DNA of 53,437 nucleotides from Opitutales bacterium (GTDB taxonomy: Bacteria > Verrucomicrobiota > Verrucomicrobiia > Opitutales > UBA953): the NCBI GenBank assembly GCA_030725715.1, contig JANRFG010000034.1, positions 1 through 53,437 on the forward strand. The letters are read 5' to 3'. The notes beneath the pieces were generated by a model, which saw only the letters and a list, made by a program, of their open reading frames with translations, did not search any database and was not told where the DNA came from. This document shows, in pieces, positions 1 to 53,437 of this stretch (position 1 is its first letter; every line of letters begins with the position of its first letter). A program made the position numbers and the translations under genes.

Positions 1-71
1 GCCTCCTGGGCCTCATAGGTCCCGATATCTTTTCCGTCCCGGGAGATTTTTACGACAAGTGGCGTGCTCAT
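1..71 (-). CDS. GYF-like domain protein, N-terminal fragment (partial)
   Basis: Only the first 23 codons are inside the window; the gene runs off the left edge. The visible start reads KISRDGKDIGTYEA after a short MSTPLVV leader. This resembles the opening strand-turn-strand of GYF_2 (DUF4339) domains, which begin with a basic residue, RDG or RNG, and a G-x-Y turn. The ATG (71-69) overlaps the TGA of the gene upstream (70-68) as ATGA, so it is probably translationally coupled to the Sel1-like protein. GYF_2 domains bind peptides and often sit at the N-terminus of membrane proteins. Nothing beyond the domain start can be seen, so the function is open. Confidence 0.5.
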   Translation of the reverse strand, partial: MSTPLVVKISRDGKDIGTYEAQE

Positions 72-565
72 TTGCCGGAAGGAGACTTGGCCTTCTTGGC
101 TTGATCAGCCCGAAACGCCTTTGCCCTAAGCTCACCCTCCGCCTTGGTGGCTTGAGACATCTTGCCGTGCATCCACTCGAGAGACGGGTAGGATTCTTTG
201 TCCCGATAAATCAAATACCACTTAACAGATTCCGCAATTTCATCAGACTGGCTCAAGCCATAGGCTTGGTAAAAAAGGGCCCCCATAGCGTGAAACTTAG
301 AGAGCGAGAGGTAGGCGGGTTTGTAGCCCTGATTAGCCGCTTTAAGATACCAAGAATTAGCAATATTTCTGTCCGCCTTAATACCTAAGGAAGTATTTCC
401 TCCGGCATAAATACTTCCAATTGCACACTGAGCCTCGGGATCACCAGCCCCAGCCTTCTTGAGGTCCTCCTTGAAGGCCTTGGTTGCCTCATTGTCAGCT
501 GAGAATCCGACAAGCGGAGCCAGAGCAAAGAAAGCTAAGGTAAAAGCTCGGTTTAATAGTTTCAT
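68..565 (-). CDS. Secreted small Sel1-repeat-like protein
   Basis: The protein has 165 residues. The start chosen (ATG 565-563) opens directly with a signal peptide of about 22 residues (MKLLNRAFTLAFFALAPLVG). The upstream in-frame Met at 619 would bury it. Residues about 40-95 hold one or two degenerate Sel1-like helical repeats (DPEAQCAIGSIYAGG, then NIANSWYLKAANQGYKPAY). The C-terminus is Lys/Ala rich. Sel1 repeats are protein-interaction scaffolds; no catalytic role is implied. The DNA is clearly AT-richer than the rest of the window (positions 181-240 contain 24 G/C out of 60), and the gene lies on the element side of the tRNA fragment at 683-727, which suggests acquired DNA. A TTGCGT box begins 35 bases upstream of the start. 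Confidence 0.7.
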   Translation of the reverse strand: MKLLNRAFTLAFFALAPLVGFSADNEATKAFKEDLKKAGAGDPEAQCAIGSIYAGGNTSLGIKADRNIANSWYLKAANQGYKPAYLSLSKFHAMGALFYQAYGLSQSDEIAESVKWYLIYRDKESYPSLEWMHGKMSQATKAEGELRAKAFRADQAKKAKSPSGK

Positions 566-645
566 ACTAACAAGCCAAACGGCAAGAGGTCCGAACGCAA
601 CCCCCCATCTTGCGAGCACTATTAAGGCCTTTGCTGGGCCCCTGC

Positions 646-690
646 CTCATAATACCCCTTTAAACGTTAGACACCCAAGGGTCTCATAAT
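646..690. repeat. Repeated CTCATAAT octamer at the tRNA fragment
   Basis: CTCATAAT, the anticodon-loop word of the tRNA-Met remnant, occurs at 646-653 and again at 683-690. A TGGGCCC heptamer is likewise present at 635-641 and at 717-723. The pair of short direct repeats may mark recombination core sites or a degraded second tRNA half. Confidence 0.35.
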
Positions 691-727
691 TCCTTGGTTC
701 TGGGTTCAAATCCCGGTGGGCCCACCA
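683..727 (+). pseudogene. 3' fragment of a tRNA-Met(CAT) gene, candidate attachment site
   Basis: From the anticodon loop (CTCATAA, 683-689) to an encoded CCA (725-727) the sequence follows tRNA rules. The T stem is CTGGG/CCCGG (700-704 with 712-716) around the loop TTCAAAT. The acceptor 3' strand is TGGGCCC (717-723), followed by discriminator A. No matching D arm lies at the right distance upstream. A GGGCCC at 636-641 would need a 92-base tRNA with no recognisable D stem, and the anticodon stem has a T-T mismatch next to the loop. I read this as the displaced 3' end left when an element integrated into a tRNA-Met gene. The element would lie to the left, in the AT-richer DNA. Confidence 0.6.
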
Positions 728-731
728 ACTT

Positions 732-1937
732 TCAACCAGCAGACCGCACCTTTTCCCAGAACGGGAAATACCCACGGGTGGCGTGAGGGAAGAGACGGGT
801 ATCCCATGCCCGGCGGCGCCAGACCATAGAGATGCCGGCGTGGGCGAGGGCTGACTCGATGGCCAGGGCTTCCATCAGCCAAGGACCGACGAACGGACGA
901 TAGGCGACGACCCGCTTGAGCTGATGCTTCCGGGCCCATGCGACCAGCGTCGCGGCGAGGTCGTCCGATGCCTCAGCGGAGACGTCCGCCCCGAAGTGCG
1001 CCCCCGCCCGTAAGGCCCCGTCGTGCAAAGCCGCCGTGGTCCAGTTGGCAACGGCCTCCGACCAGCCGGCCTTCTTGGCCATAGGCTTAGGCCATGAGGC
1101 GTTGATCGCCACGAACTTCTCGGCGGACAGCTCTCCACGTTCGACGGCAAGGTCTTCCGGGTGCACCCACAGCCCCACCCTGCCCTCTGAGGCATTGGTC
1201 CACAAGGGATCCTCCGTCCAGGCAGCGACCTTCGGTATGGCTGGCTCTGTGCTCGGGAACGCCGCGCTCGCCAGCTGGCTGGCCTGCGGCACATGGCGTC
1301 CGTCGGTGTAATGGGCGATGTTGTCCGCCCGGGCGACATAGGTCTTGCCCGGCGTCTGCAGTCCGGCGACCCAGCGCCAAGAGAGCGTATTGCTGGCGAC
1401 ATCCCCATCGAACAGGTGTTCGTAAAAGAACGCAGCCCCGAGCTCCCACGGCAGCTTCAACGTAAAGACCCAGATCGAGGCGAACCACATGCGTGCATGG
1501 TTATGCAGGTAGCCGGTCGCCACGAGTTCCCGGGCCCAGTCATCGAAGCCTGCGATGCCCGTGCGACCGGCGAGCGCCGCTTCCAGCGTCGACCTTTGCC
1601 CGGCGCTCAATGCATCGCGCAATCGCGGCACGGCTTCCACCCAGCGCGACCATGCCTCGGGACGTTGCTCGAGCCAGCCCTTCCAATAGGTCCGCCAGTA
1701 GACCTCCTGCACGAACTTCTCGACGGCCTCGAAAGACCAACGTTCGCGGGCCGCGTCGACGACTTCTTCTTCCAGCAGCAGACGCTTCTGCACCCACGGG
1801 GACAGGCGTGAGATATTAGGGTGTCCCGGGCGGACGAAGTTGCGATCCGCCGCATAGCGCCCGGCATGGGGTAGGAATTCCTCCAGACGCGCCAAGGCCG
1901 CGGCACGGGTCGGGATGAAGTCCATCGGGGATGACAT
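732..1937 (-). CDS. Photolyase/cryptochrome-like FAD-binding protein with unusual domain order
   Basis: The protein has 401 residues. The FAD-binding helical domain of the photolyase family comes first. Visible motifs are LSPW (45-48), EVYWRTYW (78-85), TGYLHNHARM (141-150) and DGDVASN (177-183) followed by SWRWVAG, which match the flavin and DNA-lesion-binding parts of photolyases. Classical enzymes place an alpha/beta antenna domain before this. Here nothing precedes it, and a region of about 150 residues with strand-helix character follows (about 245-400), ending in an FPHATRGYFPFWEKV-like tail. It may repair UV lesions or act as a light sensor. The start at 1937 is preferred because upstream codons lack photolyase character; MDF at 1925 is the alternative. 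The stop lies five bases from the tRNA CCA end. Confidence 0.75.
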   Translation of the reverse strand: MSSPMDFIPTRAAALARLEEFLPHAGRYAADRNFVRPGHPNISRLSPWVQKRLLLEEEVVDAARERWSFEAVEKFVQEVYWRTYWKGWLEQRPEAWSRWVEAVPRLRDALSAGQRSTLEAALAGRTGIAGFDDWARELVATGYLHNHARMWFASIWVFTLKLPWELGAAFFYEHLFDGDVASNTLSWRWVAGLQTPGKTYVARADNIAHYTDGRHVPQASQLASAAFPSTEPAIPKVAAWTEDPLWTNASEGRVGLWVHPEDLAVERGELSAEKFVAINASWPKPMAKKAGWSEAVANWTTAALHDGALRAGAHFGADVSAEASDDLAATLVAWARKHQLKRVVAYRPFVGPWLMEALAIESALAHAGISMVWRRRAWDTRLFPHATRGYFPFWEKVRSAG

Positions 1938-1998
1938 GACTTGACCTAAGCCGAAGCCGCCGAGTCCGCAAATGACCCGCCAGATTATCTCCGTCCGT

Positions 1999-2715
1999 TC
2001 AGGAGCCCTTGGACTTGGTCGCCCCGATCTGCCGGAGCAACTCGTCACGACGCACCCCGCCCCGCAGACGGTTCTGGTCCGAAATCTTCTTTTCCAAGAG
2101 TTCGAGATTGCGGGCCGCGCCTTCATGCGAGCGAGCCGCGACCGACCAACAGGCGAAAGCTTCGGCTTCATCCTTGGGCACGCCGCGACCTTGGCTGTGA
2201 CAATACCCGAGGTGATTCAACGCATCCGGAAAGCCCTGGGCGGCGGACTTGCGGAACCAATCGATGGCCTGCGCCTGATCCCGCGGGACGCCTTCGCCTT
2301 TGGCGTAAGACAGACCGAGGTAACATTGCGCCCGGGCATAACCCTGTTCGGCCGACTTGCAGATCCACTCGATGGCTTTGGCCTGATCCTTGGGGACGCC
2401 GGCGCCGGTGGAGTAGCATACCGCGAGGTTGTTCTGAGCCGGGGCGTAGCCCTGCTCGGCCGCGAGAGCCAGCCATCGGGCCGCCTCTACCAGATCCTGG
2501 GCCACCCCTTCACCCCGGGCGTAAAATCCCGCGAGCTTGAAACGGGCGACCGGATCACCGGCCTCGGCCTTGACCCGCTGCTCCACGAACTGAGGAGCAG
2601 CCGCGTCCGCTTCATCCACCGGCTCCAGCGCGACCATGAGGAAAAGCCAGGCGAAGACCGCTCCCACGGAAAAGAGGGATAACCTGAGCCATTTACGTGC
2701 CGGCGACCGAGACAT
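1999..2715 (-). CDS. Membrane-anchored or secreted Sel1-repeat protein
   Basis: The protein has 238 residues. A basic N-terminus (MSRSPARKWLR) is followed by one hydrophobic segment (about 13-30), which is either a signal peptide or an anchor. At least four Sel1-like repeats of about 36 residues follow (about 50-195). Each carries the signature A..L...Y..G.GV..D...A..W...AA.QG, for example GEGVAQDLVEAARWLALAAEQG. The C-terminal 40 residues are charged and helical. Such proteins are interaction scaffolds in the periplasm. The gene is divergent from the sialidase-like gene at 2799. A TTGACC box starts 34 bases before the start codon, so the transcript probably has almost no leader. Confidence 0.8.
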   Translation of the reverse strand: MSRSPARKWLRLSLFSVGAVFAWLFLMVALEPVDEADAAAPQFVEQRVKAEAGDPVARFKLAGFYARGEGVAQDLVEAARWLALAAEQGYAPAQNNLAVCYSTGAGVPKDQAKAIEWICKSAEQGYARAQCYLGLSYAKGEGVPRDQAQAIDWFRKSAAQGFPDALNHLGYCHSQGRGVPKDEAEAFACWSVAARSHEGAARNLELLEKKISDQNRLRGGVRRDELLRQIGATKSKGS

Positions 2716-2763
2716 GCTGAAAGCCTGCAGCCCCGGCCACAGGGGTCAAGCGGGCCAATGGGC

Positions 2764-2792
2764 TTGGCACAGGCTCAGGCCCATCACAGTCT
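2764..2792 (+). promoter_or_regulatory. Candidate promoter of the sialidase-like gene
   Basis: TTGGCA (2764-2769), a 17-base spacer and CAGTCT (2787-2792) are followed by six bases and the ATG at 2799. The -35 box is reasonable and the -10 is weak. The layout matches other heads in this window and implies a leaderless transcript. Confidence 0.4.
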
Positions 2793-2798
2793 GCTGCC

Positions 2799-3923
2799 AT
2801 GCGCCCCCTGCTCCCTGCCCTGCTCTGCCTGGCCTCTTGGGTCATGGCTCAAGACCAGCCCGACCTTCAGGTCGTCGATCTCTCGACCCAGAAGGAACGC
2901 CAGGTGGTCTTAGCCGCGGGCACCCCCACGCTTTACCAAGGCCATCCGACGACGTTGCTGATGCCGGACAGCCGGACGATCTTCTCGGTCTGGTGCATCA
3001 ACCATGGCGGCGCCGCCGGCCCGATGGCCCGCAGCGATGACGGCGGCCTGACGTGGACGCGCCTCGACGCCCAACTGCCCAAAGGGTTCGCGACCCACCA
3101 GAACTGTCCGAGCATCTATCGGATCGTCGACCCGGCCGGCAGAGCCCGCCTCTGGGTCTTCTCCGCCGCCCTGGGCAAACGCGGCGGCCCGGGCATGCCG
3201 AGCATCATGAGCGAGGACGACGGTAAGACCTGGAAAGAAATGCCGCCGCTCAACCTGCCCTGCGTGATGACCTTCAGCAGCCTCGTGCGCCTCAAGGACG
3301 GACGGACGCTCGGCCTCTATCACCGCGGCCCGGGCGGCGCCGATAAGGCCCCGCTGGTGACGCTCCAGACGATCACCGCCGACGGCGGCTTCACGTGGTC
3401 CGAACCGCGCATCGTCGCCGAAGTCGCCGGCAAGAATCCCTGCGAGCCTTTCGTATTCCGCTCACCGGACGGCAAAGAACTCGCCTGCCTGCTCCGCGAA
3501 AACACCCACAAAAGCCGCAGTCTGATGATGTTCAGCCCGGACGAAGGCACGACGTGGTCGACTCCGGTCGACACGAACTGGGGACTGACCGGCGATCGTC
3601 ACAACGGCGTCTTCACTTCTGACGGACGCATGGTGGTCTGCTTCCGCGACCAAGCCCTCAACAGCCCGACCCGTGGCCATTTCGTCGCTTGGGTCGGGAC
3701 GTACGCCGACCTGAAGTCCGGACGACCCGGTCAATATCGCGTCAAGCTCCTGCACCATCATGGCAAACGCCTCGGCGATTGCGGCTACCCGGGCGTTGAA
3801 CTCCTACCCGACGGTACCATCGTGGCCACGACCTACGTTAAATACGCCGACGGACCCGAACAGAACTCCGTGGTGAGCGTCCGCTTCAAGCTGAGCGAAA
3901 CGGACGCCCTCCTGAAGCGTTAA
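2799..3923 (+). CDS. Secreted sialidase (BNR/Asp-box) family protein
   Basis: The protein has 374 residues with an 18-residue signal peptide ending AQ. It has a six-bladed beta-propeller layout with four visible Asp boxes (S-x-D-x-G-x-T-W): SDDGGLTW (79-86), SEDDGKTW (138-145), TADGGFTW (193-200) and SPDEGTTW (246-253). An FRSPDGKE segment near 220 and a C-terminal [12 protein letters not shown] strand fit the exo-alpha-sialidase superfamily. In Verrucomicrobiota and Planctomycetes these proteins are common and many cleave substrates other than sialic acid, so the exact glycan is unknown. It is probably periplasmic or surface exposed. Its stop codon shares the palindrome TTAA (3920-3923) with the convergent phosphatase stop, leaving no room for a terminator. 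Confidence 0.8.
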
Positions 3924-5806
3924 CGCGCCAGAGGTTCCTGCGCGGGCAAGGTTCGCTGGTCGGGACGATCGACGCCGACCTTCACGGTATACTTGCCCGG
4001 TGCGAACACCGGCGGTGCGAAGGACTGGCCGCCGACCAGACGGCGAACGTAGAGCGTCTCGCCGGTCTGCTCGGCGATGACCTGCACGACGGCCGGACCA
4101 GCAGGCAACTCGACGGAAGGCAGGAAGCCGACCGGGTTACGGCCATCGTTATCGGCCAGCGCGAAGGTCTGCGGCCAGCCGGGGAACTGCTGGCCGTCTC
4201 CCTTGCGGGAGTCGCTGAAACGCGGCCAGCACTCGAAGGTGACCTTATCCTGCTTCAGGTCGAAGCGGGCCACTCCGTAACCATCGGCGCGCTGACGTTC
4301 GTCCTGGATGTCACCGGGGTTCGCGTAAGCGAGGACCGACATGCGGTTACCGAGGCCATCGAGGAAGTCCCCGGTCCACGGCAACGGACTACCCGCCACG
4401 GCGTTCGGGCCGGCCTGCTCGTCCTTCGGGTGCCACCAACGACCGTAGATGGTATTCACGAGAGCGGGACTCGTCAGCGAGTAAGGGCCGTCACCGAAGG
4501 CCTCGATACCGTGCTTGACCGTGACGGCGAGATGCTGATCGCCGCAAAGGTGGACGGCTTGCACGCGCCTTAACGCCCGCAGGGCCTCGTCGCGACCCGC
4601 CTGCGGCCAGCCGTTGCAATCCAGGTCAGCCAGCAGGCGGCCGTCACGCTTACCGTGCATGTGGACAGCGCCGCAGAACGCCGTGGCGGAAAGGACGGCC
4701 TTACGACGGACACCGGCCCAGTCCTCGGACCAAGCCGCGAGGAACTTCAGTTGGCGCTGCCCGAGAAGCTGAAGGCCAGGGACATTGATCGACTTCGGAT
4801 CATATTTCTCATCCGTGATGTGATCGGGACGCGGCCCTTGCTGCGGAATCTTACCGAAGGGGCCGGACTTGAACTTGCGGTCCTCGAGGATGGCGAAATC
4901 CATCCCGCCGACCTTGAGGCGCGTGTAGTAGACCGTGATGCCGCGCTGGACCGGTGTGGCGTCATAAGCGTCAGGCAGATGCCACGACTGCTGACGCTGG
5001 ACCATGTTCACGTAAGCCACCGGATAGAAATAGCCGCCATCGGAATTGTCCTTCCGTTCGGACAGCTTGCCGTCTTCGCCCCAGAGGTTCGGATGGCCGA
5101 CGTCATGGTCGTCCGGGATGCAGATCGTCGGACGGTCCTTCATCACGTCGCGGAACTGCAGGCCGAACTCGATCCAGCCGGCGGTGTGCTCGGTGTGACG
5201 GTAGGTCTGGTCACCGGCGAAAAACAGGAGGTCGGGATTCTGCCGGAGAAGATTGTCCAAGATCTCCGGACGGGCGCCGGTCGTGCGGCTGGAATTACAG
5301 GACATGTTGGCGACGACGATCGACTCCTTTTCGGTCGGGTCGCGGCGGACGAGTCCCTCGAACTTCGCCGCCTCGCCGTGACGCACGCGGTAGGCGACAT
5401 CCTTGGAGCCGTCCCAGCCTTCGACGCGGAAGTGGGCGCTCCAGCCCGGGAACCGCACCGGCGCCTGGGCGAGCTCGACCCACGCGTCGCCGCGCTTCAC
5501 CTCAAGCCGGGCGACCTTCGCCTCCTCCGGATAAAGCGGGTAGAGCTGAGCCGTCAGTTTCAGGACGCCGGCCTGCTGGGTGTAGAGCGCGAAGGCGATG
5601 ACCTGATCGCGGGCGACGAGCATCGTGGGCGGCGGGGTGCCTCCGCCCTTCTTGCCCTTGGCCGGCGGCTTCTTCTCCCACCACGCCCCCACGGCGAACG
5701 AATCCAGGTTCGGGTACTCCTTGCCGAACGGCTGAAGAGTCCCGGGAGGAGGAACCGGCGCGCCAATCAGGACGACGGACATCAATAGGCCTAGAAGATG
5801 ACGCAT
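3920..5806 (-). CDS. Secreted PhoD-type alkaline phosphatase/metallophosphoesterase
   Basis: The protein has 628 residues from the ATG at 5806, chosen because it begins a signal peptide ([15 protein letters not shown]). The PhoD-like catalytic core shows FAGDQTYRH (about residue 198), DDHDVGH (about 232) and a CGDQHLAV motif (about 423); these supply the metal-binding Asp and His residues. An N-terminal immunoglobulin-like strand domain precedes it, as in PhoD. A C-terminal beta domain of about 120 residues follows. Its likely role is periplasmic release of phosphate from phosphodiesters or phosphomonoesters. It is divergent from the potassium channel gene and overlaps the sialidase gene stop by four bases. 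Confidence 0.8.
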
Positions 5807-5855
5807 AAGATTCAGGGGGTTGAGGTAAGAGCATCCCAATACTAGGCAATCTATC

Positions 5856-6605
5856 GTGCGAATCGACCCCGAACTGCGCCAACGGCTGAATCCCTGGGAT
5901 TGGCTCGTGCTGGTCGTGGCGATCGTCTCGCTGCTGCTGGTCATCCTGGAGACTTTCCTTCACGTGCCGCCGGCGATGCTTTCGGTGCTGCGCACCGTCG
6001 ATACCCTGTCCTGCCTGGTCTTCCTGGCCGATGTCTTCGTCCGCTGGCGCCGGGAGAAGTTCGCGGCGAACTACTGGCGGTGGGCCTGGATCGATCTCCT
6101 CGCGAGCATCCCCTTCGAACCGGCCTTCCGGTCCCTGCAAGCGGTCCGTATCTACCGGTTCATCCGCCTGATCCGGATCCTCAAGAAACTCAGCACGCTG
6201 ACCAGCGGCACGACACTCAACGAGAAACTGCTCGCCCTGCCCGGCGTCGCCCTGGTCATGGTGCTCTTCAGCACGATGCTCATCGTCGAGGTCGAGCGGT
6301 CCGCGCCCGGCGCGACCATCAAGACCGGCGGCGACGCCCTCTGGTGGGCTTTGACGACGGTCACGACGGTCGGCTACGGCGACACCTTCCCGGTCACGGG
6401 CGAAGGCAGGCTGATCGCTTCGGTGCTCATGCTCGTCGGCATCGCCCTGTTCGGCTCGATGTCGGCCATCGTGACCTCCAAGCTCATCCTGCCCATGGAG
6501 ACCCGCGACCACGAAGAGCTGCGCAAGGAGATCCGCGACCTGCACGCCGAGATCAAGGAACTCCGCCGGCACCTGCCCTCGCCCCCGGACAGACCGCAGG
6601 GCTGA
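5856..6605 (+). CDS. Voltage-gated potassium channel, Kv-type six-helix subunit
   Basis: The protein has 249 residues. There are hydrophobic segments at about 15-32, 43-60 and 75-92, then an arginine-rich S4-like helix (QAVRIYRFIRLIRILKKL, about 115-132). The pore module carries the selectivity filter TVGYGD (171-176), flanked by helices S5 and S6. The C-terminus (about 218-245) is a charged heptad-like helix (DHEELRKEIRDLHAEIKEL), probably a tetramerising coiled coil. The start is GTG; no better ATG precedes it. It probably forms a homotetrameric K+ efflux channel in the inner membrane. It is divergent from the PhoD-like gene with only 49 bases between them, and a TTGAGG box lies 36 bases before the start. 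Confidence 0.88.
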   Translation: MRIDPELRQRLNPWDWLVLVVAIVSLLLVILETFLHVPPAMLSVLRTVDTLSCLVFLADVFVRWRREKFAANYWRWAWIDLLASIPFEPAFRSLQAVRIYRFIRLIRILKKLSTLTSGTTLNEKLLALPGVALVMVLFSTMLIVEVERSAPGATIKTGGDALWWALTTVTTVGYGDTFPVTGEGRLIASVLMLVGIALFGSMSAIVTSKLILPMETRDHEELRKEIRDLHAEIKELRRHLPSPPDRPQG

Positions 6606-6610
6606 ATGGT

Positions 6611-7627
6611 TCAGGAGCCCCAGCTGAAGCGCTCGGGCACCCAGGCGTATTGCCCGCCCTTGGGGACGACCGTCCCGATGCCGGGCCACGGCAGATGGAA
6701 GCCGAAGGCGCGGCTCTTTTCCTTGGCCATGCGGGCGAAGAGCTTCTGGCGGGTCTTGACCGCGGTCTCGGGGTCGTGGTCCATGGCGACGGTCCAGCCG
6801 ACGTTGTCGAACATGAGCACATGATGGTGGACGACGTCGCTGATATGCACGAGCGAATCGTCGCCGGAACGGATCTCGAAGCAGGCATGGCCGTCCGTAT
6901 GACCGGGGGCCGCGAGGACGGTCACGGCGTCATGGAAGAGCTTCTGGCCGTCCTTCGCGATGACGAGCTGGTCCTTGAGGATGTCAAAGTTCCGGCAGAT
7001 GGTCTTCACCATGTTCGGCAGCGGCTTCTTATCGCGCTTCGACTTGGAGAAATCAGGGTTCGGGCCGCGCCAGAAATCATACTCTTCCTTGAGTAAGTAG
7101 ATCTTGGCGTTCGGGAAAGCTGGCTTGCCGTTGTCGACGAAGCCGTCGAGGTGGTCGGAATGCGAGTGGCTGAGGAAACCGGTCGTGACCTGCTCAGGCT
7201 TGATGCCCAGCTGACGCAATCCTTCGGCCAGCCAGCCGAAATTCGGATTAGGATGACGCTCCCCGAAGCCGGCATCGATCAGCGCGACTTCGTCCCCGAT
7301 GCGCAGGCCCATGATGTTCACGTAGAGCGGCAGGGCGTCCAGGCGCTCGCGATTGAACTCCAACGCGGCTTTCATCGTGGGGCGGTCGGACTCCGGCCAC
7401 ATAAGGTCGAGTCCCTGCCGGAAGAGCATATGGCCATCGCTGACCGAGAAGGCCTCGATCTTGCCGATGTTGAACTTGTAGACGTAAGGGTTGGGCGGGC
7501 GCTTGGCCGGGGAAGCCTTCGGGGCGTCGGCCGCGGCGAGACGCGCGGTCGCGGCCAGACCGGCGAGCGCGAAGGCGGCTGAGCCGAGGAATTCACGACG
7601 GGAAGAATGGAGCGGTTCTGAGGCCAT
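6611..7627 (-). CDS. Tat-exported metallo-beta-lactamase-fold hydrolase
   Basis: The protein has 338 residues. The start at 7627 places a twin-arginine signal at the N-terminus (SSRREFLGSAAFALAG, Arg10-Arg11), implying folded export with its metals bound. The zinc signature HSHSDHLDG lies near residue 152, and downstream APGHTDGH and DVVHHHVL segments provide the further His/Asp ligands typical of MBL-fold enzymes. The substrate cannot be told; lactonases, quorum-quenching enzymes and general hydrolases share this layout. It is convergent with the channel gene, with five bases between stops. A strong terminator of the neighbouring secreted protein separates it from the gene at 7741. Confidence 0.82.
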   Translation of the reverse strand: MASEPLHSSRREFLGSAAFALAGLAATARLAAADAPKASPAKRPPNPYVYKFNIGKIEAFSVSDGHMLFRQGLDLMWPESDRPTMKAALEFNRERLDALPLYVNIMGLRIGDEVALIDAGFGERHPNPNFGWLAEGLRQLGIKPEQVTTGFLSHSHSDHLDGFVDNGKPAFPNAKIYLLKEEYDFWRGPNPDFSKSKRDKKPLPNMVKTICRNFDILKDQLVIAKDGQKLFHDAVTVLAAPGHTDGHACFEIRSGDDSLVHISDVVHHHVLMFDNVGWTVAMDHDPETAVKTRQKLFARMAKEKSRAFGFHLPWPGIGTVVPKGGQYAWVPERFSWGS

Positions 7628-7687
7628 AGGGTAAGCCGAACCTATTCCGCGATGACTCACCCTCCAGCCCAAAAGCCGGACATTCTC

Positions 7688-7720
7688 CCAAAGAAAAGGG
7701 GCGGCCAACGGCCGCCCCTT
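7688..7720 (-). terminator. Rho-independent terminator of the PKD/protease gene
   Basis: A perfect 11-bp inverted repeat (7696-7706 with 7710-7720) has a three-base loop. Read on the minus strand it is followed by TTTTCTTT. It lies 20 bases past the stop at 7741, so it ends that minus-strand transcript. Confidence 0.88.
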
Positions 7721-7740
7721 GGTGAGAGAGGAAAACAACC

Positions 7741-10032
7741 TCAGCGGGTCAGCGTCACCGTGGGCGCCACGGTCACGACCGGCGCCGCCGTGGTGGTCAC
7801 GTAAGGACGGCCGGGGGATTCGACGGTCGACACGGTGAAGACCACCGATCCACGGGCGCCACGACGGAAGCCAGGCGTGGAAATATTCACCTGTCCGAGC
7901 TCATTCGTGCGGATGGCGGTCCGGCGCATGTTCACCAGACCGGAGGTCGAGACAAAGACCAGAGCCCGGCGCACGGGATTGCCGTACTGATCCTGGACGA
8001 GGATCGTCGCGTTGGCGACGTCATGGACCGAATTGCGACGCATGAAGCTGCCGGTGATCAGGGCGAGGGAGCAGGTCGGCGCCCGCGTCGGACCGTTCAC
8101 GGTGACCGTCACGGTGGTGGTGGCCGAAGCCCCCCGGTCATCAAAGACCGTGAGCGTCGGGTAGTAAGTGCCGGGAGCCTTGTAACGGTGGGTCGCCGTG
8201 ACGCCCGTGGCGGAGGCCGGGCTCACGTCCTTGAAGTTCCAGAGATAGCGCATGATGGCGCCGTCGGGATCGGTCGAGAGGGTGCCGTTGAAATTAACCA
8301 CCGCACCCTGCTGGACCTGATAGTCGTAGGTCGTGTTGGTCGTAAAGGTGGCGTCGGCCACGGGCGGACGATTGGCCGGGTCGGCCCAGGAGGCAGCGAG
8401 GCTGTAGTAGCCGACGGAACCGTAATCAGTGTAACCTTCGGTCACGCCCGTGCCGTTGCCGACACCGTCCAGCTCGATGTAGTGGACGCCTTCCGTCGTG
8501 AGACGAAGGACGATGGGAGCCGGCGCCATGTTGCCGGCCGTGCCGGCGCCGACATAGGTCCCGAGCACCGTCCCCGCGGAATCCAAGACCCGGACCTGCA
8601 GGCGGAGATTGGGCGCCACGAGCGAGACCTTGGGCGTGATCACGAGGTTGCCCCGTCCGGCGTTGATGCGGATCATGTCCACGTCGCCCGGGCCGCTGAT
8701 GACGCCGCCGACGGTCGTCGAGAGACCGGGGGCGAAAGTGGCGGTCTGCGGGGTGTCACCGTGGTCATCCGCGAGCAGCGGCACGCCGGAGCCGGGATTG
8801 GCGATGGCGACGAGGTTGTCCTGCTGGCTGGAAGCATCCCGGTATTCGCCCTTGGCCCACTGGTTCACGGGACGCAGGCCGTTGCCCATGATCGGAGACC
8901 AGGACAGCGCGCCGCTGCCATGGCCGCCGTAATACTCGCCGTCGCCGGGATTCTGGCCTTGGTGGACGAGGCTCACCGTATGGCCGACCTCATGCGAAGT
9001 GACGCCCGCGATCAGCGCGGCGTTCCAGCTGCCTTGGGCGAAGGTGAAGCAGGGATTGTCGATGTTGCCGGAGAAGGAGTTGAGATAGGCGATGCCGGCC
9101 GCGGACGTGTCGAACGCCTTCGGCCCGATGACGACGCGGATGCCGTAAGCGAGGTCGCCGGCACTGGTCTTGCGGAGACCTTCCACGCCCGGATCCTCGG
9201 TGGTCACGTCGACATTCCACGGCGCGAAGTGCTCCGCCACGCGACGGAAGACCTCCTGGACGATGGCACGCTCGGCATCGTTGAACGCAGGGTCGGCGTC
9301 GCGGCTGAAGGCGGGAGTCGTCAGGGTGGCGCTGCGACCGCCGTTCCAGGGAGTACCGGAGGTCACGTGACCGTCGAAATCGAGGTAGATCTTGCGGGTG
9401 GCCGTCGGGCGGCTGTGAAGCAGGAAGGTGTCGGCCAGGGGGTAGGAAGGGGTCGAGGTGTAAGTGGTGGTATCCGGGCCTACCTGGATGTGCATCGCAC
9501 AGGCATAGAGAGGCTTGCCCTGGGCGTCGAAATGAAGGTCGTGATCGTGACCGCAGGCGGAACGGAAGGCCACGGCGGTCTCCGGCGTCATCGCATCACG
9601 CTCCACGGCCGCCTCGATCTCCGCCGAAGACACGGTCGAAGCCCGGCGCCACTGCCCGGGGTTCTCGGCCAGTTTGGCGTCCTTAGGCAAAGCCGCCGGA
9701 GCCGGGGCGGCCGGCTGCGCATTCGCCGCCATCGGAGCGGCAGCAGCGACCGCCGGAACCGGGGCGCGCGAAGCGTCCGCCAGCACGGCCGAGACGCCAC
9801 CGAGGGTGATGGCCGGAACGCCGGCAGGCGCAGCCGCCACGGCGGGAGCCGGCGCCGACTTCTCGCTTGCGGCCGGCGCATCGGCGGCGGTCGGAGCTGA
9901 GGCCTTCGCGGCGGGCGCGACCTGGGTCGCGGCAAACTCGCGATAGTCATCGGAAGTCGGCGAGGACACGATGGCGAGAGCCACGGCCACGACGACGGCC
10001 CAAAGGGCGATAATCAGCTTTTTAGGGGACAT
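7741..10032 (-). CDS. Large exported zinc-protease-like protein with PKD domain
   Basis: The protein has 763 residues from the ATG at 10032. The N-terminal hydrophobic segment (about 3-20) is a signal peptide or anchor. Residues about 30-125 are a low-complexity Ala/Pro-rich linker. A metallopeptidase-like domain follows, with HEVGHTVSLVH starting at His347, an HExxHxxxxxH zinc site. A pre-peptidase-type beta domain lies around 430-540. A PKD domain (about 555-650) shows STDPDGAIMRYLWNFKD and GTYYPTLTVFDDRG. A final Ig/Big-like domain (about 660-763) completes the chain. It is probably cell-surface associated and degrades protein or anchors to polysaccharide. It is divergent from the sulfatase at 10113, and a clear terminator follows. 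Confidence 0.75.
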   Translation of the reverse strand: MSPKKLIIALWAVVVAVALAIVSSPTSDDYREFAATQVAPAAKASAPTAADAPAASEKSAPAPAVAAAPAGVPAITLGGVSAVLADASRAPVPAVAAAAPMAANAQPAAPAPAALPKDAKLAENPGQWRRASTVSSAEIEAAVERDAMTPETAVAFRSACGHDHDLHFDAQGKPLYACAMHIQVGPDTTTYTSTPSYPLADTFLLHSRPTATRKIYLDFDGHVTSGTPWNGGRSATLTTPAFSRDADPAFNDAERAIVQEVFRRVAEHFAPWNVDVTTEDPGVEGLRKTSAGDLAYGIRVVIGPKAFDTSAAGIAYLNSFSGNIDNPCFTFAQGSWNAALIAGVTSHEVGHTVSLVHQGQNPGDGEYYGGHGSGALSWSPIMGNGLRPVNQWAKGEYRDASSQQDNLVAIANPGSGVPLLADDHGDTPQTATFAPGLSTTVGGVISGPGDVDMIRINAGRGNLVITPKVSLVAPNLRLQVRVLDSAGTVLGTYVGAGTAGNMAPAPIVLRLTTEGVHYIELDGVGNGTGVTEGYTDYGSVGYYSLAASWADPANRPPVADATFTTNTTYDYQVQQGAVVNFNGTLSTDPDGAIMRYLWNFKDVSPASATGVTATHRYKAPGTYYPTLTVFDDRGASATTTVTVTVNGPTRAPTCSLALITGSFMRRNSVHDVANATILVQDQYGNPVRRALVFVSTSGLVNMRRTAIRTNELGQVNISTPGFRRGARGSVVFTVSTVESPGRPYVTTTAAPVVTVAPTVTLTR

Positions 10033-10112
10033 AAGAGGATTCAAAGTACGGATGACCCGGAGGCAATCCACTAATCGCTTGCCAGCGGCCGTACGAAAAC
10101 GAGGAATGACGC

Positions 10113-11540
10113 ATGTTTACCCGCCTTTTCACCCCCCTCCTCTGCCTCTCGGCGCTGTTCGCTCCCCTCACCGAAGCGGCCCCCCCTCCCAATGTCATCG
10201 TCATTCTCGTAGACGACATGGGTCAGACCGACCTCTCCTGCTACGGCAGCAGGCTCTATGAGACGCCGCACATCGACCAGCTGGCCAAGGATGGCGTGCG
10301 GTTCGCGCACGGCTACTCGGCCTGTACGGTCTGCTCCCCCACCCGCGCCGCCCTGCTGACGGGCAAATACCCCGCCCGGCTGCACCTCACGGACTGGATC
10401 GCCGGACACGACCGCCCCAAGGCCAAGCTCCGGATCCCGGACTGGCAGAAGTTCCTGCCGTTCGAGGAGATCACGCTGGCCGAACAATTCAAAGCCGTCG
10501 GTTATGCCACCGCGAGCATCGGCAAGTGGCATCTCACCCCGGCGCTCAAAGAAGGCGACGAAGCTTACTATCCGGAGAAACACGGCTTCGACCTGAACGT
10601 CGGCGGCTACGCCCGCGGCCAGCCGCCCAGCTATCACGCCCCTTACAGGATCCCCACGCTGACCGAAGGTCCGCAAGGCGAATTCCTGACGGACCGCGAA
10701 GCGGCCGAAGCGGTGAAGTTCATCGAAGCCAACAAGGAGAAGCCCTTCTTCCTCTACCTGCCGCACTACGCCGTGCACACGCCGCTCGGCGGCAAGGCGG
10801 ACGTCATCGCCAGATACCAGGCGAAGGCCGCGAAGCTGCCGGACCTGAAGCAGAAGAATGCGACCTACGCGGCGCTCGTCGAGAGCGTCGACGACTCCCT
10901 CGGCACGATCCGCGCCGCGCTGAAGCGCCTTAAGCTGGACCAGAACACCATCATCGTCTTCACGTCCGACAACGGCGGCCTGCTGCCGGTCACCGACAAC
11001 TCACCATCCCGCGCCGGCAAAGGCTCGGCCTACGAAGGCGGCGTCCGCGTCCCCCTCATCATCCACGCCCCCGGCGTGACCAAGGCCGGCACCGTCGAGA
11101 GCACCCCCGCGATGACGATCGACCTCTACCCGACCGTCCTCGAACTCGCCGGCGCCAAGCCGCTCCAATCCCTCGTCGACGGCATCAGCCTGGCTCCGCT
11201 CCTGAAGTCCGGCGCCAAGCCCGACCGCGCCGAGATCTTCTGGCACTACCCGCACTACCACCCCGGCGGCGCCACCCCTTACAGCGCGGTCCGCAGCGGC
11301 GACTTCCGCCTGGTCCACTTCTACGAGGACGGACGTGACGAGCTCTACGACCTGGCCAACGATGTCGGCGAGTCGAAGGACCTCGCCGCCGCCCAGCCGG
11401 CGCTGGCCAAGACCTTGCGCACCCGCCTCGACGCCTGGCTGAAGTCCGTCGATGCCCAGCTGCCGACGAAGAACCCGGCCTACGACCCGGTCGCCGACGC
11501 CAACCACGGCAAGAAGAACCCTAAGGCGAAGAAGAAATGA
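10113..11540 (+). CDS. Secreted sulfatase (formylglycine type)
   Basis: The protein has 475 residues with a signal peptide of about 22. It is an S1 sulfatase. The metal-binding VDDMG (33-37) is followed by CSPTR (74-78), the C-x-P-x-R site in which Cys74 is converted to formylglycine, and then LLTGKYP. Downstream IGKWHL, FTSDNGG and GKGSAYEGGVRVP are the usual second half of the active site. The C-terminus is Lys/Asn-rich (about 462-475). It removes sulfate esters from a polysaccharide or glycan in the periplasm. Its stop overlaps the ATG of the SGNH esterase (ATGA), so the two are made together. A GAGGA sequence lies seven bases before the start, one of the few convincing ribosome sites here. 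Confidence 0.9.
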   Translation: MFTRLFTPLLCLSALFAPLTEAAPPPNVIVILVDDMGQTDLSCYGSRLYETPHIDQLAKDGVRFAHGYSACTVCSPTRAALLTGKYPARLHLTDWIAGHDRPKAKLRIPDWQKFLPFEEITLAEQFKAVGYATASIGKWHLTPALKEGDEAYYPEKHGFDLNVGGYARGQPPSYHAPYRIPTLTEGPQGEFLTDREAAEAVKFIEANKEKPFFLYLPHYAVHTPLGGKADVIARYQAKAAKLPDLKQKNATYAALVESVDDSLGTIRAALKRLKLDQNTIIVFTSDNGGLLPVTDNSPSRAGKGSAYEGGVRVPLIIHAPGVTKAGTVESTPAMTIDLYPTVLELAGAKPLQSLVDGISLAPLLKSGAKPDRAEIFWHYPHYHPGGATPYSAVRSGDFRLVHFYEDGRDELYDLANDVGESKDLAAAQPALAKTLRTRLDAWLKSVDAQLPTKNPAYDPVADANHGKKNPKAKKK

Positions 11541-12229
11541 AGGGCGCCCTCGCCGCGCTGCTTTTCGCCGCCCAGGCCTTCGCCGGCGAACCCCTGCCCG
11601 GAGTGCCGGCCTCGCCGCGGATTCTTTTCCAGGGCGACTCGATCACGGACGGTAACCGCGGACGCGGGGCCGACCTCAACCACGTCCACGGCCACGGCTT
11701 CGTCTACCTCCTCGCCGCCCGGGTCGGCGCCGGCGCCCCCGGGCAGGACGCCACCTTCCTCAATCGCGGCGTCTCCGGCAACACGGTGCTCGATCTCGCC
11801 AAGCGCTGGCCCAAGGACACGCTCGAACTCAAGCCCGACGTCCTCAGCGTGATGATCGGCGTGAATGACAGCAACAAGGGCATCTCCCCGGAGGTCTTCG
11901 AAAAGACCTACGACGAACTCCTGACCGCGGCACGGAAGGCCAACCCAAAGCTGCGCCTCGTGCTCTGCGAGCCTTTCCTCGGGGCCACCGGCGCCGCGAT
12001 CGACAAGTCGCCGGGACGCCGCGAGCGCCTCGCCCTGCTCGTGCCGGCCGTGCGACGCCTCGCCGCCAAGCACGCCGCGACGCTCGTGGATTTCCAGAAG
12101 GTCTTCGACGACGCCCAGCGGCGCGCCCCTTCGTCCTACTGGATCTGGGACGGCGTGCACCCGACCACAGCCGGCCACCAGCTGATGGCCGACGAGTGGG
12201 AGCGGGTCGTCCGCGCCAGCTGGCGCTGA
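11537..12229 (+). CDS. Secreted SGNH/GDSL-family esterase
   Basis: The protein has 230 residues with a 16-residue signal peptide ending AFA. SGNH hydrolase blocks are visible: GDSITDG (33-39; nucleophile Ser35), a Gly in NRGVSGNT, GVNDS (block III Asn) and DGVHPTTAGH with the catalytic Asp and His. The family removes acyl groups such as acetyl esters from carbohydrates. It is translationally coupled to the preceding sulfatase by an ATGA overlap, so the pair may strip sulfate and acyl decorations from the same glycan. This functional link is inferred from gene coupling. Confidence 0.87.
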   Translation: MKGALAALLFAAQAFAGEPLPGVPASPRILFQGDSITDGNRGRGADLNHVHGHGFVYLLAARVGAGAPGQDATFLNRGVSGNTVLDLAKRWPKDTLELKPDVLSVMIGVNDSNKGISPEVFEKTYDELLTAARKANPKLRLVLCEPFLGATGAAIDKSPGRRERLALLVPAVRRLAAKHAATLVDFQKVFDDAQRRAPSSYWIWDGVHPTTAGHQLMADEWERVVRASWR

Positions 12230-12232
12230 GGC

Positions 12233-13813
12233 CTACTTGGCCGCCGGCGCCTTCTTGCCCTTGCCCTTGCCCTTGCCGGCGTTCTTGCCGGCGGGCGGCG
12301 TGCGCCTCTTGACGCCGGTCGCAAACTCGTCGTCGACCTCCGGCACCTTGAGGTCGGCGCGCAGTTTGGCGAGACGAGCCTCGAGGTCGGCCTGGACCGA
12401 CTCGTAGCCCGGCTGGCCGTAGAAGCTCTTCAGCTCCAGCGGGTCTTTCTCGCCGTCGAAGAGGTCGGTCTTGGTCTCGCCGTTGCCGTAGTAACGCACG
12501 AGCTTGTAGCGGTCCGTGATCACGCCGTAATGCGGGGCGACGTGGTGCGGCTTCGGGTATTCGTAGTAGTGGTAATAGAACTCCTTGCGCCAGTCGGCCG
12601 GAGTCTCCCCGGCGAGGATCGGCTTCAGGCTGCGCCCCTGCATCCCGACGGGTGACGGCAGTCCGGCCATGTCGAGGAAGGTCTGCGCATAGTCGACGTT
12701 CGAGACCAGCGCCTTGCTCACGGAGCCGGGCTTGGTCACGCCGGGCCAGCGGACGAGCAAGGGCGTGCGGACGGATTCCTCGAAGATCCAACGCTTGTCG
12801 AACCAACCGTGCTCACCGAGGTAGAAGCCCTGATCAGAAGAATAGACCACGATGGTGTTCTCGGTGAGGCCCTCGTCCTCGAGGTATTTCAGCACGCGGC
12901 CGACGTTGTCGTCGACCGACTTCACGGTGGCGAGATAGTCGTGCATGTAGCGCTGGTAGCGCCAGCGGACGAGGTCCTTGCCCTGCGGATTGGCCTTCCG
13001 ATAGGCCTCGTTGCGCGGTTCGTAATAGGCGTCCCAGACGGCGGCCTGCTCGGCGTCCATCTGCGGCGGGCGGACCAGTTTGACGTCCTTGGGCGTGATG
13101 GTCTTCTCCAGGGTCATGTCGTTCTCCGCCACGGCCTTCGCCCGGTCGGCGTAGTCGTCGAACAAGGTGGCCGGCTCAGGGTAGACGCGGTCCTTGTCGA
13201 AACCGAGGTCCTTGATGTTCGGCTCCCACTCGCGGTGCGGCGCCTTGTGCTGGAGCATGAGCATGAAGGGCTTGGACTTGTCGCGCTTGCTGACCCAGTC
13301 CAACGAGAGGTCGGTGACGACGTCGGTGACGTAACCCTGCATCTTGACCATGCCTTGGGCGTTCTTCATCGGCGGATTGTAGTAGACGCCCTGCCCCGGC
13401 AGGACCTGCCAGAAGTCGAAGCCGGTGGGGTCGCTGACCAGGTGCCACTTGCCGATGATGGCGGTCTGATAGCCTGATTTCTGCAGCAGCTTCGGGAAGG
13501 TGAGCTGCGTGCCGTCGAAGACGGAATTCGAGTTGTTGAAGAAGCCGTTGAGGTGCGAGTACTTGCCGGTGAGGATGACGGCGCGGCTCGGACCACAGAT
13601 GGAGTTGGTGACCAAGGCGCGATCGAAACGCATGCCTTCGTTGGCGATCCGGTCGATGTTAGGCGTCTGGATGAGCTTACGGGCGTCGCCGTAAGCGCTG
13701 ATCGCCTGGTAGGCGTGGTCATCGGAGAAGATGAACACGATGTTGGGCTGCTTGGTCGGCGCGGCGGACAGGAGGCCGCCGACCAGACAGAGGAGAAGTG
13801 CCAGGATTCGCAT
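12233..13813 (-). CDS. Secreted sulfatase (formylglycine type)
   Basis: The protein has 526 residues. The ATG at 13813 gives a direct signal peptide ([17 protein letters not shown]). The metal-binding segment FSDDHAYQ (29-36) is followed by [15 protein letters not shown] with Cys73-Gly-Pro-Ser-Arg77 as the formylglycine site. IGKWHL, LQHKAPH and [18 protein letters not shown] complete the site. The last residues are Lys/Gly/Ala-rich ([14 protein letters not shown]). The length and the [14 protein letters not shown] stretch resemble iduronate/N-sulfoglucosamine-type sulfatases of the S1 family. Its stop lies three bases from the SGNH esterase stop on the other strand. Confidence 0.9.
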
Positions 13814-13870
13814 GGGGTGTGGTGGGGATAATCCAGCCGAGAAGGACGCCAACTGCAACCTGTTATTCGT

Positions 13871-13899
13871 TTGAAACCCAACCCCTTACCCGCCTGTCT
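13871..13899 (+). promoter_or_regulatory. Candidate promoter of the DUF5722 gene
   Basis: TTGAAA (13871-13876) lies 36 bases before the chosen ATG at 13907. The corresponding -10 (CTGTCT, 13894-13899) is poor, so the support comes mainly from the spacing shared with other heads. Confidence 0.3.
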
Positions 13900-13906
13900 G
13901 CATCCC

Positions 13907-15181
13907 ATGCGTCTGCTTCTCTTGGCTGCTCTGCTCATTTCTTCCATGGCTGCGGCAGCCCCGGACCAGGCTCCTTACCCCAAGACCCCCAGCCCGAAGG
14001 GCCTGCAGGTGCAGATGGTCGACGACCTGCTGGAGCTGGGCGTCCACCACGCCGGCATCAACCTGACGCTGCACGGACTGCTTTCGCCCGCCAAGGAGGC
14101 CAAACCCGGCCAGCCGACGGCCACGGCCGATGGCTACACTTTCGCGATCAACGAGGCTTACGTGAAGTCGCTCGACCGACAGATCAAGGCTTTGAGCGAC
14201 AAGGGCGTCGTGGTCACGGCGATCCTGATCACCTATCGCTCACCCAATGAACGCATCCGTGCGCTCACGGTCCACCCGCAGGCTGATCCCGTCAAGGGCA
14301 CCACGATGGCCGCGAACACGGTCACGCCCGAGGGCCGGGCCTGCTACGCGGCGCTCACGGACTTCATCGCTCGCCGCTGGTGCTCGGCCGATACCTCGCA
14401 CGGCCGGCTCTGGGGTTGGGTCATCAGCAACGAGGTCAACTCCCACCACGAGTGGCACCAGATGGGTCCGGTCACGGTCGAACAGCTCGCGACCCAATAC
14501 GAAGACCAGGTCCGCCTCGCCTGGACGTCCCTGCGCCGCCACTCCGCCCACGCCCGCGTGTACCTCTCGATGGAGCACCATTGGAACTCGCAGGGCCACG
14601 CCGACCCGCTGCAGGCCTGCCGCGGCCGCACCCTGCTCGAGACCTTCGCCCGACGCGCCAAGGAACGCGGAGACTTCGACTGGCACCTCGCCTTCCATCC
14701 CTACCCGAGCAACCTCCGCGATCCCCGTACTTGGCTGGACAAGGTCACGTTCGATGACGACTCGAAGAAGGTGACTTTCAAGAACCTCGAAGTGGTCGCC
14801 CGCAAGCTCGCCTCGCCCGAGTTCCGCTTCGAAGGCAGACCCCGCCGGCTCAGCCTCACCGAACAAGGCTTCGACGTGACCAAGCGCCCGGACGCCCTCG
14901 CCGAACAAGCGGCGGCCTACGCCTACGCCTGGGAGAAGGTCGCCCGCCTCGACGGCGCCGTCGACGCCTTCCTCTACCATCGGCAGGTCGACCACGCGAA
15001 AGAAGGCGGCCTTCGCTTCGGCCTCTGGAGCAACAAGCCGGGCACGATCTTCGAACCCGACCAGAAACGCCCGATCTGGCACCTGGTGAAAGCGGTCGAC
15101 TCGCCGGAGTGGACCTCGATGGCCGCGCAGTATCTCAAGACCTGCGGCCTGAAGAGCTGGGATGAACTGAATCCAAAGTAG
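13907..15181 (+). CDS. Secreted DUF5722 glycoside-hydrolase-like protein
   Basis: The protein has 424 residues from the ATG at 13907, which starts a signal peptide (MRLLLLAALLISSMAAAA); the upstream Met at 13871 is less likely. The fold looks like a TIM barrel. WGWVISNEVNSHHEW carries a glutamate in the position of a barrel acid/base, FHPYPSN lies mid-protein, and LSLTEQGF provides a second glutamate near residue 315. These are the signatures I associate with DUF5722 proteins of Bacteroidota and Verrucomicrobiota. Retaining glycosidase chemistry is plausible; the substrate is unknown. It sits next to the sulfatases and is followed at once by the palindromic repeat element. Confidence 0.75.
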   Translation: MRLLLLAALLISSMAAAAPDQAPYPKTPSPKGLQVQMVDDLLELGVHHAGINLTLHGLLSPAKEAKPGQPTATADGYTFAINEAYVKSLDRQIKALSDKGVVVTAILITYRSPNERIRALTVHPQADPVKGTTMAANTVTPEGRACYAALTDFIARRWCSADTSHGRLWGWVISNEVNSHHEWHQMGPVTVEQLATQYEDQVRLAWTSLRRHSAHARVYLSMEHHWNSQGHADPLQACRGRTLLETFARRAKERGDFDWHLAFHPYPSNLRDPRTWLDKVTFDDDSKKVTFKNLEVVARKLASPEFRFEGRPRRLSLTEQGFDVTKRPDALAEQAAAYAYAWEKVARLDGAVDAFLYHRQVDHAKEGGLRFGLWSNKPGTIFEPDQKRPIWHLVKAVDSPEWTSMAAQYLKTCGLKSWDELNPK

Positions 15182-15298
15182 GCAGCGGTTAGCGGATGGC
15201 GGTTGGCGGCAAACAAGCGGTGAGACCGAATGCTTCTCTTCACCTCACTCTCATGTGCATTTTGCATTCTAACCGCTAACCGCCAACCGCTAGCCGCC
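15181..15298. repeat. Intergenic palindromic repeat element, copy 1
   Basis: The left arm 15184-15202 reads AGCGGTTAGCGGATGGCGG. The right arm 15270-15298 is built of CCGCTAACCGCCAACCGC units, the complement of the left. An inner GAATGC/GCATTC pair (15229-15234 with 15264-15269) closes a long hairpin. It directly follows a TAG stop. Copy 2 at the window end shares the 19-base left arm exactly. Confidence 0.75.
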
Positions 15299-15314
15299 AA
15301 GACCTGCTCCATCC

Positions 15315-15343
15315 TTGCCCCAGCCTTCCCCGACCCTCAATAA
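15315..15343 (+). promoter_or_regulatory. Candidate leaderless promoter of the sugar kinase
   Basis: TTGCCC (15315-15320), a 17-base spacer and CAATAA (15338-15343) are followed by six bases and the ATG at 15350. No Shine-Dalgarno lies between. Confidence 0.45.
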
Positions 15344-15349
15344 GTCCAC

Positions 15350-16636
15350 ATGCACGGCTTCGTCATCGGACTTGACCTCGGCACCTCCGGTGTCCGCGCG
15401 GTCGCCGTCGACGCCTCCGGCAAGATCCTAGGACTGGGTTCAGCCAAGTTGCCTGCGACCAAGGCCACCGGAGCCCGACGCGAGCAATCCCCCGAAGATT
15501 GGTGGAACGGTTGCCGTGCGGCCTTGGATCAACTCAGTCAGCAGGTCGACCTCACCGGAGCCCGAGCCATCGCGGTCGACGCGACTTCCGGGACGATTCT
15601 TCCCGTCGATCACCATAACCGTCCGCTCGCCCTGGCCCGGATGTATGATGACGCCGACACGGGCGACCTTGCCGCACAGATCAAGTCTCTCGCCCCGCGT
15701 GAAAGCGCCGCCCACGGCGCGACTTCTCCCGCTGCGCGCGCCATGGAATGGACCAAGCTGCCTCGCTTGCACTGCATCCTCCATCAAGCGGATTGGATCA
15801 ATGGCTGCCTTGGCGCGACGAACTGGCAGACCGACGAGAATAATGCGCTGAAGACCGGCTATGACCCGGTCGCCCGCGAATGGCCGGATTGGCTGCGCAC
15901 CTTCGGGCTGTCTCCCGGCATCCTCCCCGAAGTCGTTCCGGTCGGCACTCCGATCGGTCAGGTCTCGGCCCAAGCCGCCATCGCTCTCGGCATTCCCGCA
16001 GGCATCACCATCGCCGCGGGCACGACCGACGGTTGCGCGACTTTCCTCGCCAGCGGCGCCACGGAACCAGGCGAAGCGTCCACGGCGTTGGGCTCGACCA
16101 TCGTCCTCAAACTCCTGAGCGACCGACCGATCTTCGCGCCGGAACTCGGCATCTATAGCCATCGCATCGGCGACACCTGGCTGGCAGGCGGCGCCTCTAA
16201 CTGCGGAGGCAAGACGCTGCTGCAGTTCTTCACGGCCGAACAGTTGGCCGGACTCGAGGCCTCCCTCGACCCGACGAAGCCGACAGGCACCGACTACTAC
16301 CCCCTTCCCTCCGTCGGCGAACGCTTCCCGGTCTCCGACCCGAAACTGGCGCCCCGCCTGACGCCACGCCCGTCGGATGACGCGCAGTTCCTCCAAGGCA
16401 TCTACGAAGCCTTTGCCCGCGTCGAACAGTCCGGTTACGCTAAGCTTGCCGCACTCGGCGGCCCTGCTTTGCGCAATGTCCGCCACGCCGGCGGTGGCTC
16501 CCGGAGCGCCGCTTGGATGGCCCTCCGCGCCCAAGCTCTGGGTGTAAGGCAATTGCCCGCCTGGAGCGAAGAAGCCGCAGCCGGCGCCGCCCGCCTGGCC
16601 TGGCGTTCCCTGGGCCACGAGATCGCCTTCGCATGA
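15350..16636 (+). CDS. FGGY-family carbohydrate kinase (xylulo-/ribulokinase-like)
   Basis: The protein has 428 residues. The N-terminal ATPase fold opens with the phosphate-binding DLGTSGVRAVAVD (9-21). AVDATSGTILPVD follows near 75. The second half shows AAGTTDGCATFLASGA, TALGSTIVLKLL and GGGSRSAAW near 375, the family's ATP-binding block. The chain is shorter than typical xylulokinases (about 500), matching the short D-ribulokinase-like group. It phosphorylates a ketopentose or related sugar in the cytoplasm. The next gene, a HAD phosphatase, begins inside its stop codon (ATGA), so kinase and phosphatase are coupled. The exact sugar cannot be read from the sequence. Confidence 0.85.
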   Translation: MHGFVIGLDLGTSGVRAVAVDASGKILGLGSAKLPATKATGARREQSPEDWWNGCRAALDQLSQQVDLTGARAIAVDATSGTILPVDHHNRPLALARMYDDADTGDLAAQIKSLAPRESAAHGATSPAARAMEWTKLPRLHCILHQADWINGCLGATNWQTDENNALKTGYDPVAREWPDWLRTFGLSPGILPEVVPVGTPIGQVSAQAAIALGIPAGITIAAGTTDGCATFLASGATEPGEASTALGSTIVLKLLSDRPIFAPELGIYSHRIGDTWLAGGASNCGGKTLLQFFTAEQLAGLEASLDPTKPTGTDYYPLPSVGERFPVSDPKLAPRLTPRPSDDAQFLQGIYEAFARVEQSGYAKLAALGGPALRNVRHAGGGSRSAAWMALRAQALGVRQLPAWSEEAAAGAARLAWRSLGHEIAFA

Positions 16637-17475
16637 GCACCCTTACGCCCATCACCGGCCTGTCCGAAGTCGCCGGCCAATACGGCGCCCTGCTGGTAGA
16701 TCAGTTCGGCACACTGCACGACGGCACCGTCGCCTATCCGCACGCCGCCGAAGCCTTACGTCGCTTCCGGGAGAGCGGCGGCAAGGTGGCCGTGCTTTCC
16801 AACTCGGCCAAGACCGGCGCCGACAATATCGTACGACTGGCGAAGTTCGGTTTCGGCCCGGATCATTTCGACGCCGTGGTGACTTCCGGTGACGCCGCTC
16901 AGGCCGCCATCCGTTCCGGTGCGCTCGGCGAAGGCTTCCGTCCGGGCGCCAAGGTACATATCTCCGGCAAGCCCGGCGACGACTACGGCTTCGGCGACCT
17001 CGGCTTTACGCTCACCTGGCCCGACGAAGCAGAAGGCATCATCCTGGCCGCCTGCCAGGAACCCGACCGCAACTGGCGAGAACAGATCCGCGACCTCACC
17101 AAGGCCGCGAACCGCGGCGTGACCGTCGCCGTCTGCAACCCGGACCTGGAGATGCTCACGCCGAAGGGCGTGCGTCCCTCCGCCGGCGCGATCGCCGTCG
17201 AACTCGCCCGCAAAGGCGCGGTGCTCCGCTATTTCGGCAAGCCGCACGGCGATATCTACCGCACGGCGCTCGCCGCGCTCGGCAACCCGCCGCCGCTGAC
17301 GGTCCTCGCCATCGGCGACAGCCCGGAACACGATATCGCCGGTGCCGCCGGCGCCGGCCTCGACAGCGTGCTGCTGCGGACAGGCATCCTGAGCGGAGCC
17401 GACGAAGCCAGCCTCGCCTCGCGCCTACCCGCTGGGAACCGACACGTCTTCAGCCTGGCCGAACTACGCTGGTAA
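16633..17475 (+). CDS. HAD-superfamily class IIA sugar-phosphatase-like protein
   Basis: The protein has 280 residues from the ATG at 16633, which overlaps the kinase stop as ATGA. HAD motif I is LLVDQFGTLHDG (nucleophile Asp23). The second Asp of the common DxD is replaced by Phe, as in the class IIA group with a D-x-W/F-G motif. Motif II is VLSNSAK, motif III lies around FGKPHGDIY and motif IV is AIGDSPEHDIAGAAGAG. A cap of class IIA type is inserted between motifs II and III. It probably dephosphorylates a sugar phosphate made by the coupled kinase, or acts as a housekeeping phosphatase; this pairing is inferred from the operon. Confidence 0.85.
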   Translation: MSTLTPITGLSEVAGQYGALLVDQFGTLHDGTVAYPHAAEALRRFRESGGKVAVLSNSAKTGADNIVRLAKFGFGPDHFDAVVTSGDAAQAAIRSGALGEGFRPGAKVHISGKPGDDYGFGDLGFTLTWPDEAEGIILAACQEPDRNWREQIRDLTKAANRGVTVAVCNPDLEMLTPKGVRPSAGAIAVELARKGAVLRYFGKPHGDIYRTALAALGNPPPLTVLAIGDSPEHDIAGAAGAGLDSVLLRTGILSGADEASLASRLPAGNRHVFSLAELRW

Positions 17476-17478
17476 GGC

Positions 17479-18339
17479 TCAGGCGCCGCGCTGGGCGGTG
17501 TTGCCTCGCCCCTTGGGCTTGCCGTCCACGCAATGACGGCAGGACTTTTCGTAGACGTAGTCCGGACGCTGCTGATCTTCGACGGTCAACGGCATCTGAC
17601 AGTTGAAGCAGATGACGGAACCGGTCTCGCGGAGATCGGGCCCGACACCGACACGTTCGTCGAAGACAAAACACTCTCCTTCGTAATGCGCCCCGCCGAC
17701 TTCTTCGAAATACTTGAGGATGCCACCATCGAGCTGAAGGACATCGGTGTAGCCCTGCATGGCCATGAACGGGCCCGCCTTCTCGCAACGGATCCCGCCG
17801 GTGCAGAACATCACCACGGGCTGGGTCTTGAGCTCGGCTGGCAGGTTCTCCACCGCCGCCGGGAAATCGCGGAAGTTCCAGATCTGCGGGACGATCGCTC
17901 CTTTGAAGGTACCCATCCGCACCTCGTAGTCATTGCGAGTGTCGAGCAAGGTCACGGGGCGACCTTCGTCCAGCCACTGCTTGAGCCGGCGCGCCGAGAT
18001 CTTCGTCGCCGGACGACGGGCCGGGTCGACGCCTTCGACGCCGAACGCGATGATCTCCTTCTTGATCTTCACGAGCATGCGCTTGAAGGGCTGATCGGAA
18101 CTGGGGCTCTCCTTGGGAACAACGTCCGCCAGACCGGGGACGGCGCGGATGACTTCGAGCACCGCCGCCAACTGAGGCCGGGTGCCCGCCAGGAAGAAAT
18201 TGATGCCCTCGGGCGCCAGCAGGATGGTCCCTTTGAGTCCGTGCGCCTTGGTCGCCTCCTGCAGTCGCGTCCGCAGCTCCTCCAACCCTTCCAACGGGGC
18301 GAACTTATAACAGGAGAGATTGATGACCTCGGCGGACAT
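17479..18339 (-). CDS. trhO: tRNA uridine(34) hydroxylase (YceA family)
   Basis: The protein has 286 residues. An N-terminal acylphosphatase-like domain (about 1-95) is followed by a rhodanese domain. LLDTRNDYEVRMGTFKGA (131-148) precedes the active loop CTGGIRCEKAG with catalytic Cys179, as in TrhO/YceA. The C-terminus carries CFNC and SCRHC, a probable zinc-binding pair. TrhO hydroxylates U34 of certain tRNAs using oxygen, giving 5-hydroxyuridine for wobble decoding. It is convergent with the HAD gene and divergent from trmO, another tRNA modification gene. Confidence 0.92.
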   Translation of the reverse strand: MSAEVINLSCYKFAPLEGLEELRTRLQEATKAHGLKGTILLAPEGINFFLAGTRPQLAAVLEVIRAVPGLADVVPKESPSSDQPFKRMLVKIKKEIIAFGVEGVDPARRPATKISARRLKQWLDEGRPVTLLDTRNDYEVRMGTFKGAIVPQIWNFRDFPAAVENLPAELKTQPVVMFCTGGIRCEKAGPFMAMQGYTDVLQLDGGILKYFEEVGGAHYEGECFVFDERVGVGPDLRETGSVICFNCQMPLTVEDQQRPDYVYEKSCRHCVDGKPKGRGNTAQRGA

Positions 18340-18424
18340 GGACGAACGCAGGGCTAAGGCCTGACCTCCGCCGAGACAATGAATCTTTGCCTTTTCACCG
18401 CGCGAAGCCTACGCCTGACCTATC

Positions 18425-19234
18425 TTGGAATCCGGCCTCACCATCACGCCCATCGGCTTCATCCGCTCCGGCAAGCCGTTGAAGTTCGACGCCCGCCATC
18501 AGCCCGACGAGAGCCAGGCGGAGACGAACATCCTCGAGATGCTCCCGGGCGACAAATATCAGAAGGCTCTCAAGGACCTCGAGGGCTTCGACCGCATCTG
18601 GCTGCTGTGGTGGTTCCATCGCAACACCGACTGGCGGCCGGAAGTCCTCCCGCCCCGCGGCCCTTCGAAGAGGCGAGGCGTCTTCGCCACCCGCTCCCCG
18701 CACCGCCCCAACCCGCTCGGCATCACGCCGGTCCAGTTGATCGAGATCCGCAAGGGGCAGCTGATCCTCGGACCGTGCGACCTGATCGACGGCACGCCGG
18801 TCTTCGACATCAAGCCTTACATCCCCTCTTACGATTCGTTCCCCGACGCCAAGGCGGGCTGGATCGACGAAGTCGACGCCGCGCTCGAAGGTCCGCCGGC
18901 CTTCACGGTGTCCTTCTCTCCGCAAGCCGCCGAACACATGGCCTGGCTCAAGCAGGTATGGTCGGTCGATTTCGAAGCGCGTCTGCTTGAAATCCTGAGC
19001 CGCGACCCGAGCCCCCACCGCACCCGTCGCATCCGCAGCCGCCACGGCGACCTTTTCGACATCGGCTGCGGCGCTTGGTATGCGGTCTTCGAGGTCAAAG
19101 GGCCGGTCGTCCATATCCTGCACCTCAAGCCGGCTTTCCCGCTCAAATTCCTGACGGACCCCGAGCGGCCGGTGATTCCGGACAAGGACGCCCAGCTGGC
19201 CTTTCGGGCCCGTTGGCCGCAATTCGCCGAGTAA
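18425..19234 (+). CDS. trmO: tRNA (t6A37) N6-methyltransferase TrmO/TsaA-like
   Basis: The protein has 269 residues. The TsaA-type beta-barrel SAM-binding domain (about 5-150) carries ITPIGFIRSG, FDRIWLLWWFH and the family signature RSPHRPNPLG (90-99), then DLIDGTPVFDIKPYIP. A C-terminal domain of about 110 residues follows, as in E. coli TrmO. The enzyme methylates t6A37 of tRNA-Thr. The best start is TTG at 18425, since no ATG fits the N-terminal strand, so the true start is less certain than the gene. A TTGCCT box begins 38 bases upstream. It is divergent from trhO. Confidence 0.9.
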   Translation: MESGLTITPIGFIRSGKPLKFDARHQPDESQAETNILEMLPGDKYQKALKDLEGFDRIWLLWWFHRNTDWRPEVLPPRGPSKRRGVFATRSPHRPNPLGITPVQLIEIRKGQLILGPCDLIDGTPVFDIKPYIPSYDSFPDAKAGWIDEVDAALEGPPAFTVSFSPQAAEHMAWLKQVWSVDFEARLLEILSRDPSPHRTRRIRSRHGDLFDIGCGAWYAVFEVKGPVVHILHLKPAFPLKFLTDPERPVIPDKDAQLAFRARWPQFAE

Positions 19235-19250
19235 GCCCCGAGCCGGGCTT
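19233..19250 (+). terminator. Small hairpin after trmO, weak terminator candidate
   Basis: AAGCCC (19233-19238) pairs with GGGCTT (19245-19250) around a six-base loop. It overlaps the TAA stop of trmO and is followed by AATT only, with no T tract. Confidence 0.3.
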
Positions 19251-19348
19251 AATTGAGCGAAATAAAAGGCGGTTTCCTCGCAACAACTTCACCCCCACAG
19301 GGTCGGAAGTCCCCTCGCCTTAGACGCGAAACCTCTTCCAATCCTGAC

Positions 19349-22300
19349 ATGCCCCGCTTCCCCACCCTGCTGGCCCTTTGCGCCCTCATCGCTTTCCAGC
19401 CGAACGCTGGCGCCGCCGAACAAGGCCGCAAGCTCACGCTCGATGACGGCGACCGCGTCCTGCTCATCGGCGACGTGCTGATGGAACGTGAAAACAACTA
19501 CGGCGTGCTCGAGACGAAGATGCGCCAGGAATTCCCGGGCAAGAAGTTCGCGGTGCGCAACCTCGGCTACTCCGGCGACACGCCCCTCGGCGCCTCCCGC
19601 GCGAGCTTCGATCCGGTCGCCAAGGGCGTCGCACAACTCGAAGAACAGCTCGCCGTGGTGAAGCCCACCGTCGCGATCATCGGCTACGGCATGGCTGCCT
19701 CCCTCGAAGAACTCACCTACCGCCAGAACGACCCCGCCCTCAACCCGGACCCGGCCCGCTATGGCACCGAACACACCCCGGCCCGCCTGAAGCGCGAAGT
19801 CTCGCAGCTGATGGAACTCATCAAGAAGCACGGCGCCGGCGGCCAGGTGCGCTTCGTCATCCTCGGACCGATCGCGCATGAGGACCTGCGCGGCTCCCGT
19901 CCGGGCCTCCCCGATCCGGCCGAGCACAACAAGCTCCTCGCCGCCTACCGCCGCAGCCTCGCCGAACTCGCCGCGGAGAAGAACATCCCCTTCGTCCAAG
20001 CTGAATGGAAATCGCACGGCATCGCCCTCGACCAGGGCACCGACAACGGCATCCACCTGACCGAACGCGGCTACCGCGCTCTCAGCGAAGGCGTCGCCGC
20101 CCAGCTCGGCTGGAAGGTGGACCAGGCCGGCTGGGACAAACCCTCCGCCGCCACGGAAAACCTGCGCGCCTCGGTCCTCCGCAAGAACTCCCTCTTCTTC
20201 CACCGTAGCCGACCGGCCAACTACACCTACATCTTCGGCTTCCGTAAGCGCGAGCAGGGCAACAACGCCGTCGAGATCCCGAAGTTCGACCCGCTGATCG
20301 AGACCGCCGAAGCCGACGCCATCGCGGTGTCCGCCGGCCAGCCGAGCACGCTTCCGCCCGAACCGAAGACGCCGGCCAAGCTCACCGTCGCCGCGTCCCT
20401 GCCCCGCCCGGACTTCAAACTGTCCGACGGCCTGCGGATGTCGCTCTTCGCCGAGAATCCGCTGCTCGAGAAGCCCGTCCACATGAACTGGGACACCGCC
20501 GGCCGCCTCTGGGTCGCGACTTCCAACACCTACCCGCAGGTCAACCCTGAGGACCTCGCCGCCCAGATGGCCGGCAACTCCTCGAAGTTCGGTCCGTCCA
20601 CGGGCAACGACAAGGTCATCCTGCTCGAAGACACCGACCGTGACGGCGTGGCCGACGTCTCGCGCATCGTCGCCGACCGCCTCCTCATCCCTTCCGGCGT
20701 CGCGCCGGATAACTTCGGCGGCGTCTACGTCGGCGCGAGCACCGAACTCCTCCACCTCACGAAGCCGAACGCCGACGGCGTGCTGGCCGAGCGTCGCATC
20801 GTCCTGAGCGGCTTCGGCACCGAAGACACCCACCATATCGTCCACACCCTGCACTGGGGCATCGATGGCCGACTCTACTTCCACCAGACGATCTACATCC
20901 ACTCGCATCTCGAGACCCCGTGGGGCCTCGTCCGCGCCAACTCGGGCGTCGCTTTCGCTTATGACCCGAACACCGAACGCCTCGAAGTCCACTCGAAGGG
21001 TCTCGTCAACGCCTGGGGCCAGCAGGAAGACCTCGCCGGCCAGACGTTCCTGACCTCCGGCGCCGACGGCACCGGCGTGCACTGGGCCTTCCCCGGCGCA
21101 GCCTTCCCTCCCTCCGAAGGCGCCCGCCGCCTCGTCGGCAGCATCAGCCCCGGCTCCTATCCGAAGTTCAGCGGCCTCGAGCTCGTGCAGAGCCCGCTGT
21201 TCGGCGCCGACTGGCAAGGCAACGCGATCACGTGCGACTTCCGCGCCCATCGCATCGTCCGCTTCGGCTTCAATGACTTCAGCACCGATGCCACCCCGAA
21301 GTCCGGCTACGTGACCAAGGAACTCCCCGACGTCGTCCGCACCAGCGACGTGGCCTTCCGCCCGATCACCTTGAAGATGGGCCCCGACGGCGCGCTCTAC
21401 GTCGCCGACTGGACCAACCCGATCATCAACCACGGCGAAGTCGACTTCCGCGACCCGCGCCGCGACAAGATCAGCGGCCGTATCTGGCGCATCCTGCCGG
21501 AGAACGCCAAGCCCCTCGCCTGGCAGCCGCTGCTCGGCCAGCCGGTCGCCGCACTGCTCGCCAAACTGACTTCGCCGAGCCGCTGGGATTTCGAGCAGGC
21601 CCGCCGCGAACTTGCCAAGCTGCCCGTCGCCGAACTGCAGTCCGCCCTCAAGGCCTGGGCCAAGGATGACGTGACGCGTCGTCATGCCGCGTGGCTGCTC
21701 AGCGGCCGCACGGCCGACACCGCCCATCTCGCCGAACTCCTCCGCAGTCAGGATCCGGCCAGCCTGCAGGTCGGCCTCCGTGAACTCGGCAAATCCCTCG
21801 GCGCCCGCGGCGCGGCGGACATCGCCCTGATCACGCCGTTCCTGGCCCACGCCAATCCTCGCGTCCGCCTCGAAGCGCATCGCGCCCTCGCCCGCGTCCG
21901 CACCCCGGAAAGCGCCCGCGCCGTGCTGGCCAACTTGCCCAAGGATCCGGCCGACAACTTCCTCGATTTCGCCGCCTGGACGAGCATCAACGAGCTCGCG
22001 CGTCCGTGGCTCGAAGACGTCGCCGCCCAGCCCGCGAAGGTCGTCGGCCATGAAGCCGAACTCGACGCGATCGTGAAGGCCATCGACCCCGGCATCGCCA
22101 CTCCTTACGTGCATCGCCTGTTCGCCGGCCGCAAGATCGACGCCGCCGGCTCCGGCCCTTGGATCGAACTCGTCGGCAAGGCCGGCACGACCGAAGAAGC
22201 CACGCTGATCTTCCGCGCGCTGATGGACGACGCCACGCTCCAGCCGTCGACCCGCCACCGCATCGCCTTCGCCCTCGTCGAAGCCGCCAATCGCAACGTC

Positions 22301-23668
22301 CGCCCGACCGGCGACCTCAACGCGCTGGGCAAACTCCTCCGCTACGAGACCGAGCGTAACCTCCTCGTCACCTCCGTCCGTCTGGCCGGCCAGTGGAAGC
22401 TCGTGCCGTCCGTGCCGCAGCTCGGCGACTTCGCCGGCCGCGAGAAGGACGCCGAACTCCGTCGCGCCGCCGTCGCCGCGCTCCGCACCATCGGCCAGCA
22501 GGCCTCGCTGAAGGCGCTCCGCAGCCTGTCCGCCGAAACGCGTCCGGCGGTCGTCCGTCAGGACGCCCTGCCCGCCCTGGCCGTCCACGCCCCCGGCGAG
22601 GCGCTCAAGGCCATCCCGTCGGTCTTCGCGCAGATCAAGACGAAGCCGGAAGCCACCGCCGTCTGGACCAACCTCTTCCAGCTCGGCGGCTTCGCCCAGC
22701 GACTGGCCAAGGAATTCCCGAAGGGCCTGAGCGCCGAACACTATGCGGCCGCGCTGCAGTCCGCCCGCTCCCTCGGTCGCGGCGGCATGCCTCTGGTCAA
22801 GGTCATCGAACCGCTCGCCGGCGCGAAATCCGGCCCGCGCGATTACGGCGCCGAAATCACCGCGATGATCGACACCATCAAGAAGGGCGCCGACCCGGCG
22901 GAAGGCGAACTCCAGTATCGCAAGAACGGTTGCGCGATCTGCCACGCCATCGGCGGCGCCGGCGGCAAGCTCGGCCCCGACCTCAGCAGCATCGGCGCGA
23001 GCGCCCCGCTCGACTACATCATCGAAAGCGTGCTCAACCCCGCCGCGAAGGTGAAGGAAGGCTACCACGGCTTCTCCTTCAAGATGAAGGACGGCAGCCA
23101 GATGGTCGGCATCCCCGCGCGCGAGAACGCGACCGAGCTCTTCATCCGCCCCGGACCCGGCGTCGAACTGGCCATCCTCAAGGCCAACATCGTGAGCCGC
23201 GACAACATCGGCAGCATCATGCCCGCCGGCCTGGCCGACGGCATCACCGGCGTCTCCCGGCGTAACTTCTTCGCCTTCCTCGGCGAGATCGGCAAACCGG
23301 GTCCGTTCGACGCCAGCAAGGGCAACGTCGCCCGTCTCTGGATCTTCGACGACCAGCCGCCCGGCGCCCTCGCCAAGTCCGCCGCCGCCACCCCGGTCTA
23401 CACGCTCGTCAACGGCCAGCTGCCCAAGGAATTCAATCCTGGCCGCCTCTACGCGACCGCCCGCTTCACCGCGGCCGCCGCGACCGCCAAGCCGCTGCTC
23501 CTCACCGGCGTCAAGGCCGCTTGGCTGGACGGCAAGGCCCTCGAACTGAAGGCCGGCGCCTACGCCGCCTCGATCCCGGCGGGCGATCACTCGCTCACGG
23601 TCGAGGTCGACGGCAACACGCCCTACTTCAAGGCGCAGTGCGACGACGCCAGCTTCCTCGGCGACTGA
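19349..23668 (+). CDS. Giant PVC-type cytochrome: SGNH, propeller, HEAT and CxxCH haem domains
   Basis: The protein has 1439 residues from the ATG at 19349, which opens a signal peptide. Residues about 30-270 form an SGNH-hydrolase-like domain (VLLIGDVLMERENNYG, RNLGYSGDTP, and DNGIHLTERGY with the Asp-His pair). From 356 comes the PVC membrane-bound dehydrogenase-type propeller (LSDGLRMSLFAENPLLEKPV, DRDGVAD, GADGTGVHW). About 740-1150 is HEAT-like helical repeat. A C-terminal c-type haem domain has CAICH at Cys1195, then GGKLGPDLSSIG and SVLNPAAKVKEGY. It is periplasmic and presumably passes electrons from an oxidation to the respiratory chain; the substrate is unknown. The ResB-CcsA gene in this window would attach its haem. 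Confidence 0.85.
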   Translation: MPRFPTLLALCALIAFQPNAGAAEQGRKLTLDDGDRVLLIGDVLMERENNYGVLETKMRQEFPGKKFAVRNLGYSGDTPLGASRASFDPVAKGVAQLEEQLAVVKPTVAIIGYGMAASLEELTYRQNDPALNPDPARYGTEHTPARLKREVSQLMELIKKHGAGGQVRFVILGPIAHEDLRGSRPGLPDPAEHNKLLAAYRRSLAELAAEKNIPFVQAEWKSHGIALDQGTDNGIHLTERGYRALSEGVAAQLGWKVDQAGWDKPSAATENLRASVLRKNSLFFHRSRPANYTYIFGFRKREQGNNAVEIPKFDPLIETAEADAIAVSAGQPSTLPPEPKTPAKLTVAASLPRPDFKLSDGLRMSLFAENPLLEKPVHMNWDTAGRLWVATSNTYPQVNPEDLAAQMAGNSSKFGPSTGNDKVILLEDTDRDGVADVSRIVADRLLIPSGVAPDNFGGVYVGASTELLHLTKPNADGVLAERRIVLSGFGTEDTHHIVHTLHWGIDGRLYFHQTIYIHSHLETPWGLVRANSGVAFAYDPNTERLEVHSKGLVNAWGQQEDLAGQTFLTSGADGTGVHWAFPGAAFPPSEGARRLVGSISPGSYPKFSGLELVQSPLFGADWQGNAITCDFRAHRIVRFGFNDFSTDATPKSGYVTKELPDVVRTSDVAFRPITLKMGPDGALYVADWTNPIINHGEVDFRDPRRDKISGRIWRILPENAKPLAWQPLLGQPVAALLAKLTSPSRWDFEQARRELAKLPVAELQSALKAWAKDDVTRRHAAWLLSGRTADTAHLAELLRSQDPASLQVGLRELGKSLGARGAADIALITPFLAHANPRVRLEAHRALARVRTPESARAVLANLPKDPADNFLDFAAWTSINELARPWLEDVAAQPAKVVGHEAELDAIVKAIDPGIATPYVHRLFAGRKIDAAGSGPWIELVGKAGTTEEATLIFRALMDDATLQPSTRHRIAFALVEAANRNVRPTGDLNALGKLLRYETERNLLVTSVRLAGQWKLVPSVPQLGDFAGREKDAELRRAAVAALRTIGQQASLKALRSLSAETRPAVVRQDALPALAVHAPGEALKAIPSVFAQIKTKPEATAVWTNLFQLGGFAQRLAKEFPKGLSAEHYAAALQSARSLGRGGMPLVKVIEPLAGAKSGPRDYGAEITAMIDTIKKGADPAEGELQYRKNGCAICHAIGGAGGKLGPDLSSIGASAPLDYIIESVLNPAAKVKEGYHGFSFKMKDGSQMVGIPARENATELFIRPGPGVELAILKANIVSRDNIGSIMPAGLADGITGVSRRNFFAFLGEIGKPGPFDASKGNVARLWIFDDQPPGALAKSAAATPVYTLVNGQLPKEFNPGRLYATARFTAAAATAKPLLLTGVKAAWLDGKALELKAGAYAASIPAGDHSLTVEVDGNTPYFKAQCDDASFLGD

Positions 23669-24369
23669 TGACGCGCGTCGCGCTCTGCCTGCTGTTGGCT
23701 GGCCTGATGGTCGGCTGCGCGGAGACGTCATCCGCTCCGGCCGTGAGCCCAGAGGCTTTACGCCAACGGGCCGCGGCTTTTCGTAGCGAAGGCAAGTCAG
23801 CCGAAGCCGAAGACCTGCTCGGTCAGGCCATCCGTGCGCAGCCGACGCAGACGTGCGACCAACGTTCCGCCGCGGCGGACCTGCGCCGCGAACTCGCCTC
23901 GCTCCGCGTCGCCGGCGACGACCTCGTCGGCGCGGAGAAGCTCTACCACGAAGCACTGACCTTGCTGGAGACCGCGCCCCGCGGCGCCGACGCCGCCATC
24001 ATCAACCTTCGCACCCAGCTCGCCGGCCTCTGCTACCGCCAGTCACGCTTCGAAGAAGCCGCCGAGTTTTACCGCACCGTACTCGCACTCGAGGTCGCCC
24101 TCCTCGGCGAAACCCACCCCGACCCTCTCGGCACGATGAGCATCCTCGGCGGACTCGAGCTGAAGCGCGGCAAGTTAGCCGAAGCCGAAACCCTCTTCCG
24201 CCGGCAACTGCGAGGCGTCCAGCTGGTCCATGGGACCGAGAAGCGGGAAGTCACCTCGGTCCTGGATAACCTAGCCGATGTCCTGGAGAAGGCCGGCCAG
24301 GCCGCCGAAGCCACCCGCCTGCGGGGCGAAGCCGCCCGCATCCGCCGTAAGCTTTGCGACGAGTGCTGA
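23668..24369 (+). CDS. TPR lipoprotein
   Basis: The protein has 233 residues. The ATG at 23668 shares one base with the upstream TGA (TGATG), so it is coupled to the giant cytochrome gene. The N-terminus is a lipoprotein signal (LLLAGLMVGC; Cys at about 17). Three or four tetratricopeptide-like helix pairs follow, with AEDLLGQAI, AEKLYHEAL, AAEFYRTVLALE and AETLFRRQL spaced by about 40 residues, in the style of kinesin-light-chain TPRs. It is probably a lipid-anchored periplasmic scaffold working with the cytochrome; that link rests on coupling only. Confidence 0.78.
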   Translation: MTRVALCLLLAGLMVGCAETSSAPAVSPEALRQRAAAFRSEGKSAEAEDLLGQAIRAQPTQTCDQRSAAADLRRELASLRVAGDDLVGAEKLYHEALTLLETAPRGADAAIINLRTQLAGLCYRQSRFEEAAEFYRTVLALEVALLGETHPDPLGTMSILGGLELKRGKLAEAETLFRRQLRGVQLVHGTEKREVTSVLDNLADVLEKAGQAAEATRLRGEAARIRRKLCDEC

Positions 24370-24370
24370 A

Positions 24371-24418
24371 AAGGGGCCACCCCTTGCGCCCACGACACCC
24401 CCGGGCATAACACGGGGG
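24371..24418 (+). terminator. Paired hairpins between the TPR gene and dnaG
   Basis: AAGGGG (24371-24376) pairs with CCCCTT (24380-24385). CCCCCG (24398-24403) pairs with CGGGGG (24413-24418). Neither has a T tract; they may slow or end the transcript of the upstream genes. Confidence 0.35.
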
Positions 24419-24488
24419 AACTCCCCATCGCCGATTGGGAATTATTTACGTTTGCGCCCCACCCCTTGACAGCCACCCCTTGACACCC

Positions 24489-26351
24489 GTGGCCCGTATT
24501 TCCCGCAGATCGATCGATGAGCTCCGCCAACGGGCTGATATCGTCGCGCTCGCCGGCGACTACACCCAGATGAAGCAGCGCGGGCGCGACTGGTGGGGCC
24601 TCAGCCCTTTCAAGTCCGAGAAGAGCCCCTCCTTCAAGGTCAACCCGGAGACCGGCCTCTGGTATTGCTTCTCCACCCAGCAAGGCGGCGACGCCTTCAA
24701 GCTGGTCATGAACCGCGAGGGCCTCGACTTCCCGGAATCCGTCGAACGCGTCGCCAACCGCTTCGGCTTCAAGCTCGACTATGAGAGCGGCGGCGACGGC
24801 AAGAACGAGAAGTCCTTCCGCGGCCAGCTCCTCGAGATCCATGAGCTCGTCGCCGACTACTGGCGCCGCTGCTTCCTCGAAGACCCGGCGCACGGCGAGT
24901 GGATCCGTGACTACTGGTCGCGCCAGCGCAAGTTCTCCCCCGAGGTCGCCGACGACTTCGGCATCGGCTTCGCCCCGGTCGACGACTCGAAGCTCATCCC
25001 CGGCCTGCTGGCCAAGGGCTACGCCAAGGACGCCCTCGCCCAGACCGGCCTGTTCTTCGGCGTCGACCGCGTGCCCGATCCGCTGCGCTGGCGCTGTCGC
25101 TTCCGCGGCCGCCTGATCATCCCGATCCGCGACATCCAGGGCCGCGTCATCGCCTTCACCGCGCGCCAGCTCGACATCACCCCGCAGGACGACCCCTCGC
25201 GCGAAGCGAAATACGTCAACTCCCCCGAGACCGAGCTGTTCAAGAAGTCCCGCACCGTCTTCAACCTCGACCGCGCCCGCATGACCCGCAAGGACGCGGA
25301 TCCGTTCGTGCTCGTCGAAGGCCAGCTCGACGCCATCCGCTGCCACTCGGCCGGCATCCCCGGGGCGATCGCCGCCCAAGGCACCGCGGTCACCGAAGAA
25401 CACCTCCAGCAGCTCCGCCGCTTCAGCCAGCGCCTGCTGGTCTTCCTGGACTCCGACGCCGCCGGCCAGAAAGCCGCCCTGCGCCTGCTGCCCATCGGCC
25501 TCCGGGAAGGCCTCGACATCCGCTTCCTCTCGCTGCCCGGCGGCAAGGACCCGGACGAATACTTCTCGACGCAGTCCGCCGAGGGCTGGGCCGGCCTCGT
25601 CGCCGGCGCCCGCAGCGCGATGCAGTTCTGCGTGCAGTCCCTCGTCCCCGAAGGTTCGGTCAACCTGCCGCTGACCAGCCGCCTGAGCCTCCTGGAATCC
25701 CTCTTCCCCATCGTCGAGCAGGCCGGCGCCGAAGAGATCGTCCGCGAAGCCCTCAACGAGGCCGCCCGCCACGCCGGCATCGGCATCCGCGAGATGCACA
25801 TGGCCTACGAGCGCCACCGCGCCCAATCCCAATCCCAGCGTCCCGCGGCCCAGCTCGGCGGTCCGGACGAAGCACCCGCCCCGGTTGTCAAGGGGGGGGG
25901 CTTGACAACGCCGGAGGAGGATCTGATACTGTTCCTTCTGCGGCATGACGCCTACTTCGTTCCCATCGCCCAGTCGCTCCCGCTCGAGTGGATCGACCAG
26001 TCCGGCCGGGGCGGCCAGCTCCTGATGGCCCTGCTCAACGAAGCCGCGCACGGCCATTTCGCCGGTCTCCGTGAGGCGGTCAACGCCCTCGACGACGAAC
26101 TGCGTACCGAAGCCGCCCGCCTTTCCGCCGAAAGCTACGCCGGCCGCGACGACGAGAAGGACATCCTGCCTCGCGCCAACACGATCCTGAAGTCCTTCCA
26201 CGGCCGCCACGTCCAGGCCCTGATGCGCAGCCTCGACGCCCGGATCGCCTCCACCCCCCGCGAGGACGTCGCCGCCCTCAACCGGCTCCAGTCCGAAAAG
26301 ATCGCCCTGCGCAGATCGCACGCGACCCCGCCGACGCTCACCGCCGCCTGA
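24489..26351 (+). CDS. dnaG: DNA primase DnaG with degenerate zinc site
   Basis: The protein has 620 residues. The GTG at 24489 gives [19 protein letters not shown], aligning with the N-terminus of known primases; a TTG at 24435 is the first in-frame alternative. The CHC2 fold region is present, but Ser39, Lys42 and Thr63 replace three of the four zinc ligands and only Cys60 remains. The catalytic core has RIIF-like [18 protein letters not shown], the TOPRIM glutamate in VEGQLDAI (about 277) and DSDAAG (about 321). The C-terminal part (about 480-620) should bind the DnaB helicase. It makes RNA primers for replication. It is followed by rpoD, the same gene order as in E. coli. A G9 run and a promoter-like site lie within it. 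Confidence 0.93.
25884..25909. repeat. Perfect inverted repeat around a G run inside dnaG
   Basis: GTTGTCAAG (25884-25892) and CTTGACAAC (25901-25909) are exact complements, with eight G between them; the full run is nine G (25892-25900). It encodes VVKGGGLTT, a likely linker before the helicase-binding domain. The right arm supplies the -35 box of the internal promoter. Confidence 0.8.
25902..25930 (+). promoter_or_regulatory. Candidate internal promoter in dnaG driving rpoD
   Basis: TTGACA (25902-25907) is a perfect -35. A 17-base spacer leads to GATACT (25925-25930), a four-of-six match to TATAAT. It lies about 430 bases before rpoD. E. coli also has rpoD promoters inside dnaG, which supports the reading. 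Confidence 0.55.
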
Positions 26352-26361
26352 TTTTCCCAAG

Positions 26362-28484
<2,123 letters not shown>

Positions 28485-28488
<4 letters not shown>

Positions 28489-28868
28489 GCCGGGTCGGCC
28501 CAGTCTGTCTGCTGCTCGCGCTGCTGACAGGCTGCGCCGTGTTCAAGCCGTCCAAGCCCGCCGAAGAGCCGAACCCGTTCGCCCTCCCGGCCGGCGCCCC
28601 GCGCAACGCCCGCGTCGGCTTCATCCAGGGCTACCCCCTGCGCAGCACCAGCGTGCCGTTGCTCCTCATCCCGGGCACGATCGTCCGCGAAGGCCTGCAG
28701 GTCATCGCCCGCGACCCCCAGTTGAATCCGTCCGCCGTCCTGGAGATCACTTCGGTCCGCGGCCGGCTCGCGGTCGCCCGGATCGTCCGCGGGCAGCCTC
28801 AGCCGAAGGATGAAGTGGTGCTGCCCGACCCCGAGCTCGCCGAGCAGGCCCTGTCGCTGGCCCCCTGA
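28485..28868 (+). CDS. Small lipoprotein downstream of rpoD
   Basis: The protein has 127 residues starting at GTG 28485, which overlaps the rpoD stop as GTGA. It opens [17 protein letters not shown], a good lipoprotein signal with the acylated Cys at 17. A Pro-rich spacer is followed by a compact beta-rich domain (about 43-127) with [20 protein letters not shown] and [18 protein letters not shown] do not recognise a named family; the domain looks like a short two-sheet or SH3-like barrel. Tight coupling to rpoD suggests co-expression with housekeeping genes, not a shared pathway. Confidence 0.72.
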
Positions 28869-28915
28869 CGGCGGCTCTTGACCTTGGCGGGGCGGATGCC
28901 CACGTTGCCTCTTCC

Positions 28916-30025
28916 ATGGCAAAGACCCAGGCAGGCATCGTCGGACTCCCCAACGTGGGCAAGTCGACCCTCTTCAACGCCCTCACGCGCTCGCGCAAGG
29001 CCGAAGCGGCGAACTACCCCTTCTGCACGATCGAGCCCAACGTGGGCGTGGTCCTCGTGCCGGACGAACGCATGCAGAAACTGCAGGTCATCGCCGGCAC
29101 CAAGGTCGTCATCCCGGCCACGATCGACATCGTCGACATCGCGGGCCTCGTCGCCGGAGCCTCCAAGGGCGAAGGCAAGGGCAACGACTTCCTTTCCAAC
29201 ATCCGCGAGTGCGACGCGATCATCCACGTGGTCCGCTGCTTCGACAACGACGACATCGTCCACAGCATGGGCAAGGTCGACCCGGTCCGTGACATCGGCG
29301 TGATCGAGACCGAGCTCATCCTCGCCGACATCCAGTCGGCCGAGCAGCAGCTCGACCGCAACCAGAAGAAGGTCCGCAGCCAGGACAAGGACGCCATCGC
29401 CAACGTCGAACTCCTCGGCCGCCTGGTGAAGCACCTCAACGAGAACCAGCCGGCCTCCTCCCTCGAAGTCTCCGACGACGAGCGCGCCCGCCTGAAGACC
29501 TACAACCTGCTTTCCTCCAAGAAGGTGCTCTTCGCCTGCAACGTCGCCGAAGGCGACCTCGCCGATCCTTCGAAGAACCCGCACGTCGCCGCCGTCGCCG
29601 CCGTCATCGGCCAGCGCCATGGCTGCGAGCACGTCGTCATCTGCGCTCAGGTCGAAGCCGAGCTCTGCGACCTCTCCCCCGCCGAAGCCACCGAGTTCCT
29701 GCAGTCCCTCGGCGTCACCGACTCCGGCGTGTCCTCCTTGATCCGCGGCGCCTACCATCTCCTCGGCCTGGCGACCTACTTCACCGCCGGCGAAAAGGAA
29801 GTCCGGGCCTGGACCTTCCGCAGCGGCATGACCGCCCCGCAGTGCGCCGGCGTGATCCATACCGACTTCGAGAAGGGCTTCGTGAAGGCCGAAGTGGTCT
29901 CTTACGACGACTTGGTGAAGAACGGCTCGGTCGCCGCCGCCCGCGACGCCGGCCGCTACCGCCTCGAAGGCAAGTCCTACCTGTTCAAGGACGGCGACGT
30001 GGCCCTGTTCCGCTTCACGGACTAA
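28916..30025 (+). CDS. ychF: Redox-regulated Obg-like ATPase YchF
   Basis: The protein has 369 residues, the usual length. The P-loop GLPNVGKST (10-18) is followed by the switch region DIAGLVAGASKGEGKGNDFL, which shows the G3 Gly and the Lys/Gly-rich loop typical of YchF. The G4 NKxD motif of GTPases is replaced by NVAEGD, the change that makes YchF prefer ATP. A coiled-coil arm (about 135-200) and the C-terminal TGS domain (about 285-369, FFTA-like TYFTAGEKEVRAWTF) complete it. It binds ribosomes and is linked to translation and oxidative stress. It closes the dnaG-rpoD run, and a terminator follows. Confidence 0.96.
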   Translation: MAKTQAGIVGLPNVGKSTLFNALTRSRKAEAANYPFCTIEPNVGVVLVPDERMQKLQVIAGTKVVIPATIDIVDIAGLVAGASKGEGKGNDFLSNIRECDAIIHVVRCFDNDDIVHSMGKVDPVRDIGVIETELILADIQSAEQQLDRNQKKVRSQDKDAIANVELLGRLVKHLNENQPASSLEVSDDERARLKTYNLLSSKKVLFACNVAEGDLADPSKNPHVAAVAAVIGQRHGCEHVVICAQVEAELCDLSPAEATEFLQSLGVTDSGVSSLIRGAYHLLGLATYFTAGEKEVRAWTFRSGMTAPQCAGVIHTDFEKGFVKAEVVSYDDLVKNGSVAAARDAGRYRLEGKSYLFKDGDVALFRFTD

Positions 30026-30047
30026 GGGCTAAGCCCTTACAACCCCC

Positions 30048-30078
30048 AAAAAGGACGCGTAAATGCGTCTTTTCTTTT
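30048..30078 (+). terminator. Rho-independent terminator after ychF
   Basis: An A-rich flank leads into a stem in which 30054-30058 (GACGC) pairs with 30065-30069 (GCGTC), extended outward by AAA/TTT pairs. TTTTCTTTTT follows at 30070-30079. A smaller hairpin (AAGGGC/GCCCTT, 30024-30038) precedes it at the stop codon. Confidence 0.82.
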
Positions 30079-30130
30079 TGCCATGGCTCGCGGGGCTCGC
30101 AACCATTCAGGACCGACCTTGTCTTACCCC

Positions 30131-31597
30131 ATGATGCACCGCTTGCCCCCCTTGTTGATCCTCCTCCTGACCGCCGTCCTCGGCGCCGCCGAGCCTCGCC
30201 CCAACATCGTCGTGGTGATCGGGGAAGACATGGGGCCCGACACCGGTGCCTACGGTTGCAAGGACGCGATCACGCCGAACATGGACCGGCTTGCCAAGGA
30301 AGGCGCCCTGTTCACCCGCGCCTTCACCCACACCGGCGTCTGCGCGCCGACGCGCAGCGGCATGGTCACGGGACAATACCCGCTCAAGTACGGCGCGCAG
30401 AACATGCGATCGGTCGTCATCGCCCCTCCCCGCCCCTTCACCGAGAAACTCCAGGCCGCCGGCTATCACGTGATGTGGCCCGGCAAGACCGACTTCCAAG
30501 GCGTGCCGGAAAAGACCCTCGCCCAAGACCGCAAGCCATGGGTCCTGCCGGCCAACCGCCCGGCCGGCGAACTGACCGCCAAGCCGAAGGAACCGTTCTT
30601 CGCCTACTTCAACGACACGGTCTGCCATGAGAGCCAGGTGCGCGCCGACGACCAAGCCCACGCCAGGAACACCTCCGCGCTCAAGCCGTCCGACCGCCGC
30701 GATCCCGCCAAGGTCGAACTGCCGCCTTTCTACCCGGACACCCCGGCCGTCCGTCGCGAGGTCGCCCATTACCATGAGCTGGTCACGGCGGTCGACTATT
30801 CCCTCGGCCGCGTGCTCGACTGGCTGAAGGCCCACGATCTCGAGAAGAACACCATCGTCATCGTGACCGGCGACCACGGACGCGGCATGCCGCGCTTCAA
30901 GCGTTCGGTGAAGGACACCGGCACGCGCGTGCCGCTCATCGTGCGCTGGCCCGGCCAGATCGCCCCCGGTACGGTCCGCGAGGATTTCGCCAGCTGGATC
31001 GACTTCGCCCCGACGGCGCTCACGCTCGCCGGCGTCCCCGTCCCCGCCGAATACGACGGCCATTGCTTCCTGCCGACGGCCGCCAACCCGCCGAAATACG
31101 TCTACTCGTTCCGTGACCACATGGACGAGAGCTTCGACAAGGTCCGCTCGGTGCGCGACGCCCGCTTCCGTTACGTGCGCAACCAGGCGCCCGGCGTCGA
31201 CGAGGCCGGCAAGGTGGCCTACCAGGAAGTCGGCCAGACGATGCACGAACTCCGGCGCGTCCAGGCCGAAGGCAAGCTGACGCCGCTGCAGGCCCTCTAC
31301 TTCGACCCGAACCGCGCCGCCGAAGAACTCTTCGACACCCAGAGCGATCCGTGGGAAGTGAAGAACCTGGCAGGCGATCCCGCCCATGCGGCCAAGCTCG
31401 CCGAGCTCCGCGCCGAATGCGACGCCTGGCTCGCCCGCTGCGGCCCCCTCGCCGATCTCCACGCGGACGAACTCGTGAAGCGCGGCATCATCAAGCCCCG
31501 CGACGAGAAATACGAAGAACGCCGCAAGACCGGCACGACCGCCGGCGACGCCGCCGCGGCCGCCAAGAAAAAGGGCAAGAAGCCCGCCAACAAATAA
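30131..31597 (+). CDS. Secreted sulfatase (formylglycine type)
   Basis: The protein has 488 residues from the ATG at 30131 (a second ATG follows directly), which starts a signal peptide. Metal binding is by IGEDMG (30-35). The formylglycine site CAPTR is at 71-75, in HTGVCAPTRSGMVTGQYP. GKTDFQG replaces the more usual GKWH motif, and the second active-site half is VTGDHGRGMPRFK with DTGTRVPLIVRWPG. This layout resembles heparan N-sulfatase-like S1 families. The C-terminus is Lys/Ala-rich. It is the first gene of a run including a lipoprotein and cytochrome c assembly genes, so expression may be linked although the functions differ. Confidence 0.9.
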   Translation: MMHRLPPLLILLLTAVLGAAEPRPNIVVVIGEDMGPDTGAYGCKDAITPNMDRLAKEGALFTRAFTHTGVCAPTRSGMVTGQYPLKYGAQNMRSVVIAPPRPFTEKLQAAGYHVMWPGKTDFQGVPEKTLAQDRKPWVLPANRPAGELTAKPKEPFFAYFNDTVCHESQVRADDQAHARNTSALKPSDRRDPAKVELPPFYPDTPAVRREVAHYHELVTAVDYSLGRVLDWLKAHDLEKNTIVIVTGDHGRGMPRFKRSVKDTGTRVPLIVRWPGQIAPGTVREDFASWIDFAPTALTLAGVPVPAEYDGHCFLPTAANPPKYVYSFRDHMDESFDKVRSVRDARFRYVRNQAPGVDEAGKVAYQEVGQTMHELRRVQAEGKLTPLQALYFDPNRAAEELFDTQSDPWEVKNLAGDPAHAAKLAELRAECDAWLARCGPLADLHADELVKRGIIKPRDEKYEERRKTGTTAGDAAAAAKKKGKKPANK

Positions 31598-31610
31598 TCT
31601 CACCATCACC

Positions 31611-32237
31611 ATGCGCCTCCCTTTCCTCCTCTCCGCCTCGTTGCTCGCCTTCGGCTGCAAGCCTGCTCCGCAGGTCGCCCGCTACGAAGTGAAGTCCGAC
31701 GCCGCTCCGGCTCCCGCCGCCGCATCGGCCGCGCCCGTCGCCGCGCAGCCCGCCCCTTCCCCGGCCGTCGCCGCCCCAATGGTCGCGCCCGCCTCGATGA
31801 AGGCCGAAGCGGCCTCCTTCGACGCCCCTAAGTGGGGCAAGCTCCCCGCCGGCTGGTCCGTCGGCCCTGAGAACGCCATGCGCAAGGCCACCTGGATCGT
31901 CGCCGGTCCCGACGGCTCCAAGGCCGAGATCGCCGTGACGGTCTTCCCCGGTAATGTCGGCGGCCTCACCGCCAACGTGAACCGCTGGCGCGGCCAGATC
32001 GGCCTGCCCCGCGCAGGCGATGACGAGATCGTCGCTTCCGCCCAGCCCGCCAAGGTCGGCGGCATCGAAAGCCAGCGCTTCGTGATGGCTTCGACCGACG
32101 GCAAGAAAGGGCTCGACGCGGTCATGACCCCGCACAAGGGCGCCACGTGGTTCTTCAAGATGAGCGGTGACGCCGCCGCCGTCGCCGCCCATGGCGCCGC
32201 CCTCGTCGCCTTCCTCGCCGAATCCCAGCTTCCTTGA
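31611..32237 (+). CDS. Lipoprotein of unknown function
   Basis: The protein has 208 residues. The signal MRLPFLLSASLLAFGC has a lipobox ending at Cys16. An Ala/Pro-rich linker (about 30-65) is followed by a globular domain (about 70-208). That domain shows WGKLPAGWSV, KATWIV, AEIAVTVFPGNVGGLTANVNRWRGQIGL and WFFKMSGD, an alternating pattern reminiscent of PsbP- or DUF1795-like folds. I cannot name it with confidence. The TTG start of the ResB-CcsA gene overlaps its stop (TTGA), so it may be an accessory periplasmic lipoprotein of cytochrome c maturation; this is inference from coupling. Confidence 0.72.
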   Translation: MRLPFLLSASLLAFGCKPAPQVARYEVKSDAAPAPAAASAAPVAAQPAPSPAVAAPMVAPASMKAEAASFDAPKWGKLPAGWSVGPENAMRKATWIVAGPDGSKAEIAVTVFPGNVGGLTANVNRWRGQIGLPRAGDDEIVASAQPAKVGGIESQRFVMASTDGKKGLDAVMTPHKGATWFFKMSGDAAAVAAHGAALVAFLAESQLP

Positions 32238-35200
32238 ACCAAGAGGAATTCGAGAAGCGAGCCGACAGCGGACGCAGCCTGGTTGACGCGCTGTCCTCGC
32301 TCAAGCTGACGGTCGGACTCCTGGTCCTGTCCATGATCCTCATCGTCCTCGGGACGCTCGAGCAGGTCCATTGGGGTATCTGGCACGTCCAGAAGGTCTA
32401 CTTCGGAGGATGGTTCTGCTTCTACCCCATGGACCCGACGGCCGCGGTCCGCATCCCGCTTCCCGCCGGCTTCACCCTCGGGGTCCTGCTGATCGTCAAC
32501 CTGGCCTTCGCCCACGTCCGCCACTTCAAGGCGACCGCGGCCAAGGTCGGCAACCTCATGATCCATGCCGGCCTCCTCCTCCTCCTCGGGGGCGGCTTCG
32601 TCACGGCGATCTACCAGGAAGAATCCGCGATGATCATTCCTGAAGGGGAGAAGCGTAACTACTCCGAGGCCTTCCGGGATTTCGAGATCGCGCTGGTCGA
32701 GAAATCCGCCGGAACCGACAAGGTCGTCACCGTCCCGGATTCCATCCTGCGGAGCATCTCCGATGGCGGACTGCCCCCGCTCATCGAACTGCCCGGCAAG
32801 CCGTTCACCCTCAACGTCCAGGCCTATCACCCGAATGCGATGATCCGGGCCAAGACCCAGATGCCTGACGGAGTCGCGATCAAGGCCACCCAGGGCATCG
32901 GCGCCCGCACGGAACTCACCTACAAGCCCTTGCGCGAAAGCTTCGACGACAACAAGCCCAACGCTCCGACGGCGATCGTCGAGCTGAGGACGAAAGAGAA
33001 GTCCCTGGGCACATGGGTCCTGAACCTCAACCTGACGGATTCCTTCGACGCCCAGACGTTCACCGAAGAAGGGAAGACCTACGAGGTGTCCCTCCGGCGC
33101 GTACGATCTTACGTGCCGTTCACCGTGCGGCTGGACAAGTTCACGCACGAGAAGTATCCCGGAACCGAGACTCCGCGCCGCTTCGCCAGCGACGTGACGC
33201 TCGTGGAGGGCGCCAGCTCGTTCGCGTTCAACATCTCGATGAACCAGCCGTTGCGCCATGCCGGCCTCACGTTCTTCCAGTCGAGCTTCGGCAGCACCAA
33301 GGAGGGCAAGGACCAGACCGTGCTCCAGGTCGTCCGCAATCCCGGCTGGCTCATCCCCTATGTCTCCGTCGCGCTGATGTCCCTCGGACTCATCTGGCAC
33401 TTCGGCTTCTCGCTCCTGCGCTTCCTCCGTGGTCGCGCCGCCAAGGCCGCCGCGGTGCTCGTGCTCGGCTTCCTCTCGGCCGCCTCGCAGGCCGCCGACG
33501 CCGGCTGGGACAGCCGTGGGTTCGGCGAGATCCCCGTGCAGAGCGGCGGACGCATCGTGCCGATCGAGACCCTCGCGACGGGCTCGCTCCTGCAGATGCG
33601 TGCCCGCACCTCCGTCGCGCTCTCCAAGCTCGAACGCGTGGCCTTCGGTCAACGCCCCTCCGCTTGGTCCGCCGATGATCGCGCCGCGATCGCGAAGGAG
33701 CTGCCCGCCCTGAACGCCGAACTCCAGGCCATGCTCGAGAAACGTCCGGTCCGTCTCACCGGCGGCTCCGTCTCCGCGCTCGACTGGCTCATCGAGGTCT
33801 CCTTCCGCGCGCCGGTCGCCCGCCACCTGCCGACCTTCCGCGTCGAACACCCCAACGTGCTCAAGCGCGTCGGCGGCGACCCCGAGAAGAGCCTCTATGT
33901 CAGCTGGGACGGCATCCTCAAGAACAGCGCCGAGCTCAGCAAGGCGGCGGAACAGGCGCGGAGCCGGGCTTCCGCCGACCGCGACGCCGAGGACCGCGCC
34001 CTGCTCCAGCTCGAGAACGCCGCCCGGCAGTATGCGATGCTGAGCATGACGTTCATCCCGGGAGACCTTCCCGCCGACGTCACCCCGCGCCGCGAGTACG
34101 GAGCCTGGATCAGCGCCCTCAACCGGGCCCTGACCGAGATGAACGAGAACCGCGCCAACGGCGGCACCGGCCAGGCCTTCGACCCTGAGCTGCAGAAGAC
34201 CGTCCGCACCTTCGTCGAACGCTACCAGGACTTCGATCGCCAAGGCGCCATCGGCTTGCTCCCGCCTAAGGAGACGGGCTCGCTTGTGCGCTGGGATAAC
34301 CTCGGCGCCTCCCTCCTCGGGGTCATCAAGGAACAGAAGGACCGCCGCTCGGGACTCGCCGAGGACGGCCTGATCACCCGCTACGCCGACTTCTCCATGG
34401 CCTGGCGCGAAGGCAAGGACGACGAATGCGCCCGGCTCAGTTCAGCCATCGCGGCCTCGCTCAAGGGACCCTGGTCCGCGCGGGCGGAGTCCGAGGCAAG
34501 CTTCGGCCGGCTGCAGCCTTTCTACTGGCTCCTCATCGCCTACGTGGCGGTGGTGCTCATGGTCCTGGTCTCCTGGGTGACCAGCTCCGAAGCCCTGCGC
34601 CTCTGGGGTTACCGCCTGCTGGTGCTCTCTTTCCTCCTGCACACCGCCGCGCTCGGCTACCGCATGTGGCTGCATGATCGTCCGCCGGTGACCAACCTCT
34701 ACTCGACGGGCATCTTCGTGGCCTGGGGCGCCGTGGGCCTCGGCATCCTGCTGGAACGTGTCTGGAAAAACGGCATCGGCGCCGTGGCGACGGGCATCAC
34801 CGGCTTCGTCTCGTTGATCGTCGCCCATAACCTCGGCCTCTCCGGCGAAGACAACCTCGAGAGCGTCCGGGCGGTGCTCGACACCAACTTCTGGCTGGCG
34901 ACGCACGTGACCATCGTGACGCTCGGCTACTCGGCGACCTTCGTCGCCGGCCTGCTGGGCGCCCTCCACCTCGCCCTGCGTGCCTTCAAGAAGGACTACG
35001 CCTGGGGCGACAGCGTGGCGCGCGCCGCCTACGGCATCCTCGCCTTCGCCGTGCTCGCGAGCTTCATCGGCACGATGCTCGGCGGCATCTGGGCCGACCA
35101 GAGCTGGGGTCGCTTCTGGGGCTGGGATCCGAAGGAGAACGGCGCCATCCTCATCGTGCTCTGGTGCGCCCTCTGCCTGCACGCCCGCTGGGGCGGGCTG

Positions 35201-35419
35201 GTCCGCCGCGAAGGACTGATGCAGCTCCTCGTCTTCGGCAACATCGTGACGGCCTGGTCCTGGTTCGGCACCAACCTGCTCGGCGTGGGCCTGCACAGCT
35301 ACGGGTTCACGGAGCAGGGAGCCTTCTGGCTCTACGGCGTGTTCGTCCCCTCCCAGCTCGCGCTCATCGCGCTCGGCTGGCTCCCGGACCGCTCGAAGTC
35401 CGCGATCAAGAACGCATGA
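32234..35419 (+). CDS. ResB-CcsA fusion, System II cytochrome c maturation
   Basis: The protein has 1061 residues. The N-terminal ResB/Ccs1-like part (about 1-410) has transmembrane helices near 25-45, 75-95, 110-128 and 375-395, and a large periplasmic domain (MNQPLRHAGLTFFQSSFG is the conserved ResB end). A middle periplasmic stretch of about 330 residues is followed by the CcsA part. That part carries several helices and the haem-handling WWD motif region WADQSWGRFWGWDPKE (about 953), with flanking His residues in THVTIVTLGYS and LHSYGF. The complex moves haem out and joins it to CxxCH apoproteins such as the giant PVC cytochrome. The start is TTG, overlapping the upstream stop. Confidence 0.92.
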   Translation: MNQEEFEKRADSGRSLVDALSSLKLTVGLLVLSMILIVLGTLEQVHWGIWHVQKVYFGGWFCFYPMDPTAAVRIPLPAGFTLGVLLIVNLAFAHVRHFKATAAKVGNLMIHAGLLLLLGGGFVTAIYQEESAMIIPEGEKRNYSEAFRDFEIALVEKSAGTDKVVTVPDSILRSISDGGLPPLIELPGKPFTLNVQAYHPNAMIRAKTQMPDGVAIKATQGIGARTELTYKPLRESFDDNKPNAPTAIVELRTKEKSLGTWVLNLNLTDSFDAQTFTEEGKTYEVSLRRVRSYVPFTVRLDKFTHEKYPGTETPRRFASDVTLVEGASSFAFNISMNQPLRHAGLTFFQSSFGSTKEGKDQTVLQVVRNPGWLIPYVSVALMSLGLIWHFGFSLLRFLRGRAAKAAAVLVLGFLSAASQAADAGWDSRGFGEIPVQSGGRIVPIETLATGSLLQMRARTSVALSKLERVAFGQRPSAWSADDRAAIAKELPALNAELQAMLEKRPVRLTGGSVSALDWLIEVSFRAPVARHLPTFRVEHPNVLKRVGGDPEKSLYVSWDGILKNSAELSKAAEQARSRASADRDAEDRALLQLENAARQYAMLSMTFIPGDLPADVTPRREYGAWISALNRALTEMNENRANGGTGQAFDPELQKTVRTFVERYQDFDRQGAIGLLPPKETGSLVRWDNLGASLLGVIKEQKDRRSGLAEDGLITRYADFSMAWREGKDDECARLSSAIAASLKGPWSARAESEASFGRLQPFYWLLIAYVAVVLMVLVSWVTSSEALRLWGYRLLVLSFLLHTAALGYRMWLHDRPPVTNLYSTGIFVAWGAVGLGILLERVWKNGIGAVATGITGFVSLIVAHNLGLSGEDNLESVRAVLDTNFWLATHVTIVTLGYSATFVAGLLGALHLALRAFKKDYAWGDSVARAAYGILAFAVLASFIGTMLGGIWADQSWGRFWGWDPKENGAILIVLWCALCLHARWGGLVRREGLMQLLVFGNIVTAWSWFGTNLLGVGLHSYGFTEQGAFWLYGVFVPSQLALIALGWLPDRSKSAIKNA

Positions 35420-35940
35420 CCGAAGCCGTCGGCCCGACCTGGTTCTGCATCAAGGCCAAGCCTCGCCAAGAGGCGGTGGCGGTGCAGAACCTGCGGGCCA
35501 TCGGCGTCTCGGAGCTGGTCTTTCCTCGCCTGCGTCGCACGCGACGCGGCCACGAAAAGAACAAGGTCGTCATCGAACCTCTCTTCCCGGGCTACGTGTT
35601 CGCGCGCTTCGACCCGATGGAATTCCAGTCCACGATCCGCAGCACCCGCGGCGTGCTCCATCTGGTCAGCCGCGAAGGCCGGCCGGTCGACGTCGAGCAA
35701 TCGGTGATCGACGAACTCAATGCGCTCGGGCCCGAGGCCGTCCTGTCGATGCTCGACGAAGAACTGAAGGTCGGCGCGAAGGCCCGCGTGATCCGCGGCA
35801 TCTTCACCGGTTCCGAAGGCGAGGTCATCCGCCTCGAGTCGCCGCAGAAACGCATCGCCCTCCTGCTCTCGATCCTCGGCTCCGACCAGCCCGTCGAACT
35901 CCCGCTCGACGACGTCGAAGGCCTACCCGACGAAGCCTAA
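35416..35940 (+). CDS. NusG/RfaH-like transcription antitermination factor
   Basis: The protein has 174 residues from the ATG at 35416, which overlaps the ccsA stop (ATGA). The NGN domain is seen from WFCIKAKPRQEAVAVQNL through EPLFPGYVFARFD and STRGVLHLV. The C-terminal KOW-like domain (about 120-165) shows VGAKARVIRGIFTGSEGEV, which fits a NusG-family beta-barrel. No SecE or ribosomal neighbours accompany it, so it is more likely a specialised paralogue (RfaH, LoaP or UpxY type) than housekeeping NusG. Such paralogues usually sit near the long operons they control. Confidence 0.85.
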   Translation: MTEAVGPTWFCIKAKPRQEAVAVQNLRAIGVSELVFPRLRRTRRGHEKNKVVIEPLFPGYVFARFDPMEFQSTIRSTRGVLHLVSREGRPVDVEQSVIDELNALGPEAVLSMLDEELKVGAKARVIRGIFTGSEGEVIRLESPQKRIALLLSILGSDQPVELPLDDVEGLPDEA

Positions 35941-35943
35941 ACA

Positions 35944-35976
35944 CCCTACCCCTACCCCCACCCCTACCCCTAACCC
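35944..35976. repeat. C-rich microsatellite, quadruplex-forming on the minus strand
   Basis: Six C tracts (35944-35946, 35949-35952, 35955-35959, 35961-35964, 35967-35970, 35974-35976) are separated by TA or A. They lie between the NusG-like stop and the next start. The complement has six G tracts, more than enough for a G-quadruplex. The unit resembles CCCCTA telomere-like repeats. Confidence 0.75.
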
Positions 35977-35983
35977 TTTTAGC

Positions 35984-36445
35984 ATGATCCTCGACCAACT
36001 CTCCGCCTCCGCCGCCTACGAGTCGCTGCATCCGCTCTTCCCGCAGGCATTCGCCTACCTGCGCGCCTTCGACGTCACCACGGCCGACGGCAAATACGAG
36101 CTCCATGGCCAAGACCTCGTCGCGATCGTGCAGCGCTACCAGACGGCCCCGTCGGCCGACAAGATGTGGGAAGCCCATCAGGTCTACGGCGATATCCAGG
36201 TCGTCTATCAAGGCCTCGAACTCTGCGGCCATACGGACCAGAAGACCTTGGTCGTGACCAAGCCCTATATCGCCGAGAAGGACGTCGAGAAATACGCCGC
36301 GCCGACGGCCCCTTCCGCGCTCCTGACGCTCGGTCGTGGCAACTTCGCGGTCTTCCATCCGCAGGACGGCCATCAGCCTGGCGTCCAGCTCGGCGCCCCG
36401 GCCGAGATCCTGAAGGTGGTCATCAAGTTCCGCCTGAAGGCCTGA
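35984..36445 (+). CDS. YhcH/YjgK/YiaL family (DUF386) protein
   Basis: The protein has 153 residues, the full family length. It is a cupin-like single beta domain. Recognisable stretches are GKYELHGQDLVAIVQRYQT, KMWEAHQVYGDIQVVYQG and NFAVFHPQDGHQPGVQ, which give the conserved His/Glu metal-binding set (WEAHQxYxDIQ and FPxDxHxP). Characterised relatives act in sugar and sialic acid metabolism, and the family is often found with sugar catabolism genes. The substrate here is not known. The start follows the C-rich repeat with no Shine-Dalgarno. Confidence 0.88.
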   Translation: MILDQLSASAAYESLHPLFPQAFAYLRAFDVTTADGKYELHGQDLVAIVQRYQTAPSADKMWEAHQVYGDIQVVYQGLELCGHTDQKTLVVTKPYIAEKDVEKYAAPTAPSALLTLGRGNFAVFHPQDGHQPGVQLGAPAEILKVVIKFRLKA

Positions 36446-36479
36446 GCGGCTTGCAACTTCGCCGGCTTGACGGTGTCCT

Positions 36480-37424
36480 ATGGTCAACCCCATGAGACTC
36501 CTCCCCGGCCTGCTCCTCGCCCTCACCTGCGCCCTCGGCTACGCCCAGGACGTCACCCGCGTCTCCGACGTCATCTACGCCAAGCATGACGGCGTGGCGC
36601 TGACGATGGACGTCTTCACGCCGGCCAAGCCCAACGGGGCCGCGGTCATCAAGATCGTCAGCGGCGGCTGGAACTCCAATCACAACAGCATCAGCGACGG
36701 CGGCTGGCCGAAGCACGGCTTCACGACCTTCGTCGTGGTCCACGGCACCCAACCTCGCTTCCATGTCCACGAGATCGTCGCCGACCTCCAGCGCTCCGTC
36801 CGCTTCGTCCGCGCCAATGCCGCCAAGTTCGGCATCGATCCGGACAAGATCGGCGTCACCGGCAGCAGCGCCGGCGGCCACCTCAGCCTGATGCTCGGCA
36901 CCCGCGTGCTTCCGGCCAACCCGAAGTCCAAGGATCCGGTCGAGCGCGTGAGCTCGGCGGTCAACGCCGTCGCCTGTTACTACCCGCCGGTCGATTTCCT
37001 CGGCTGGCACAAGGAAGGCGACAGCAAGGATGGCATCGGGCCGCTCACCACGCGTGCCCCGGCCTTCGGCCCCGTCGTGACCACCGCCGAAGGACGCGAA
37101 CGCGCCGGCCGTGAAATGTCGCCCCTCTACTGGATCAGCGCCCAGACGCCCCCGACCTTCATCGTCCAGGGCGACGCCGACCCGCTCGTCCCTGACTCGC
37201 AGGCCCGCCGCTACCACGCCCGCGCCCAGGAAGTCGGCTCGAAGAGCGACGTACTGATCCGTCTCGGCGCCGCCCACGGCGGCTGGGTCGAGATGGCCGA
37301 CGACAATGTCCGCATGGCGGAATGGTTCAGCCTCCACCTGCTCGGCCAGCAGCCGGCCAAGCCCTTCTCTTACGACGTGCACACCCTGCCCAGCACGCCG
37401 GTGCCTAAGAAGGCCAAGAAGTAA
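36480..37424 (+). CDS. Secreted alpha/beta hydrolase (esterase/peptidase-like)
   Basis: The protein has 314 residues if it starts at the ATG at 36480; a second in-frame ATG at 36492 starts the same signal peptide (MRLLPGLLLALTCALGYA). It is an alpha/beta hydrolase of the BD-FAE/acetyl-xylan-esterase-like group. SGGWNSNH forms the oxyanion region, GVTGSSAGGHLSLM carries the nucleophile Ser130, VQGDADPLVP the acid Asp and GAAHGGW the catalytic His. It likely deacylates carbohydrate esters in the periplasm, which fits the sulfatases nearby. The Lys-rich C-terminus (KKAKK) recalls that of the sulfatases here. Confidence 0.82.
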   Translation: MVNPMRLLPGLLLALTCALGYAQDVTRVSDVIYAKHDGVALTMDVFTPAKPNGAAVIKIVSGGWNSNHNSISDGGWPKHGFTTFVVVHGTQPRFHVHEIVADLQRSVRFVRANAAKFGIDPDKIGVTGSSAGGHLSLMLGTRVLPANPKSKDPVERVSSAVNAVACYYPPVDFLGWHKEGDSKDGIGPLTTRAPAFGPVVTTAEGRERAGREMSPLYWISAQTPPTFIVQGDADPLVPDSQARRYHARAQEVGSKSDVLIRLGAAHGGWVEMADDNVRMAEWFSLHLLGQQPAKPFSYDVHTLPSTPVPKKAKK

Positions 37425-37478
37425 GCCGGCCGGAGATTTACGCTGGCGGGAAGGCCGGGCCGTTTCCATAAACACGGT

Positions 37479-38183
37479 ATGGCTTCGCCTTGCCGACTCA
37501 TCCTCGCCCTCGACGTTGAGACCAAGGAGGAAGCCTTGGCGCTCGCCCGCCCCCTCGCCGGCAATCTGGCCTGGGTGAAGCTCGGCCTCCAGCTCTTCAC
37601 GCGCCACGGTCCGGGCATCGTCGATGAATTCCACGCCCTCGGCTTCAAGGTCTTCCTCGACCTGAAGTTCCACGACATCCCCAACACCGTCGCGTCCGCG
37701 GTGAAGAGCCTCCAGGGTCGCCCCTGCTCGCTCCTGACGATCCACGCCTGCGGCGGTCCTGAGATGATCGCCCGCGCCGCCGATGCCGCGAAGTCCGCCC
37801 TGCCCGACTGCACGGTGCTCGGCGTGACGGTGCTCACGTCCATGGATCAGGCCCAGCTTTCCGCCACGGGCGTCGCCCGCACGCCGGAAGAACAGGTCCG
37901 CCTGCTCGGCCGCATGGCCATCGACTCCGGCATCGGCGGCCTCGTCTGCTCGCCGCTCGAACTTCCCGTCCTCCGCGCCGACCTCGGCGCCGGCCCGACG
38001 CTCGTGACGCCGGGCATCCGCTATCCTGACGCCGCCGGCGACGACCAGAACCGCATCATGACGCCCGCCCAGGCCGCCGCCGCGGGCGCGAGCTTCATCG
38101 TGGTGGGCCGTCCCATCCTCAAGGCCAAGGATCCCACGGCCGAGACGCTCCGCATCCGCCGCGACATCGGCGAGACCGCATGA
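37479..38183 (+). CDS. pyrF: Orotidine 5'-phosphate decarboxylase
   Basis: The protein has 234 residues, the standard size. The TIM-barrel decarboxylase has its signature DLKFHDIPNT at 61-70, with Asp61, Lys63 and Asp66 as the catalytic set. ILALDV at the first strand and GATPGIR-like VTPGIRYP plus FIVVGRPI near the C-terminus bind the phosphate. It converts OMP to UMP, the last step of de novo pyrimidine synthesis. The ispD gene begins inside its stop codon (ATGA). Confidence 0.95.
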   Translation: MASPCRLILALDVETKEEALALARPLAGNLAWVKLGLQLFTRHGPGIVDEFHALGFKVFLDLKFHDIPNTVASAVKSLQGRPCSLLTIHACGGPEMIARAADAAKSALPDCTVLGVTVLTSMDQAQLSATGVARTPEEQVRLLGRMAIDSGIGGLVCSPLELPVLRADLGAGPTLVTPGIRYPDAAGDDQNRIMTPAQAAAAGASFIVVGRPILKAKDPTAETLRIRRDIGETA

Positions 38184-38884
38184 GCGCCGGCGACGACATC
38201 CTCATCCTTCTCGCCGCGGGTTCCGCCCGGCGCATGCAGTCCGTCGTCGACGACAAGATCACCGCGCTCCTCGCCGGCAAGCCGGTCTTCGTCCACTCGC
38301 TCCGAACCTTCCTGAGCACGGGCCTGGTCGGGCGCGCGATCATCACCTATCGCGACGACGCGCAGCTCGCCAAACTGCGCGCCCTGCTGGCCGCGCACCT
38401 GCCCGCGGCCACGGCGATCGACTTCGTGCCCGGCGGCGAATCCCGTCAGGACTCGGTCCTGGCGGCGCTCAACACCTGCGAAGGCCACGCCGGCCTGGTC
38501 CACATCCACGACGGCGCCCGCCCGTTGGTCTCCGCCGAAGCCATCCGCAAGGTCCGCGCCAAGGCCTTCGAGACCGGCGCCGCCATCCTCGCCGGCCGCG
38601 CCGCCGACACGGTCAAGATCGCCAAGGCGGACTCCGCTTCGGTCGAGACCTCCCCGGACCGCGGACTGGTCTGGACCGCCGAGACGCCGCAGGTCTTCCG
38701 CACGGCCGTCGTGCTCAAGGCCTACCGCAAGGTCGCGGAACTCCAGCGCAAGGTGACCGACGACAGCTCCGCCGTGGAGTTCGTCGGCCAGGACGTTTCC
38801 TTGGTCGAGAACCCCTCGGTGAACCTCAAGCTGACGCGGCCGGCGGATTTCGTCCTGGCGGAGGCGATCCTGAAGACGCGCTGA
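38180..38884 (+). CDS. ispD: 2-C-methyl-D-erythritol 4-phosphate cytidylyltransferase
   Basis: The protein has 234 residues. The nucleotide-binding glycine-rich loop is LLAAGSARRM (about 10-19) with DKITALLAGKPV after it. GGESRQDSVLAAL and HDGARPLVS are the core IspD motifs, and TAETPQVFRTAVV and the closing ENPSVNLKLTRPAD fit the family end. It transfers CMP to MEP in the non-mevalonate isoprenoid pathway, which feeds quinone tails and undecaprenyl carriers. It is coupled to pyrF by ATGA; its stop lies four bases from the convergent hypothetical gene. Confidence 0.93.
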   Translation: MSAGDDILILLAAGSARRMQSVVDDKITALLAGKPVFVHSLRTFLSTGLVGRAIITYRDDAQLAKLRALLAAHLPAATAIDFVPGGESRQDSVLAALNTCEGHAGLVHIHDGARPLVSAEAIRKVRAKAFETGAAILAGRAADTVKIAKADSASVETSPDRGLVWTAETPQVFRTAVVLKAYRKVAELQRKVTDDSSAVEFVGQDVSLVENPSVNLKLTRPADFVLAEAILKTR

Positions 38885-38888
38885 GCGC

Positions 38889-39359
38889 TCAGTAGCCGGC
38901 CTGTCGGAGCGCGGCGTCCAGCTTGACCTGGAAGTCCGTGATGTCCTGCGGCGTCGGGCGATAACCCGGCGTGCGCGCGGCCATGCCCGGACGGCCCTGA
39001 TGATCGATGTACCAATCGGCCTTTTCGCCGTCGGAGAAAGTGACGTGTCCGCTGACCATCGCGTGCGGTTGGGCGATCGTGTCGACTTCGACGGTGACGA
39101 CGCCGGAGCCCTGGGCGGTCGGAGCATCAGGAGCGGCGGGCTCGGCCGGGGCTTCTTCGACGGCGGCCGCTTCCGGCTGCTTCGGCTCTTCCTTCTCGAT
39201 CAGGGCGAGATTCAGGTCGTCGACGAGGAAACGGACGTCCATGTAGGTCATGGAAACCTCGAGCTGGGAGGAAAGGCGCTCCTGGATCTGTGAAAGCGTC
39301 GCGCCTTCGGCCACCCAGGCGGAGACCTTGGTGATCTGTTCGGGAGTCAGTTTGGCCAT
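38889..39359 (-). CDS. Conserved-looking hypothetical protein
   Basis: The protein has 156 residues with no signal peptide. The N-terminal 55 residues look like a small helical domain (LTPEQITKVSAWVAEGATL, then MTYMDVRFLVDDLNLALIE), somewhat like a helix-turn-helix. A Glu/Pro/Ala linker (about 56-85) leads to a beta-rich C-terminal domain with VTVEVDTIAQPHAMVSGHVTF and DGEKADWYIDHQGRPGM. I do not recognise the family. The two-domain plan with an acidic linker suggests a cytoplasmic regulatory or binding protein. It is divergent from menB and has its own promoter-like box. Confidence 0.72.
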   Translation of the reverse strand: MAKLTPEQITKVSAWVAEGATLSQIQERLSSQLEVSMTYMDVRFLVDDLNLALIEKEEPKQPEAAAVEEAPAEPAAPDAPTAQGSGVVTVEVDTIAQPHAMVSGHVTFSDGEKADWYIDHQGRPGMAARTPGYRPTPQDITDFQVKLDAALRQAGY

Positions 39360-39367
39360 AGGAGGCC

Positions 39368-39396
39368 AAAGTGCGGGAACCGCCGGCGATTTTCAA
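39368..39396 (-). promoter_or_regulatory. Candidate promoter of the hypothetical gene
   Basis: On the minus strand TTGAAA (39396-39391), a 17-base spacer and CACTTT (39373-39368) are followed by eight bases and the ATG at 39359. The -10 resembles those of menB and the chelatase gene. Confidence 0.45.
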
Positions 39397-39416
39397 GCGT
39401 CCCGTCGCTTAATCGT

Positions 39417-39445
39417 TTGAAAACGTCCCCCCTGCCTCCAACTTA
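39417..39445 (+). promoter_or_regulatory. Candidate leaderless promoter of menB
   Basis: TTGAAA (39417-39422), a 17-base spacer and AACTTA (39440-39445) are followed by six bases and the ATG at 39452. The last 14 bases including the ATG, ACTTAAGCCCCATG, recur exactly before the gene at 48971. Confidence 0.5.
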
Positions 39446-39451
39446 AGCCCC

Positions 39452-40297
39452 ATGCAGCCTGACCTCCGTTGGCAGAAGTGCGGCGAGTTCGCCGAGATCG
39501 TCTATGAGAAGGCCGAGGGTATCGCCCGCGTGACCATCAACCGCCCGCACCGTCGCAATGCCTTCACGCCGGATACCGTCGCCGAGCTGCTCAAGGCCTT
39601 CGGCGACGCCCGCGACGACGCGACCATCGGCGTGGTGCTCCTGCGCGGCGCCAACCCCCAGCACGACGGCAAGTTCGCCTTCTGCGCCGGCGGCGACCAG
39701 AATATCCGCGGCGACAAGAAGGGCGGCTACATGGGCAAGGACGGCGTCCCTCGCCTCAACGTCCTCGACCTGCAGCGCCTCATCCGCTCGATGCCCAAGG
39801 TCGTCATCGCCCTCGTGGCCGGCTTCGCCATCGGCGGCGGCCACGTCCTCCACGTCATCTGCGACCTGACCATCGCCGCCGACAACGCGGTCTTCGGCCA
39901 GACCGGCCCGAAGGTCGGCAGTTTCGACGGCGGCTTCGGCGCGTCCTACCTCGCCCGCATCGTCGGCCAGAAGAAGGCCCGCGAGATCTGGTATCTCTGC
40001 CGCCAATACGATGCGAAGCAGGCCCTTGAGATGGGGCTCGTCAACACGGTCGTCCCTTACGAACAGCTCGACGCCGAGGGCGTGAAGTGGGCGCAGGAGA
40101 TCATGACCAAGAGCCCGCTCGCCATCCGCTGCCTGAAGTCGGCCTTCAATGCCGAGCTCGACGGCCAGGCCGGCATCCAGGAACTCTCCGGCAACGCCAC
40201 CCTGCTCTATTATCTTTCGGAAGAGGGCGACGAAGGTCGCGCCGCTTGGAACGAGAAACGCGCTCCGAACTTCCGGAAATTCCCGTGGCTCCCGTAA
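39452..40297 (+). CDS. menB: 1,4-dihydroxy-2-naphthoyl-CoA synthase
   Basis: The protein has 281 residues of the crotonase fold. [17 protein letters not shown] (about 27-43) is the typical N-terminal strand. FCAGGDQ and the oxyanion loop [19 protein letters not shown] follow, then [16 protein letters not shown], the MenB-specific segment that separates it from other enoyl-CoA hydratases. It closes the second ring of menaquinone by Dieckmann-type condensation of succinylbenzoyl-CoA. The presence of menB implies a menaquinone-based respiratory chain. The methyltransferase gene downstream overlaps its end by 13 bases. Confidence 0.95.
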
Positions 40298-40869
40298 ACC
40301 CGGTCCGCGTCACCGAACGCGCTCAGAAGCTCGCCACGGAAATCCTCCGCCCGGGTGACATCGCCGTGGACGGCACCGCGGGCAAAGGCCGGGACACCGC
40401 CTGCCTCGCCCAAGCCGTCGGCCCCTCGGGCCACGTCCATGCCTTCGACATCCAACCGGAAGCCGTCGCCTCGACCCGCAACCTCCTCGAGGTCGCCGGC
40501 CTGCTGGACCGCGTTTCGGTGCACCTCCGCAGCCATGCCGAACTCGCGGCGGTGCTCACGCCCGCCCAGCAAGGCAAGGTCGGCGTGGCGATCTTCAACC
40601 TGGGCTACCTGCCCGGCGGCAATCCCGACATCATCACCCGCCCCGACTCCACGCAAGTGGCGCTCGACGCCGCCTTCGCCGCGCTTCGCCCCGGTGGACG
40701 TCTTATCTGCGTGGCCTACACGGGTCACCCCGGCGGCCCCGAAGAATCGGACATCGTGCTACAGTTCGCCGAAGCCCACGCCGCCGCCGGCCTGCACGTC
40801 GAGAAGATCGGCTATTACCCGACCCCAGGTAAGCCCTGGATCCTCGTGGTGAATAAGCCTGCGGCCTGA
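40285..40869 (+). CDS. tRNA wobble-uridine methyltransferase MnmM-like (YtqB family)
   Basis: The protein has 194 residues from GTG 40285, which gives [17 protein letters not shown]. It is a Rossmann SAM methyltransferase: [19 protein letters not shown] is motif [12 protein letters not shown] motif II, and FNLGYLPGG the YtqB/MnmM signature in place of [16 protein letters not shown] lies near the C-terminus as in B. subtilis YtqB. That enzyme methylates nm5s2U34 to mnm5s2U34 in tRNA. The gene overlaps menB by 13 bases; the link to menaquinone is probably only positional. Confidence 0.85.
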
Positions 40870-40974
40870 GTCGACTCGTGCTTGGCTGAGGCGTTGCGCT
40901 CAGGTGATCGATCCTAGACCGGCAGACTTGTCGAGTCGGTTTGTCATGCTTGGTTGAAGGCATGAAACCGACAT

Positions 40975-41003
40975 TTGACCTGTGGTCACAAAAGGACTAC
41001 ATT
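40975..41003 (+). promoter_or_regulatory. Promoter and operator of the toxin-antitoxin pair
   Basis: TTGACC (40975-40980), a 17-base spacer and TACATT (40998-41003) are followed by six bases and the ATG at 41010, so the message is probably leaderless. TGACC-TGT-GGTCA (40976-40988), a short palindrome, overlaps the -35 and spacer and could be the antitoxin operator. Confidence 0.6.
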
Positions 41004-41009
41004 ACGCGC

Positions 41010-41270
41010 ATGAAGAAGTCCGCCCTCGTCCGTGCCCGCATCGAACCTGCGCTCAAGCGTAAGGCTGAGAAGATCCTCGCCGAGCTCGGCTTGAACGCCT
41101 CGGACGCGATTCATCTGCTCTATCGCCAAGTCGCCCTGCACCAAGCCCTGCCCTTCCCGGTGCACACGCCGAACGCCGCCACCGCCCAGGCCCTCCAAGC
41201 CACCCGCAAGAGCCAGGGCACGCGTCGTTATCGCAACAAGGAACAACTCTTCAAAGACCTCGGCCTGTGA
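41010..41270 (+). CDS. RelB/DinJ-family antitoxin
   Basis: The protein has 86 residues from the ATG at 41010; an earlier in-frame ATG at 40962 would fall inside the promoter. The N-terminal ribbon-helix-helix (KKSALVRARIEPALKRKAEKILAEL, split by the turn GLNASDAIHLLYRQVALHQAL) matches RelB/DinJ repressors. The C-terminal part (FPVHTPNAATAQAL and after) is the flexible toxin-neutralising region. It should bind and mask the YafQ-like toxin encoded next and repress the operon through the palindrome at 40976-40988. Its stop overlaps the toxin start (GTGA). Confidence 0.88.
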   Translation: MKKSALVRARIEPALKRKAEKILAELGLNASDAIHLLYRQVALHQALPFPVHTPNAATAQALQATRKSQGTRRYRNKEQLFKDLGL

Positions 41271-41542
41271 TCAGGATCTCTTCCGGGAAACGCTTCCGGA
41301 AAGACGTGGAGGTGATGCGGCGGCGGGGTAAGGATCTCCGGAAGCTTCGTCGGTGGCTGGAGTTACTGATAAGCGGCGACCCCCTGCCCTCGAACTACCG
41401 TGACCACCCCCTGAGAGGAACGTTTCAGGACGCCCGGGACTCCCATCTGGAACCCGACTGGCTGGTCATCTACGTCCGTGACCCCAAGACCGACGAAATC
41501 CGCCTGATCCGGACCGGTACCCATCAGGACCTGTTCGAATAG
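41267..41542 (+). CDS. YafQ-family mRNA interferase toxin
   Basis: The protein has 91 residues from a GTG that overlaps the antitoxin stop. It is RelE/YafQ fold with all the expected catalytic positions of E. coli YafQ: His47 (DHPL), His60, Asp64 and Trp65 (HLEPDW), and His86 (RTGTH). It cuts mRNA on the ribosome when free of antitoxin. The N-terminal part is very basic, as expected for RNA binding. No truncation or frameshift is visible, so the module looks intact. GTGA coupling should keep toxin below antitoxin level. Confidence 0.92.
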   Translation: MIRISSGKRFRKDVEVMRRRGKDLRKLRRWLELLISGDPLPSNYRDHPLRGTFQDARDSHLEPDWLVIYVRDPKTDEIRLIRTGTHQDLFE

Positions 41543-41597
41543 TGCTCCTTTCGGCTCCGTTTCTTGCCTTCCCGCGAGTTAGGAATACCCAAGATAC

Positions 41598-42497
41598 ATG
41601 AGCGCCCCGCGCAAAGTCATCCTGACCGGAGCCACGGGATTGGTCGGCAAAGCCGTCGGCCGTCAGCTCACCGCGCTCGGTTACGAGGTCGTCCCTTTCC
41701 GCTCTCGTCACGATGGTGCCGGCGGCATGAACCATCTGACCGGCCATATCGACCGCGACGCGCTCGAAGGCGCCTTCGCGGTGATCCATCTCGCCGGCGA
41801 ACCCATCTCGCAACGTTGGTCCGCCGCCGCCAAGGAGCGCATCCTGACCAGCCGCCGCGACGGCACCCGTCTCCTCGCCGAAACCTTGGCCGGACTGAAA
41901 TCCAAGCCCGGGCTCTTCCTCTCGATGTCCGGTGTCGGCCGTTACGGTATCCGTCGCGACGAGACCCTCACGGAAGCCTCCGAAGTCTCGACGGAAGGCT
42001 TCCTCGGCGAAGTCTCCGCCGCCTGGGAACAGGCGACCGAACCCGCCCGAGCGGCCGGCATCCGGACGACCTGGCTTCGGACCGGGGTCGTGCTCGCGGC
42101 GTCGAGCGGCGCCCTGCGCCTGATGCTGCCGGCCTTCCGCTGCGGACTGGGCGGCCCCATCGGCCACGGACGCCAGCAGATGAGCTGGATCCGGCTCGGC
42201 GACCTGGTCCGCCTGATCGCCTGGTGCCTGGAGCAGCCCACCCTCCCGCCGGCCCTCAACGCCGTCGCCCCCGAGCCCTGCTCACAGGCCGACTTCGCCC
42301 GCGCCCTCGGCAAGGTCCTCCACCGCCCCGCCTTCCTCCCCGCCCCCGCCTGGGCCGTCCGCCTGCTCTTCGGCCAGATGGGCGACGAGACCGTCCTCGG
42401 CGACCTGCGCGTGACCCCCGCCGCCGCCTTGGCCGCGGGCTTTCGCTTCGAGACGCCCGACCTGCCCGCAGCCCTCGCGCGGGCGCTCGGTGAATGA
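41598..42497 (+). CDS. TIGR01777-type NAD(P)-dependent epimerase/oxidoreductase
   Basis: The protein has 299 residues. The Rossmann nucleotide-binding motif TGATGLVGKAVG is at 10-21, followed by VIHLAGEPI and the family segment RWSAAAKERILTSRRDGTRLL. SMSGVGRYG provides the serine region, and a YfcH-like C-terminal DUF1731 domain (about 250-299; LGDLRVTPAAALAAGFRFE) closes the chain. It is an extended short-chain dehydrogenase/epimerase of unknown substrate. Its end overlaps the reading frame upstream of the LysM gene. A TTGCCT box lies 34 bases before the start. Confidence 0.9.
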   Translation: MSAPRKVILTGATGLVGKAVGRQLTALGYEVVPFRSRHDGAGGMNHLTGHIDRDALEGAFAVIHLAGEPISQRWSAAAKERILTSRRDGTRLLAETLAGLKSKPGLFLSMSGVGRYGIRRDETLTEASEVSTEGFLGEVSAAWEQATEPARAAGIRTTWLRTGVVLAASSGALRLMLPAFRCGLGGPIGHGRQQMSWIRLGDLVRLIAWCLEQPTLPPALNAVAPEPCSQADFARALGKVLHRPAFLPAPAWAVRLLFGQMGDETVLGDLRVTPAAALAAGFRFETPDLPAALARALGE

Positions 42498-42540
42498 TTT
42501 GAGATTGAAGGAGGCGACGCCGACGAGGATTGTGCCCGTC

Positions 42541-43266
42541 ATGGTCCGCGCTGCTTTCGTCCTCTCCTTCCTCCTGCTCGTCGGCTGCGAAGACGGCTCG
42601 CGGGCCGACTCCCGCACCCTCGACGTCGACGACCCGGAATTCCGCCAGGGTCAGACGTTCCACAAGCAAGGCGAAGTCCGCAAGGCCCTCGAGTGCTTCC
42701 TCAAGGTCATCGATAATCGTAAAGGCGCCGCCGAGTCCCACCTCGAGGCCGGACGCATGTACCTGGAGCTCCAGGATCCGCTGCCGGCGATCTATCATTT
42801 CAACCAGTACATCCGGATGAAGCCGACTTCCGAGCAGTCGAACATCGTCCGTCAGATGGTGAAGACCGCCGAGAAGCAGTTCATGCAGCAGCTGCCGGGC
42901 CGGCCGATGGAACCCGACGCCCTCGGTGGCGCCGATCTCAACGCCCGCCTGCGTTCCCTGCAGCTCGAGAACGAGAAGCTCAAGCGCGAGCTGGCCGACG
43001 CGAACCGCAGCTCCAAGGCGCTCACCCTTCCGCCCAAGACGACCGGGCCCGCCGCCGACAAGCCCGTGACCGCCGCCGAAGGCCCAGCGGGGCGCTTCCG
43101 CCAGTACACGATCGTCAAGGGTGACAGCCTTTCGAGCATCGCGCGCAAGATCTACGGCGACGCCGGTCCCGCGCGCATCTCGGCCATCTTCAACGCCAAC
43201 CGCGACAAGATGACCTCGGTGAACAACCTCCCCAAGATCGGGTCGGTCATCCTCCTGCCGGAATAA
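42541..43266 (+). CDS. LysM lipoprotein with TPR-like helices
   Basis: The protein has 241 residues from the ATG at 42541, which begins a lipoprotein signal (FVLSFLLLVGC; Cys near 16). Helical TPR-like repeats (about 30-115; FRQGQTFHKQGEVRKALECF, then AIYHFNQYIRM) precede a short coiled coil (LRSLQLENEKLKRELADAN). A C-terminal LysM domain (about 193-241) carries YTIVKGDSLSSIARKIYGD and PKIGSVILLPE. It likely anchors to peptidoglycan at the outer membrane inner face. It is the head of a recF-secG run. A TTGAAG box lies 36 bases before the start. Confidence 0.87.
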   Translation: MVRAAFVLSFLLLVGCEDGSRADSRTLDVDDPEFRQGQTFHKQGEVRKALECFLKVIDNRKGAAESHLEAGRMYLELQDPLPAIYHFNQYIRMKPTSEQSNIVRQMVKTAEKQFMQQLPGRPMEPDALGGADLNARLRSLQLENEKLKRELADANRSSKALTLPPKTTGPAADKPVTAAEGPAGRFRQYTIVKGDSLSSIARKIYGDAGPARISAIFNANRDKMTSVNNLPKIGSVILLPE

Positions 43267-43269
43267 GCC

Positions 43270-44331
43270 ATGCGCCTGACCCGCATCCGGGCGGCCGATT
43301 TCCGTAACCTCACCTTCGCCGACGTCGTCACCGACGCGCCGCGTGTCTTCCTGCTCGGCGACAACGGCCAAGGTAAGACCAACCTCCTCGAGGCCGCCGC
43401 CCTGGTGTCCTCGTTCCGCTCCTTCCGCACGACCGACATCTCGCCGCTGGTCCGCGCCGGTTGCGCCGAAGCCAGGTTGCGCCTGGATGTCAGACTGTCG
43501 CCGACCGATCAGGCCGAGATCGAACTCCGGCTGGCCAAGGGCTCGCGCAAGGCCCTGCTCAACGGCACACCGGTCAGCTCGGTCGCCCAGCATCTGGGTC
43601 AGTTCCCGACCATCGTCTTCTGCTCCGACGACCTCCGCCTCGTCCGCGGTTCGCCTTCCAACCGACGCCGCTGGCTCGACGCTGCGATCGGCGGCACCGA
43701 TGCATCCTACCTGACGGCCGTGCGCGACTACGGCCGCGCGCTCGAAGGCCGCAATGCCCTGCTCAAGGCCGAGGTGCGTTCCGACGAAGAACTACGTGCC
43801 TTCGAGAAAGCCATGCTCGCGCCCGCGCAATTGCTCGCCGCCACCCGGGCGCGTGTGCTGCCCGAACTCGCCACGACGCTCCGCGAGACCTGCGCCCGCG
43901 CCGGCTTCCCCGACAAAGGCGCCGATCTGCGTTACGCTCCGGATATCGCGGCCGATCAGCTGTCCGAAGTCTGGGCGAAGACCCGCTCCGCCGACCTGGC
44001 GACGGGGACGACCCTCCGCGGCCCGCAGCGGGACGACTTCTCGATGATCTTCGGAGGGCAGGACGCCGCCGACTACGCCTCCGAAGGTCAGCAGCGCCTG
44101 CTCGTTCTGGCCCTCTGCCTCGCCCGCCTGCAACGCGACACCACCCGCGCCCCGACCCCGCCGGTCATCCTGGCCGACGATGTGCTGGGCGAATTGGACG
44201 ATACCCGCCGCCGGGCCTTCTGGGAAGAAGTCGGAGAAAAGCATCAGGTTATCGCGACCGGCACCGTTCCCCCGCCTTCGGGCGAATGGCTGACCTACCG
44301 GGTCAGCGGGGGCAGCTACCTGCAGGCCTGA
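43270..44331 (+). CDS. recF: DNA replication/repair protein RecF
   Basis: The protein has 353 residues. The N-terminal strand RLTRIRAADFRNL is typical. Walker A is GDNGQGKTN, the ABC signature is SEGQQRLLVLAL and Walker B is VILADDVLGELDDTRR. These are spaced as in RecF SMC-like ATPases. RecF loads RecA at gaps through RecOR. It is usually beside dnaA/dnaN, but here it sits between a LysM lipoprotein and secG, so it has moved away from the origin cluster. Its start is three bases after the LysM stop. Confidence 0.93.
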   Translation: MRLTRIRAADFRNLTFADVVTDAPRVFLLGDNGQGKTNLLEAAALVSSFRSFRTTDISPLVRAGCAEARLRLDVRLSPTDQAEIELRLAKGSRKALLNGTPVSSVAQHLGQFPTIVFCSDDLRLVRGSPSNRRRWLDAAIGGTDASYLTAVRDYGRALEGRNALLKAEVRSDEELRAFEKAMLAPAQLLAATRARVLPELATTLRETCARAGFPDKGADLRYAPDIAADQLSEVWAKTRSADLATGTTLRGPQRDDFSMIFGGQDAADYASEGQQRLLVLALCLARLQRDTTRAPTPPVILADDVLGELDDTRRRAFWEEVGEKHQVIATGTVPPPSGEWLTYRVSGGSYLQA

Positions 44332-44339
44332 TTTTGGCG

Positions 44340-44368
44340 TTGTTTTATGGGGAAACGACCCCTTGGAT
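44340..44368 (+). promoter_or_regulatory. Candidate promoter of secG
   Basis: TTGTTT (44340-44345), a 17-base spacer and TTGGAT (44363-44368) are followed by six bases and the ATG at 44375. The -10 is weak. A GGGG/CCCC hairpin (about 44349-44362) lies in the spacer. Confidence 0.35.
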
Positions 44369-44374
44369 AGGGCC

Positions 44375-44842
44375 ATGTCGGACTTCCTTCTCTACGCCTC
44401 CGTGGTGGCCCTCTTCCTCGTCTGCATCCTCGTGGTCCTCGTGATCCTGATGCAGCGCCCCAGCGCCAACGCCGGCATGGGAGCCGCCCTCGGCGGTGGT
44501 GCCGCGGAAACCGTCTTCGGCGGCGAATCCGCCAACGTCCTCTCCAAGATGACGACCACCCTCACGGTCATCCTCTTCGTCCTCAGCTTCGGCCTCTACC
44601 TGGGCTTCGTCGCCCGCGAAAAGCCGTCCGTCAAGGCCCTCGATGCCGCGGCCACCGCCGCCCCGGCTGCGCCTGCCGCCGCTGCGCCTGCCGCCGCTGC
44701 GCCCGCCACCGCCGCCGCTCCGGCTTCTGCCGCTCCGGCCGCCCCCGCCCCTGTCGCTGCTCCCGCGGCCAAGCCCCAGTCCACCCCGGCCCCGGCCGCT
44801 ACGACCCCGGCCAAGCCCGCCGCTCCGGCTCCGGCCAAGTAA
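44375..44842 (+). CDS. secG: Preprotein translocase subunit SecG with long Ala/Pro tail
   Basis: The protein has 155 residues from the ATG at 44375. The first 85 residues are ordinary SecG. Helix one (about 4-26) is followed by the loop MQRPSANAGMGAALGGGAAETVFG, with the conserved QxxK-like and GGxxxxxFG pattern, then helix two (about 60-82). The last 65 residues or so are almost only Ala, Pro and a few Lys (runs of APAAAAP), which standard SecG lacks. SecG assists SecYE-driven export. The TTG at 44363 is an alternative start but does not improve the N-terminus. Confidence 0.88.
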   Translation: MSDFLLYASVVALFLVCILVVLVILMQRPSANAGMGAALGGGAAETVFGGESANVLSKMTTTLTVILFVLSFGLYLGFVAREKPSVKALDAAATAAPAAPAAAAPAAAAPATAAAPASAAPAAPAPVAAPAAKPQSTPAPAATTPAKPAAPAPAK

Positions 44843-44848
44843 GCCGCA

Positions 44849-45679
44849 GTGAAGCCCGGACTGCTCAGCCTGACCGTCCGCTGGGTAGCCTGTCTGGTCG
44901 CGCTCGGCGCCCTCGCCCAGCCCAACACCATCGGCGGTTTCCGCAAGCTGACGGAAGCTGATTCCGCGCAGTTCCTGGCCGGCTTCCGCAACTCGCGTCT
45001 CAGCGGCGACCTTGGCTTGCGTTTCGAGATCACCCACAAGCCCCGCCGCGGCGAAGCGTCGGCCCCGGTTCCGGGTACGCTCTGGGCCAGTTCGGTCGCC
45101 GGCGGTCAGCTGCTCCGCGGAGAAATCAGGGACGCCCGAGGTCGCCCGGCCTTGGCCTTCATTTCCTTCAAGTCGGCGACCGAAAGCCGCGTCTGGGTCT
45201 CTCTCAATGGCGCCCCGGCGAAGGAACTCGATGCCCGTGCGCCGCTGTTGCCGCTGGCCGAAGGGTTGCTGATCTCGCCCTTCGACCTGCAGATGCCTTT
45301 CACCCACTGGCCTCAGACGACCTACGTCACGACCGAGCGTCGCCGTCGTCCGGTGAATGTCTACGAGTCCGTCAATCAGCCCGGCCGGGAACCCGCCAAG
45401 GTGACCTTCTCGATCGACAGCGTCTACGGCGTGCTCGTCCAGGCGATCTGTCATGACGCCCGCGGCGAACCGACCCGCCAGATGCAGGTCGAGGAATTCT
45501 CCAAGGTCGGCGAGCAATGGATGCTGGCCGAGTGCAGCGTGCGCGACGAAGCCAGCCGTGACACCGACCTGCTCCGCATCACCGAGGCCGCCCTCGATGC
45601 GAAATTCGCGCCGGAGACCTTCGAGCCGGCGACCCTGATCCGCCCGGCCGCCCAGCCTACGCACTTCCAGAAACTGTGA
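44849..45679 (+). CDS. LolA-like outer-membrane lipoprotein-sorting family protein
   Basis: The protein has 276 residues from a GTG six bases after the secG stop. A signal peptide ends near ALAQ (about 24). The mature part is beta-strand rich: LRFEITHKPRRGE, VPGTLWASSVAGGQLLRGEI, ALAFISFKSATESRVWVSL, SPFDLQMPFTHWPQTTYV. This resembles the open barrel of LolA/LolB-like outer-membrane lipoprotein-sorting proteins. It probably carries lipids or lipoproteins through the periplasm. It overlaps the nif3-like gene by GTGA. The family call rests on pattern, not on a diagnostic motif. Confidence 0.7.
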   Translation: MKPGLLSLTVRWVACLVALGALAQPNTIGGFRKLTEADSAQFLAGFRNSRLSGDLGLRFEITHKPRRGEASAPVPGTLWASSVAGGQLLRGEIRDARGRPALAFISFKSATESRVWVSLNGAPAKELDARAPLLPLAEGLLISPFDLQMPFTHWPQTTYVTTERRRRPVNVYESVNQPGREPAKVTFSIDSVYGVLVQAICHDARGEPTRQMQVEEFSKVGEQWMLAECSVRDEASRDTDLLRITEAALDAKFAPETFEPATLIRPAAQPTHFQKL

Positions 45680-46437
45680 AGCCCTCCGTCACCGCCACCC
45701 AGGTCGCTCGTTTCTGCGACCTCCTTACCAACCGTAAGGCCATCGCCGACTTCGAGGGCTCCCGCAACGGGCTCCAACACAAGGGCACGCGCCCGGTGCG
45801 CAAGGTCGGCGCGGCCGTCGACGCGGGCGCCGAAGTCTTCGCCGAAGCCGCCCGCCGCGGCGTGGACTTCCTGATCGTCCACCACGGCATGTACTGGCGT
45901 CCGGTCTCGCCCGAACGCGAGGTCCGCGCGCACCGCAAGGCCGCGCTGAAGAAGGCCGGTCTCTCCCTCTACTCCAGCCACCTGCCGCTCGATGCGCATC
46001 CGGCCATCGGCAACAACGCCCTCATCGCCCAGGACCTCGGTCTCAAGGTCGTCGACTGGTTCGTGGATTACGAAGGCCTGCCGATCGCCTGCATCTGCCG
46101 TGGCATCCCGCGCAGCACGCTGCGTCAACGCCTGAAGGCCTCCTATCCGCAGACCTACAAGGGCATCGAGTTCGGCTCCGCCAAACCGAAGAAGATCGCC
46201 ATCCTCAGCGGCAGCGGCCGCAGCGCGCTCGAGCACCTCAAAACCGAAGGCTGCGACACGCTCATCACGGGTGAGCTGCGCGAAGAACATTTCAACGAAG
46301 CCCACGAACAGGGCTGGAACCTCTATCCCTGCGGACACTACGCGACCGAGACCTGGGGCGTGAAGGCCCTCGCGGCAGCGGTGGCCGCGGAGTTCGGCGT
46401 GAAGTGGGAGTTCATCCCCACAGGTAATCCGCTGTGA
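45676..46437 (+). CDS. Nif3-like dinuclear metal-centre protein
   Basis: The protein has 253 residues, GTG start, overlapping the previous stop. The family metal ligands are visible: FLIVHHGMYW (about 75-84) with two His, SSHLPLDAHPAIGNN (about 100-114) with His and Asp, and the C-terminal EEHFNEAHEQG and CGHYATE with His and Glu. These fit the YbgI/Nif3 family, which forms hexameric toroids with two metals per subunit. Relatives have been described as GTP cyclohydrolase type 1-like, but the activity here is unproven. It is followed by gluQ at a TGATG junction. Confidence 0.92.
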   Translation: MKPSVTATQVARFCDLLTNRKAIADFEGSRNGLQHKGTRPVRKVGAAVDAGAEVFAEAARRGVDFLIVHHGMYWRPVSPEREVRAHRKAALKKAGLSLYSSHLPLDAHPAIGNNALIAQDLGLKVVDWFVDYEGLPIACICRGIPRSTLRQRLKASYPQTYKGIEFGSAKPKKIAILSGSGRSALEHLKTEGCDTLITGELREEHFNEAHEQGWNLYPCGHYATETWGVKALAAAVAAEFGVKWEFIPTGNPL

Positions 46438-47279
46438 TGACCCGCGGACGGCTAGCCCCGACGCCCACCGGCTACCTGCACGTCGGCCACGCCCGCACTT
46501 TCGCCCTCGCCGCGGCCCGCGCCTCGGCCGGCACCCTGCTCTACCGCACCGAAGACCTCGACGCGGGACGGTGTCGTCCGGAGTTCGCGGATGCCGCCAT
46601 CGAAGACCTCCGCTGGCTCGGACTGCAATGGACCGAAGGCCCCGACGTCGGTGGCCCGCACGCGCCTTACGTGCAGTCGCAACGCCTGCCTTGGTTCCGC
46701 GACGTCTGGTCGCAACTCCAGGCGACCGGTGCGATCTATCCGTGCGATAAGTCCCGCAAGGACGTCGAACGCAGCCTCACCGCCCCGCACGCCGAGGACG
46801 ACGCCGAGCCGATCTTCCCGCCGGCCCTCCGCGCCCCCATCGGTGCAGGTCGTGAGGCTCGCGAACCTGGCCCGACCAACTGGCGCTTCCGCGTACCCGA
46901 TGGCGAGACCATCGCGTTCGTCGATGCGCTCCAAGGCCCGCAGGCGTTCGTCGCCGGACGCGACTTCGGCGACTTCCTGGTCTGGCGGAAGGACGGCTTC
47001 CCGGCCTACGAACTCGCCGTCGTCGCCGACGATCATGCCATGGGCGTCACCGAAGTCGTCCGCGGCTCCGACCTGCTTCTCTCGACCGCGCGTCAGCTGC
47101 TACTCTACCAAGCGCTTGGCTGGGCGGCCCCGACTTGGGCGCACGCGCCCCTGATCGTCGACGCCGAAGGCAAGCGACTCGCCAAGCGTACCGCCGGACT
47201 CTCGATCCGCGAACTCCGCCAAAAAGGAAAGACGCCGGAGGAAGTCCTCACGGCGCCTTTGGACCAGTTGCTGGATTGA
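46437..47279 (+). CDS. gluQ: Glutamyl-Q tRNA(Asp) synthetase
   Basis: The protein has 280 residues. It is a glutamyl-tRNA-synthetase catalytic core without the anticodon-binding domain. RLAPTPTGYLHVGHARTF carries the HIGH motif as HVGH. RTEDLDAGR, SQRLPWF, WRFRVPDG and VVRGSDLLLSTARQ follow. The KMSKS loop is RLAKRTAG. The zinc-binding cysteines of some GluQRS enzymes are mostly absent; only YPCDKSRKD is seen. It attaches glutamate to queuosine at position 34 of tRNA-Asp. The ATG at 46437 is used; a GTG one codon earlier (46434) is equally possible, since both overlap the nif3 stop. Confidence 0.92.
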   Translation: MTRGRLAPTPTGYLHVGHARTFALAAARASAGTLLYRTEDLDAGRCRPEFADAAIEDLRWLGLQWTEGPDVGGPHAPYVQSQRLPWFRDVWSQLQATGAIYPCDKSRKDVERSLTAPHAEDDAEPIFPPALRAPIGAGREAREPGPTNWRFRVPDGETIAFVDALQGPQAFVAGRDFGDFLVWRKDGFPAYELAVVADDHAMGVTEVVRGSDLLLSTARQLLLYQALGWAAPTWAHAPLIVDAEGKRLAKRTAGLSIRELRQKGKTPEEVLTAPLDQLLD

Positions 47280-47291
47280 CCAGCAGGAAAG

Positions 47292-48086
47292 TTACTTGGC
47301 CGCAGGCGCCGCGGAAGGTGCTTCGGCGGACGCGAGTTTGTCACGGAAGGCCTTGAAAGAGCGGGTCATCGCCTCATCGCCGTCCGCGAGCTTGATCGCT
47401 TCGTCGACATGCTTCAGGGCCTGCTCCTTGGCCGAGGGGTCGATCATCGCGAGGATGCGGGCCTTGTTGAAGGGCAGGACCGCGCGGCGCGTGCCGGTGA
47501 CATCGGCGAACATCTCCTCGAGGGCGGCTTCGGCGGCCTGGAAATCCTTGGCGGCGATGGCCTCGTTGATCTTCAGCCCCAGCACCCGGCTACGCTCCGA
47601 ACGTTCGGTCGTGGACTTCAATTCCTTGGCCAGCGCAGTCTTGCCCTCCGGCGTATTCTTGTAGGTGTCGAGCTTGGCGAGATACTCCTTGGCGGTCTGT
47701 CCGCCGAAGCCGCCGACGCGACCGAAGACCTCGCCTGACTTCGCGTCGAGCAGCAGGACGGTCGGGAAACTGTTCACGGCATACTTCTGCTGCCACTCGC
47801 GGTTCTTGGCCTTGAGCTCGGGCGCCTGCGGCTTGTTGCGCGGGAAATCCAGTTCGACCAGCACGTAGCGGGAGGCCGCCGCGGCGAACTCCGGCGACTC
47901 GAAGACGACCTTGTGCAAAGACTTGCAGGGCGGGCACCAGTCGCTGCCGGTGAAGTCCACCAAGACGGGCTTGTTCTCTTTGAGCCCTTGCGCTTTCGCG
48001 GCGTCGAGGTCGGTGAGCCAGACCGGCCCGGCGGCCGACAAGACCGCGGCGAGAAGGCTGAGCGGAAGCGCGAGGAGGAACTTCAT
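47292..48086 (-). CDS. Exported thioredoxin-fold protein (CPPC), second of a tandem pair
   Basis: The protein has 264 residues with a signal peptide of about 19. A thioredoxin-like domain (about 25-135) holds DFTGSDWCPPCKSLHK, with the redox pair Cys51-Cys54, and the cis-proline region NSFPTVLLLD. A helical C-terminal extension of about 120 residues follows, resembling TPR-type packing (EAIAAKDFQAAEAALEEMF). It probably reduces or isomerises periplasmic disulfides. CPPC is less common than CGPC. It starts seven bases after its paralogue's stop (48094), so the two are one transcription unit. Confidence 0.87.
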   Translation of the reverse strand: MKFLLALPLSLLAAVLSAAGPVWLTDLDAAKAQGLKENKPVLVDFTGSDWCPPCKSLHKVVFESPEFAAAASRYVLVELDFPRNKPQAPELKAKNREWQQKYAVNSFPTVLLLDAKSGEVFGRVGGFGGQTAKEYLAKLDTYKNTPEGKTALAKELKSTTERSERSRVLGLKINEAIAAKDFQAAEAALEEMFADVTGTRRAVLPFNKARILAMIDPSAKEQALKHVDEAIKLADGDEAMTRSFKAFRDKLASAEAPSAAPAAK

Positions 48087-48093
48087 CGGATGA

Positions 48094-48894
48094 TCACTTC
48101 CGAGCCTTCGCGGCGGCAGCGGCGGCGACCTGGGCGCGGAACTGCTTCACGTCGGCTAATTCCTTCACGTCGGCAGAGGTCTCCGCGATGATCTCATCAA
48201 GCACCTTGAGCAAGGCAGCGGGATCGCCTGGCTTGCAGGCCTGCGTGAGGCTCACCCGGGCGTTGATGACCAGGTTGAGCTTGGTCGCAGCGGTCATGGA
48301 CTTGGCTTTGATGAACTTCGCGAGGGCGGCCTCACCGCCGGCCAGGTCTTTCTTCTCGAAGAACGGAGTGAGGATGGTCTCGAGTTCGGAGCCGTAAGCA
48401 CGGACCATACCTTCATCCTTTTTGGCTTGGGCGAACGCCTTGCGTCCTTCGGCAGTATTGGCCTTCAGCAATTCGGCGAGGTGAGCGAGATACTTGACGG
48501 GACCGCCGGCCTCATAGCCGGTCTGCGCGAAAGGCTCGCCGTTGGCGTCGAGCAGCAGAATCGTCGGGAAGCCTTCGATGCCGAACTTCTCGGCGAGCGC
48601 CTTATTCTTCGCCTTTTCTTCGGCGGGCTGTTTCTTCTTCTGCGGGTAGTCGAGCTCCACGAGGACGAAGTCCTTGGTGACCGCGGCGAATTCCTTCTGG
48701 TCGAAGACTTCCTTCTTGAGGCGGATGCACCAGCCGCACCAGTCGCTGCCGGTGAAGTCGACCAGGATGGCCTTCTTCTCGGCCTTGGCGACCTTGATGC
48801 CTTCATCGAGGTCGGTCAGCCAGACGGCTTCAGCGGCGGAAAGGGAGACGGCGCTCAGGCAAAGCGCGACAAGGGCGAGGAGACGGCGGGGCAT
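48094..48894 (-). CDS. Exported thioredoxin-fold protein (CGWC), first of a tandem pair
   Basis: The protein has 266 residues with a signal peptide of about 22. The layout matches its neighbour: WLTDLDEGIKVAKAEKKAI, DFTGSDWCGWCIRLKK with redox Cys53-Cys56, and GFPTILLLDANG with the cis-proline. A helical extension to the C-terminus follows. The two paralogues keep TGSDWC, and a Trp precedes the second Cys here. They arose by tandem duplication and then diverged in the active-site dipeptide (GW versus PP), which should alter redox potential. A TTGCTT box lies 34 bases before the start. It is divergent from the chelatase gene. Confidence 0.87.
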   Translation of the reverse strand: MPRRLLALVALCLSAVSLSAAEAVWLTDLDEGIKVAKAEKKAILVDFTGSDWCGWCIRLKKEVFDQKEFAAVTKDFVLVELDYPQKKKQPAEEKAKNKALAEKFGIEGFPTILLLDANGEPFAQTGYEAGGPVKYLAHLAELLKANTAEGRKAFAQAKKDEGMVRAYGSELETILTPFFEKKDLAGGEAALAKFIKAKSMTAATKLNLVINARVSLTQACKPGDPAALLKVLDEIIAETSADVKELADVKQFRAQVAAAAAAKARK

Positions 48895-48935
48895 GCTTCA
48901 AGGAAACTCCGCTCCCGAAACGAAGCAACCCTGCG

Positions 48936-48964
48936 TTGCAAATACGAAGGTTATCCCTCACTTA
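48936..48964 (+). promoter_or_regulatory. Candidate leaderless promoter of the chelatase gene
   Basis: TTGCAA (48936-48941), a 17-base spacer and CACTTA (48959-48964) are followed by six bases and the ATG at 48971. The word ACTTAAGCCCCATG (48960-48973) is identical to that before menB. Confidence 0.5.
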
Positions 48965-48970
48965 AGCCCC

Positions 48971-49942
48971 ATGGCCGGCACCCGCATCTTCCTTGTCGAT
49001 AATGGTTCCTACGAACCTGCGGCGACCTTGGCCCTCCGAGGGCTGGCCAAGGAAGTCGGCAAGCTCATCGGCCAGGAAGTCCACCCGGTCTCGACGATGC
49101 ATTCGACGAAGATCGACCCTACCCTGCTCGGCGGCGTCCCTGCGGTCATCTTCGAAGGCGCCGTCCAGAAGGCGATGGCCGATGGCATCGACGAAATCGT
49201 GGTGCTCCCGCTCTTCATCGGCCCCAGCCGCGCGATCACCGAGTATCTCCCCAAGGTCTTCGCCGACGCCCAGCCTGGCGCGATGAAACTCAGCATCCGC
49301 GAACCGCTCTTCGGACCGGAACTGCAGGGCATGCTGATCGATAACCTCAAGTCGACCGGCTGGACCAAGGGCAGCGGCACGGTCTACCTTTGTGACCACG
49401 GCTCCCCGATTCCCGAAGTGACGCGTTGCCGCGATTTCTTCGCCAACGCCATCCGCGGCGAACTCGGCCTCAAGGACGACGAGCTCATCGCCTGCTCGAT
49501 GGAACGCCGCGAGGGCGCGGAATATGACTTCAACGAGCCCCTGCTCGAAGACGCGCTGCTATCCGGCAAGGGCGAAGTGGTCATCCTGATGCTCTTCCTC
49601 CTGCCCGGCCGTCATGCCGGCGGCGACGGGGACGTCGCGACGATCGTCAAGGAACACGCGCCCGCCGGCCTGCGCTGGAAGCTCAGCCCCCTGCTCGGCA
49701 CGCACCCTGCCCTGGCCTCCCTCCTCCAGTTACGGCACACGCCTCCGCTCGAACTCAGGCCGGCCAAGAAGATCGTCGTAGGCGCCATGCTTCTCCTGGG
49801 CCTGCTGCCGGTCGCGATCAACCTGCTCGCCCCGCCAAGCCTTGGACTCCTTGAACGCGTGCTGCTCTGGCTGGGCGGAGTCGCCGTCGTGATGGCCGGG
49901 CTCTACCTCGTCTTCCGGGCGAAGGTCTCGAAACAATCCTGA
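48971..49942 (+). CDS. CbiX/SirB-like chelatase with C-terminal membrane anchor
   Basis: The protein has 323 residues from the ATG at 48971. Two halves of a class II chelatase fold are seen. The first has FLVDNGSYEPAATLALRGLA and EIVVLPLFIGPSRAITEYLP. The second has TVYLCDHGSPIPEVT, carrying a His at the metal-insertion site, and VVILMLFLLPGRHAGGDGDV, with another His. The last 55 residues or so hold two hydrophobic segments (about 265-283 and 292-310), unlike soluble SirB or CbiX. It probably inserts iron into sirohydrochlorin for sirohaem, as cobA and cysI lie next to it; cobalt cannot be ruled out. Confidence 0.82.
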   Translation: MAGTRIFLVDNGSYEPAATLALRGLAKEVGKLIGQEVHPVSTMHSTKIDPTLLGGVPAVIFEGAVQKAMADGIDEIVVLPLFIGPSRAITEYLPKVFADAQPGAMKLSIREPLFGPELQGMLIDNLKSTGWTKGSGTVYLCDHGSPIPEVTRCRDFFANAIRGELGLKDDELIACSMERREGAEYDFNEPLLEDALLSGKGEVVILMLFLLPGRHAGGDGDVATIVKEHAPAGLRWKLSPLLGTHPALASLLQLRHTPPLELRPAKKIVVGAMLLLGLLPVAINLLAPPSLGLLERVLLWLGGVAVVMAGLYLVFRAKVSKQS

Positions 49943-49944
49943 AA

Positions 49945-50712
49945 TCAGGCGAACGCCGCGATGCGGCCCATCAGGCCCGCATGACGAGGCGGAGCGACGA
50001 CGGCGCCGACGACCGCGATGAGCGGCGTGGGCAAAACGGAAACGTCGACCTTACCTGAAGCGAGATCGGTCAGCGTGGTGAGCACGTCCGACGCGCCATC
50101 CTGCGAGACTTTCGAAAGCAGCCGGATCGGGAGATCGGCCTGGGCGCCGGCGGCGATGAGCTTCGTCGCGACAGAAGGCAACGCCTTCGCGCCCATGTAC
50201 AGACAGAGCGTGGCGCCGGTCTCGATGTGCGCTTTCCAATTCTGATCGGTACCGTCGGCGCAGTGGCCGGTCAGGAACGTGACCGACGCGGCCTTGCCGC
50301 GATGCGTCAGCGGGAACGCAGCGTCGGCGCCCGCGGCGGTCGCGGCGGTGACGCCAGGTACTACTTCGAAAGGAATGCCATGCGCGGCGAGATGATCCAT
50401 CTCTTCGCCTAGGCGTCCGAAAACACCAGGGTCGCCACCTTTGAGACGCACGATGAGACCGCCCTGGCGCGACTCGCGCACGATAACGGCGTTGATCTCA
50501 TCCTGAGTCATCGAGTGGACCCCACAGCGCTTGCCGACCGGCACGATCTTCGTAGACGAGGGAATCTCCGCCAACAAGGCGTCACCTGGTAGGGCGTCAT
50601 GGATGACCACATCGGCCTTCTGGAGCAGACGCAGCCCCCTGACGGTGATCAGGTCCGGGGCCCCGGGTCCTGCACCGACAAAGACCACCCGGCCGATGTC
50701 ACAATTTACCAT
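49945..50712 (-). CDS. cobA: Uroporphyrinogen-III C-methyltransferase
   Basis: The protein has 255 residues. SUMT signature motifs are VVFVGAGPGAPDLITVRGL (9-27), then IVRLKGGDPGVFGRLGEEM and PFEVVPGVTAATAAGADAAFPLTHR. No siroheme-synthase (CysG) N-terminal domain is attached, so the dehydrogenase step must lie elsewhere. It methylates uroporphyrinogen III twice to give precorrin-2, feeding sirohaem for CysI. It is convergent with the chelatase gene (two bases between stops) and divergent from cysI, across an AT-rich promoter region. Confidence 0.94.
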   Translation of the reverse strand: MVNCDIGRVVFVGAGPGAPDLITVRGLRLLQKADVVIHDALPGDALLAEIPSSTKIVPVGKRCGVHSMTQDEINAVIVRESRQGGLIVRLKGGDPGVFGRLGEEMDHLAAHGIPFEVVPGVTAATAAGADAAFPLTHRGKAASVTFLTGHCADGTDQNWKAHIETGATLCLYMGAKALPSVATKLIAAGAQADLPIRLLSKVSQDGASDVLTTLTDLASGKVDVSVLPTPLIAVVGAVVAPPRHAGLMGRIAAFA

Positions 50713-50770
50713 TTATTTAAACTTGACCCCTATTTATGTAATCCTAACTCATCTTATCAAGTATTAAATC
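50713..50770. promoter_or_regulatory. AT-rich divergent cobA-cysI control region
   Basis: This is the most AT-rich stretch outside the left edge. Toward cysI, TTGACC (50723-50728) is followed after 17 bases by AACTCA (50746-50751). Toward cobA, TTGATA (50760-50755, minus) is followed by ATAAAT after 17. Each -35 lies 48 bases from its start codon, so the two promoters mirror each other. Confidence 0.5.
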
Positions 50771-52522
50771 ATGGACCCTACCTCCGGCAAGCCCCTGGCA
50801 AAGAACGAACTCCTGAAGGCCGATAAACCCGACCTTTCCGGCACGATCCGCGAAACCCTCGCCAATCCTGAGGCCGACCGCTTCAGCGGCGACGACGAGC
50901 AGTTCATCAAATTCCACGGCATCTACCAGCAGGACGACCGCGACAAGCGCAAGACTGGCAAGGAATACTCCGTCATGGTGCGCACGCGCCAGACCGGCGG
51001 CATCGTCCCGGCCGCGCAGTATCTCGTCTACGACGAGCTCTCCGGTCGCTTCGCCAACGGCACCCTCCGCATCACTTCCCGCCAGACCTTCCAGTTCCAC
51101 GGCGTGCTGCAGAAAGGCATCGGCCCGCTGATCAAGTCGATCAACGAAGCCCTCTCCTCCACCCTCGCCACCTGCGGCGACGTGAACCGCAACGTCACCG
51201 CTCCGTCCAACCCGCCCGTCGACACCGTCGCCGTACAGGTCGACGAAGACGCGTTCACGCTGACCCGCGCCCTCCTGCCTCGCACCACCGCTTACCACTC
51301 CATCTGGGTGGACGGCGTGCAGGTCGACCTCGGTCTCGGCGAGAAGATCGCCAAGGCCCGCGCTTCCGTCGACCAGGCAAATCCTTACATGCCCCCGCCC
51401 GCCGACACGGACGAGTCCGGCGCGCCGGTGGACCCGCTCTACGGCAAGACCTACCTGCCGCGTAAGTTCAAGACCGGCTTCGCCATCCCGCCGAACAACG
51501 ACACCGACATCTTCACCAACGACATGGGCTTCGTGGCCATCGTCGAGAACGGTAAGCTCATCGGCTACAACCTGCTTGTCGGCGGCGGTCTCGGCACCTC
51601 CCACGGCAACAAGGCCACCTACCCTCGCCTCGCCGACGTCATCGGCTTCATCACCCGCGAACAGCTCGTCGAAGTCGGCGCCGCCGTCGTCGCCATCCAC
51701 CGCGATTGGGGTGACCGCACCGACCGCAAGCACGCCCGCATCAAGTACGTCCTCCAGGAAAAGGGCGTCGAATGGTTCCGCGCCGAACTCGGCCAGCGCC
51801 TCGGCGCCCCGCTCCCGGCCGCCAAGGCCTTCCTCTTCCGCGGCCAGGGCGACGCCTTCGGCTGGTTCAAGCAGCTCGACGGCAACTGGTTCCTCGGCCT
51901 CTTCGTCGAGACCGGCCGCGTCAAGGACACCGAAGGCTACCAGCTGAAGACCGCGCTCCGCACGATCGCCGAGAAGTTCGGCCCGACCTTCCGCCTCACC
52001 GCCACGCAGAACCTGATCCTCTCCGACATCAAGGAAGCCGACAAGGCCGCCATCGAGCAGCTGCTGCATGACCATGGTTGCGGCATCGTCTTCAACCCTG
52101 GCCTGATCAAGGGACGCGGCATGGCCTGCCCGGCTCTCCCGACCTGCGGTCTCGCCCTCGCCGAATCCGAACGCGTCTTCCCCAAGTTCCTCGCGAAGCT
52201 CGAAGAAGGCCAGGCTGCGGCCGGCATCGCCAACGAAGAACTCGTCGTGCGCATGACGGGCTGCCCCAACGGTTGCGCCCGTCCTTACAACGCCGAGATC
52301 GGCCTCGTGGGCAAAGCCCCGGGCAAGTACAACATCATGCTCGGCGGCAACCGCGAAGGCACCCGCCTCGCTCGCCTCTGGAAGGAAGCCGCCTTGGCCG
52401 ACGAAATCCCGGTGCTCATCGGCGAACTGTTCAAGCAGTACGCCAAGGAGCGCAAGGCCGGCCAGGCGTTCGGTGATTGGGTCGACCAGGCTCCCGTCTG
52501 GCCCGCCGCTCCCGCCGCCTAA
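50771..52522 (+). CDS. cysI: Assimilatory sulfite reductase, haemoprotein subunit
   Basis: The protein has 583 residues. The two ferredoxin-like halves are seen (GIYQQDDRDKRKTGKEYSVM and LRITSRQTFQFHGV; TGFAIPPNNDTDIFTNDMGF and LVGGGLGTSHG). The sirohaem/4Fe-4S site is ACPALPTC (Cys453, Cys459) and MTGCPNGC (Cys498, Cys502). It reduces sulfite to sulfide with six electrons. The length suits the NADPH-type subunit, but no flavoprotein partner (CysJ) is in the window; ferredoxin could serve instead. cysH follows after eight bases, and the sirohaem genes lie upstream, so this is a coherent sulfate-assimilation locus. Confidence 0.95.
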   Translation: MDPTSGKPLAKNELLKADKPDLSGTIRETLANPEADRFSGDDEQFIKFHGIYQQDDRDKRKTGKEYSVMVRTRQTGGIVPAAQYLVYDELSGRFANGTLRITSRQTFQFHGVLQKGIGPLIKSINEALSSTLATCGDVNRNVTAPSNPPVDTVAVQVDEDAFTLTRALLPRTTAYHSIWVDGVQVDLGLGEKIAKARASVDQANPYMPPPADTDESGAPVDPLYGKTYLPRKFKTGFAIPPNNDTDIFTNDMGFVAIVENGKLIGYNLLVGGGLGTSHGNKATYPRLADVIGFITREQLVEVGAAVVAIHRDWGDRTDRKHARIKYVLQEKGVEWFRAELGQRLGAPLPAAKAFLFRGQGDAFGWFKQLDGNWFLGLFVETGRVKDTEGYQLKTALRTIAEKFGPTFRLTATQNLILSDIKEADKAAIEQLLHDHGCGIVFNPGLIKGRGMACPALPTCGLALAESERVFPKFLAKLEEGQAAAGIANEELVVRMTGCPNGCARPYNAEIGLVGKAPGKYNIMLGGNREGTRLARLWKEAALADEIPVLIGELFKQYAKERKAGQAFGDWVDQAPVWPAAPAA

Positions 52523-52530
52523 GCGAGTCG

Positions 52531-53253
52531 ATGGCCGACCTCGACCCAGCCCGCATTCCGGAACTCGACGCCCGTCTCTCGACGCTGGCGCCCGTGGACC
52601 GTCTGCGCTGGGCCTACGAGACCTTCGGCGCCCGCGCCGGCATCGGCACGAGTTTCCAGCCCGCCGGCGTGGTCATCCTGCACCTCGCCAAGACCGCCGG
52701 CCTGCCGATCCAGGCCTTCACGCTCAACACCGGCCTGCTCTTCCCGGAGACGCTGGAATTCAAGGCGAAGCTCGAAGCCCATCTCGGCATCAAGGTCGAG
52801 GAAGTCCTCCCCGCCCAGACCGTCGAACAGCAGGCCGCCCAACACGGCGCCGAACTCTGGAAGCGCGACCCGGAGAAGTGCTGCGAACTCCGCAAGGTCG
52901 ACTCGCTCGGTAAAAAGCTCTTCGACCTCGATCTGTGGATCACCGGCATGCGCCGCGACCAGAGCGCCGAGCGTTCCGTGACGCCGCTGCTCTCGCTCGC
53001 CGCCCGTCCCGACAACTCCGACGTCTGGAAACTCAACCCGCTCGTCGACTGGAGCCGCGACCAGGTGTGGGCCTACCTCAAGGAACACGGCCTGCCGCAT
53101 AACGTCCTGCACGACCGCGGCTACCGCTCGATCGGTTGCCTCCCTTGCACCCTGCCCACCTCCGGTGGCGACGAACGCGGCGGCCGCTGGCCCGGCTTCG
53201 AAAAGAAGGAATGCGGCCTCCACACGCGCACGAAGAAAGGGTTGGGCGGCTAG
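52531..53253 (+). CDS. cysH: Adenylylsulfate reductase (APS reductase-type CysH)
   Basis: The protein has 240 residues from the ATG at 52531. The PAPS/APS reductase core shows SFQPAGVVILHLA, TLNTGLLFPETL, ITGMRRDQSAER and PLVDWSRDQVWAYL. Cys117-Cys118 and Cys203-x-x-Cys206 form the 4Fe-4S site of APS-type enzymes, which E. coli PAPS reductase lacks. The catalytic Cys228 lies in ECGLH. It reduces APS to sulfite, feeding CysI, so no APS kinase step should be needed. The last two Gly codons and the TAG stop overlap the start of the palindromic repeat. Confidence 0.95.
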   Translation: MADLDPARIPELDARLSTLAPVDRLRWAYETFGARAGIGTSFQPAGVVILHLAKTAGLPIQAFTLNTGLLFPETLEFKAKLEAHLGIKVEEVLPAQTVEQQAAQHGAELWKRDPEKCCELRKVDSLGKKLFDLDLWITGMRRDQSAERSVTPLLSLAARPDNSDVWKLNPLVDWSRDQVWAYLKEHGLPHNVLHDRGYRSIGCLPCTLPTSGGDERGGRWPGFEKKECGLHTRTKKGLGG

Positions 53254-53412
53254 CGGTTAGCGGATGGCGGATAGGAAAACCTCCTCAATCCCCAAACCAC
53301 CCCTCCTCACTTTCACCCTCTTCTCCCAACCGCCAACCGCTAACCGCCAACCGCTTCCCCCTTTCCCTTCAGCCTCTCTGTGCTCCCAACCGCCAACCGC
53401 TAACCGCCAACC
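53245..53412. repeat. Intergenic palindromic repeat element, copy 2, with a tandem right arm
   Basis: The left arm 53252-53270 (AGCGGTTAGCGGATGGCGG) is identical to 15184-15202. Right arms at 53323-53352 and 53383-53412 are identical to each other over 30 bases, exactly 60 bases apart, and consist of AACCGCCAACCGCT units complementary to the left arm. The cysH stop codon is part of the element. The spacer is C/T-rich. Confidence 0.75.
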
Positions 53413-53425
53413 ACCTTCCTTCAGC

Positions 53426-53437
53426 ATGTCCCGCAAC
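53426..53437 (+). CDS. Possible start of the next gene (partial, 4 codons)
   Basis: An ATG at 53426 follows the repeat and reads MSRN up to the edge. In sulfate-assimilation loci cysD or cysN often comes next, but four codons cannot identify it, and even the start is uncertain. Confidence 0.2.

What the first reader, a model, noticed from the sequence alone, without database searches (positions are those of the whole stretch)
565..48971. Fixed -35 box to start-codon distance: leaderless transcription as the default
After choosing starts from signal peptides and family N-termini, I measured the distance from the first T of the nearest TTG-type -35 box to the first base of the start codon. It is 33-38 bases at 21 of about 31 transcription-unit heads. 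By start codon the distances are: 565 (35), 1937 (34), 2715 (34), 2799 (35), 5806 (33), 5856 (36), 10032 (34), 10113 (34), 13907 (36), 15350 (35), 18425 (38), 24489 (37), 28916 (38), 39359 (37), 39452 (35), 41010 (35), 41598 (34), 42541 (36), 44375 (35), 48894 (34) and 48971 (35). Chance would put a TTG in such a six-base window in under one case in ten, even at 50 percent GC. With a 17-base spacer the -10 ends about six bases before the ATG, so the transcript would begin at the start codon. Shine-Dalgarno sequences are mostly missing. The heads at 7627, 13813, 18339, 19349, 30131, 35984, 36480, 37479, 50712 and 50771 do not fit. Leaderless mRNA is well known in Actinobacteria and Deinococcus; I know of no description of it as the rule in Verrucomicrobiota.
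Basis: partly seen in the sequence, partly recalled or inferred. Interest (0 to 1): 0.88.

Follow-up and report, generated by a model that had tools for sequence, protein, structure and literature searches.

The report
Leaderless genes in an Opitutales-like bacterium
In this GC-rich bacterium roughly a quarter to two fifths of promoters sit at exactly the distance that would make messenger RNA begin at the gene's start codon, without a ribosome-binding leader; the signal is real and strong, but it is not the rule for most genes, and such transcripts have already been measured in another member of the phylum.

Summary
In motif-free gene calls on 778,612 of 1,927,859 bases of the genome, 89 of 314 heads outside the window have it, against 11% in control windows. 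A two-box promoter model (TTG[AC], 16-17 bp spacer, (T/C)(A/T)NNNT) puts the -10 box 6 bases before the start codon in 26% of promoters (next: 7 bases, 7%), and in about 0% at operon-internal, shuffled or decoy starts. A gene-caller-free pattern count gives 55 sites against 10 expected, the highest ratio among 156 genomes. The A of ATG sits where RNA polymerase should start, after a C. Shine-Dalgarno sequences are near background.

"Default" is too strong: leaderless heads are about 26-38%, the largest single class but no majority. The window's 21 of 31 reflects a wide tolerance and reader-chosen starts.

It is not new to the phylum: Cappable-seq put 10% of Akkermansia muciniphila start sites at start codons (PMC4782308). 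The spread across order and phylum is patchy. RNA 5'-end mapping is the missing proof.

The parts
566..600 (-). leaderless-type promoter of start codon 565: -35 TTGCGT 600..595, -10 TTGGCT 578..573 (d=7)
   Evidence: model trained outside the window, p 0.98; my caller listed no gene here
1938..1971 (-). leaderless-type promoter of 1937: -35 TTGCGG 1971..1966, -10 TTAGGT 1949..1944 (d=6)
   Evidence: p 0.99; my caller prefers start 1925
2716..2749 (-). leaderless-type promoter of 2715: -35 TTGACC 2749..2744, -10 CAGGCT 2727..2722 (d=6)
   Evidence: p 1.00; my caller prefers start 2667
2764..2798 (+). leaderless-type promoter of 2799: -35 TTGGCA 2764..2769, -10 CAGTCT 2787..2792 (d=6)
   Evidence: p 0.99
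5820..5855 (+). leaderless-type promoter of 5856 (GTG): -35 TTGAGG 5820..5825, -10 TAGGCA 5843..5848 (d=7)
   Evidence: p 0.88
10033..10066 (-). leaderless-type promoter of 10032: -35 TTGCCT 10066..10061, -10 TTGAAT 10044..10039 (d=6)
   Evidence: p 0.99; my caller prefers start 9732
10079..10112 (+). leaderless-type promoter of 10113: -35 TTGCCA 10079..10084, weak -10 GAGGAA 10101..10106 (d=6)
   Evidence: p 0.98; the best orthologue in G018 (42% identity, starts not aligned) lacks it
13871..13906 (+). leaderless-type promoter of 13907: -35 TTGAAA 13871..13876, -10 CTGTCT 13894..13899 (d=7)
   Evidence: p 0.99; my caller prefers the start at 13946
15315..15349 (+). leaderless-type promoter of 15350: -35 TTGCCC 15315..15320, -10 CAATAA 15338..15343 (d=6)
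   Evidence: p 0.98
19315..19348 (+). leaderless-type promoter of 19349: -35 TCGCCT 19315..19320, -10 TCCAAT 19337..19342 (d=6); a reader misfit
   Evidence: p 0.88
30097..30130 (+). possible leaderless promoter of 30131: -35 TCGCAA 30097..30102, -10 TTGTCT 30119..30124 (d=6); a reader misfit
   Evidence: p 0.52, undecided
37444..37478 (+). possible leaderless promoter of 37479: -35 TGGCGG 37444..37449, -10 CATAAA 37467..37472 (d=6); a reader misfit
   Evidence: p 0.69
39417..39451 (+). leaderless-type promoter of 39452: -35 TTGAAA 39417..39422, -10 CAACTT 39439..39444 (d=7)
   Evidence: p 0.99
40975..41009 (+). leaderless-type promoter of 41010: -35 TTGACC 40975..40980, -10 TACATT 40998..41003 (d=6)
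   Evidence: p 0.99
41564..41597 (+). leaderless-type promoter of 41598: -35 TTGCCT 41564..41569, -10 TACCCA 41586..41591 (d=6)
   Evidence: p 0.99
42505..42540 (+). leaderless-type promoter of 42541: -35 TTGAAG 42505..42510, -10 GATTGT 42528..42533 (d=7)
   Evidence: p 0.97
44340..44374 (+). leaderless-type promoter of 44375: -35 TTGTTT 44340..44345, -10 TTGGAT 44363..44368 (d=6)
   Evidence: p 0.96
48895..48928 (-). leaderless-type promoter of 48894: -35 TTGCTT 48928..48923, -10 TTTCCT 48906..48901 (d=6)
   Evidence: p 0.99
48936..48970 (+). leaderless-type promoter of 48971: -35 TTGCAA 48936..48941, -10 CACTTA 48959..48964 (d=6)
   Evidence: p 0.97
   Evidence: p_leaderless 0.00, p_any 0.99
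39360..39396 (-). 39359: -35 TTGAAA 39396..39391, -10 CACTTT 39373..39368 at d=8, so a leader of about 1-2 nt
   Evidence: p_leaderless 0.00, p_any 0.99
50713..50760 (-). 50712: a promoter fit at d=19 (-35 TTGATA 50760..50755, -10 ATAAAT 50737..50732), a leadered head
   Evidence: p_leaderless 0.01, p_any 0.99

Best explanation
Housekeeping (sigma-70-type) promoters in this genome have a -35 box TTG[AC], a 16-17 bp spacer and a -10 box (T/C)(A/T)NNNT. In about a quarter to two fifths of transcription-unit heads that promoter is placed so that the -10 box ends 6 (sometimes 7) bases before the start codon. RNA polymerase initiating 7 bases after the -10 box then starts on the A (or G) of the start codon, after a C, giving a leaderless mRNA. 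Such an mRNA would be translated without Shine-Dalgarno pairing, by recognition of the 5'-terminal start codon. Most other heads have promoters 8 or more bases away, with short or longer leaders; SD is near background there too, and the clearly leadered class is poor in G. Operon-internal genes show only a weak SD excess, and many overlap the upstream gene. Shown from sequence: promoter layout, its fixed distance, its specificity for heads, SD scarcity, conservation in a congener. Inferred: the actual 5' ends and the mode of ribosome binding.
For: EM on 338 heads: distance d=6 takes 26% and d=7 7% of promoters (pi 0.84); unambiguous starts give d5-7 x pi of 36% (n=121) and 38% (n=152). Operon-internal starts (n=209) and shuffled heads give 0.00. 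A motif learned only from sites with d>=9 still gives d=6 at 23%; decoy in-frame downstream starts (n=724) and out-of-frame ATGs (n=136) give 0.00; jittering starts by up to 15 bases gives a highest single-distance share of 10.8% in 100 runs. TTG and the -10 box co-occur: T at -7 in 43 of 63 heads with TTG at -34/-35 against 78 of 275 without (p 6e-9). C at -1 in 84% of the 95 leaderless-class heads against 55% of the 66 leadered ones. In promoters with d 8-12, A stands at offset 7 after the -10 box in 34%, and YA at offsets 6/7 in 22%, a modest independent sign that transcription starts about 7 bases on. Whole-genome pattern without gene calls: 55 against 10 expected. Congener G018: d=6 at 21% of promoters in 110 heads, and 60 against 14.4 by pattern. 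Start-aligned orthologues: 7 of 10 own leaderless heads are leaderless in G018, against 1 of 12 others (p 0.005). E. coli K-12 run the same way: d5-7 is 2% of promoters in 67 heads, 4% in the 35 without an upstream alternative. SD 5-mers in heads 5.6% against 4.4% shuffled.
Against: No 5'-end data. The start caller is imperfect: 32 of 43 exact on an E. coli test stretch. The Deinococcus deserti plasmid 2 (200 kb), meant as a positive control, gave only weak fits with this genome's motif (pi 0.15) and a free-motif fit whose -10 column did not look like a -10 box, so the method was not shown to recover a proven leaderless organism. In G018 the subset without upstream alternative starts gave a lower share, d5-7 17% of promoters (n=40), unlike the own genome. 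The start-point sign is modest: in the d 8-12 class YA is also high at offset 12 (25%, where start codons fall), and in leadered promoters it is 18% at 7/8 but 17% at 10/11. Of all 54 reciprocal orthologue pairs only 7 are leaderless in both, with 13 own-only and 4 G018-only; 32 of the 54 are not start-aligned. 16S rRNA was not found in this genome, so the anti-SD could not be read.
Confidence: 0.86

Rival explanations
1. Leaderless transcription is the majority mode; weak promoters and mis-called starts hide the rest.
For: With reader-chosen starts a window-independent model of 31 heads leaderless; start-aligned orthologue pairs give 10 of 22; promoters with d up to 12 total 55%.
Against: Motif-free starts give 26-29% even when alternative starts are allowed, and 36-38% for unambiguous starts. 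66 of 338 heads are leadered with d of 20 or more at posterior above 0.6.
Confidence: 0.1
2. The fixed distance is a by-product of compact intergenic space: promoters are simply close to genes, and leaders are short but present.
For: Gaps of 80-120 bases hold 119 of 338 heads, and d 8-12 holds about 20% of promoters.
Against: The peak is one to two bases wide, is present at gaps of 200 or more (d6 23%, n=94) and is lost under jitter.
Confidence: 0.03
3. The starts next to the promoters are not used; transcription starts there but translation begins at a downstream in-frame codon.
For: High-GC ORFs have many alternative starts.
Against: 724 downstream decoy starts carry no peak; orthologues in G018 align from residue 1 in all 7 conserved cases; the coding score chose these starts without the motif.
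Confidence: 0.01

Closest known systems
TA-led (leaderless) genes of Actinobacteria and Deinococcus-Thermus, Zheng et al. 2011 (PMC3160421; passages and section 7 read)
   Same: TANNNT-type -10 box about 12 bp before the start codon, high GC; proportions around 20% of genes in Actinobacteria and around 40% in Deinococcus-Thermus
   Different: Here the -35 TTG is also clearly visible at a fixed distance and the -10 is looser ((T/C)(A/T)NNNT). Shares here are of transcription-unit heads, theirs of genes. Verrucomicrobia are not in that paper's list of groups with leaderless genes (one genome there is 'unclassified')
Akkermansia muciniphila leaderless start sites, Ettwiller et al. 2016, Cappable-seq (PMC4782308; passages read)
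   Same: Same phylum (recalled); 10% of high-confidence start sites lie at annotated start codons, with -35 and -10 boxes and YR at -1/+1
   Different: Experimental; the share is of TSSs, not of heads; another family. Here prediction only, about 26-38% of heads
[quoted passage not shown] Akkermansia (PMC10783764; passages read)
   Same: Few SD-anti-SD pairs before start codons
   Different: Anti-SD of this genome could not be read; in the passages seen, scarcity was not tied to promoter position

Membership tests
Bacterial leaderless (TA-led) genes | -10-like signal concentrated about 10-12 bp upstream of the start codon | tested here: met
   -10 box at -12..-7, d=6 at 26%
Bacterial leaderless (TA-led) genes | Excess over shuffled upstream sequence and over decoy starts | tested here: met
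Bacterial leaderless (TA-led) genes | No SD before the start codon | tested here: met
   SD 5-mers in 4.2% of 95 leaderless-class heads against 5.3% shuffled (4-mers 30.5% against 25.6%)
Bacterial leaderless (TA-led) genes | Mapped 5' end at the start codon | not testable with these tools
   needs dRNA-seq or Cappable-seq
Bacterial leaderless (TA-led) genes | Translation of the leaderless mRNA | not testable with these tools
   needs a reporter or ribosome profiling
Sigma-70-type promoter | Two hexamers with a 15-19 bp spacer | tested here: met
   TTG[AC] and (T/C)(A/T)NNNT, spacer 16-17 in 94% (15-19 allowed); boxes co-occur
SD-scarce organisms with conserved anti-SD | Intact CCUCC at the 16S 3' end | tested here: inconclusive
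   16S not found in this genome, and in 37 relatives only one partial match; CCTCC present in all 27 of 31 class and phylum loci whose tail could be read
SD-scarce organisms with conserved anti-SD | Low share of genes with SD | tested here: met
   SD 5-mers in 5.6% of 338 heads (4.4% shuffled) and 8.1% of 209 operon-internal genes (3.7% shuffled); by my own crude count, not that paper's energy criterion

The most novel reading that the evidence does not exclude
In this lineage translation initiation has become almost wholly SD-independent: a third or more of transcription units start at the start codon itself, so promoter position and start codon evolve as one unit, the rest use short G-poor leaders, and operon-internal genes rely mainly on coupling to the upstream gene. 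This arose, or was kept, in patches within Verrucomicrobiota (own genus and genus g57, G148 of f41, some f14 members, f24, f25, f30, f15).
Probability: 0.4. Interest if true: 0.6.

Novelty: new member of a known kind. Interest (0 to 1): 0.42.

Why it matters
It extends predicted leaderless transcription to an Opitutales-like Verrucomicrobiota lineage in which SD signals are near background, at a share of heads (26-38%) of the order of the gene shares reported for Actinobacteria and Deinococcus-Thermus, though the two measures differ. It gives a practical rule for calling starts and promoters in such genomes (the -10 box 6 bases before the start), and the patchy spread in order and phylum makes gain and loss of leaderless initiation testable among close relatives.

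Tried and rejected
The tool's reversed-pattern count was rejected as a control because it changes the sequence (CATG becomes GTAC); a shifted-distance control (d 15-19, divided by five) was used instead, which itself may hold some true promoters. TTG plus strict TANNNT (pattern A) is too rare to be useful: 3 hits at d=6 in 778 kb. Small samples (61-100 kb) of 12 relatives were too noisy to judge single genomes; three (G018, G037, G034) were enlarged. The D. deserti control was weak and is told as such. The rplM upstream comparison found the gene by my crude filter in 11 of 19 same-genus loci (not in the own one, L001); in 10 of these 11 a TTGAC lies upstream, at about 44 bases before the MKT start in L052, so rplM looks leadered, not leaderless. 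Reading the anti-SD of the own order failed for want of 16S matches; I did not pursue why. Dropped rows: of 665 genes, 19 near stretch ends or without a neighbour were not used; of 646, 4 divergent starts with gaps of 20-39 were left out of the 338 heads, and 95 same-strand starts with gaps of 21-59 were analysed apart.
Full report
Observation. The listed boxes are there: strict TTG in the 33-38 window in 21 of 31 heads, 1-6 of 31 in the ten other windows tested. GC is 63-68% in 5-kb steps.

Genome test. The genome has 1,927,859 bases in 37 contigs. I used 778,612 bases: the window and 40 stretches. A codon-Markov caller that never sees promoters gave 665 genes, 90% coding. On one 50-kb E. coli stretch it found 43 of 47 typed genes and 32 of those 43 starts exactly.

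Peak. TTG at -35/-34 stands at 11/9% of 196 divergent heads and 8/8% of 167 same-strand heads, about 0% of 209 operon-internal starts; in the heads T at -12, A at -11 and T at -7 rise and G falls. A two-box EM on 338 heads (divergent gap 40 or more, same-strand gap 60 or more) learned TTG[AC], spacer 16-17, (T/C)(A/T)NNNT, with d (bases between -10 end and start codon) at 6 in 26%, 7 in 7%, then a low tail. d5-7 times pi is 28% of all heads, 26% of 192 divergent ones, 36% of 121 with no alternative start nearby, 38% of 152 with none upstream. Outside the window alone it is 27% of 314. With a fixed score and shifted controls it is 26% at called starts and 28-29% allowing alternative starts, at the two lowest thresholds; stricter thresholds give less, down to 15-16%. 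Same-strand starts with gaps of 21-59 carry it too (about 22-25% at the lower thresholds, n=95).

Controls. Shuffled heads and operon-internal starts give 0.00; 724 in-frame downstream decoys and 136 out-of-frame ATGs give 0.00; jitter gives at most 10.8% at any one distance in 100 runs; a motif learned without sites nearer than d=9 still finds d=6 at 23%. Heads with TTG at -34/-35 have YWNNNT at -12..-7 in 21 of 63, those without in 24 of 275 (p 3e-6).

Start point. In the leaderless class the A of ATG stands at offset 7 after the -10 box, after C. In promoters with d 8-12, where the start codon cannot impose it, A at offset 7 is 34% and YA at 6/7 is 22%; YA is 25% at offset 12, where start codons do fall. 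In leadered promoters YA is 18% at 7/8 and 17% at 10/11. This mildly supports initiation 7-8 bases after the -10 box.

SD. SD 5-mers are near shuffled levels in heads (5.6% against 4.4% of 338) and about twofold above in operon-internal genes (8.1% against 3.7% of 209); 4-mers are 23% against 20% and 29% against 20%. Of 9 GGAGG/AGGAG in the last 30 bases before operon-internal starts, 6 lie at -16 to -12, so a weak SD use may remain there. 88 of 209 operon-internal genes overlap or abut the upstream gene, 60 by four bases. The 66 clearly leadered heads have C-rich, G-poor leaders.

Relatives. The nearest named proteins to the window's YchF-like protein are from Pelagicoccus (70%) and Cerasicoccus (69%), of the best 80 kept; I know both as Opitutales (recalled), and own or very near records may be left out there. 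In 300 kb of congener G018 d=6 takes 21% of promoters, but d5-7 only 17% in its 40 heads without upstream alternatives; in 300 kb of G037 (other family, same order) d=6 and 7 lead with 10% each; in 154 kb of G034 d=5 leads with 12%; E. coli has d5-7 at 2%. Without gene calls, TTGN{19,20}YWNNNTN5CATG against the same with 14-18 bases gives ratios of 5.5 (own), 5.2 (G178, same family), 4.2 (G018) and 4.0 (G148), but only 1.7 in congener G116 and 1.3-1.6 in three genomes of genus g56. The order median is 1.21, with 7 of 86 genomes at 2 or more and 25 below 1; one of the 86 gave no matches. Outside the order 8 of 70 reach 2 or more, median 1.15, 24 below 1; the nine f15 genomes pool to 1.72. The pattern demands C at -1 and so favours GC-rich genomes. 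The spread is patchy, not a phylum rule.

Orthologues. 54 reciprocal pairs with G018: both leaderless 7, own only 13, G018 only 4, neither 30 (p 0.046). In the 22 start-aligned pairs: 7, 3, 1, 11 (p 0.005). In several, boxes and distances hold while the spacer has changed.

Literature. Leaderless with Verrucomicrobi listed 19 papers, of which only PMC10783764 bore on the question by its listing; leaderless with Opitut one irrelevant; Verrucomicrobi with dRNA-seq and transcription start sites none; with Cappable-seq none. These phylum-name searches missed PMC4782308, which came up under Akkermansia: 10% of A. muciniphila start sites at start codons, E. coli 0.4% (passages). Other species-level reports may have been missed likewise. 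Zheng et al. found leaderless genes in 207 of 953 bacterial genomes; Verrucomicrobia are not in their list (PMC3160421, section 7). Lomsadze et al. 2018 is not held. [quoted passage not shown] So the kind is known, the phylum has one experimental precedent, and this lineage is a strong new case by prediction.

Noticed in passing
G047 and G100 (family f25, same phylum), partial match list: A good number of the listed leaderless-type sites in this family begin with TTGGAAA, a -35 extension not seen in the own genome's motif; it may be a lineage-specific promoter consensus.
   Followed up: no
own genome, 209 operon-internal starts: Operon-internal genes also show little SD; 60 of 209 overlap the upstream gene by four bases, which suggests termination-reinitiation.
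   Followed up: partly
same-genus loci L047, L052, L054, L055 and others: All 11 same-genus loci in which rplM was found keep a pyrimidine-rich stretch (TTTCCCTCTTT) directly before the MKT start of rplM, a possible SD-free ribosome entry or regulatory leader.
   Followed up: no
family f1, genera g1, g56, g57: Within one family the leaderless pattern ratio runs from 5.5 and 5.2 down to 1.3; even a congener (G116) has only 1.7, so the trait may change quickly or G116 may differ in composition.
   Followed up: no
window 50712-50771: The divergent pair at 50712/50771 has an AT-rich intergenic region, and both heads fit leadered promoters best (d=19).
   Followed up: partly
families f26 and f28 (same phylum, six genomes each): The pooled leaderless pattern ratio is below 1 (0.73 and 0.92; not tested for significance), possible lineages that lack or avoid it.
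   Followed up: no
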